A DNA stretch of 38,658 nucleotides from assembly GCF_000403135.1 (NCBI RefSeq), contig NZ_AQPN01000096.1, positions 1-38,658 on the forward strand, in the 5' to 3' direction. Shown here piece after piece: positions 1-38,658 of the stretch. A program made the translations under genes and the position numbers. Each line of letters starts with the position of its first letter. Within the stretch, counting starts at the first letter, position 1. Origin of the DNA: Arcticibacter svalbardensis MN12-7 (GTDB taxonomy: Bacteria; Bacteroidota; Bacteroidia; Sphingobacteriales; Sphingobacteriaceae). Below the pieces are notes generated by a model that was given only the letters and a program-made list of their open reading frames with translations, ran no database searches and was not told the origin of the DNA.

Positions 1-48
1 ATTGCTTTAATGATCGCTGTATTGCGGTCTTCGTTACAACAGCTATAA
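1..48 (+). other. Open 3' end of an unidentified coding sequence at window edge
   Basis: A frame open from base 1 ends with TAA at 46-48 and encodes only the tail IALMIAVLRSSLQQL. It is followed at once by an ATGTAAAG-containing inverted repeat and an IS66 remnant, so it may be the end of a mobile-element gene such as a recombinase. The fragment is too short to identify, and it could be chance. Confidence 0.2.
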
Positions 49-52
49 TTAT

Positions 53-66
53 GTAAAGTGCTTTAC
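53..66. repeat. Short inverted repeat GTAAAG-TG-CTTTAC
   Basis: GTAAAG and CTTTAC are separated by two bases. The same ATGTAAAG word recurs in the larger palindrome at 130-161, and CTTTACAT occurs between them (about 102-110). The cluster probably marks mobile-element ends or a recombinase binding region. Confidence 0.5.
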
Positions 67-129
67 TTCAAAACAAAGCCTAAGATTGGATTTTACCCTT
101 TACTTTACATACCCCTCAGTTTTGCATAA

Positions 130-161
130 CCCAATTTATGTAAAGCTTTACATAAATTGGG
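130..161. repeat. Perfect 32-bp palindrome
   Basis: The 16-base arm CCCAATTTATGTAAAG (130-145) is followed without a spacer by its exact reverse complement (146-161). Symmetry breaks at 129/162. The right arm abuts the truncated IS66 transposase reading frame, so the palindrome probably marks a junction created by insertion or deletion of a mobile element. Confidence 0.85.
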
Positions 162-162
162 C

Positions 163-363
163 CGGCGTAACCACTTATTTAGCGTAACCCATGATACTGC
201 CCAAAATGCGGCTATGGTATATTCGCTGTTTGCTACCTGTAAAAAACATGGTGTAGATCCTCAGAACTGGATAGCTGATGTGCTTTATAAAATCAATGAC
301 TCTGAATATGACGGGAAATATAGCGACCTCATGCCTCACCGCTGGAAGAATACACAGATCTAA
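163..363 (+). pseudogene. IS66-family transposase, C-terminal remnant
   Basis: About 67 residues match the extreme C-terminal domain of IS66-type transposases: an RRNHLF motif, then H-D-x-A-x-x-AAM-x-YS, TCKKHGV, a W-I-x-x-VL segment and the terminal LMPHRWK. Whole IS66 transposases are about 500 residues, so the DDE catalytic core is gone. The frame is open back to a TTG at 157, but homology begins only after the 32-bp palindrome, so the start is a truncation point and not a real initiation site. Neither terminal inverted repeat of an IS66 element was recognised nearby. This is a non-functional relic. Confidence 0.8.
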
Positions 364-448
364 TCAATGAGAATTGGTGAGGGCGTAGCCCACATGCATA
401 CAAATTACTCGAAAAAAGTTTAAAGTATAATAATAACTGTTGGAAGTG

Positions 449-485
449 AAAAAAGCTATCTTGAAGAAAACGAGATAGCTTTTTT
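449..485 (+). terminator. Intrinsic terminator hairpin
   Basis: AAAAAGCTATCT and AGATAGCTTTTT form a 12-bp perfect stem around an 11-base loop, with a T-run on the + strand and an A-run at the 5' side, so it could work in both directions. It separates the mobile-element debris from the PUL. The rest of 364-661 shows no gene; the 364-448 part may be leftover IS sequence. Confidence 0.75.
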
Positions 486-661
486 TATATATAAATATTT
501 TAAGCAAACAAGCCAAATAAAAGACGTATTCATTCTCGTCTAAAAAAAACTATAAATTTGTACAGGCTGAGTTATAGTTAATCCCATTTTATCAAAATGG
601 AGTTTTAAGCTTTTTTCTTTCCTGAAATGAAGAACTAGGAAAGCAAATGTTATAATGTCGT

Positions 662-1681
662 TTATAATGAATTTCTTATGATAACCGTTGCGTAATCCCT
701 CATCTTAACAATTTCCTTTTTAAGGATAGCTTTTGCTGCCTCTTCTCCCATTTTCTTAAAATCAGTACTAATTACGGTTATTCCGTTTTCAAGAACTTCT
801 TTTACAGCGGTGTCGTTATAGGATATTAAGCCTATATCCTTGCCGAGTATCCAATTATTTTTTTTTGCAATCTTTATAACTGCAACATCATCTTGATCGT
901 ACCTGCTGAATGTTATATAAGCATCCCCTTTTTTTGAGTTTTTCTCGTCGAGTGAATGGAGAATTTTATGCTTTTTCGAGGTGTTCTTGACAAATGTTTC
1001 GAATCCTTCGATTATAGCTTGTGAATGAAAAGCTTCGAGAGGAGCTATTAAAACCAATCTTTTGTATTTTTCTAATTGTGGTAAAAGTTGTGTTAGAGAA
1101 TCAATTATATCTGATCTATAATCCTGATAAATACAAGTATAATCACCACTTAAATGCTTTTCCTCGAAATCTAAAATGATGCGTTTTCTTGGAGGAATTT
1201 GGTTAAGTATTACGGAAGGGTCTTCTCTGAAAAAAGTGACAATCACAAAATGAGTGTAATTATTTAAATTTTCTTCAATAAGTTTTTCAAAAACTTTAAA
1301 ATTATGATGATGAAAATATACATCCACTTCACCATTATCTTTTATAGTTTCTAAAAAAGACTGGTACACCCTGTCTCTTAAAATATTCATCTTATCCAAA
1401 ATGAGACAGATACGATAGGGAGAATGCTGTGTTTTCTTCTTTACATAATAGCCTTTTCGATATTCTGATTCAATAATGCCTTTTTCTGAAAGATAATTTA
1501 AACCTTTTAAAGCAGTCTCCTTACTGATAGTTAGCGTTTCAATTAATTGGTTTAATGAAGGCAGTCGGTCGTTGATTTTAAGTTTATTCGTCTCAATTAG
1601 TTTTGTAATATAATCCGCTAATTGCAGATATTTCATCCTATGCGTTTCGCTATTGTTCTTTTTAAATTTTATTATAGGCAT
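662..1681 (-). CDS. GntR-family transcriptional regulator with LacI-like effector domain
   Basis: This is a DNA-binding regulator of 339 residues. The N-terminal ~75 residues carry a GntR winged helix (LADYITKLIETNKLKINDRL, then PSLNQL, SKETALKGLNYLSEKGII, and a KGYYV wing). Residues ~90-335 resemble a periplasmic-binding-protein/LacI-type sugar-binding domain (YRICLILDKMN near the start; IGLISYNDTAVKEV near the end), the arrangement of AraR-like repressors. It has no signal peptide and acts in the cytoplasm. It is divergent from susC across a 173-bp gap, so it probably controls the PUL, sensing a mono- or oligosaccharide breakdown product. The start at 1681 gives the full winged helix; an internal Met at residue 16 is possible. 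Whether it represses or activates cannot be read from the sequence. Confidence 0.88.
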   Translation of the reverse strand: MPIIKFKKNNSETHRMKYLQLADYITKLIETNKLKINDRLPSLNQLIETLTISKETALKGLNYLSEKGIIESEYRKGYYVKKKTQHSPYRICLILDKMNILRDRVYQSFLETIKDNGEVDVYFHHHNFKVFEKLIEENLNNYTHFVIVTFFREDPSVILNQIPPRKRIILDFEEKHLSGDYTCIYQDYRSDIIDSLTQLLPQLEKYKRLVLIAPLEAFHSQAIIEGFETFVKNTSKKHKILHSLDEKNSKKGDAYITFSRYDQDDVAVIKIAKKNNWILGKDIGLISYNDTAVKEVLENGITVISTDFKKMGEEAAKAILKKEIVKMRDYATVIIRNSL

Positions 1682-1802
1682 TTTAAATGGATTGAAATGG
1701 TGTTATAAAACAGTATTAATGACGCAAATTTGAGTATAATTAACTCATTTTAATTAAAAGTATCAAAAAAATAAAAGATTATTAGATAATGATTTTAATT
1801 CC

Positions 1803-1840
1803 TATATTTGATTTAGTAAACCAAACCAAACCAAACCAAT
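1803..1840 (+). promoter_or_regulatory. susC promoter -7 box and tandem CCAAA repeat
   Basis: TATATTTG (1803-1810) matches the Bacteroidota -7 consensus TAnnTTTG exactly; no good -33 TTTG is seen at the usual spacing. Ten bases later come four CCAAA-type units (1821-1840, last unit CCAAT), preceded by AAA. The repeat would lie at the very 5' end of the transcript, 15 bases before the preferred susC ATG. The same arrangement recurs at 21099-21133 and 23769-23805, so it may be an operator or a 5'-UTR element shared by this PUL. Confidence 0.65.
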
Positions 1841-1854
1841 TAAACGAAATAATT

Positions 1855-4800
1855 ATGAATAGGATTTTACGTTGTTTTTGCTTGCTGATTTATTTGGGCG
1901 TTCCAGGTGTGATATATGCACAAAAAACAGTGATTAAAGGGAAGATTGTGGCAGAAAATGACTTGTTGCCTTTGCCAGGTGCAACTGTTTCTGTTAAAAA
2001 TAAGCCTATTAATGCAATAGCGGATGTTGATGGTAATTTTACCATAACGACCACTTCGCCTCTAGATGTGTTGCAAATACGTTTTGTAGGTTTTATTTCC
2101 CAAGAAATCTCCATTCAAGGAAAAAAGCAGATTACAGTTATTTTGGCAAATAATCAAACAATTTTAGACCAGGTTGTTGTTATAGGTTATGGGTCAGAAA
2201 AACGCTCTGACTTAACTGGCGCTATAGGATCAGTTAACGTTGAAGATTTTAAAAAAGCATCTGTCTCTTCAGTGGAAGAGGCCTTGGCAGGAAGAGTGGC
2301 AGGTGTACAGGTCAACGCTGCAGATGGTCAACCAGGATCTCCCCTAAACATTATAATAAGAGGGGTAAGTTCATTAACTCAAGAAACTTCACCACTTTAT
2401 GTAATTGATGGGTTTCCCGTTGAGGATTTTAATAACAACTTACTTAATCCGGCTGATATTGAATCTATTGAAGTGTTAAAAGATGCTTCTGCTACAGCTA
2501 TATATGGTTCAAGAGGGGGTAATGGAGTTATTATTGTCACTACAAAAAAGGGGGCAGCTGGACTTCCTAAAATTTCGTATGATTTCTATACGGGTTTTCA
2601 AAACGAGGTAAAGCGTTATGAGCTGATGAACGCCTATGAGTTTGTGAAATACCAAATAGAATTAAACCCGGCGACAACAAGATACACAACTGATATAGGT
2701 AAAACATTGGATGCTTATAAAGATGTTCAAGGAATAGATTGGCAAGATGAGGCAATGCAAATGGGGAAACTACAGAGCCATTCGCTATCTTTAAGTGGCG
2801 GAGATAAAAATACTAAATATGTGGTTTCCGGATCGTATTTTGACCAGAAGGGACTTTTATTAAATAGTGGTTTCAAACGTTACCAAGGCAGAATCGTATT
2901 GGATCAAACGGTTAACAAGAACCTTAAAGTTGGAGTTAATCTTAATATGGCGAGTACAGAGAAGTTTGGTGCGGTAGCTAATTCATCTGGAGACAATGGG
3001 AGCTCAACTTTAAATGTGATGTATAGCATTTGGGGATATAGGCCTGTAGCTGGTGGAAGTGAAGAAAACGAGGATATCCTTCTCGAGGATCCCACAGATC
3101 CTGATGTGAATGCTGCAAGCGATTATAGATTCAATCCTGTACTTTCTTTAAAAAATGAATATAATCTGGCCTTTAATAATTCTTTATTAGGAAATGCCTA
3201 TGCAGAATATAAATTCTCTAAAAATTTAACATTACGGTCTACAATGGGTATCACAAAGGGATGGTACAAACAAGAGATATTTAACAATACCAATACAAGA
3301 GATGGAAGCCCATCCACACCTCAGGGAGCGAACGGAATGAATGGCTCTTTTGTCCACAGTGAATCTCTTAATTTTCTGAATGAAAATACCATCACTTATA
3401 AAAAAACAATAAAAAAACACAGTTTAAATCTTTTGGCAGGATATACTTTCCAGAAATATAAAGCCGCTGTAGATGGATTCTCTGCTAATCAAGTTCCTAA
3501 TGCTGATTTAGGTAACTCTGGTTTAGATGAAGGTGTTCCAGATAGGATTAGAGCTTCATCTACATTAAACGGACTTGAATCTTATTTAACTAGAATTAGC
3601 TATAATTATAACTTTAAGTATTATCTAACGGCATCTTTCAGAGGCGATGGTTCATCTAAGTTTTCTAAAGGTAATAAATGGGCTTATTTTCCTTCAACGT
3701 CATTTGCTTGGAGGATATCTAAAGAAAATTTCTTTAAGCCATATTTGAAAATTATTGAAGATGCCAAATTAAGAATTGGATACGGAAGTACCGGTAATAA
3801 TAGAGTTTCGGATTTCGCTTATCGAAGCAGCTTGTTTGTAAGTGGCTATGGTTATGGATTTAATAATGGTGCCATTCCAGCTACCTATCCTCAAGCTTTG
3901 GGTAATTATGATATTAAATGGGAAAGTAGTAACATGTTGAATGCTGGCTTTGATCTTTCTTTTCTTAATGGTAAAATTAACTTAACAGCTGACGTTTATA
4001 AAAAGAACACTACAGATCTTTTGCTAAATGCCTCTCTTAATCCCTCTTCGGGTTACAGCAATGCTTTTAAGAATATAGGTGAAATTTCCAACGAGGGAGT
4101 GGAGCTTACGTTAAACACAGTTAATATAAAAAAGAAGGATTTCTCATGGACTTCAAATTTTAATATATCGTTTAATAAAAATCGTGTAGTTTCCTTAAAT
4201 GAAGATCAAGCTGCACTTCTTACCAGCGTAGGATGGAGTTCAAACTATAATAACACTACTCCTTATATAGCAAAACCGGGTAAGTCCGTAGCACTGTTTT
4301 ATGGATTTATTTTTGATGGAATCTACCAATATGAAGATTTTAATAACACTTCTTCTGGGGGCTATCAGTTAAAAGATGGGATTCCGAACAATGGGGCTGC
4401 CGCTAGTACAATTCAACCAGGTGATATTAAATATAAAGATATCAATGGAGATGGCCTCGTAAATTCAGATGATCGAACGATAATTGGAGACCCAAATCCA
4501 ATACATATTGGTGGTTTTTCAAATAATTTCACTTATAAAGGATTCGATTTAAATGTTTTTTTACAATGGTCATACGGCAACGAAATATTAAATGCCAACC
4601 GTTTAGAATTTGAAGGTGGAAGTGCCAGAACCAGTTTAAACCAATTTGCAACTTTTCAAGATAGATGGACACCTACAAACCCAAGTAATGAGTATTTCAG
4701 AGCTAGGGGGCAAGGTCCAAGTGTGTATTCATCTAAAATTGTTGAAGATGGCTCTTATTTAAGACTTAAAACCGTGGCCTTGGGGTATATTATTCCAGAT

Positions 4801-4992
4801 AAGCTTAGTAAAAGGCTAAAAATGAGCAGACTTAGAATTTATGCTTCTATGCAAAATATAGCTACTTGGACAAATTATAGCGGTATAGATCCCGATGTTT
4901 CTGTTAGGGCAAGTGCACTAACACCGGGCTTTGATTGGTCTGCTTATCCATCAGCTAAGACATTTACTTTTGGTTTAAATCTTAATTTTTAA
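1855..4992 (+). CDS. SusC/RagA-family TonB-dependent outer-membrane transporter
   Basis: The outer-membrane import channel of the PUL, taking oligosaccharides into the periplasm with TonB energy. From the preferred ATG it has 1045 residues. Order: signal peptide ending near GVIYAQ; a carboxypeptidase-regulatory-like domain (IKGKIVAENDLLPLPGATVS...); a TonB-box-like segment (LDQVVVIGYG); a plug domain with IIIRGVSSL, PLYVIDGFPV, DIESIEVLKDASATAIYGSR and GVIIVTTKKG; then a ~750-residue beta-barrel ending in F-x-F-G-L-N-L-N-F. The frame is open to an ATG at 1789, but that start would put 22 residues, encoded partly by the CCAAA repeat, before the signal peptide, so 1855 is chosen. susD follows after 5 bases. 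The substrate is not evident from sequence. Confidence 0.95.
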   Translation: MNRILRCFCLLIYLGVPGVIYAQKTVIKGKIVAENDLLPLPGATVSVKNKPINAIADVDGNFTITTTSPLDVLQIRFVGFISQEISIQGKKQITVILANNQTILDQVVVIGYGSEKRSDLTGAIGSVNVEDFKKASVSSVEEALAGRVAGVQVNAADGQPGSPLNIIIRGVSSLTQETSPLYVIDGFPVEDFNNNLLNPADIESIEVLKDASATAIYGSRGGNGVIIVTTKKGAAGLPKISYDFYTGFQNEVKRYELMNAYEFVKYQIELNPATTRYTTDIGKTLDAYKDVQGIDWQDEAMQMGKLQSHSLSLSGGDKNTKYVVSGSYFDQKGLLLNSGFKRYQGRIVLDQTVNKNLKVGVNLNMASTEKFGAVANSSGDNGSSTLNVMYSIWGYRPVAGGSEENEDILLEDPTDPDVNAASDYRFNPVLSLKNEYNLAFNNSLLGNAYAEYKFSKNLTLRSTMGITKGWYKQEIFNNTNTRDGSPSTPQGANGMNGSFVHSESLNFLNENTITYKKTIKKHSLNLLAGYTFQKYKAAVDGFSANQVPNADLGNSGLDEGVPDRIRASSTLNGLESYLTRISYNYNFKYYLTASFRGDGSSKFSKGNKWAYFPSTSFAWRISKENFFKPYLKIIEDAKLRIGYGSTGNNRVSDFAYRSSLFVSGYGYGFNNGAIPATYPQALGNYDIKWESSNMLNAGFDLSFLNGKINLTADVYKKNTTDLLLNASLNPSSGYSNAFKNIGEISNEGVELTLNTVNIKKKDFSWTSNFNISFNKNRVVSLNEDQAALLTSVGWSSNYNNTTPYIAKPGKSVALFYGFIFDGIYQYEDFNNTSSGGYQLKDGIPNNGAAASTIQPGDIKYKDINGDGLVNSDDRTIIGDPNPIHIGGFSNNFTYKGFDLNVFLQWSYGNEILNANRLEFEGGSARTSLNQFATFQDRWTPTNPSNEYFRARGQGPSVYSSKIVEDGSYLRLKTVALGYIIPDKLSKRLKMSRLRIYASMQNIATWTNYSGIDPDVSVRASALTPGFDWSAYPSAKTFTFGLNLNF

Positions 4993-4997
4993 TCACG

Positions 4998-6974
4998 ATG
5001 AAGAATATTTTAAAAATCACTATATTAATTTTTGCATTATTTGGTATGAGTGCCTGCAATGATGTGTTGAATACAAAACCGTCGGATTTTGTCTCGCCAG
5101 AAGACTATTATAATAACGAAGGTGAATTAAATACTGCTTTATCTGGTGTGTATAGAATGCTTGCTACGGGGCCAATATATGGCTCATACCAATTTACATT
5201 AAATTCAATTAGTGACGAGTTCTTTTATGTAAACCGAACAACTGGTCCACAAGTACTAACCATTGATGCTTCAACTGCGTTTATCAGCCAATTCTGGACC
5301 GCCTGTTATCAGGGAATTGAACGTTCAAATCTTTTGCTGGAAAATATAAATAAACCAGTAATGAATGAAGATAAACGCAAAATCATAAAAGGAGAGGCCT
5401 TATTTTTGAGAGCTTATTTCCATTTCTTGTTGGTTGATCACTTTGGGGAAGTTCCATTAAGGTTAAGTACTACTAAATCACCATTAAATACGTCTATTAT
5501 TCGCTCTTCTATTAGTGATGTTTATACACAAATTGTGAAGGATATGAAGGAAGCGGAAACTTTGGTAGCTCCAATTTCTGCATACACTTATAATGGGCAT
5601 GTTACTAAAACTGCGGTACAAGGTATTTTGGCTAAAGTCTTTTTAACAATGGCTGGTAGTCCTTTAAATGATGCTACAAAATATGCCGATGCAAGAGATT
5701 ACGCTCTTTTGGTTATAAACTCGGGCTTGCATACTCTTAATCCTAGTTATCAACAAATATTTATTAATCATTCAAAGAATATATACGACACTAAAGAATG
5801 TATTTGGGAAATTGAGTTCTCTGGAAATAATACAGGTATTGTACAGTCTGCCGGAAAGTTGGGGATAGTTAATGGGATTTTAAGTTTATCCATTGATTAC
5901 CCAGGTTTTTCTTACGGAGAAATCAATACCACGAAAAGATTATATGATTTTTATACACCCGGAGACCTTCGTCGTGATTGGTCAATATCAAATGTAAGGT
6001 ATAGTGCTGCATCTGGTGACCGTGTTGCTGTTGAAAAACCTGTTACCAGTAGCACTATTTATGACCGACAAATTGGTAAATGGAGAAGGAAATATGAGCC
6101 AGAACCTCGTAATCAAAACTTTAACTCTACAAATTTTCCGGTTTTACGTTATGCCGATGTTTTGTTAATGTATGCTGAAGCAGAATATTATACAAATGGT
6201 CCAGATGGCGCATATGATGCTATAAACCAAGTAAGAAGAAGGGCTTTCGGCTTTGATCCTAATACTCCAATTACTTCTACTTCTGTAGTTGATAAAATCA
6301 CTTTATCAGGGACAGGTAATACTGGATATCTATCTTCTGTGGGAGAACTACCAGTTACTTTCTCAGGAGGTAACGGACTTGATGCATCTGGTATTGCCCT
6401 TGTAGGAACCAATGGTAAAGTCAGCAGTATTACTTTACAATATGGGGGTAAGGGATATACATCAATTCCTACTGTAATTATTGGTAACGCGTGGGCATCA
6501 AATACTACCTATACTACAGGGACACAGGTTTATAATGGTAATAATTTATATACCATAACCGTTGCTGGCAGGTCAACTTCTACAGCACCAACAAATACTT
6601 CAGGTTCAACAACGCAAGCTACAACAGGAGCGGTATTTACTTATGCTGGTGCAAGAGCGCAAGGAACGGCTACAATAGCAACATCAGTTATTGATCTAGC
6701 TAATTTAGGCCCGGGCGATTTCATTAAAGCCCTTAAAGAAGAGCGAGCTCGTGAACTTGCATTTGAAGGAGCTAGAGCTCATGATTTAAAACGTTGGGGT
6801 GATTATGTGACAAATATGCAATCGCTTAATACAGAAATTTCAGCTAACGCTCCTACAGCCTATAAATACGCAGCAGCAACGGGAGCCAATGTTACTTCAA
6901 GAAATGTGTTTTTTCCAATACCAGCTAATGAACTCTCAATAAATAATTTAGCCAAGCAAAATTTAGGTTGGTAA
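4998..6974 (+). CDS. SusD/RagB-family glycan-binding lipoprotein with a large insertion
   Basis: Surface lipoprotein that lids the SusC channel and binds the glycan. The signal peptide ends in lipobox MSAC (Cys20). SusD hallmarks are NTKPSDFVSPEDYYNNEGEL, the TPR-type helical core (RKIIKGEALFLRAYFHFLLVDHFG split over ~130-150), VLRYADVLLMYAEAEYY and, at the end, EERARELAFEGARAHDLKRWG. Between AINQVRRRAFG (~413) and that last motif lie about 135 extra residues (~425-562) rich in Gly, Thr and Ser, including GGKGYTSIPTVIIG and W-A-x-N-T-x-Y-x-x-G-x-x-V-Y-N-G-N-x-L-Y, which resembles a small chitin-binding/CBM5-12-type module. SusD proteins usually have a short loop there. The length, 658, exceeds the usual ~500-600. 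Confidence 0.94.
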   Translation: MKNILKITILIFALFGMSACNDVLNTKPSDFVSPEDYYNNEGELNTALSGVYRMLATGPIYGSYQFTLNSISDEFFYVNRTTGPQVLTIDASTAFISQFWTACYQGIERSNLLLENINKPVMNEDKRKIIKGEALFLRAYFHFLLVDHFGEVPLRLSTTKSPLNTSIIRSSISDVYTQIVKDMKEAETLVAPISAYTYNGHVTKTAVQGILAKVFLTMAGSPLNDATKYADARDYALLVINSGLHTLNPSYQQIFINHSKNIYDTKECIWEIEFSGNNTGIVQSAGKLGIVNGILSLSIDYPGFSYGEINTTKRLYDFYTPGDLRRDWSISNVRYSAASGDRVAVEKPVTSSTIYDRQIGKWRRKYEPEPRNQNFNSTNFPVLRYADVLLMYAEAEYYTNGPDGAYDAINQVRRRAFGFDPNTPITSTSVVDKITLSGTGNTGYLSSVGELPVTFSGGNGLDASGIALVGTNGKVSSITLQYGGKGYTSIPTVIIGNAWASNTTYTTGTQVYNGNNLYTITVAGRSTSTAPTNTSGSTTQATTGAVFTYAGARAQGTATIATSVIDLANLGPGDFIKALKEERARELAFEGARAHDLKRWGDYVTNMQSLNTEISANAPTAYKYAAATGANVTSRNVFFPIPANELSINNLAKQNLGW

Positions 6975-6984
6975 CCTGTTTGAT

Positions 6985-8859
6985 ATGAGATACTGTTTTT
7001 TATTTTTAATTGTCTTTTTAGAAGTTAACCTTTCAACTGCGAAGGAGAAATTTTCTATGCATAGTCCTAACGGAATTGTTAGTGCTAAGCTATATGCGGG
7101 AAAAGGTGGTCTTAAATATTGTGTAAAAGCAGAAAAAATAGAATTGATTGAACCATCTGCATTAGGGATAATTATAAATGACAAAATTTTTGGGAAAGCA
7201 GTCAATCATATCAAGCTCATAAGTAAAACAACCATAGATGAAAAATACTCGCTAAGAGGCAAGAAATCAGAAGCTTCGAATAAATGTACGGTTTATACCT
7301 TCGAAATTACAGAAGGAGCTTTAAAGTACGACATTGAGTTTAAATTATTTGATGACGGTTGTGCTTTCAGATATTTGGTAAAGACAGTTGCAAAGCCATC
7401 TCGAATCCGCGAAGAATTAACAACTTTTACATTAACTCCTAAAACTAAAGTGTGGTATTTTGAACGCAATAGTGTCTGGAAATTACGTTCGTATGCAGGT
7501 GTATGGCAACGTACAGCAATAGATAGTTTGCCAATTATATCAATTCAAGGTCCAATTCAAGGCAAGCCGTTAATTGTGGAGCTTGAGGATGGTGGTTACG
7601 TAATGCTCACAGAAGCGGCGCTGTATAACTACAGTGGGATGAGATTTAAAGCATTGGGCAAACGAGAGCTTAAAGTGAATTTCACAGAAGAGGAAAATGG
7701 ATTTACCATTAATGGAGATGTAATTACACCATGGCGTGTTGTCGGTTATGCAAAGGACCTGAATGCTTTAGTGAATACGGATATTATTACTAATCTAAAC
7801 CCATCGCCAGACCTTAAATTATATGCTGACACAGAATATATTAAGCCAGGAAGGTCAGTTTGGAGTTGGCTCACCCAACACACCCAGAAGAACTACATGT
7901 TGCCAGATTCCGAAAAGCGATTTATTGATGATGCCCATGAATTAGGATTTGAATATACCATGATTGATGAAGGGTGGGAAAGTAAATGGAACAATAAATG
8001 GGTTCAGCTTCAAGAACTTTGCAAATATGGCGCTGATAGAAATGTTGGTGTATGGATTTGGAAGCATTCAAGAGATCTTAGAAAACCATCTGTTAGAGAC
8101 GCTTTTCTGGATAGTGTAAAGGCTGAGGGCGCAGTTGGCGTTAAAACAGATTTCATGAATAGTGAAGCCAAAGAACTAATTGATTTTGAAATAGGGTTTT
8201 TAAAGGCTTGTGCGAAAAGAGAGTTAATGGTGAATTTTCATGGTTGCCATACTTCAACTGGCGAAAGCCGAACTTATCCAAATGAATTGACAAGAGAAGG
8301 TGTGCGTGGCATGGAGTTAAATATAATGAACGAACCTATTCCGGCTTCTCATAATGCAGCTTTGCCCTTTACTAGATTTGTAACAGGACACGGAGATTAT
8401 ACCCCCGGATTGTTCAGCAATAGAGCAAACACTACCTACGCTCATCAATTGGCTATGTTTTATCTGTTAGAATCCTCATTCCAATGTTTGGCAGATAATC
8501 CTGAATACCTATCTGAAGCTAAGCTAGAGATAGCTGTTAAAATGTTAAAGAATCTTCCGGTTACATGGGACGAAACAATTGTTTTGCCCGATAGTAAAAT
8601 TGGGGTTTTGGCGGCTATAGCAAGAAGAAAAGGTGATGTTTGGTATGTGGCAGTTATAAACGGAACTGATGAAAAATATACCTATAATTTAGCACTCTCC
8701 TTTTTGAAAAAGGGAATTAATTACTCGGCCACGTACGTTACGGATAATACAAATGAGTCTTTGCATGAGCGAACAGCCGTTTTAGACAAAAGCTCAAAAT
8801 CTGTGAATGAACTGTTACCCACAGGAGGACTTTTGATGACCATTAAGCCTGTTAATTAG
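6985..8859 (+). CDS. GH97 glycoside hydrolase, retaining alpha-galactosidase-like
   Basis: Hydrolyses alpha-linked terminal sugars in the periplasm. 624 residues, normal for GH97. A Sec signal peptide (MRYCFLFLIVFLEVNLSTA) is followed by an N-terminal beta-supersandwich to ~280, a TIM barrel (WSWLTQHTQKNY, YTMIDEGWE, VGVWIWKHS, GVKTDFMNS, MVNFHGCHTSTGE, RTYPNELTREGVRGMEL) and a C-terminal beta domain. Family knowledge: retaining GH97 enzymes have an Asp nucleophile on the 'GVK.DF' strand and a Glu acid/base in 'TREG(V)RG'; here these would be D389 and E438. Inverting SusB-type alpha-glucosidases lack that Asp, so alpha-galactosidase-like activity is more likely. It lies 10 bases after susD and 5 bases before the GH105 gene, so these are surely co-transcribed. 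Confidence 0.92.
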   Translation: MRYCFLFLIVFLEVNLSTAKEKFSMHSPNGIVSAKLYAGKGGLKYCVKAEKIELIEPSALGIIINDKIFGKAVNHIKLISKTTIDEKYSLRGKKSEASNKCTVYTFEITEGALKYDIEFKLFDDGCAFRYLVKTVAKPSRIREELTTFTLTPKTKVWYFERNSVWKLRSYAGVWQRTAIDSLPIISIQGPIQGKPLIVELEDGGYVMLTEAALYNYSGMRFKALGKRELKVNFTEEENGFTINGDVITPWRVVGYAKDLNALVNTDIITNLNPSPDLKLYADTEYIKPGRSVWSWLTQHTQKNYMLPDSEKRFIDDAHELGFEYTMIDEGWESKWNNKWVQLQELCKYGADRNVGVWIWKHSRDLRKPSVRDAFLDSVKAEGAVGVKTDFMNSEAKELIDFEIGFLKACAKRELMVNFHGCHTSTGESRTYPNELTREGVRGMELNIMNEPIPASHNAALPFTRFVTGHGDYTPGLFSNRANTTYAHQLAMFYLLESSFQCLADNPEYLSEAKLEIAVKMLKNLPVTWDETIVLPDSKIGVLAAIARRKGDVWYVAVINGTDEKYTYNLALSFLKKGINYSATYVTDNTNESLHERTAVLDKSSKSVNELLPTGGLLMTIKPVN

Positions 8860-8864
8860 TAGCT

Positions 8865-10094
8865 ATGAAATTAATTATAAATATGTTGTTTTTTATATTT
8901 AGAACATCTCCATATCATATAGTGAGGAAGGTATTTCAAAAATTTAGGTTAATAAGGAAATTGCCTTTGGCTTTTTTAGTACTAGGGTGTATAAGCTCTA
9001 GTATAGTGAAAGCAAATCATAAAGCAGACTCTGTATATCAGCTTGTGGAAAAAGTGGCCAATTGGCAGTTGAATAACTGGAAAGAAGGTGGAATAAAACG
9101 TGATAAATGGAACTGGACAAATGCTGTGTGCTATACTGGTTTTATGGAATTTAGCAAAATAGCCCGAAGTCCTAAATATATATCATCTATGTATGATATA
9201 GGAAATAGTATAAACTGGAGAACTGGTTTAAACAGGACGTTTGCAGATGATTATTGCGTAGGTCAGCTTTATTCACAATTGTATCTAAATTATCCTGATC
9301 CAAAAATTATTGAAAACTTTAAATTTCAGGTAGATAGTATAGCTAATCTACCCTTAAATGAGTCTTTAGAGTGGAAAAATAAAATACAGTTAAGGGAGTG
9401 GGCATGGTGTGATGCTTTGTTTATGGGGCCACCAGCATTTGCCTATTTGTCAACGGCTACAGGCAATAAGCAATATCTTGATTTAGCAGATAAGCTTTGG
9501 TGGAAAACTACAGCCTATCTTTATAATAGGGATGAACATCTTTTTTATCGTGATAGTCGCTTCTTTGGGCAACTTGAGAAAAATGGAGAAAAAGTATTTT
9601 GGGCTAGAGGCAACGGATGGGTATTGGCAGGTTTAGTGCGGATGTTGGAGAATATGCCAGAAAACTATCCGTCAAAATCTAAGTATATAAAGCTTTATAA
9701 AGAAATAGCTAAAAAGCTTGTTGCAATTCAGCATGAGGATGGTACATGGCATACATCTTTACTTGATCAGGAAGCCTATCCTTCAAAAGAGACCAGCGGT
9801 ACTGCATTGATATGTTACGGTATAACATGGGGAATCAACAATGGACTTATAAAAAAGAAAGATTACTACCCTACAGTAGAAAAAGCTTGGAAGGCATTGG
9901 CTAGTGCAGTACATTCTGATGGGAAATTGGGTTACGTTCAAGAGGTTAATGAAAAACCAGGTACTGTTGGTTACGAAAGCACAGAGGTATATGGGGTAGG
10001 AGCATTTTTACTAGCTGGAACCCAACTTTACCAATTGGAACAGACAGTTGAAGTTACTCCACGACAAAACAAAGAAAAGTTTTATAAAATTTAA
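8865..10094 (+). CDS. GH105 unsaturated uronyl hydrolase
   Basis: Removes 4,5-unsaturated uronic acids from the non-reducing ends left by polysaccharide lyases. 409 residues with an (alpha/alpha)6 barrel: NWTNAVCYTGFMEF, DDYCVGQLYSQLY, REWAWCDALFMGPPAFAYLS, DEHLFYRDSRF, FWARGNGWVLAGLVRML, HEDGTWHTSLLD, TSGTALICYGITWGI. The WARGNGW signature and the Asp in WCDALFMGPP (D183, equivalent to the catalytic Asp of YteR-like enzymes) support GH105 over GH88. The N-terminus is unusual: about 34 residues precede a hydrophobic stretch LPLAFLVLGCISSS, whose LVLGC looks like a lipobox; an internal GTG (residue 21) could be the real start. Upstream lyase action by PL8 in the same locus fits this role. Confidence 0.9.
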   Translation: MKLIINMLFFIFRTSPYHIVRKVFQKFRLIRKLPLAFLVLGCISSSIVKANHKADSVYQLVEKVANWQLNNWKEGGIKRDKWNWTNAVCYTGFMEFSKIARSPKYISSMYDIGNSINWRTGLNRTFADDYCVGQLYSQLYLNYPDPKIIENFKFQVDSIANLPLNESLEWKNKIQLREWAWCDALFMGPPAFAYLSTATGNKQYLDLADKLWWKTTAYLYNRDEHLFYRDSRFFGQLEKNGEKVFWARGNGWVLAGLVRMLENMPENYPSKSKYIKLYKEIAKKLVAIQHEDGTWHTSLLDQEAYPSKETSGTALICYGITWGINNGLIKKKDYYPTVEKAWKALASAVHSDGKLGYVQEVNEKPGTVGYESTEVYGVGAFLLAGTQLYQLEQTVEVTPRQNKEKFYKI

Positions 10095-10115
10095 TCAGTA
10101 ATAAAATCAATCACT

Positions 10116-11003
10116 ATGTATTTTAAATTGTACGTTACTAGTTTGCTGTCAGTTGCATTGTTGGCAAGTTGCTCTAAGGATAAGGTTTCCTCCCCAGATT
10201 TTAAGGTGAGTACAAAAACTACAACCGTCAAAGTAGGAGACGAAGTCTCATTTAAGTTTTCTGGTGATCCGGATAATATTACATTCTATTCTGGGATGGA
10301 AGGTTTTCGTTATGACAGTATTGGAAAAGCTGTGGCTCAATATGGCTCGCCTTCATTAGAGTTTTATTCAGCAACAAGAGTTGGTCCAGGTAGCATTAAA
10401 TTATTGATGAGTTCAGATTTAACAGATCTTTCATCACAAAATATTGGGTCTATTAACTGGATTGACATAAGCGATAGAGCAAATTTTGCTGTAATTGCAT
10501 TATTATCATCTTCTGGAAAGATTGATTTATCGGACTTAGTTGTGCCAAATAAGCCAGTTAGGTTTGCGTTTAAATTTGATGGTCCTTCTAGTTCCACCAC
10601 CTTGCCGCCAGTTTGGACTATCGGCCAATTCAATTTATACACCACTTTTTTAAGTGGGAATACAACTACGCTTCAAACATTAGGAAGCCTTCAATGGTCT
10701 GTTTTTGATGTGAAAAATCAAAATGCAAAATGGATAGTTACAACAACCTTGAGAATTGATGCAGGAGCAAGGAATGAACCCGACAATGAAGACTGGGTGG
10801 TAAGTAATAGCATTGACCTTATGGCTAAAATAGATGCTTATGAATTTGGTGTACCTCTCAAAAATATCACTACAAAACTTACTGAGTACAACTACAAATA
10901 CACTAAGCCTGGGATTTATAAAGCAACTTTCGTGGGAGCCAATACTACATTAAACGGCAGTAAAGAACTTGCTAAAACGCTTACAATTACGGTGACGCCT
11001 TAA
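10116..11003 (+). CDS. DUF5017-like PUL surface lipoprotein, probable glycan-binding protein
   Basis: 295 residues. Signal peptide with lipobox LLASC (Cys20). Residues ~28-140 match the pattern of DUF5017 proteins: DFKVSTKTTTVKVGDEVSFKFSG-D-x-DNITFYSGMEG. The rest is all-beta, with an Ig-like tail (KPGIYKATFVGANTT...KTLTITVTP). No catalytic motif is seen. In Bacteroidota PULs such lipoproteins follow the SusCD operon and are assumed to sit on the cell surface and bind glycan; that is inference here. It lies 21 bases after the GH105 gene and 13 bases before the next gene. Confidence 0.8.
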   Translation: MYFKLYVTSLLSVALLASCSKDKVSSPDFKVSTKTTTVKVGDEVSFKFSGDPDNITFYSGMEGFRYDSIGKAVAQYGSPSLEFYSATRVGPGSIKLLMSSDLTDLSSQNIGSINWIDISDRANFAVIALLSSSGKIDLSDLVVPNKPVRFAFKFDGPSSSTTLPPVWTIGQFNLYTTFLSGNTTTLQTLGSLQWSVFDVKNQNAKWIVTTTLRIDAGARNEPDNEDWVVSNSIDLMAKIDAYEFGVPLKNITTKLTEYNYKYTKPGIYKATFVGANTTLNGSKELAKTLTITVTP

Positions 11004-11016
11004 AACTTTAAAAAAT

Positions 11017-13626
11017 ATGGTGAGTTCTTTCGGAAAAGTGTTATTGTTAGGTATGGTCATGTTTTTGTTTTCTGGATGGAAATATAAAAATACAAAGCCT
11101 GAAGTTTTTACTCTTAAAAATTCTATCCTTAACCTTACTTGGTCTAAAGACAATAAAGGTTGGAAATTATCTAAACTAAAAATTAAGGTGGACGGTGAGT
11201 GGAAAACTTTGACCTCTTCTGATGCCGAGTATTTGGTGCTTTATAATGCTACAAAGCCCGATACAGCTCCCTTGCCTATTTATGATACAGCTGGAAGTAA
11301 AATTGATTTTCCTGAACCAGTGTATAAATTTGTAACCGGTGTTTGGAAAGAGATTACCAGTCCTGTTCAGATGAATGAAGCTGGAGAGCCAGACTACTTT
11401 TATCCTAAAAAAGCTAAAATGGATTCAGACGGAACCTTGGTTTTTTCTTCGGAAACTTCTAAATCTGTGATTCAATCTGCATGGTCAATGGATAAGAATT
11501 ATTCGTCTGATATTAATGTAGTAATATCGCTAACAGCTAAAGCTGATGGATATTATTCCATAGCAAGTCCAGCAATAACTACAGTATCGGAAGATCAACT
11601 TAGTTGGGGTGTTATACCTGGGCATTTTCAAGGAGCTACCATAGAAAAAGATTTTGTTAAAGCATTTGTTTATGGACAGGGAATACCTGATCGGCCTTTA
11701 TTGGTTAGAGAGCGTACTGCAAGTACACTTTCTCCCTGTGTTACAAATAAAGATGGGATTACAATAGCCGTAATTCCAGAACCTGGTACAGGGCGCAACC
11801 CTTGGACAGGAGATCAAAATACACATAGCGATTGGGAACTAGGCATGTCATTAATGAATAGAAAGCATAAAATTACGCCTACAATTTACCATCCGGTATT
11901 GGGAGAGAAAGGTTCGTATTTAAAAGCTGGAGAAACGAGAGTTTTCAAATTTCGGTATTCAATAACCACTGGTGATTGGTTTACAGCTACCAAGCATGCT
12001 TCTCAGGATATTTATAAATTTGCTGATTTCCTAAAATTAAAGAAAGCAGCTCAATCGCTTACAGATCGTGTATTAGCAATGCATAAGTATGTGGTAAACG
12101 ATACTACATCCATGTGGCGAACAGAGCAATTCAACTCAACTACTATTGGTGCTCAGGCTTACCTAGGCGGAGTTGTTGGCTCCGTTAAAGATGCCATGAA
12201 AAATTCTGATTATGGTGCAATGTGGATGCTTGCAACAGTAATGGATGATTCGATTTTAAAAACAACAAGGTTGCCTTACGCCAGAAATTTTAAGTTGGAA
12301 CAGCAACAAATATCAGATGGTTTTTTTAAAGGAGCGGTGATTGGGCAGTATTATTTATCCAAAAGCAAAAAGTTCACTGAAGAATACGGACCGTATGTTG
12401 AGCCAATTGGTTTGACTTATTATAATTTGATAGATATAGGGAACATATTACTCTTTGATCCAGAAGATTCTGTATTGAAATCTCGCTTTATCGCTGGTGC
12501 TGATAAACTTTTGGAATGGCAAAATAATGAAGGTAAATGGCAAGTAGCTTATGACAGAGAAACTACTAAACCACTTTTTACAGAATTGGAAGATTTAAGA
12601 CCTACATTTTATGGTTTAGTCGTAGCTTACAGGATTTTGAAGGATGAGAAATACCTTATTGGCGCTCGCAAAGGAGCAGATTGGTACATCAAGAATGCTA
12701 TTAACAAAGGACACTTTTTAGGTGTTTGTGGAGATACTCGTTTTGTTCCTGATTTTGCAACTGTACAGAGCGCACAGGCTTTACTTGATTTGTATGATGT
12801 AACAAAAGATAAAACTTATCAGGATGCAGCAATTAAGGCTGCGCAGTTTTATACCACATCTATTTATACGCATCCTATCCCAAACCGCGAAATAAAAACT
12901 GTAAACGGCGTGAAACGTGAAGATTGGGAAATAAGTCAGGTTGGGCTTAGTTTCGAACACGGTGGAGCTGTTGGTAGTGCCAATACTTTAGGCCCTATAT
13001 TGTTAGCCAGCCATGCAGGATTATTTGTTCGAATTTATCAGTTGACTAAAGATTCCATATACTTAAATATGGCCAGAGCAGCAGTGCTAGGAAGAGATGC
13101 TTTTGTTGACGATAAAACAAAAGTTGCATCTTATTATTGGAAAGCGATGAATGCAGGGCCTGGAGAATATCCTCACCACGCTTGGTGGCAGATTGGCTGG
13201 ATTACGGATTATCTCTTGTCTGAAGTAGAAATGCATTCCAACGGAAAAATTACTTTTCCTCGTGGATTTATGACGCCTAAGGTAGGTCCTCACGAAGCTT
13301 ATGGATTTGCACCTGGCAGTGTCTATGGCAGACAGGCAAAGTTAGTTTTAAAAGAAGGAATGCTTAAAAGTAAAAGTCCTTATTTAGATTATATTGGGGC
13401 TGTAAGTACTGACTCTAAGGCGATTTACTTTATTTTACTTAATGACAGTTCTGAGCCTTTGAAAACAACAATCGATTTGGACGTTGAGAAAATAATATCC
13501 ACAAAAAAAGTAAATAATTTGATGTGGCTAAGCCCTGAAGGTAAGGGCATAGAATCAATTGGAAATAGCCTAAATATAGACGTATCATTACCCGCTTATG
13601 GTTTAAAAGTTCTGAGGGTCGAATAG
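11017..13626 (+). CDS. Exported 869-residue protein with predicted alpha/alpha-toroid; unclassified candidate glycosidase or lyase
   Basis: I cannot assign this to a known family. An N-terminal hydrophobic stretch (GKVLLLGMVMFLFSG) suggests export. Residues ~30-335 look like a large beta-sandwich (SWGVIPGHFQGATIEKDF, PCVTNKDGITIAVIPEPGTGRNPW, FKFRYSITTGDWF). Residues ~350-760 are helical with repeating hairpins typical of six-hairpin glycosidases or lyases (DGFFKGAVIGQYYLSKSK, RPTFYGLVVAYRILKDEKYL, SAQALLDLYDVTKDKTYQDAA, EHGGAVGSANTLGPILLASH, PHHAWWQIGWITDYLLSEVEM). A C-terminal beta domain closes the chain. The Glu, His and Trp residues of the EHGGAVGSA and PHHAWWQ motifs could line an active site. 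Its position in the susCD operon and domain layout argue for a carbohydrate-active enzyme. Confidence 0.75.
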   Translation: MVSSFGKVLLLGMVMFLFSGWKYKNTKPEVFTLKNSILNLTWSKDNKGWKLSKLKIKVDGEWKTLTSSDAEYLVLYNATKPDTAPLPIYDTAGSKIDFPEPVYKFVTGVWKEITSPVQMNEAGEPDYFYPKKAKMDSDGTLVFSSETSKSVIQSAWSMDKNYSSDINVVISLTAKADGYYSIASPAITTVSEDQLSWGVIPGHFQGATIEKDFVKAFVYGQGIPDRPLLVRERTASTLSPCVTNKDGITIAVIPEPGTGRNPWTGDQNTHSDWELGMSLMNRKHKITPTIYHPVLGEKGSYLKAGETRVFKFRYSITTGDWFTATKHASQDIYKFADFLKLKKAAQSLTDRVLAMHKYVVNDTTSMWRTEQFNSTTIGAQAYLGGVVGSVKDAMKNSDYGAMWMLATVMDDSILKTTRLPYARNFKLEQQQISDGFFKGAVIGQYYLSKSKKFTEEYGPYVEPIGLTYYNLIDIGNILLFDPEDSVLKSRFIAGADKLLEWQNNEGKWQVAYDRETTKPLFTELEDLRPTFYGLVVAYRILKDEKYLIGARKGADWYIKNAINKGHFLGVCGDTRFVPDFATVQSAQALLDLYDVTKDKTYQDAAIKAAQFYTTSIYTHPIPNREIKTVNGVKREDWEISQVGLSFEHGGAVGSANTLGPILLASHAGLFVRIYQLTKDSIYLNMARAAVLGRDAFVDDKTKVASYYWKAMNAGPGEYPHHAWWQIGWITDYLLSEVEMHSNGKITFPRGFMTPKVGPHEAYGFAPGSVYGRQAKLVLKEGMLKSKSPYLDYIGAVSTDSKAIYFILLNDSSEPLKTTIDLDVEKIISTKKVNNLMWLSPEGKGIESIGNSLNIDVSLPAYGLKVLRVE

Positions 13627-13758
13627 GGAATTCTCTTAAAAATGTTTAACAATAGTAGTTAAAAAATTGGTAGAGTTGGTAAGGGATATATTGTATTAAT
13701 AAAATAAGTAAACGAACCATTTTTTGGATTTTATCAAAAATAGATTATTAAAATTACT

Positions 13759-15855
13759 ATGAATTACAGAAGAATACATATCAATGTAATAGCCATTATG
13801 GTTATTGGGCTTTTATGTCATTTTAATAATAGCTGGTCGCAAACTTCGAATCGATTTTTCAAAGAAAGCGATCCTATGCGCTTTGGCGTTTACTACTATC
13901 CTGAGCAATGGCCAGAAGAAGATTGGGAAAAGGATATAAGTAAAATTGCAAGTTTGGGCTTTGATTTTACCCATTTTGGTGAATTTGCATGGTCCAAAAT
14001 GGAACCAGAAGAAGGAAAATATGATTATTCATGGCTGGATAAAGCTATAGCTCTTGCTGCAAGGAATAATTTAAAAATTATCTTATGCACTCCTACAGCT
14101 ACACCACCGGTGTGGTTAACAAATAAATATCCTGAAATTTTAATGGTAAATGCCAAAGGAACAACCATACAACATGGTGCTCGGCAGCAGGGTTCATGGT
14201 CTAGTGTAAAATACAGGGAATATATCCAAAAAATTGTTGAACAGCTAGCTAAAAGGTATGCTAATAACCCGACTGTTTTGGGGTGGCAAATAGACAATGA
14301 GCCATCTCATTATAGCTTGGGATACGATTATAACGCTAGTGCTCAGAGCAACTACAAGACATGGCTCAAAAAAAAGTATGGATCTATTGATACATTAAAT
14401 GCTGTTTGGGGTAATGCGTTTTGGAGTCATACCTATAATAATTTTGATCAAATTAGAATTCCAAATCAAAATGAAATTATTCAAAAACCAATTACAAATG
14501 CCCTATTAGATTTTAAGCGATTTACAGCCGATGAGCTTGCGGACTTCATCCATTTTCAGCAGAAGATTTTACGACAGTACATTTCTCCTAATCAATGGAT
14601 TACAACAAATATTACGGAAGAGCGCGCCTCTGTAGATCCACAGAGAATGGGCTTCCTAGATGTTTTGAGTTATACTAAATACATGGTTGCAGGAACATCG
14701 ATGGGAATAGGTAAGCTTGGTTTTAGGATAGGTTCTCCAACTAGTATTGGTTATGGAAATGATTTTATTCGTCCCATTACGGGTAATGTAGGTGTAATGG
14801 AATTACAACCTGGACAGGTAAATTGGGGAAAGTATAACCCACAACCCTTGCCTGGCGCAATAAGACTTTGGATGTATGATATTTGGTCTGGTGGGAATAA
14901 GTTTTTATGTACTTATAGATTTAGACAGCCATTATCAGGTATCGAACAATATCATGGAGGTATAATTAATACAGATGGTAATTCGCTGAGCAGAGGAGGT
15001 AGAGAATTCGTAGATGCTATGAATGAAATTAAAGCTATAGAGAAATTACACCCAGTTAATAAGGGTACACCTGCAAAGGTCGGTTTACTTTATAGTGTGG
15101 ATAGCCGATGGGAAACAGATAATCAACCACAAACAGAAGAATGGAGTTACATAAGCCATCATTTGAAATACTATAAAGTTTTAAATGAACTGGGTGTGTC
15201 AGTTGATGTTATTGATGAGAATGTGGAATTTTCAAAATATTCAACCTTAGTTGTTACTGCTTTTCAACTAACTGATAAATCCTTGATTGAAAGATGGAAA
15301 CAATATGCTGAACAGGGTGGGCAGTTAGTAATAACTTGCCGTACCGCTCAAAAAGACCGTGAAGCACATCTATGGAAAGGAAAGCTCTCTAGCCCAATAT
15401 ACGATCTTATTGGAGCCACAGATATGTATTTTGACCATTTGCCGCCTACATATGAAGGTTTGATATCTTATAAAGAGAAAAACTTCACATGGAATAATTG
15501 GGCAGATATACTAACTCCAAACACGCTTACTGAAGTTTGGGCTTCCTATGCTGACCAGTTTTACAAAGGTAAAGCAGCAGTGCTGCATAAAAAGACAGGA
15601 GTAGGTTCAGTAACCTATATCGGGCCTGATACAGATTCAGGAGATTTGGAAAAGGCAGTTTTAAAAGAAGTATTTCAGCAAGCGAAAATTCCATTTATAG
15701 AATTACCAGAAGGGGTTATTGTTCGTGATTATAGAGGACTAAAAATAGGGTTGAATTATTCTTCTTCCGAATTAACTCTTCCTTTGAAAACAAAATCTTC
15801 AATTATTTCAGGTCAACAGAATATAAAACCTGCAGGTGTTTTAATATGGAAATAG
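13759..15855 (+). CDS. GH42 beta-galactosidase, exported
   Basis: Removes beta-galactosyl residues. 698 residues, normal for GH42. Signal peptide MNYRRIHINVIAIMVIGLLC...SWSQ points to export. The TIM barrel begins RFGVYYYPEQWPEEDWEKD; FGEFAWSKMEPEEGKYDYSWLD, TATPPVWLTNKYPEIL and GWQIDNEPS are all GH42 hallmarks. The acid/base would be E181 in DNEP and the nucleophile E348 in VMELQPGQVNW. A trimerisation/beta-galactosidase-like domain follows from ~430 (PAKVGLLYS...). The 132-bp gap before it shows no clear promoter, so it may be read from the susC unit or have its own start. Together with the GH97 it implies galactose in the target glycan. Confidence 0.93.
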   Translation: MNYRRIHINVIAIMVIGLLCHFNNSWSQTSNRFFKESDPMRFGVYYYPEQWPEEDWEKDISKIASLGFDFTHFGEFAWSKMEPEEGKYDYSWLDKAIALAARNNLKIILCTPTATPPVWLTNKYPEILMVNAKGTTIQHGARQQGSWSSVKYREYIQKIVEQLAKRYANNPTVLGWQIDNEPSHYSLGYDYNASAQSNYKTWLKKKYGSIDTLNAVWGNAFWSHTYNNFDQIRIPNQNEIIQKPITNALLDFKRFTADELADFIHFQQKILRQYISPNQWITTNITEERASVDPQRMGFLDVLSYTKYMVAGTSMGIGKLGFRIGSPTSIGYGNDFIRPITGNVGVMELQPGQVNWGKYNPQPLPGAIRLWMYDIWSGGNKFLCTYRFRQPLSGIEQYHGGIINTDGNSLSRGGREFVDAMNEIKAIEKLHPVNKGTPAKVGLLYSVDSRWETDNQPQTEEWSYISHHLKYYKVLNELGVSVDVIDENVEFSKYSTLVVTAFQLTDKSLIERWKQYAEQGGQLVITCRTAQKDREAHLWKGKLSSPIYDLIGATDMYFDHLPPTYEGLISYKEKNFTWNNWADILTPNTLTEVWASYADQFYKGKAAVLHKKTGVGSVTYIGPDTDSGDLEKAVLKEVFQQAKIPFIELPEGVIVRDYRGLKIGLNYSSSELTLPLKTKSSIISGQQNIKPAGVLIWK

Positions 15856-15921
15856 GCAAAGTGAAATCATAAATAATCCAATTAAAAAACTTGAACTATT
15901 AATACTAATAAATATTTTCCA

Positions 15922-17853
15922 ATGCAAACAGTAAAAACTTTTATACGGATTTTCAATATATTATTATTGATTATTTTGTTATCAACTAAGCAATCAAACG
16001 CGCAAAACTCAACATTAAAATCCGCTGACCAAAAAGAGGATTTTATAAATAGTACTCATTTTGATCTCGTTATTGTTGGAGGAAATCCAGGCGGTATCAT
16101 GGCGGCAATAGCTGCAGCTAGAATGGGTAAATCATCTGTGATTCTAGAGCGCACAGAACATATAGGTGGCCTCCCTGCCAATGGCTTGGGAGCGACTGAT
16201 ATTGCTACTAGAGGTGCTACAACTGGTCTTTTTAAAGAGTTTACACAAAATGTAAAACAATATTATGTAAATAAGTATGGTAAGGATTCGGAGCAAGTTA
16301 AGCTTTGCAGTGACGGATATCACTTTGAGCCTTCTGTAGCAGAAGTTGTTTTTGGAAAAATGCTTATGGAGTTTAAGGAGAAAATAACGATTCTCAAAAT
16401 GAGGCAGTTTGATGCGGAACCTAAAAATGTGAAAATCCAAAACAACAAAATTGTAAAGATATTGGTGACTAATCGTAACAATAGCAGTAAAGAAACATAC
16501 GAGGGAAAAGTCTTTATTGATGCTACCTATGAGGGTGATCTCTCAGCTGCGGCAAATGTACCTTTTAGAGTTGGAAGAGAAGGCAAAAATGAGTTTAATG
16601 AAGTTGGAGCTGGTAGAGTCTATAAATACTGGGATGGGCCTGAAGGAGAAGGTACTACAAATCAAGCTGATAATGCTATTCAAGCCTATAATTATAGACT
16701 CTGTTTAACGGATAATCCATCAAACAGGTTAATGGTAACACGACCTGCCTCTTATAATGCTAAAGAATACCAATCGTTAGTTGATGATGTTTGGAGTGGG
16801 AGACACACTGGAGCTGAAATGCAGTTTGTAACTCAGAAAATGCAAGATGAAAATCGTAGACGATTATTGCGTGGTGATACTACAACAATTCCGGGAGATC
16901 CTTGGGGTATTGCTAAGATAACAAACAGAGTTTTTCTACCTAATCAAAAAACGGATGCGAATAACCAGCATTTGGCTTTTATTTCAACTGATTTACCTGA
17001 AGAAAACTGGCCATGGCCTACATTAAGTTGGGTTTGGAGAGATAAATTTGCTGAACGTTTAAAAAACTATACGCTTGGGTTAATCTATTTTGCACAAAAT
17101 AATTCTGCTTTACCGGCTAGTTTTCGTAAGGCAGCTTCCGAGTGGGGGCTTGCAAAGGATGAATATGTTGATAATGAAAATTTTCCAAGACAGGTATATG
17201 TCAGAGAAGGTCGTAGAATGGAAGGGCTATATTTTTTCACAGCACAAGATGCAACACCTGTAATTTCTGGTAAGCGCCCTCCGCTTCACTCCAGTAGCGT
17301 GACTTCTAGCCATTATGCTCTAGATTCTCATGCTGTGAGAAAACGTGAAGAAGGTAAAATTCATTTGGATGGTTTTATCAGTTATCCTTCTGATGTATAC
17401 ACTGTACCATACGAAGTGATGATATCCAAAGAAGTGGATAATCTAATATTTCCTGTGCCTTTATCCGGAAGTCATATCGGTTTTTCCACATTAAGAATGG
17501 AACCATGTTGGATGGCTTTAGGTCAGGCTGCTGGTATTGCTTCTGCAATAGCTATTGAAGAACATTTAAAAGTAAGAAATATTGATCGGGTTAAATTGCA
17601 AGATGATCTTTTGAACCAGGGAGCGACTTTAATTTACTTTAAAGACGTTGTTCCATCAGACCCAGACTTCATAATGGTTCAAAAAATGGGATTACTGGGT
17701 TATCTGCCAAATTGGAACGCTAATCTTAACGACTTTATAAATGCTGAAACAATCCAGCTTTGGGAAAGCGTATCGGGGAAAAAGTTGGAATACTTGCAGG
17801 GGAAAACGTTGAGAAAAGATTTACTGTCTGAAATATATAAAGGGTTAAATTGA
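15922..17853 (+). CDS. Exported FAD-dependent oxidoreductase (FAD_oxidored family)
   Basis: 643 residues. A Sec-type signal peptide (MQTVKTFIRIFNILLLIILL...SNAQ) with no twin-arginine motif precedes a Rossmann dinucleotide fold: DLVIVGGNPGGIMAAIAAARMG, an acidic end to the second strand (SVILER), then HIGGLPANGLGATD. Later motifs are VFIDATYEGDLSAAANVPFRVGREG, PRQVYVREGRRMEGLYFFTAQDA, IFPVPLSGSHIGFSTLRMEPCWMALGQAAGIASAIA. These fit the PF12831 FAD-dependent oxidoreductase family often found in PULs. The substrate is unknown; oxidation of a sugar or uronic acid derivative in the periplasm is inference. Its location implies FAD assembly outside the cytoplasm. It lies 66 bases after the GH42 gene. 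Confidence 0.88.
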   Translation: MQTVKTFIRIFNILLLIILLSTKQSNAQNSTLKSADQKEDFINSTHFDLVIVGGNPGGIMAAIAAARMGKSSVILERTEHIGGLPANGLGATDIATRGATTGLFKEFTQNVKQYYVNKYGKDSEQVKLCSDGYHFEPSVAEVVFGKMLMEFKEKITILKMRQFDAEPKNVKIQNNKIVKILVTNRNNSSKETYEGKVFIDATYEGDLSAAANVPFRVGREGKNEFNEVGAGRVYKYWDGPEGEGTTNQADNAIQAYNYRLCLTDNPSNRLMVTRPASYNAKEYQSLVDDVWSGRHTGAEMQFVTQKMQDENRRRLLRGDTTTIPGDPWGIAKITNRVFLPNQKTDANNQHLAFISTDLPEENWPWPTLSWVWRDKFAERLKNYTLGLIYFAQNNSALPASFRKAASEWGLAKDEYVDNENFPRQVYVREGRRMEGLYFFTAQDATPVISGKRPPLHSSSVTSSHYALDSHAVRKREEGKIHLDGFISYPSDVYTVPYEVMISKEVDNLIFPVPLSGSHIGFSTLRMEPCWMALGQAAGIASAIAIEEHLKVRNIDRVKLQDDLLNQGATLIYFKDVVPSDPDFIMVQKMGLLGYLPNWNANLNDFINAETIQLWESVSGKKLEYLQGKTLRKDLLSEIYKGLN

Positions 17854-17966
17854 TGGGAATTAAATAATCCTTTTAAGATAAACATTATAAAGTAGGTTAG
17901 GCAAAAGGATATTTATTATTCTATAGGATAAGCAAACATTTAATCATAATAATTAAAAAAGCTAGA

Positions 17967-20900
17967 ATGAAAAAAACGCTATTTGTTTTATTTTTCGGAT
18001 TGCTCTCTAGCTTTTTTGCAAAAGCTGATGACTTTGATACCCTTTATGAAAGATTGTTTGCAGAATACCTCACAACATGGGTAACTAACCAATCTACCAT
18101 ACAAGGATATATAAATACACAACAGTCTGATGGGAGTTGGTCCACTATAAATTATGATTCGCAAATTTTTATAGGAGGATGGGAACCTTTAGTTTACTGG
18201 GATAGATTGTTACAGATGGCATTGGCGTTTAAAAAGCCAGGCAATTCATCTTTTGGAGATAGTATATTAAAAGTAGAATAAAACTCGGTCTTCTGTATTT
18301 GTAATAATCGTACAAACCAACCTTTGTCAAATAACTGGTTTGATAATGACATCGGAATGCAGGAGAGGTTACTCAAAATTTTAATCCTTATTAAAAATGA
18401 TTTTTTAACTGAGCCCGATTGGAAAGATGTTATAGTGGACGGATGCGATAAATACCTTGTTTTACCCAGCGATTATAATACTACAAACAAAAGTAAACTA
18501 ACCAATGCTGTTTGGATAGCTCGTAATTTAGTGCATAACGGCGGTATAAAAAAAGATCAAGCTAAACTACAAGAGGGTATTAATAACATGGCTATACAGC
18601 TTGCTATTAAGTCAATAAATACAGAAGGGGTACAACGAGATAATTCATTTTTGACTCATGGCTTGCAATTGTACAATTCTGGTTACGGCAATGAACTGAT
18701 AAAGGAAGTTAGCTATTATATGAACCTTATCCGAGGTCTTACTTTGGTGAGTTTTACTCTCGCACAAATCGCTACTTTAAGTGATTTAATTTTAAAAGGC
18801 GATCAGTGGATGGTGCAAGGTAAAGCTTATGACTTTGGAGTTATGGGCCGTAATATATCAAGGGAAAATAATGGAAGTACGAGTTATTTAACTGGTCTTT
18901 TAGATACCATGAAACTAATAAATCCTGCTAAAAGCGCCCAGTATCAAGCTATGTTAAATAATGTAATTGATCCAACAGGGACAACGCCTTGCGTGGTTGG
19001 TAATATATATATATTATAGAGCAGATTTTATGGCTCATAGAACTCCGGGGCTTTATATTGGTGTAAAAATGTGTTCAAGTCGAACTCGGGGAACAGAATC
19101 ATTAAACAATGAGAATTTACTTCCAAACTGGCTTCCTTTTGGCGCAACTGCAATTATACGTACCGGAGACGAGTATTATAATATTTTTGGAGTTTGGGAC
19201 TGGACAAAGATTCCAGGAGTTACCAATCCGGCTGTTAAAGTGATTTGGCCTACGGATACAACCATCAATAACACTCAAGCAACGACCTTTTGTAGGTGGT
19301 GTGTCTGACGGGAATTTTGGAGTTACTACTATGGACTTTAATAAAGCAACTCAAGTAAACGGATTACCAGTTGTTATAGCTGCTCGTAAAGCTAATTTTT
19401 TATTTAATAAGGAAATGATTTGTCTGGGTGCAGGTATAACATCGTCCTACTCATTGGCGCCAACAACCACAACGCTCAATCAATCTTATCTAAAAGGCTC
19501 TGTATTGGTAAATGGTGCAACAGTTCCTCCGAGGGATAACACTTATAATGATGTTCGATGGATATATCATGAAGGTACAGGGTATGTTTTTAGAAGTAAT
19601 ACCACTGCTAAGATGAAAACAAATTTCCAAAGCGGAAATTGGTATACTATTAAGCAAGCTCAAACTAATGAAACTGTAACTGCAGATGTTTTTAAGTTGT
19701 GGTTAGATCATGGAAATGCTCCGTCAAATGCAACCTATAAATATGCGGTTCTTCCAAATTTCACTTCTAGCGAAACCAGTATCTATGCTACTAACATGCC
19801 GGTGGAAACAGTATCAAACACTTCTTCTTTACAAGCTGTAAGTCATAAAACACTGAAACAAACAGGGGCGATTTTATATCTTGCGGGTACAGTTGATATT
19901 AATGAAACTTTAAAAGTCGCTGTTGATAAGCCATGTATTCTTTTGATAAATTGGGGAGCCAATCCAATTAAGGTTACGGCTTCTGATCCCAACCAAACTG
20001 AAACTACTTTAAATGTAATTATAAGTTATAGTGGGCTAAAAAGTGAAATTTTAACATTTCCACTTCCTTATTCAAATGCGATAGGTACTAGCATGACAAA
20101 AACTGCTGCAACAACCCGCTTAGTCGACGAGCGTTTTGATAACACAACCAATATGACAGCAGTAGCTGGGGGAGTGTGGTCTTTAGTTGGTGGAGAACTC
20201 GCACTAAGCAATCCAACATCAAATGCTTTTTCAACTCCTGCTAATATTAATGTGAATAATACTCCAAATACGGGTGATTTTATAAGGACTTTAAGAGCTA
20301 AAGTTATGGGCACAAGTTCAAACCTGGATGTCCTTTGTTTGGTTTGGAATCAGCAGAACCCCGCTAACAGTTATTATTATGTTAACATTAACGAAAGTAA
20401 TACTGCTGGAAAATCCGGAATATTTAAGGTTGTAAATGGTTTTAAATCGGCTCAGTTGGCTAATGTTACAGTTACGTTGATACCGGATGTGTGGAACAAT
20501 CTGGAATTGCAAAAGATAGGTGATGTTAATAAAATTTTCTTGAATGGTGAGCTCGTATCACAATTAACAGATAATACGTTAACAAGTGGTTTTGTAGGCT
20601 TGGGATTCTATGATAATACCTGTAGTTTTAATAATTTATCAGTATTAAAATACAACAATAATTTAATGGACACTACCAACTTGCCCTATGATCCCACGGT
20701 AAACATATTGAAATTTCAAAGCGTTGATCGCGATTCGGATGGAGTAATAATTTATCCCAACCCTTCATCTGGCAAATTCAATGTAAAGTTAAATGATTCG
20801 TTAACTGGTGCTAATATTAAAGTTTTTTTTTGATATTACGGGACGTATCCTGTATTCAATAAACAAAGCCGGTTCAGAAAACACAATTACACTTGATAAT

Positions 20901-20975
20901 AATTTTAAAGGAGTAGGAATAGTTGTAGTTGAAAAACAAGTTAAAAAAGCAGCAAAGAGAATAATTATAGAATAA
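17967..20975 (+). pseudogene. PL8 polysaccharide lyase with LamG-like domain and T9SS tail, multiply frameshifted
   Basis: A dead paralogue of the intact PL8 gene at 21233. It begins with a signal peptide (MKKTLFVLFFGLLSSFFAKADDFD). Aligned to the paralogue, the frame is broken at ~18265 (one base lost, stop at 18279-18281), restored near 18305 by one extra base, broken again in an AT repeat at ~19005 (stop 19017-19019), at ~19290 (stop 19306-19308) and in a nine-T run at 20823-20831 (stop 20831-20833). The catalytic-type motif FLTHGLQLYNSGYG survives. After the lyase core a beta-sandwich of LamG/ConA-like type (~20120-20660) and a type A T9SS sorting domain follow (IIYPNPSSGKFNVKL, then FDITGRILYS past the T-run, ending KRIIIE at 20975). 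The parent enzyme was therefore secreted to or onto the cell surface. Confidence 0.88.
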
Positions 20976-21074
20976 ATTACTGCGCTATTGATCCGCTAAT
21001 TAGATCGGTTTTGCATGATGAGAAATTAGGATATTTAATGGATGTTTATTATACAAAATACAATAGCGATTAAA

Positions 21075-21133
21075 TTTGCTTTTGAATAAATTATTTAGTT
21101 TATTTGTTTTTAATCAGACCAAACCAAACCAAC
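21075..21133 (+). promoter_or_regulatory. Promoter and CCAAA repeat upstream of the intact PL8 gene
   Basis: TTTG (21075-21078), a 20-base spacer and TTTATTTG (21099-21106; one mismatch to TAnnTTTG) form a Bacteroidota-type promoter. Twelve bases later, ACCAAACCAAACCAA (21118-21132) contains three CCAA(A) units. The gene starts 100 bases further on. The remainder of 20976-21232 shows no gene. Confidence 0.6.
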
Positions 21134-21232
21134 TTATAATATTTAATTATTTAGTGCTTTTGTAGTGAATGAACATAATTTATCAATAAATACTAACCTG
21201 ATTATTTAAACCCCAACAACCAAATAGACCAA

Positions 21233-23389
21233 ATGAAAAGAATCTTATTAATGTTACTAGTTGGATTAATGTCTAACAGTTTAGCAAAAGCTGATGACTT
21301 TGACGTCCTTTATCAAAGGTTATTTGAAGAGTACATAACAAATACTCCAATGAATAGTTTAACAGCAATTCAATCTTATATGGATACCCAGCAGGCTGAC
21401 GGTAGCTGGTCTACTATTGATTATGATTCACACACATTTGTAGGAGGATGGGAGCCTTTAGTTCACTGGGATAACTTGTTGAATATGGCAATGGCTTTTA
21501 AGAAACCTGGTCAGATACTTTATGGTAGTACCGTTTTAAAAAATCAAATAAAGCGAGGTCTTCTTTTTTGGTATAATCGTAAAAAGCAACCTTTTTCGGA
21601 TAACTGGTTTGATAACGATATTGCTATACAGTCAAGATTATCGAAAATTTTAATTTTAGTTAAAAATGATTTTTCAACTGCACCAGATTGGACGGATGTA
21701 TTAGAATTTGGATGTAAAAAGTATCTTATCTTACCAGATAATTATGCAACCACCAATAAGGGGAAACTCACTAATGCGGTATGGTTGGCTCGTAATTTAG
21801 TACATAATGGTATCATAAGAAAAGACATTGTACCATTACAGCAAGGTATTGATAATATGTCCATGCAACTGGCTGTAAAATCTGTTAATACAGAAGGTGT
21901 ACAACGAGATAATTCATACCTAGTTCATGGTTTACAGCTTTATAATTCTGGTTACGGTAATGAGCTAATTAAAGAAATTAGTTATTATATGTATTTAACC
22001 CGCGGGGTTAGTTTGGTTGGCTTTTCAGTAGCACAGGTTGCCACACTGAGTAATTTGTTGTTAAAAGGAGATCAGTGGATGATACAAGGTGGCTCTTATG
22101 ATTTTAGCGTAACAGGTCGTAATATTTCGAGAAAGAATAACGGATCTACTGGTTATTTAAAAATGGTATTACCTAGAATGCAACTCGTAGATACTGCTGG
22201 GAGTATTCAATATCAAAAATTACTTGATCACATAAGTGATGAAACAGGAGCCACACCAAGCGTTCTTGGAAATAAATATTTTTTTAGAGCTGATTTCATG
22301 ACACATAGAGCACCAAATTTATATATCGGTGTAAAAATGACTTCTAAGAGAACCCGTGGAACAGAAGCAATGAACAGCGAAAATCTGTTAGCAAATTGGC
22401 TTCCCTTCGGTGCCACAACAATTATGCGCACAGGTAAAGAATACTTCAATATTTTTGGTGCATGGGATTGGACAAAAATCCCTGGAGTTACAAATCCATC
22501 AGTTTTGGTGCCATTTCCTGAAGGAAAAACCACTAATAATACCCAAAAAACCACTTTTGTAGGGGGTGTGTCTGATGGAATCTATGGGGTGACAGGGATG
22601 GATCTGAGTGTAGTAATAGATCCTACAGGAATTATAGCAGATATTACTGCTCAAAAGGCCAACTTTTTATTTAATAATGAAATGATTTGCCTTGGTGCAG
22701 GTATTAGTTCGTCCTATTCCAAAGCTCCAACCACCACTACCCTTAATCAATCCTACCTAAAAGGCGATGTTTTGGTAAACGAAAACGCTGTTCCGAAACA
22801 AGAAAGTACTTATAACGATGTTAAATCAATATATCATGATAATACTGGTTATGTATTCAGAGCTAATACCACTGTTAAAATGAAAACTAATTCCCAAAGC
22901 GGCAATTGGTATGACATTAATCGAGGGCAGGCTAATTCAAAAGAAAAGGTTGATATTTTTAAACTTTGGTTAGATCATGGAAAGGAGCCAACCGACTCTT
23001 CGTATGAATATGTTGTTTTACCTAATTTCACTTCGAAGGAAACAACTGATTATGCAGATAATATGCCGATAGAAACATTATCTAACACCAGCTCATTACA
23101 AGCTGTTACACATAAAAAACTGCATCAAACAGGAGCTGTTTTTTATGAAGCTGGAACAATTAAAATTGATCCAACACTATCTTTGACGGTTGATAAACCA
23201 TGCATTTTATTGATAAATTGTAATGTTAATCCAATTAAAGTTACTGCTTCTGATCCCAATCAAAGTGAGACTACTTTAAATGTTTATATCACATACAATG
23301 GACAGCAAAAGGAAACATTGACATATCCACTGCCATATTCCAATGCAAAGGGAGCTAGTATGGCTAGAACTGCAACTATCAAGAGATAA
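21233..23389 (+). CDS. Polysaccharide lyase family 8 (chondroitin AC/hyaluronate/xanthan lyase-like)
   Basis: Cleaves glycosidic bonds beside uronic acids by beta-elimination, leaving 4,5-unsaturated ends. 718 residues: signal peptide (MKRILLMLLVGLMSNSLAKA), an alpha/alpha-toroid to ~340, then beta-sandwich domains (ANFLFNNEMICLGAGISSS; CILLINCNVNPIKVTASDPNQ at the C-terminal end). By comparison with family catalytic residues, N188 (ARNLVHNG), H232 and Y241 (YLVHGLQLYNSGYG, the H-x8-Y spacing of PL8) and R296/R300 (GRNISR) are in place. It lacks the LamG-like and T9SS domains of the dead neighbour, so it is probably periplasmic. It has its own promoter. The exact substrate among PL8 polymers cannot be decided; the absence of sulfatases argues against sulfated glycosaminoglycans. 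Confidence 0.9.
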   Translation: MKRILLMLLVGLMSNSLAKADDFDVLYQRLFEEYITNTPMNSLTAIQSYMDTQQADGSWSTIDYDSHTFVGGWEPLVHWDNLLNMAMAFKKPGQILYGSTVLKNQIKRGLLFWYNRKKQPFSDNWFDNDIAIQSRLSKILILVKNDFSTAPDWTDVLEFGCKKYLILPDNYATTNKGKLTNAVWLARNLVHNGIIRKDIVPLQQGIDNMSMQLAVKSVNTEGVQRDNSYLVHGLQLYNSGYGNELIKEISYYMYLTRGVSLVGFSVAQVATLSNLLLKGDQWMIQGGSYDFSVTGRNISRKNNGSTGYLKMVLPRMQLVDTAGSIQYQKLLDHISDETGATPSVLGNKYFFRADFMTHRAPNLYIGVKMTSKRTRGTEAMNSENLLANWLPFGATTIMRTGKEYFNIFGAWDWTKIPGVTNPSVLVPFPEGKTTNNTQKTTFVGGVSDGIYGVTGMDLSVVIDPTGIIADITAQKANFLFNNEMICLGAGISSSYSKAPTTTTLNQSYLKGDVLVNENAVPKQESTYNDVKSIYHDNTGYVFRANTTVKMKTNSQSGNWYDINRGQANSKEKVDIFKLWLDHGKEPTDSSYEYVVLPNFTSKETTDYADNMPIETLSNTSSLQAVTHKKLHQTGAVFYEAGTIKIDPTLSLTVDKPCILLINCNVNPIKVTASDPNQSETTLNVYITYNGQQKETLTYPLPYSNAKGASMARTATIKR

Positions 23390-23745
23390 GAATATTAGGG
23401 TTTTATGCGATAAAAACAGTGGTCTGATAGTCAAGTATTCTTTAGTTTTAAACTATCATTTCTTTTGAAATGTAAAGTGATTTGCGATATCAAGATTCAA
23501 TGAAATATGAACGTAGTCAAGATTATTGCAGATGAATTACTCTTTAAATACGTGAGAAAATTTTAATGGTAGAAGCAATGAAATTGTGAAATCTGTTTCT
23601 GTCATTTTTAACAGTTCAGCCAGCTTTAATCAGGGAAAAGTGTAAAAAGTCGTATGCGTCATAACTACTTATCGTTAAAATATTTAAAGACAATATTTGG
23701 TTGAACCTTAACTCAGTATTAAAACTCCTTTTAACCTAGATATAA
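23390..23745. other. Intergenic region without a recognised gene
   Basis: All frames are broken by frequent stops and no homology was recognised on either strand. It holds neither a T9SS tail for the preceding PL8 gene nor a clear terminator hairpin. It may be an eroded sequence from a lost gene; nothing supports a specific call. Confidence 0.5.
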
Positions 23746-23805
23746 TTGGCGGAGTTAATTTAAATTCTTATTATTGCATTATTAACCAAACCAAACCAAA
23801 CCAAT
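23746..23805 (+). promoter_or_regulatory. Promoter and CCAAA repeat upstream of the cytoplasmic oxidoreductase gene
   Basis: TTG (23746-23748), a 20-base spacer and TATTATTG (23769-23776; one mismatch to TAnnTTTG) resemble a Bacteroidota promoter. Nine bases later four CCAAA-type units run from 23786 to 23805, the last being CCAAT, exactly as before susC. The gene start is 33 bases further on. Confidence 0.6.
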
Positions 23806-23838
23806 ATTGCGTTTTACGAATAAGATTGAAAGAGATTG

Positions 23839-26118
23839 ATGACACAAGAAACATTTACACCAAGAAGGGAATTAAGGACAGAAAATTTTGATATTGAACT
23901 AACAGTTATCGGCGGAGGCATGTCTGGCGTATGCACTGCAATAACAGCAGCTCGTAAAGGAGTGAAAGTAGTTTTATTACAAGATAGGCCAGTGCTAGGT
24001 GGAAACGCTTCCAGCGAAGTTAGGTTGTGGATTTTGGGAGCGACATCTCACATGGGTAATAATAACCGCTGGAGCAGAGAAGGCGGGGTAATTAATGAAA
24101 TACTAGTAGAAAACACTTACAATAATAAAGAGGGAAATCCTTTAATATTTGATACGATACTATTGGACAAAGTGATATCAGAACCTAATATTACTTTATT
24201 GTTGAATACAGCAGTTTATGAAGTGGAGAAGTCAGATCCTGATACTATATCCTCAGTAAAAGCATTCTGTAGCCAAAACTCTACCATGTATACAGTTAAA
24301 TCATCACTTTTCTGTGATGCATCGGGCGATGGTATAGTCGCTTTTCTTTCGGGAGCAGCATTTAGAATGGGCGCTGAGAGTAAAGAGGAATTTGGCGAGA
24401 AATTTGCGCCAACGGATGAATATGGTGAACTATTGGGACATAGCTTATACTTTTACACAAAGGATACTGGAAAACCAGTGAAATTCGCGGCTCCTAGCTT
24501 TGCTATAAATGTATCTAAAGAGATTCCAAGATTTAAAAGTTTCAACTCTAAGGAGCATGGATGCAAGCTATGGTGGTTAGAGTATGGAGGTCGAATGGAT
24601 ACCGTTCATGATACCGAGAAGATCAAGTGGGAACTATGGAAGGTAGTTTATGGTGCTTGGGATTATATCAAGAACTCTGGAGATTACCCTGAAGCTGAAA
24701 CAATGACTTTAGAATGGGTAGGCACTATTCCCGGTAAAAGAGAAAGCCGAAGATTTGAAGGAGATTATATGCTTCGCCAACAAGATATTGTTGAGCAGAA
24801 AACTTTTGAAGATGCAGTGGCTTTCGGTGGTTGGTCTATTGATCTTCATCCGGCGGATGGAGTTTTTAGTGAGAAACCCGGTTGCAACCAATGGCATGGA
24901 AAAGGAATCTACCAAATTCCATATCGCTGTTTGTACAGTAAAAACATAAAAAACCTATTTTTAGGAGGAAGAATCATTAGCGCAACCCACGTGGCATTTG
25001 CGTCTACTAGAGTAATGGCTACTGCGGCACATATTGGCCAAGCGATTGGTATGGCGGCTTATGTTGCAAAAGAAAATAAAATTCAGCTAAGAGGACTTTT
25101 AGCAAAAGAATTTATTCAAAGTTTACAAACTGAATTATTGAAAAGTGGTCAGCATATTCCAGATTTTGATTTACAGGAGAGTTCTGATTTAGTGCAAACT
25201 GCAAAACTATCAGTGTCAAGTGAATATCAATTAGCGGAACTTACGTCAGCTTTTTACAAACCACTCGATCTTTCTGTAGCGCAGATGCTTCCTTTAAACG
25301 AAGGGGGAAAAGTACCACAAATTGTTTTCCATGTAGAATCCGAAATAGATACCACACTTGAGGTAGAACTGCGCATCAGCGGAAAGTTAGGCAACTACAC
25401 GCCAGATCTAAGTTTGGAAACGCAAACTCTCGTTATAAAACCTGGACGAAACTGTCTAAGTATTTCATTTTCCGTCGAAAGTAAAGACACCGCTTACGGA
25501 TTTATTATATTTCACAAAAATCCAGAGGTCAAGTTACATTTTTCTAATCAGCGTGTTACAGGAATACTTTCAGTCTATAATTCGATAAATAAAGCAGTTT
25601 CGAATTTTGGCAAGCAAACCCCGCCAGAAGATATAGGTATGGAATCTTTTGAGTTTTGGTGTCCTCAACGTCGACCAGAAGGGCAAAATATTGCTATGAA
25701 ACTGAATCCGCCGATAAATAAATTCGGTAAAGATAATCTTAAGGTAGGAGTGTTTCGTCCTACACTTGCGCCAAATGCCTGGGTTGCGGCAGCAGATGAC
25801 AAAATTCCTCAAGTGAAAATCAGTTGGGACGAACCAAAAGAAATTAGTAAAATTGATCTATTCTTTGATACCGATTACGATCACCCAATGGAAAGCGTAT
25901 TGATGGGGCATCCAGAAGATGTAATGCCATTTTGCGTGAGAAATTATGAGATTTTAGATGATAACGGAAATACTGTTTATTCCAAAAAAGGGAACTATCA
26001 AAGCATAAATAACATCAACTTAGAACAAAAGATAACAACAAAGGCACTTACTATTACTATCGAACATCCTTCTAGCAATGTCCCAGCCGCATTGTTTGCT
26101 GTTCGTTGCTATAGTTAA
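23839..26118 (+). CDS. Cytoplasmic FAD-dependent oxidoreductase (FAD_oxidored family) with C-terminal beta domains
   Basis: 759 residues, no signal peptide, so cytoplasmic. The frame is open to a TTG at 23836 but the ATG three bases later is preferred. A Rossmann FAD site (IELTVIGGGMSGVCTAITAARKG, VVLLQDRPVLGGNASSEVR) is followed by family motifs: LFCDASGDGIVAFLSGA, EWVGTIPGKRESRRFEGDYML, DAVAFGGWSIDLHPADG, YQIPYRCLYSKNIKNLFLGGRIIS, ASTRVMATAAHIGQAIGMAA. Residues from ~470 form added beta-sandwich-like regions (VFHVESEIDTTLEVELRISG; later KISWDEPKEISKIDLFFD, discoidin-like). It differs strongly from the exported oxidoreductase at 15922. It is followed after 13 bases by a symporter gene, so it probably acts on the imported product; the substrate is unknown. 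Confidence 0.88.
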   Translation: MTQETFTPRRELRTENFDIELTVIGGGMSGVCTAITAARKGVKVVLLQDRPVLGGNASSEVRLWILGATSHMGNNNRWSREGGVINEILVENTYNNKEGNPLIFDTILLDKVISEPNITLLLNTAVYEVEKSDPDTISSVKAFCSQNSTMYTVKSSLFCDASGDGIVAFLSGAAFRMGAESKEEFGEKFAPTDEYGELLGHSLYFYTKDTGKPVKFAAPSFAINVSKEIPRFKSFNSKEHGCKLWWLEYGGRMDTVHDTEKIKWELWKVVYGAWDYIKNSGDYPEAETMTLEWVGTIPGKRESRRFEGDYMLRQQDIVEQKTFEDAVAFGGWSIDLHPADGVFSEKPGCNQWHGKGIYQIPYRCLYSKNIKNLFLGGRIISATHVAFASTRVMATAAHIGQAIGMAAYVAKENKIQLRGLLAKEFIQSLQTELLKSGQHIPDFDLQESSDLVQTAKLSVSSEYQLAELTSAFYKPLDLSVAQMLPLNEGGKVPQIVFHVESEIDTTLEVELRISGKLGNYTPDLSLETQTLVIKPGRNCLSISFSVESKDTAYGFIIFHKNPEVKLHFSNQRVTGILSVYNSINKAVSNFGKQTPPEDIGMESFEFWCPQRRPEGQNIAMKLNPPINKFGKDNLKVGVFRPTLAPNAWVAAADDKIPQVKISWDEPKEISKIDLFFDTDYDHPMESVLMGHPEDVMPFCVRNYEILDDNGNTVYSKKGNYQSINNINLEQKITTKALTITIEHPSSNVPAALFAVRCYS

Positions 26119-26131
26119 ATAAAGAACTACA

Positions 26132-27820
26132 ATGAGTATACTCGATTACGTAATAATGCTTGTTTTTACAATTGTAATAATTGTAGCAGGACTGTCTTTC
26201 GGTAAAAGCGGAAGTAACATGAAATCTTATTTTGCTGCTGGCGGTGCAGTGCCTTGGCAAATCAGTTCTCTTTCCCTGTTTATGAGTTTTTTTTCGGCTG
26301 GTACTTTTGTAGTTTGGGGTTCATTGGCCTATCAATATGGTTTTGTCGCTGTTGCTATCCAGCTAACTATGTGTGTTGCCGGATTAGTAGTCGGCTTGTA
26401 CATCGCTCCAGCATGGCAAAAATCACATTCATTAACAGCGGCGGAATTTGTTTCCAAAAGGTTAGGAATAAAGATCCAAAAATTTTATAGCTATTTGATA
26501 TTGTTGATATCCCTGGCTTACACTGGTGCTTTTCTTTATCCCGTAGCTAAAATTATTAACGTCTCCACGGGTTTCTCAATAGAGGCATGTGTGATCGTCC
26601 TGGGTGTTCTCATTATTATTTATACCGTGGTAGGTGGACTGTGGGCGGTAATGATTACGGACGTTTTACAGTTTGTTGTGCTGACCGCTGCAGTAATCAT
26701 TGTTGTGCCATTAGCTTTCGACAGAGTGGGTGGAGTTGACCAGTTTTTGGCAAGTGTTCCTGAAAGCTTCTTTTCTCCGGTAAATAAAGAGTATTCGTGG
26801 CTATTTTTATTGGCTTTTGGGATATATAACGGAATATTTATTGGTGGAAATTGGGCTTATGTTCAACGTTATACAAGTGTTGATACGCCAAAGGCGGCTA
26901 GTAAGGTAGGCTATCTTTTTGCGGGACTCTACCTAATTAGTCCTTTCATTTGGATGTTGCCACCGATGATTTATCGAGTTTTGAACCCCAATTTGTCGGG
27001 CTTGCAAAACGAAGGTGCTTATCTGATGATGTGCAAGGAAGTGTTACCCAAGGGCATGATCGGCTTAATGTTGGGCGGGATGCTGTTCGCCACAGGTAGT
27101 TCTGTAAACACAACCTTGAATTTGGCAGCTGCAGTTTTTACCAACGATTTGTACAAGTCTGTAAAGCCCGAAACAAAACCAAAAAAACTGATGTTCATTG
27201 CTAAACTGGCCACCACGATTTTTGGTGTACTTACTATTTTAGTGGCTTTGCTAGTTCCTTTGGCAGGGGGCATTGTTGAGATAGTATTGAGTGTTGGGGC
27301 AGTAACTGGATGTTCACTTTACGGACCTCCAATATGGGCACTCTTCTCAAAGCGCCACACGGGTAAATCCATTCTTTGGTGTACGGTGCTGGGTCTCTCC
27401 ATAAATGTATATTTTAAGTTCTTTTATCCGTTGAACACGGGTGAATCACTTAGTAGAACAGAAGAAATGTTAGCTGGGGCAGTTATTCCATTGATACTCT
27501 TGATAAGTTATGAGCTTTGGGCAAGGTCTAAAAATAAGATAGCTGTTGACTATACTCGTTATAAACGACAACTGGATGCAACTGTCGGATCTGTTGAGAG
27601 TGAAGGAGAAGAAGAACCAAGTGAGAGTAGCGAATCACAAAATGCGTTTGGACTAAAAGTGTTGGCAAGAACTATGGGGATAATCTCGGTGATTTTCATT
27701 GTTTTAGCTTTTGTATCGGGTAATGCTTTAGACGTTACTTTGCTGATTGGGGTACTCATTGGAGTAGCTGCATTGATAATTAATAGAAGGTCTAAAAATG
27801 AGATAAAAATATCGGGTTAG
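26132..27820 (+). CDS. Sodium:solute symporter (SSS family)
   Basis: Inner-membrane transporter of 562 residues, predicted 13-14 transmembrane helices. SSS hallmarks are an N-terminal helix followed by SYFAAGGAVPWQISSLSLFMSFFSAGTFV, then SHSLTAAEFVSKRLG, TVVGGLWAVMITDVLQFVVL (the family's G-G-x-x-A-V-x-x-T-D-x-x-Q motif), NWAYVQRYTSVDTPKAAS and LMLGGMLFATGSSVNTTLNLAAAVFTNDLYK. An acidic loop (EGEEEPSESSES, ~490-500) lies before the last two helices. Translationally close to the oxidoreductase gene, it probably imports the sugar, uronate or unsaturated derivative released by the PUL enzymes. No terminator was identified immediately after it. Confidence 0.9.
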   Translation: MSILDYVIMLVFTIVIIVAGLSFGKSGSNMKSYFAAGGAVPWQISSLSLFMSFFSAGTFVVWGSLAYQYGFVAVAIQLTMCVAGLVVGLYIAPAWQKSHSLTAAEFVSKRLGIKIQKFYSYLILLISLAYTGAFLYPVAKIINVSTGFSIEACVIVLGVLIIIYTVVGGLWAVMITDVLQFVVLTAAVIIVVPLAFDRVGGVDQFLASVPESFFSPVNKEYSWLFLLAFGIYNGIFIGGNWAYVQRYTSVDTPKAASKVGYLFAGLYLISPFIWMLPPMIYRVLNPNLSGLQNEGAYLMMCKEVLPKGMIGLMLGGMLFATGSSVNTTLNLAAAVFTNDLYKSVKPETKPKKLMFIAKLATTIFGVLTILVALLVPLAGGIVEIVLSVGAVTGCSLYGPPIWALFSKRHTGKSILWCTVLGLSINVYFKFFYPLNTGESLSRTEEMLAGAVIPLILLISYELWARSKNKIAVDYTRYKRQLDATVGSVESEGEEEPSESSESQNAFGLKVLARTMGIISVIFIVLAFVSGNALDVTLLIGVLIGVAALIINRRSKNEIKISG

Positions 27821-27944
27821 ATTTTTAGTCTAAAAAATAGCACGGTAATATATGTAATAAAATTTTTTAAGTTGCAACCTTGTACAGGTTTATAAAGAGG
27901 TGAACAAATTTAAATGATATTTTCAAGTTTTAAAAAGTTAAGAT

Positions 27945-27973
27945 AAAAAAGGAACGACATCTCGCCATTCCTT
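27945..27973 (-). terminator. Intrinsic terminator after the integrase pseudogene
   Basis: Read on the minus strand, AAGGAATG and CGTTCCTT pair (one G-U) across a nine-base loop and are followed by a T-run. It lies just downstream of the integrase remnant's stop and is correctly oriented for it. Confidence 0.6.
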
Positions 27974-28009
27974 CTCATTTATGTTTTGCGCTCACAAGCA
28001 TAAATTACA

Positions 28010-29187
28010 TCATGAAAATTTCTTCCTTAAATGAGCCATATCCTCCCCAATTTTAAAATCCAATATCTTCGCATAATGTTGAGTCATTTTTATGTTGGTA
28101 TGTCCTAGCATTTTCGAAACAGTTTCGATTGGCACTTTATTCATTTGCGTAACCGTGGTAGCGAATGTATGGCGGGCGATATGATAGGTCAGCTCTTTCT
28201 GTATACCGCAGAAATCGGCTATCTCCTTTAAATAAGCGTTCATCTTTTGTTTGCTTAATACTGGAAGCAACGTGTCATCTATTATACATTTCGGATGATC
28301 TTTATATTTTTCAATCACTTTCAACGCCGGAGGCAATAGTGGGATTCGCGATGCGATATCAGTTTTCTGCCGTTTTGTAAAAATCCACAGCTCACCATCT
28401 ACGCCTTTCACAATTTCGCTTGCTTTTAGTTTCTTAACATCCACATAAGCCAAACCTGTATAACAAGAAAAAAAAATATATCTCTCACTTGGGCAATCCT
28501 GTCAATTGAAAATTCTTTTGTTGCCAGCACTTCCAATTCCTCGGCAGATAAAAGTTTACCATTGGGTTAACCGTTATCCAACCGTTGGATAAACAAATTC
28601 TTACAATCTTCCCAAAGTTTTTGATGTATTTAACTGCTGAATTGTTTGCACAGTTTCGAACAGTACGTAAATAGAATTCGTATTCAGTTACAAACTCGTG
28701 GTCAATTTTTCTGATATCAAGATCGCTGACCTTGTATTTCCAGTTAAGAAATTCTCTGGTGTCTTTTAGAGATGTCTTGTAGCGCTCCAATGTTCCTTCC
28801 GCAAATTCCTTTCCTACTAAAGCCTCTACTTTTTTGTTTTGATCTTCAAAAACATCAAGAATTGTTCTTGTAGATTCTTTCTTTCCTAAGAATATGATCG
28901 GGGACGGCTTCTATAGTGACTTCCTCCGAATTTCTTTGCAGATACTCTTACGCATCATAAACTTTGATCTGGAACGGCTCAATAAACTTATTCAGATTTC
29001 TTACTGCTTCGCGATTTCCATTAATTCGTTCCGATTTTCTGCACAATCTTTCTGCTTCGCACTTGCGATTTAAGGAAATTTCTGTGCGCTTTCCCTTGAC
29101 AGAAATTCTTGCGTAAATAGGGATGGGACCGCTGGTGTGATTTTTAGAAATTTTAAGATGGAAATACAATTGAATCAAATTACTCAT
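28010..29187 (-). pseudogene. Tyrosine recombinase/integrase of Bacteroidota mobile-element type, broken
   Basis: Three pieces of one ~400-residue integrase are recognisable. 29187-28948: N-terminal arm-binding domain (MSNLIQLYFHLKISKNHTSGP, then IPIYARISVKGKRTEIS), ended by a TAA after KVYDA. The frame then reads through EYLQRNSEEVTIEAV, shifts, and continues as FLGKKESTRTILDVFEDQNKKVEALVGKEFAEGTLERYKTS. 28790-28485: SAM-like core-binding domain (FVTEYEFYLRTVRNCANNSA), shifted after NPMVN. 28453-28010: catalytic domain, entered after a further shift in a nine-base homopolymer; it keeps HIARHTFATT, MLGHTNIKMTQHYAKI with the H-x-x-R, H and Y residues. One nonsense and at least three indels make it inactive. 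It lies beside candidate attachment-site scars at 29437-29535. Confidence 0.88.
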
Positions 29188-29289
29188 GACTTTAGCTTTA
29201 TAAGTTAAAAAAAAATACTCTTACAGCTAACCAAAATCAAGATGTTTAATGAATGAATAGGGTGATAATCAAAATTTTACATTGTTTAG

Positions 29290-29334
29290 GTGGAGTCTTT
29301 TTGCCTGAGTGTCTTTACTCTCGATTTACTCCAC
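29290..29334. repeat. Inverted repeat upstream of the integrase pseudogene
   Basis: GTGGAGT (29290-29296) and ACTCCAC (29328-29334) flank an inner inverted repeat GAGT/ACTC (29307-29320). It lies ~100 bases upstream of the integrase start and could be an arm-type recombinase site or a cruciform. No gene is seen in 29188-29380. Confidence 0.4.
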
Positions 29335-29380
29335 TTTATACTGCTAATTTTTGAATATTTTGCCTGTTTTCGTAAAACAA

Positions 29381-29413
29381 AAAAGCCTGCAATTGTGTGA
29401 ATTTCAGGCTTTT
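29381..29413 (-). terminator. Terminator hairpin downstream of the minus-strand tRNA-like tail
   Basis: AAAAGCCTG and CAGGCTTTT form a 9-bp stem around 15 bases. On the minus strand it is followed by further T residues. It lies 23 bases after the minus-strand tRNA-like 3' end at 29453-29437, the usual position for a tRNA gene terminator. Confidence 0.7.
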
Positions 29414-29436
29414 GATAAAGTTTGATACGAATATCT

Positions 29437-29453
29437 GCGGAGAGTGGGGGATT
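29437..29453 (-). other. tRNA-Ser-like 3'-end fragment, possible attachment-site scar
   Basis: On the minus strand AATCCCCCACTCTCCGC resembles the T-stem 3' strand, acceptor 3' strand and discriminator of a serine tRNA. No anticodon or D arm is found upstream on the minus strand (29454-29520), so it is not a complete gene. Tyrosine integrases commonly use such 3' ends as att sites. Confidence 0.5.
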
Positions 29454-29518
29454 AGTATATTAACACTACATTGCAATCAATGGCAGTCAATCGTAATCAT
29501 CCAATATAATAAATATTG

Positions 29519-29535
29519 AATCCCTCCCTCTCCGC
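29519..29535 (+). other. tRNA-Ser-like 3'-end fragment on the opposite strand, possible attachment-site scar
   Basis: AATCCCTCCCTCTCCGC resembles the 3' end of a serine tRNA: T-stem 3' strand CCCTC, acceptor CCTCTCC, discriminator G. The bases before it (ATATTG) do not complete the T-loop and no tRNA body is present upstream. It forms an imperfect inverted repeat with 29437-29453. Confidence 0.5.
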
Positions 29536-29563
29536 TGGTACGATACTTATATCAAAGACAGTT

Positions 29564-29595
29564 AAGAGCCTGCAATCATCCGATTGCAGGCTCTT
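29564..29595 (+). terminator. Terminator hairpin after the plus-strand tRNA-like tail
   Basis: AAGAGCCTGCAATC and GATTGCAGGCTCTT form a perfect 14-bp stem with a 4-base loop (ATCC), followed by TGTGTTT. It shares the AGCCTGCAAT arm with the terminator at 29381-29413, suggesting that the two came from similar tRNA loci or from a rearranged duplication. Confidence 0.75.
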
Positions 29596-29815
29596 GTGTT
29601 TAAGTCAAAATCTTATTTTTATTTATTTGAACAAAAAGTCTAAATAGTTGAATTCTTAAAGACTATCTACGGATTAACCAACTTCGTTAGAGTAGGAATC
29701 ATTTACGATTCGACAAACCATCCGAATATATCACTCCTATCAATAGCATATTACCAAGAGAATTCTCAACCCAAAAAAGAAACGAATAGGTATTAACGCA
29801 CAAAAATTAAAGATA

Positions 29816-29848
29816 ATTGTGATCTGATTGCTAATTTATATACCTTAG
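29816..29848 (+). promoter_or_regulatory. Candidate promoter of the thiamin operon
   Basis: TTG at 29817-29819, a 21-base spacer and TACCTTAG (29841-29848; one mismatch to TAnnTTTG) would start transcription a few bases before the TPP aptamer at 29857. No gene is seen between 29596 and 29815. Confidence 0.5.
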
Positions 29849-29856
29849 TAAAACTT

Positions 29857-29925
29857 TAGGGGTGCGTTACGCTGAGAAATACCCTTTGAACCTGATGCAG
29901 TTAGTACTGCCGAAGGGAAAAGTGA
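29857..29925 (+). promoter_or_regulatory. TPP riboswitch (THI element) aptamer
   Basis: Binds thiamin pyrophosphate and shuts down the operon. The conserved blocks are all present: AGGGGTGC...GCTGAGA (29858-29877), ATACCCTTTGAACCTGAT (29879-29896), then CAGTTAGTACTG and CCGAAGGGAAA (29910-29920). The opening GGGGT pairs with the ACCC after GCTGAGAAAT (P3 side), and GGGAA closes P4/P5. It precedes thiS by about 70 bases. Confidence 0.95.
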
Positions 29926-29948
29926 AACAACTTCCAAAGGTTGTTTTT
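29925..29948 (+). terminator. Terminator in the riboswitch expression platform
   Basis: AAACAAC (29925-29931) and GTTGTTT (29940-29946) form a 7-bp stem with an 8-base loop, followed by a short T-run. It starts right after the aptamer, so TPP binding probably favours premature termination. The stem is AT-rich, so the strength is uncertain. Confidence 0.65.
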
Positions 29949-29993
29949 CCTTCCTTAATACGGGTGCATTCCTATCGTTAGAAATTCTGGCAA

Positions 29994-30197
29994 ATGGACA
30001 TTACCGTAAATCAAAAAACGTATTCTGTATCTGATGTTTGCTCCTTAGAGCAAATAATTAGCGTTGTTATGCAAGCTCAATGTAGCGGTATAGCTGTCGC
30101 TATTAATCAGGAAATTATATCCAAAAACAATTGGGAATCCCACTTCCTGAAATCTGGAGACCATATTATGATCATTAAAGCAACCCAAGGCGGATAA
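29994..30197 (+). CDS. thiS: Sulfur carrier protein ThiS
   Basis: Small ubiquitin-fold sulfur carrier for thiazole synthesis, 67 residues. It shows the ThiS pattern MDITVNQKTYSV...GIAVAINQEIISKNNW, DHIMIIKATQGG, with the essential C-terminal Gly-Gly that is adenylylated and thiocarboxylated. It is the first gene after the TPP riboswitch and 12 bases before thiC. The activating enzyme ThiF is not in this operon. Confidence 0.93.
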   Translation: MDITVNQKTYSVSDVCSLEQIISVVMQAQCSGIAVAINQEIISKNNWESHFLKSGDHIMIIKATQGG

Positions 30198-32092
<1,895 letters not shown>

Positions 32093-32094
32093 AC

Positions 32095-32691
32095 ATGAAG
32101 CTGATTGTAATTTCAAACCCGACCGAACTGGCTGCTGAAGCAAAAACCATTAACGCCTTGTTCGAATTAGGTTTGAAATGCTTTCATCTTCGGAAACCTC
32201 ATGGTGATATAAACAAGCTTAGGGATTTTTTAAAGCAAATTAACCCAATGTATTATCCACGAATTGCTCTGCATCAATATCATGAACTGGCAACCGAATT
32301 AGGAATAAAAAGACTTCATTTCACCGAGCAGGCTCGCCAAGATACCGGCACTGAAATGCTAGAAATGTATCGGGAACAAGGTTATATATTAAGTACCTCG
32401 ATCCATGAACTTAGTATTGTCAAAAGCTTAACTCATTTCGAGTATGCTTTTTATGGTCCAGTATTTAACAGTCTCTCGAAACCAGGTTATCAAGGTGTGC
32501 TTGCTGAAAATTTCAAACTCGAACATTCTGGCAGCTTAAAAATAATTGCTTTAGGCGGTATCACTCGATTGAATATAACAGCGATCCGTGATATGAATTT
32601 TGATGGTGCAGCATTCATTGGCACGATATGGAATGACCCTAAACATGCCATAGAAAATTTCAACTCATTAATCAATTATTTTAAACAATGA
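32095..32691 (+). CDS. ThiE/TenI-family protein, divergent thiamin phosphate synthase or thiazole tautomerase
   Basis: 198-residue TIM-barrel of the ThiE/TenI superfamily. Recognisable blocks: KLIVISNPT, LFELGLKCFHLRKP, RIALHQYHELATELGIKRLHFTE, ILSTSIHELSIVK, YAFYGPVFNSLSKPGYQG, LKIIALGGIT. The ThiE NDH/ADGVHLGQ loop is replaced by HQYHE...RLHF, so pyrophosphate-binding residues are not conserved; a TenI-like thiazole tautomerase role is more likely than synthase. It sits 2 bases after thiC and overlaps the next gene by ATGA, so translation is probably coupled. Bacteroidota thi operons often carry two such genes. Confidence 0.82.
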   Translation: MKLIVISNPTELAAEAKTINALFELGLKCFHLRKPHGDINKLRDFLKQINPMYYPRIALHQYHELATELGIKRLHFTEQARQDTGTEMLEMYREQGYILSTSIHELSIVKSLTHFEYAFYGPVFNSLSKPGYQGVLAENFKLEHSGSLKIIALGGITRLNITAIRDMNFDGAAFIGTIWNDPKHAIENFNSLINYFKQ

Positions 32692-33332
32692 AAATTGACC
32701 AACTACAGTATATATCGCAGCCTGCTGCTGATGGATCTCATCTAACAGCCATTAAAATAGCTTTGGAGGCAGGTTGCAAATGGATCCAACTCCGGATTAA
32801 AAACCAGTCTCCTGAAGAAATTAGACAATGCGCAATAGCAGCGCTAAAGCTCTGCAAGTTTCATGGAGCAAAATTAATCATAAATGATCACCCTGAAATA
32901 GCGCTAAGTATCGGTGCCGATGGTGTTCATCTGGGTTTAGAAGACATGCCGGTAACTCTGGCACGTAAGGTTGTAGGTAAAGATATGCTCATTGGAGGAA
33001 CGGCCAACACTTTTCAACAGGTTCAACAACGCATGACAGAGGGTGTTGATTACATTGGGTTAGGCCCATTTCGATTCACAACAACCAAAGAGAAACTAAG
33101 CCCCATATTAGGTCTGCATGGGTATACCGGTATCTTGAAACAAATGAATGAAGCCCAAATTAGTATTCCTGTGATCGCAATTGGTGGTATAGTAGCCGAT
33201 GATCTTCAGGAAATCGGGAAAACAGGCGTTCATGGCGTAGCTCTATCTGGAGCCATTACTTTCTCTGAAAACAGGAAACAAATCATTAAACAAGTTTATG
33301 CAATCAAAAGAATCGATGTTGAAAATAGCTGA
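32688..33332 (+). CDS. thiE: Thiamin-phosphate synthase ThiE
   Basis: Joins HMP-PP and thiazole phosphate to thiamin phosphate. 214 residues with all main ThiE blocks: [82 protein letters not shown] and [11 protein letters not shown]. The N-D-x-x-x-x-A and ADGVHLG phosphate/substrate sites are intact, unlike in the preceding gene. The start ATG overlaps the preceding stop (ATGA). Its 3' end overlaps the thiG start. Confidence 0.93.
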
Positions 33333-34083
33333 AAGAACCTTCAATTCCCGCCTGTTTACCGGAACTGGTAAATTTAGCTCTGCCGCAGTGATGGAGGAAG
33401 CTTTCCTAGCCTCTGGCTCTGAACTGGTGACAGTGGCACTCAAACGTGTGGACGTAAAGAAACAGGATCAGGATGATTTTGTTGTCCGGCTAAAATACCC
33501 TCATATCCACTTGTTACCCAATACTTCAGGAGTACGCAATGCCAAGGAAGCTGTCTTTGCCGCTCAACTGGCAAGAGAAGCATTGGAAACAAATTGGATT
33601 AAACTAGAGATTCATCCAGATCCCAAATACTTAATGCCCGATCCGATTGAAACGTTAAAAGCAACAGAAGAATTGTCTAAAATGGGCTTTATTGTATTGC
33701 CCTATATTCATGCCGATCCTGTTCTTTGTAAAAGGCTGGAGGATGCAGGAACCGCTGCAGTGATGCCTTTAGGCTCTCCAATCGGTAGTAACAAAGGCTT
33801 GAAGACAATCGACTTCCTTGAAATTATTATCAGTCAAAGCCATGTTCCAGTTATTGTTGATGCTGGTATCGGCTCTCCATCTGATGCCGCTTGGGCAATG
33901 GAGATTGGTGCTGATGCTGTGCTGGTGAACACGGCTATTGCTGTTTCCCAAAATCCGGTATTAATGGCTCAGGCATTTAAATTAGCCGTAGAGTCTGGAA
34001 GAATGGCTTTTGAAGCCAGACTCGCCAGTCCGGTAAATTATGCCGTTGCAAGTAGTCCCTTAACCTCCTTTTTAGATGAATAA
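33316..34083 (+). CDS. thiG: Thiazole synthase ThiG
   Basis: Builds the thiazole phosphate ring from DXP, dehydroglycine and ThiS thiocarboxylate. From this start 255 residues. Family motifs: [68 protein letters not shown] (Schiff-base Lys probably in WIKLEI), [46 protein letters not shown] and GRMAFEA. The ATG at 33316 starts at MLKIAERTF, where the family usually starts; an ATG at 33298 is an alternative. It overlaps thiE by 17 bases and thiH by 8. Confidence 0.94.
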
Positions 34084-35191
34084 CTTTACAACTATTTTCA
34101 AAACCTTCGACTGGGAAGAAACGAAGAGTAGCATTTATGCTAAAACTAGTCAGGATGTCGAAAGAGCCCTGTCTACGCAAAAACGTACATTGGAAGACTT
34201 CAAAGCGCTTATCTCTCCCGCGGCAACTGCTTATCTGGAACAAATGGCAACCATTAGTCAGCAGTTAACCCAGAAACGTTTTGGCAAAGTAGTACAGTTG
34301 TATGTGCCCCTTTACCTCTCCAATGAATGCAACAATATTTGTACCTATTGTGGTTTTAGTTACGATAATAAAGTCAGACGTAAAACCCTCTCTAACATGG
34401 AAATTATGCAGGAAGTAGCTGTAATCAAGAAAATGGGGTATGATCATATTCTTTTGGTTACCGGAGAAGCGAATCAAACCGTTCATGTAGACTATTTTAA
34501 AAAAGTACTTGATTTGATTCGTCCGTATTTCGCTAATATCGCTATGGAAGTGCAACCACTCGATACGGAAGATTATCAACAGCTTACTCCGTATGGGTTA
34601 AATACAGTATTGGTTTATCAAGAGACATATCATCAGGAGGATTACAAGAAACACCATCCCAAAGGGAAGAAGTCTAATTTTGAATATCGCTTGGAGACAC
34701 CGGATCGACTCGGAAGGGCTGGGATCCATAAAATGGGCCTGGGTGTTTTAATAGGGCTGGAAGACTGGCGTACCGATTCATTTTTTACAGCCATGCACTT
34801 AGATTATCTGGAGAAGAAATATTGGCAAAGCAAATACAGTCTTTCTTTCCCAAGACTAAGACCCTTCAGCGGTGGTTTGGAACCCAAAGTGACGATGAAC
34901 GATCGTGAGCTAGTGCAATTAATCTGTGCGTACCGGTTGTTCAATGAAGAAGTAGAACTCTCCATTTCCACCAGGGAATCTCCTGCTTTCAGAAATAACA
35001 TCATCAGGCTAGGTATAACTTCAATAAGTGCAGGATCTAAAACCAATCCGGGAGGTTACGCAGTAGAGCCTGAATCACTAGAACAATTTGAAATTAGCGA
35101 TGAGCGAAGTCCTCAGGAAATAGCGCAGATCATAAGGGCACAGGGATATGAACCCGTTTGGAAAGATTGGGACAATAGTTTGGCTTTTTAG
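34076..35191 (+). CDS. thiH: 2-iminoacetate synthase ThiH
   Basis: Radical SAM tyrosine lyase supplying dehydroglycine to ThiG. 371 residues. The CxxxCxxC cluster motif is in [17 protein letters not shown] (C85, C89, C92). Also ThiH-like: [108 protein letters not shown]. Last gene of the operon: the following DNA is a minus-strand pseudogene, and no thiF follows. Confidence 0.94.
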
Positions 35192-35198
35192 CTATTTT

Positions 35199-35952
35199 CT
35201 ATTGCCCTTGTTGTTTTTTAAATGTATTAGCAACTTCCAACATTGGGGCTACCCAAATATCTTTCTCTCTTTTCTTTAAATAGTCAAGTAATTAACGGTG
35301 CTCGTCTAAGCTTACATTAAATGAATGCTCGCTACCAACACCTTGAAATAGGAAAACAATCAATGACCCGGCTTTTCGGCTTCTTCAACCTGGAATTTCA
35401 TTTGCGCTACAGTACTGTTGTTCTGGCTAAAAGCATTCACATTTGAAAGGTCTATATCTTTTATTTGAGGATATCCGGGTACTACACCTCTTGCGGCAAT
35501 AAAGTCATTCTTTAAAAGATTGTAAAAAACGGTATCTCCAATCATAAGGTCGCCGCAAGGATAAGCAAATGTTCGCTCTGACTTGCCGTCGATCGCTTTG
35601 AGCAATGTATTGGTTACCCGGATCTCATTTACAGCTCTGGCCACCGAATATCGTGACAAATTATTTACTTGAGTAACAAAGCCTCTTCCTGGCAATGTGC
35701 CGTCACAAGGGTAGTTTAAGGAGTGGTTACCTAATTCATGACCTTGCTTGAGGCCGCGCGCCATTCGCTTATTCTTTCAGCTAACACAGGCGCTGAACCT
35801 ATAACCTTGTCCAAATGTACATTCAACGCATCATCATAAGTTAGTACAACAGCGCATTTTTTCCTTTCCCAGTTTCTGCTTTCCACCTGCGCATAACAAA
35901 AGCTGTTGATTACCAAAGCCAAACTTAAGATCAGTATGTTTTTAAAATTCAT
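35199..35952 (-). pseudogene. Polysaccharide deacetylase-like protein, internally deleted and frameshifted
   Basis: The 5' part (35952-35731) has a signal peptide (MNFKNILILSLALVINSFCYAQ) and the NodB-type start CAVVLTYDDALNVHLDKVI, then jumps to GSAPVLAERISEWRAA, with about 15 residues missing as judged by family memory. A frame change leads to QGHELGNHSLNYPCDGTLPGR, ERTFAYPCGDLMIGDTVFY and AARGVVPGYPQI (to 35360). Past another stop the third piece reads SLIVFLFQGVGSEHSFNVSLDEHR, stop, LLDYLKKREKDIWVAPMLEVANTFKKQ (to 35199). The family removes acetyl groups from glycans or acts on similar substrates. It is inactive here: one deletion, two frameshifts and one internal stop. Confidence 0.85.
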
Positions 35953-35996
35953 TTCTAGTGTTTGTTTTTAATGATTTTTCGGCATATCAGCAGATG

Positions 35997-36130
35997 CTAA
36001 AATTTGATACTGTTTATTGTAATTAGAAAAACATCATTTTGTCGAATGTTCAACTGCTTTTCCAGCTTACCTGAAGCATTTACTGTTACTGTCGTTTGTT
36101 GTATTGGTTTATCGTTATTCTGCTTCTTGA
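35997..36130 (-). pseudogene. Short C-terminal scrap of an exported or carbohydrate-related protein
   Basis: The minus strand reads KKQNNDKPIQQTTVTVNASG, then KLEKQLNIRQNDVFLITINSIKF before a TAG (35999-35997). The alternating pattern resembles a C-terminal beta-sandwich of a glycosidase, but there is no upstream body; it abuts a terminator. It may be the end of a gene once upstream of the deacetylase. The assignment is speculative. Confidence 0.3.
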
Positions 36131-36131
36131 T

Positions 36132-36168
36132 AAAAAGGCTTCAAACTGGAAAACTTGAAGCCTTTTTA
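36132..36168. terminator. Bidirectional intrinsic terminator
   Basis: AAAAAGGCTTCAA and TTGAAGCCTTTTT form a perfect 13-bp stem around 10 bases, with T-runs on both strands. It follows the minus-strand lipoprotein gene at 36213-36692 and would end its transcript. Confidence 0.85.
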
Positions 36169-36212
36169 TTATTCAATTACCTGGAATAAGAAGTATTACC
36201 AAAATAGTTCTG

Positions 36213-36692
36213 TTATTCCTTTTTACATTCCCCCAAATTAAACTTGAATCTTCCCTTATCAAAGTCTATAGGTATACCTTTAACAAAGTACGATTTTCCT
36301 AATGATGTTTCTATGGCACCTACACCAAGAATCAATTGATTATCTTTCTTTAAAAATGCCAGAGGGTTTTTAAACTTATTTGCCTTATTTGTCCCAACGG
36401 CGTAGCTATAATCAACAAATAAGGTATCACCACTATACTTTCCCTGAACTATACCTTCATTCTTGGGACTTTTTGTGAAATTAATCACTAAACTTCCATC
36501 AATTTTACCGCTGCTTAACTCTTTAATATCTAAAAAGGCAGTATCCTTTCCATCAACAGCAACATAACATTGGCGGCTAATCATTGAGTCCTTCACTGTA
36601 GCTGAAGTACTATCCGTTTGTTTCGGATTCTGATTACAACTTATTAATAATGGCAAAGCCATCAATACATAATAAAGGTTTGATTTTTTCAT
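36213..36692 (-). CDS. Small lipoprotein of unknown function
   Basis: 159 residues. Signal peptide with lipobox LLISC (Cys19), followed by a low-complexity linker (NQNPKQTDSTSATVKD) and a beta-rich domain: CYVAVDGKDTAFLDIKELSSGKIDGSLVINF, GIVQGKYSGDTLFVDYSY, FKNPLAFLKKDNQLILGVG, FDKGRFKFNLGECKKE. Similar small proteins are common in Sphingobacteriaceae, but I know of no function. It is intact while its neighbours on both sides are pseudogenes. Confidence 0.8.
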   Translation of the reverse strand: MKKSNLYYVLMALPLLISCNQNPKQTDSTSATVKDSMISRQCYVAVDGKDTAFLDIKELSSGKIDGSLVINFTKSPKNEGIVQGKYSGDTLFVDYSYAVGTNKANKFKNPLAFLKKDNQLILGVGAIETSLGKSYFVKGIPIDFDKGRFKFNLGECKKE

Positions 36693-36909
36693 AACTGTAT
36701 TATTAACCCTGTTAATTCAAGGTAAAACTAATATATTTGTATAGAATTACAGGAACCGCTTTGTAAAAATACCTTGATCAAAGCACAATTTCCTTATAAT
36801 TAACTTACTTTGTACCCATAGAAAGGACCGGATAATTATAAGGTCTTCTTTCCAAGTTAACCTGATAACACGTTCATCCCTATTAAAAATTATAAAATTA
36901 ACAGACAGT

Positions 36910-37982
36910 TTATGGAAGAATGAACCACGTGAACTCCGCTATAAACCAGATGGAAAAGGATTTATTAATCATCAACGGGAATCGTCTTTTTACACGAGCC
37001 CTTTATGGAACACATACCGCTTTTAGAATAGAGACCGGAGAAAGGCCCGAAATCGCTTTATATGCCCGGTATGGGAGGTAATTTTAAATTAGGTATTGAA
37101 TAACGGTATCAGCAAATGGCTTACTCAAGGGCAGACAATCACTGCTGCACAGGGCCAGGTAAAAGTAATTACCGTAAATGGTCAGCCGGCTAAATGGATC
37201 AATATTTCATCGTCAGCAGGTAAACCTCTAATCGAGCTGAGCGTCAAAGCGTTACACTCAAAGGCAAGAACGTCAACAGCAAGGAATTTCGTTTGCAAAA
37301 TAATACCGATACTGATCTACTTGTCACAGTTCGTGTAAATCGCTATCAAACGACAGTTCCAATTCCGACCGGCAAAACGTCACTTTCGATAAGCATTCCT
37401 TCCGCACAGTTGATCATAGGAACCAATGAGGTTAAAATAAGTATCCCTGGTGGAGAAACAATAGTAGAACATTTGATATCCAAAGGATCAGAGCATTCTT
37501 CTTTCCGGAAAAGCCACATACCTCTGGTTACTTATGACAGGATCTACAAATCCAATGCAAAGTCAAATGAATAACGGAATTATAGTAGTAGATTATACCA
37601 ACGGAACAAGCGATACCCCCTTGCAATACGGAATCCACAAACCTGGTGGCCAACAGAGTAGGGTTATTATACAGATGGGTTTGCCTTTAAACTGAAACAG
37701 CCATGCCCTATAAAGGTGCATTTGAAAACTGGAGTGATCATTTCAGGTGAAGAATCACTACTCACTTTCAACGGAAAAGAAATAGATGGCGGTGCAGCTA
37801 CTGTTATGGATCTTCCGCTTGATCCGAATAAAGTATTAAAAAGCCTTACCTTAAAGACACTGACAAATGACGTCGTTGTAGGATTGATGGCGGCCACACT
37901 TATGAGGAAAATTCAAATTAGCAGAACTATTCAGCAGCAATTCATAGATATGTTTAAAAAGAAAGCATTTATCGAAAAATAA
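36910..37982 (+). pseudogene. DUF4450-like carbohydrate-locus protein, heavily deleted remnant
   Basis: Pieces of one large protein appear in shifting frames: LWKNEPRELRYKPDGK (36910-), DLLIINGNRLFTRALYGTHT, AFRIETGERPEIALY, MPGMGGNFKLGIE, NGISKWLTQGQTITAAQGQV, then C-terminal segments (FRLQNNTDTDLLVTVRVNRY; VDYTNGTSDTPLQYGIHKPG; VDYTN block end; LPLDPNKVLKSLTLKTLTND). The N-terminal G-N-R-x-F-x-RALYG-x-x-T-A-F-R motif and the LPLDP...SLT end are what I recall of DUF4450 proteins, which exceed 1000 residues. Here ~350 codons remain with several indels and a big internal deletion. The family name is from memory and moderately sure. Confidence 0.6.
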
Positions 37983-38064
37983 AAACCGAAATTTGATTTA
38001 AGAGAATAAAAAAGACGCGTTTAAATAAATTCGTCTTAATACCTGACCCCTAATCTTTGTAAAT

Positions 38065-38499
38065 ATGAAAAAAAGCATTTTGTTCCTATTTGTTCCTTTT
38101 TTGATCCAATCCTGTAGTTCTTCCGGCAGCTACAAGGATGTGATGGATGAGGTGTTAAAAATTCATGATAAAGTAATGATGGATAGTGAATTGGCCATCA
38201 GAAACAGAATGAAGCTGGATACGCTATCTTCAAACCTGGGTAGCCTTGCTAAAATAAAGCCAAATCTGGATACTATGCAAGCTTCCAAAAAAATACAACA
38301 ACTGAAGGCAGAATTAGATCAGGCAGACAGTAAAATGAATGCCTGGATGAAAGGGTTTGAAGTCGAACCCGGTAAAAAATCAAATGACGAGGCAGTTGCT
38401 TATTATAAAGAAGAGGAAAAAAAGATTAAGGCATTGGATAATCTTTTTCAAAAAGTGATCAAACAATCTGATGACTTTCTTGCCGAAGTAAAAAAATAA
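38065..38499 (+). CDS. Small lipoprotein with helical/coiled-coil domain, unknown function
   Basis: 144 residues. Signal peptide with lipobox LIQSC (Cys17). The mature part is strongly helical, with heptad-like charge patterns (DVMDEVLKIHDKVMMDSELA, KKIQQLKAELDQADSKMNAW, YYKEEEKKIKALDNLFQKVI), so a coiled-coil periplasmic lipoprotein is likely. A 6-bp weak hairpin precedes it. No role can be read from the neighbours. Confidence 0.8.
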   Translation: MKKSILFLFVPFLIQSCSSSGSYKDVMDEVLKIHDKVMMDSELAIRNRMKLDTLSSNLGSLAKIKPNLDTMQASKKIQQLKAELDQADSKMNAWMKGFEVEPGKKSNDEAVAYYKEEEKKIKALDNLFQKVIKQSDDFLAEVKK

Positions 38500-38523
38500 T
38501 AAGTTCATCAACCTTTTTATCAT

Positions 38524-38567
38524 GTAAGATGAAGTAGATCATAGTGTTACAAACTGCTTCATCTTAC
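38524..38567. terminator. Hairpin between convergent genes
   Basis: GTAAGATGAAGTAG and CTGCTTCATCTTAC pair over 14 bp with one G-T mismatch around a 16-base loop. It lies between the 38065 lipoprotein gene and a minus-strand gene entering from the right edge. No T-run follows on either strand, so it may be a Rho-type or 3'-protecting structure. Confidence 0.5.
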
Positions 38568-38579
38568 AGCTAATCATTA

Positions 38580-38658
38580 CTACGCTATCGTATTAATTTC
38601 TATCTTTCCCCCAGTCCTAAATAATCCGGGTGGCACGAAATATCCTTTATTTTCTTTG
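38580..38658 (-). CDS. 3' end of a minus-strand gene, partial
   Basis: On the minus strand the frame is open from the window edge to TAG at 38582-38580 and ends KENKGYFVPPGLF-RTGGKIEINTIA. The composition is that of a real protein tail, but 25 residues do not identify it. Confidence 0.45.
   Translation of the reverse strand, partial: KENKGYFVPPGLFRTGGKIEINTIA

Follow-up and report, generated by a model that had tools for sequence, protein, structure and literature searches.

Our analysis of a 38,658-nucleotide contig of Arcticibacter svalbardensis MN12-7 (the window; NZ_AQPN01000096.1) found a polysaccharide utilization locus (PUL) that, on balance, is best explained as directed at an acidic, galactose-containing heteropolysaccharide. 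It would not be a standard glycosaminoglycan (GAG) locus, and would be a mosaic of, or intermediate between, two locus types (A and B) that share one kind of SusC, SusD and DUF5017 genes. The features concerned are the following.

662..1681, minus strand: GntR-type regulator with a periplasmic-binding-like C-terminus (Pfam GntR 36 bits; Peripla_BP_3 slightly under cut-off)
1789..4992, plus strand: SusC (TIGR04056, 916 bits)
4998..6974, plus strand: SusD, 658 aa (PF07980, PF14322)
6276..6686, plus strand: insertion in SusD, residues 427-563 (137 residues; from the alignment)
6985..8859, plus strand: GH97, retaining type (PF10566, 210 bits)
8865..10094, plus strand: GH105-like unsaturated uronyl hydrolase (PF07470, GH88/GH105, 278 bits)
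10116..11003, plus strand: DUF5017 lipoprotein (PF16409, 143 bits; lipobox by eye)
11017..13626, plus strand: UNK869, 869 aa, no named family (no Pfam match above cut-off)
13759..15855, plus strand: GH42, beta-galactosidase family (PF02449, 400 bits; PF08532, 160 bits)
15922..17853, plus strand: FOX1, FAD_oxidored with an N-terminal signal peptide by eye (PF12831, 279 bits)
17967..20833, plus strand: broken PL8 copy with a PF06439 domain (Pfam pieces scanned apart)
21233..23389, plus strand: intact PL8, 718 aa, N-x-x-W type (PF08124, PF02278, PF02884)
23836..26118, plus strand: FOX2, FAD oxidoreductase with a CBM32-like C-terminus (PF12831, 324 bits)
26132..27820, plus strand: SSS symporter (PF00474, 135 bits; TIGR00813, 187 bits, cut-off 184)

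The Pfam scan covered all 17 open reading frames (ORFs) of at least 100 aa with a start before 27820, and placed GH97, PF07470, GH42, two PF12831 proteins, PL8 and SSS in the window with scores far above chance. An earlier note had named these enzymes as an unusual set between 6985 and 27820, and each lies where it was said to lie; the note missed the regulator, SusC and SusD outside that range, and also overlooked the broken PL8, the DUF5017 lipoprotein and UNK869. SusC adjoins SusD in the company of CAZymes and a regulator, the arrangement by which a PUL is recognised, and the SusC, SusD and CAZyme genes form a single same-strand series. Reading frames are intact in 12 genes of the locus, from the regulator to SSS, the exception being one PL8 copy. 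A split integrase adjoins the locus. Scans for sigma-70 and terminator signals stayed at shuffle level (52 against 53.6 and 8 against 8.9 in shuffles), and the sole Rfam match was a TPP riboswitch, downstream.

The intact PL8 keeps Asn, His, Tyr, Arg and Glu in the alignment columns that we take to be catalytic. The match between the broken copy and the intact one is spread over three successive frames (63, 72 and 67% identity), with one TAG and one TAA in the first part, and the 28-37% protein divergence between the two copies implies that the intact one has been kept. In the PL8 tree (from which 10 of 45 rows were omitted, as were short PL8 pieces from the motif alignment), 19 N-x-x-D rows, one of them a characterised enzyme, form a single clade that includes chondroitinase AC (1hm2; support 95), and the window PL8 lies outside it. 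It lies outside the xanthan-lyase clade as well (2e24 and 6f2p; support 100) and is paired, at a support of 100, with its one close relative (56%), from genome G117. That relative sits in a xanthan-like locus with two PL8, two PS_pyruv_trans, a SASA esterase, PF07470 and GH3, together with a PL8 (L143) of the xanthan-lyase clade. The Trp of the N-x-x-W column is found in 14 of 35 PL8 rows, those of the window and the xanthan lyases included; since these rows are not a single clade (two changes on the tree), Trp might signify no more than a place outside the N-x-x-D clade. This polyphyly counts against our main reading, as does the single characterised enzyme among the 19 N-x-x-D rows.

The PF07470 protein looks, from its matches, GH105-like rather than GH88-like. 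It has nine PDB matches at E ≤ 1e-3, the best being 4ce7 ('unsaturated 3S-rhamnoglycuronyl hydrolase', E 2.4e-66); the others include a 'putative GH105' chain, YteR and 5noa, which was deposited as 'Family 88 glycosyl hydrolase' and presumably comes from arabinogalactan work. The solved unsaturated glucuronyl hydrolases that we take to be GH88 (such as 1vd5 and 3wiw) are not among the nine, whose CAZy families are in part our own assumption. The active-site Asp is conserved in the motif W-W-C-D-A-L-F-M. Likewise, the nucleophile Asp of GH97 is conserved relative to 3a24, the deposited 5e1q chain having Gly at that position, and the protein scores below the NCBIfam cut-off for retaining alpha-galactosidases (NF053844, 241 bits against 800). 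The retaining GH97, with its nucleophile in place, and GH42 point to galactose, as had been proposed.

Comparison with other genomes gave the two locus types, whose labels are our own: type A for loci with UNK869, type B for loci with PL8 and GH105/GH88. UNK869 was found in 155 loci, of which 80 were fetched and examined. A FOX2-like gene is present in 60 of the 80 (60 of the 73 loci of at least 22 kb), SSS in 70 (68 of the 73) and a relative of the GntR-type regulator in 14; PL8, GH105 and GH42 occur in none of the 80 within the fetched flanks. FOX2 lies 8-17 kb from UNK869, in some cases beyond those flanks, in all five well-assembled genomes among six whole genomes searched. GH97 is found in some type A loci, which also carry acetylesterase-like GDSL, DUF4886 and SASA proteins. 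The five type B loci examined, all in the same family (G024, G292, G190, G191 and G117), have related SusC/SusD/DUF5017 genes with PL8 and GH105/GH88 or PF07470; a further locus, L148, was counted as type B in the SusC and SusD trees, although the long branches of its SusC and SusD show them to be of a different kind. Since PL8 and GH105 stand within 15 kb of each other in 6 of 300 other genomes of the family, G191 among them, this pair is not unique, and that part of the set is less unusual than had been claimed.

The SusCs of the window, type A and type B form one clade (support 100). The SusD insertion is missing in at least 90% of 30 type A SusDs and present in full in L160, with 137 of 138 window residues filled and 74 identical; 77-78 residues are filled in three other type B rows and 81 in G117, and the SusD closest to that of the window in the insertion belongs to G191. 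The window thus has this insertion in common with type B, and UNK869, GH97, FOX2 and SSS in common with type A. (The SusC and SusD trees omitted 29 loci as near-duplicates, and the later SusD tree 11 SusD rows.) The SusD tree itself counts against our main reading, as support for joining the window to type B is no higher than 81/85, and by path length type A rows are the nearest.

The most unusual part of the locus is the set of UNK869, FOX2 and SSS, which the earlier note did not recognise as a unit; our literature searches found no published description of this gene set. UNK869 occurs in at least 80 genomes spread over several families of Bacteroidota, as well as in two MAGs that carry the label Verrucomicrobia, and was not found in plasmid records. 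Its predicted model has an N-terminal beta-sandwich, an (alpha/alpha)6 toroid and a C-terminal beta domain; His720/His721 and Arg351 are invariant. Identification as a C5-epimerase was rejected (PF06662, 21.4 bits, under the cut-off of 23.3), as was GH127, to which a weak sub-cut-off match appeared only in a distant 941-aa relative. The best Foldseek match of the model is the rhamnose-glucuronate lyase 5no8 (PL27; E 1.5e-10). PMC8377490 gives PL27 an N-terminal beta-sandwich and an (alpha/alpha)6 barrel, a layout that the UNK869 model appears to share, but UNK869 has the extra C-terminal beta domain, and 5no8 is absent from the seven PDB matches at E ≤ 0.1 of a 42-row UNK869 profile. The toroid alone is fitted better by cellobiose epimerases (Z 24.0, rmsd 3.6).

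These matches bear on the first of the alternatives, an improbable one that we nevertheless rank highest among them: a plant gum, arabinogalactan or rhamnogalacturonan-like side chains, where PL8 or UNK869 would release a cap from GlcA, GH105 would remove the unsaturated uronate, and GH42 with GH97 would take galactose. The resemblance of the GH105-like protein to 4ce7 and 5noa, that of the UNK869 model to 5no8, the GH78 and GH28 of type B loci and the acetylesterase-like proteins of type A loci are all consistent with such a target. However, the overall match to 5no8 is weak (TM 0.28/0.33; Z 20.7 at rmsd 7.9), the profile search gave no sequence link, and Pfam detected neither an arabinosidase nor GH43 or GH78 in the window. 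Ulvan PULs (PMC8511951) follow the same logic of lyase plus GH105, and the GH105-like protein is close to the ulvan enzyme 4ce7, yet the window has no sulfatase or GH78 and no Pfam-level match to PL24, PL25, PL28 or PL40.

Still less likely is a locus for hyaluronan or unsulfated chondroitin, where PL8 would yield unsaturated disaccharides and the GH105-like protein would remove the uronate. Chondroitinase AC is the best PL8 score both in PDB sequences (293 bits, xanthan lyase 119) and in NCBIfam, the former also weighing against our main reading, but the NCBIfam score (NF043001) is 363 bits against a cut-off of 1000. In G191, the best sharer of the SusD insertion, that SusD stands beside a PL8 (L149) which is N-x-x-D and falls in the chondroitinase-AC clade, and amino-sugar genes (Glucosamine_iso/PIG-L protein) are present; this counts against our main reading too. 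Gut loci for unsulfated chondroitin with no matching sulfatase exist (PMC12269599). The chondroitin and hyaluronan PULs of Bacteroidota have the PL8 family in common with the window; they differ in PL8 clade and helper, and neither sulfatase nor hexosaminidase was detected by Pfam in any of the 17 ORFs. GAG breakdown calls for neither GH97 nor GH42. The earlier view that this is not a usual GAG locus is supported: there is no sulfatase, PL8 lies outside the chondroitinase-AC clade, and the helper is GH105-like rather than GH88-like. The term 'unsulfated' for the target rests on this absence of sulfatase. That the locus is decaying, with function on an old substrate lost, is very improbable: the broken PL8 and the adjacent split integrase would fit, but the 12 other genes have intact frames, catalytic residues are kept where checked, and the divergence of the PL8 copies indicates that the intact one is maintained.

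A non-GAG acidic heteropolysaccharide is thus the favoured, if unproven, target, and our first guess is a uronate-bearing bacterial exopolysaccharide. The earlier proposal of such a target gains from the xanthan-like locus of PL8's one close relative and loses from the PL8 of G191. Xanthan utilization clusters have been described in Bacillus GL1, Paenibacillus, R.UCG13 and B. intestinalis (PMC10881899 and PMC12827396); they resemble the window in a PL8, with N-x-x-W, that opens a uronate side chain and in a PF07470 unsaturated uronyl hydrolase. Unlike them, the window has galactose-type GH97 and GH42, and none of the 17 ORFs matches the xanthan backbone and mannose enzymes GH5 or GH9 (xanthanase), GH38, GH92 or GH94. 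The missing backbone enzymes, and the breakage of one of two PL8 copies, stand against our main reading.

We infer the following substrate use, order of steps and enzyme locations. Outside the cell or in the periplasm, PL8 would cleave at a uronic acid through beta-elimination. The fragments would be imported by SusC/SusD together with the DUF5017 lipoprotein, which its position marks as a likely glycan-binding protein of the cell surface. GH105 would take off the unsaturated uronate, GH97 and GH42 would release galactose, or sugars related to it, from alpha and beta linkages, and UNK869 may cut one further linkage. A small product would be imported by the SSS symporter and oxidised by FOX2, presumably cytosolic, with FOX1 carrying out an oxidation in the periplasm. 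The oxidative step after import suggested earlier thus suits FOX2, where no signal peptide is visible, but not FOX1, which has one and a close relative in only 3 of 300 other genomes of the family. The C-terminus of the FOX2 model matches the fold of CBM32-type modules (4zxe, Z 16.7, rmsd 1.9, 124 aligned), while the FAD part is uninformative on substrate, many flavoprotein rows being tied near Z 16; pyranose oxidase is among the Foldseek matches at rank 40. FAD glycoside and pyranose oxidases (PMC10646112 and PMC11673046) are FAD enzymes on sugars, as FOX2 may be, but FOX2 is PF12831, not GMC by Pfam, and has the CBM32-like domain.

More tentatively, and with the odds somewhat against it, UNK869, FOX2 and SSS could constitute a Bacteroidota module for oxidative glycan use that is so far undescribed, joined in the window to a PL8/GH105 uronate-lyase pathway. 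UNK869 would then represent a new family of (alpha/alpha)6 enzymes, releasing a sugar acid or a small oligosaccharide that SSS imports, and the CBM32-bearing FOX2 would oxidise this product, opening its catabolism, or break its glycosidic bond through oxidation followed by elimination. As a natural link between the PL8/GH105 and UNK869 parts the window is useful: the former shows the type of bond in the polymer, and the substrate of the latter could be traced through it. Should the module indeed oxidise sugars, soil bacteria would have a further, oxidative route for using glycans.

The locus is a real PUL, in which known parts are newly combined with one unnamed protein family. It lies in a 4.69-Mb genome of 149 contigs, and all its main genes, from 1789 to 27820, are on the + strand in the following order, preceded by a regulator:

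662-1681, divergent from the SusC-to-SSS run: GntR-type regulator
+: SusC
+: SusD
+: GH97
+: GH105-like protein
+: DUF5017
11017-13626, +: UNK869, an 869-residue protein of no named family
+: GH42
15922-17853, +: FOX1, a FAD oxidoreductase
+: broken PL8
+: intact PL8
23836-26118, +: FOX2, a second FAD oxidoreductase
+: SSS symporter

The genes listed in the earlier note are correctly called; DUF5017, UNK869 and the broken PL8 are missing from its list, and its stretch begins only after SusC/SusD. Copies of an imperfect repeat with ACCAAACCAAACCAA (21107-21132 and 23779-23804) lie some 30-125 bases ahead of the intact PL8 and FOX2 genes, in the locus's two largest gaps, and are possible leader elements. 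Directly past the PUL is a tyrosine recombinase in two frames (SAM-like and catalytic pieces, 28010-28790), and a TPP riboswitch (29848-29935; RF00059, 74.7 bits) precedes the next operon.

UNK869 is present in 27 of the 301 family genomes sampled, its own included. A scan of genome contigs gave 155 places, and among the ORFs of the best 80, relatives of SSS (70 loci, 505-904 bits) and FOX2 (60 loci, 946-1308 bits) were frequent, followed by DUF5017 (25), the regulator (14) and GH97 (strong in 7, weak in one more). Relatives of PL8, GH105 and GH42 were found in none of these best 80 of 155, an absence that is only local because flanks were at most 10 kb and 7 of the 80 loci are shorter than 22 kb. 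FOX1 also matched in 60 of the best 80, above 100 bits only in one (L020, 228 bits), and the remaining matches are cross-hits to FOX2-like proteins. A whole-genome search of six UNK869 genomes found FOX2 in five, on the same contig and 8-17 kb from UNK869; the sixth genome is 87% complete and in 360 contigs. Loci of this kind, here called type A, further hold GH2, GH3, GDSL, DUF4886, SASA and a 1144-residue UNK869 relative. In many of those from Dyadobacter, Spirosoma and relatives (L032-L068, e.g., L058:8955-9983), an ApbE flavin transferase, accompanied by a 329-residue protein without Pfam family, adjoins a second FOX2-like protein (37-42% identity).

The 42 UNK869 relatives aligned are 49-61% identical to the window copy, and a profile of the family reached a best E of only 0.0095 against PDB sequences. 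With high confidence (pLDDT 90, pTM 0.90), AlphaFold2 predicts an N-terminal beta-sandwich, an (alpha/alpha)6 toroid and a C-terminal beta domain. The top Foldseek match was PL27 5no8 (E 1.5e-10), but with TM of 0.28/0.33, and it scored Z 20.7 across 486 residues at rmsd 7.9. With the toroid alone, cellobiose 2-epimerases ranked first (Z 24.0, rmsd 3.6, 330 aligned), followed by GH76 and an unsaturated glucuronyl hydrolase. A fold held in common with known enzymes shows no function.

In FOX2 (model pLDDT 80), many flavoproteins match the FAD-binding part, and the C-terminus resembles chitosan/CBM32-type modules (4zxe: Z 16.7, rmsd 1.9, 124 aligned; 2xqx CBM32: Z 16.3, rmsd 2.8, 136 aligned). 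By eye, no hydrophobic stretch was seen at its start and it is therefore probably cytosolic, whereas FOX1 starts with such a stretch and is thus probably exported. Close FOX1 relatives (57-67%) occur in 3 of 300 other family genomes, in two of them paired with another FAD enzyme and adjoining SusC/SusD (G185, G284), in the third with GH28, two GH92 and SASA (G289). The own genome has two more full-length PF12831 genes, paired and adjoining a fucosidase and a sulfatase. These neighbourhoods tie flavoenzymes of the FOX1/FOX2 type to glycan use.

The pairing of PL8 with GH105, which the earlier note counted as part of an unusual set, is recurrent: both (PL8 at E<=1e-20, GH105 at E<=1e-75) lie within 15 kb in 6 of 300 other family genomes (G024, G084, G161, G190, G191, G292). 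Gene contexts were examined for all but G084, and in four of the five (G024, G292, G190, G191) SusC, SusD and DUF5017 are all related to the window's, with identities of 49-50%, 38-49% (full 670 columns) and 30-35%, respectively. GH105 is fused to GH28 in G024, and GH78 is present in G292 and G190. G161 has SusC/SusD of another kind, together with PL8, GH105, GH28 and GH78; at L148:2088-9358 of this genome a 958-residue PL8, an SSS-like protein and GH130 adjoin a second PL8/GH105/GH28/GH78 locus. G117 is a fifth locus akin to those four, which we call type B (SusC 53%, SusD 43% over 673 columns, DUF5017 29%), and contains two PL8, a PF07470 protein, two PS_pyruv_trans, SASA and GH3. This PUL (L134, L142, L143) is xanthan-like and also encodes a 1401-residue protein with no Pfam hit and a weak sorting tail; its pyruvyl-transferase-like proteins (PF04230, L134:6694-7965 and 14431-15714), placed among degradative genes, are unexpected.

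Close relatives of the intact PL8 are rare in the genome draws, which overlap: G117 was the only one in 300 further genomes of the family (the runner-up has 35% identity) and in 379 others of the order (E<=1e-115), and none was found in 394 others drawn from the phylum (E<=1e-110), a draw in which G117 is not listed. The best PDB match was chondroitinase AC (293 bits), ahead of xanthan lyase (119) and mannuronate lyase (102), and the NCBIfam chondroitinase AC cut-off was missed (363 of 1000 bits). In the N-x-x-? column after the catalytic Asn, 28 of 45 PL8 rows have D, chondroitinase AC among them, and 15 have W, a group to which both xanthan lyases and the window copy belong. In a tree of 35 rows the 19 D rows form one clade (support 95) and the 14 W rows do not (2 changes); the window pairs with one G117 PL8 (100) and the second G117 copy groups with xanthan lyases (100). 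N-x-x-W is thus compatible with non-GAG (non-glycosaminoglycan) lyases, but may be the older state. The broken PL8 matches the intact copy in three successive frames, with two stops within its first part, and bears a sorting tail (by eye) and a domain of PF06439, formerly DUF1080 (30.2 bits against a cut-off of 26.8). An endo-xanthanase of Thermogutta is described in one review as a DUF1080 protein (PMC10881899).

UNK869, GH97, FOX2 and SSS of the window are type A, and its SusD lies between the types. In the SusC tree, the window, 24 type-A and 4 type-B rows form one clade (100), within which the type-A rows group without the window (99). In the SusD tree the window joins type B at 81/85, while type B as a group is separated from A plus window at 98/97. 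The window SusD has an insertion (residues 427-563) that at least 90% of 30 type-A SusDs lack. Type-B loci have it in full or in part, so that the window transporter has a feature in common with PL8 loci: G191 covers 137 of 138 positions (74 identical, 72 on realignment), G117 81 (31 identical) and three others 77-78 (26-31 identical). We read the window as a mosaic of the two types or an intermediate between them, and the trees fit either.

In the PDB the GH105-like protein is closest to 4ce7, an ulvan enzyme (E 2.4e-66), followed by 5noa and 4q88; it keeps the active-site region W-x-W-C-D-A-L-F-M. GH97 has an Asp at the position occupied by Asp in 3a24 and by Gly in 5e1q, which makes a retaining enzyme likely, but it missed the alpha-galactosidase equivalog cut-off. 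GH42 is a strong Pfam match. For these two glycosidases, family membership suggests alpha- or beta-galactose as the sugar released. The non-GAG galactose/uronate heteropolysaccharide proposed earlier is favoured, though unproven. The G191 locus counts against it: this genome carries the most complete SusD insertion, and one run of its genes combines an N-x-x-D-clade PL8 with a protein containing Glucosamine_iso and PIG-L domains. SusD kinship therefore does not fix the substrate. The part of this PUL most worth attention is the module of UNK869, FOX2 and SSS.
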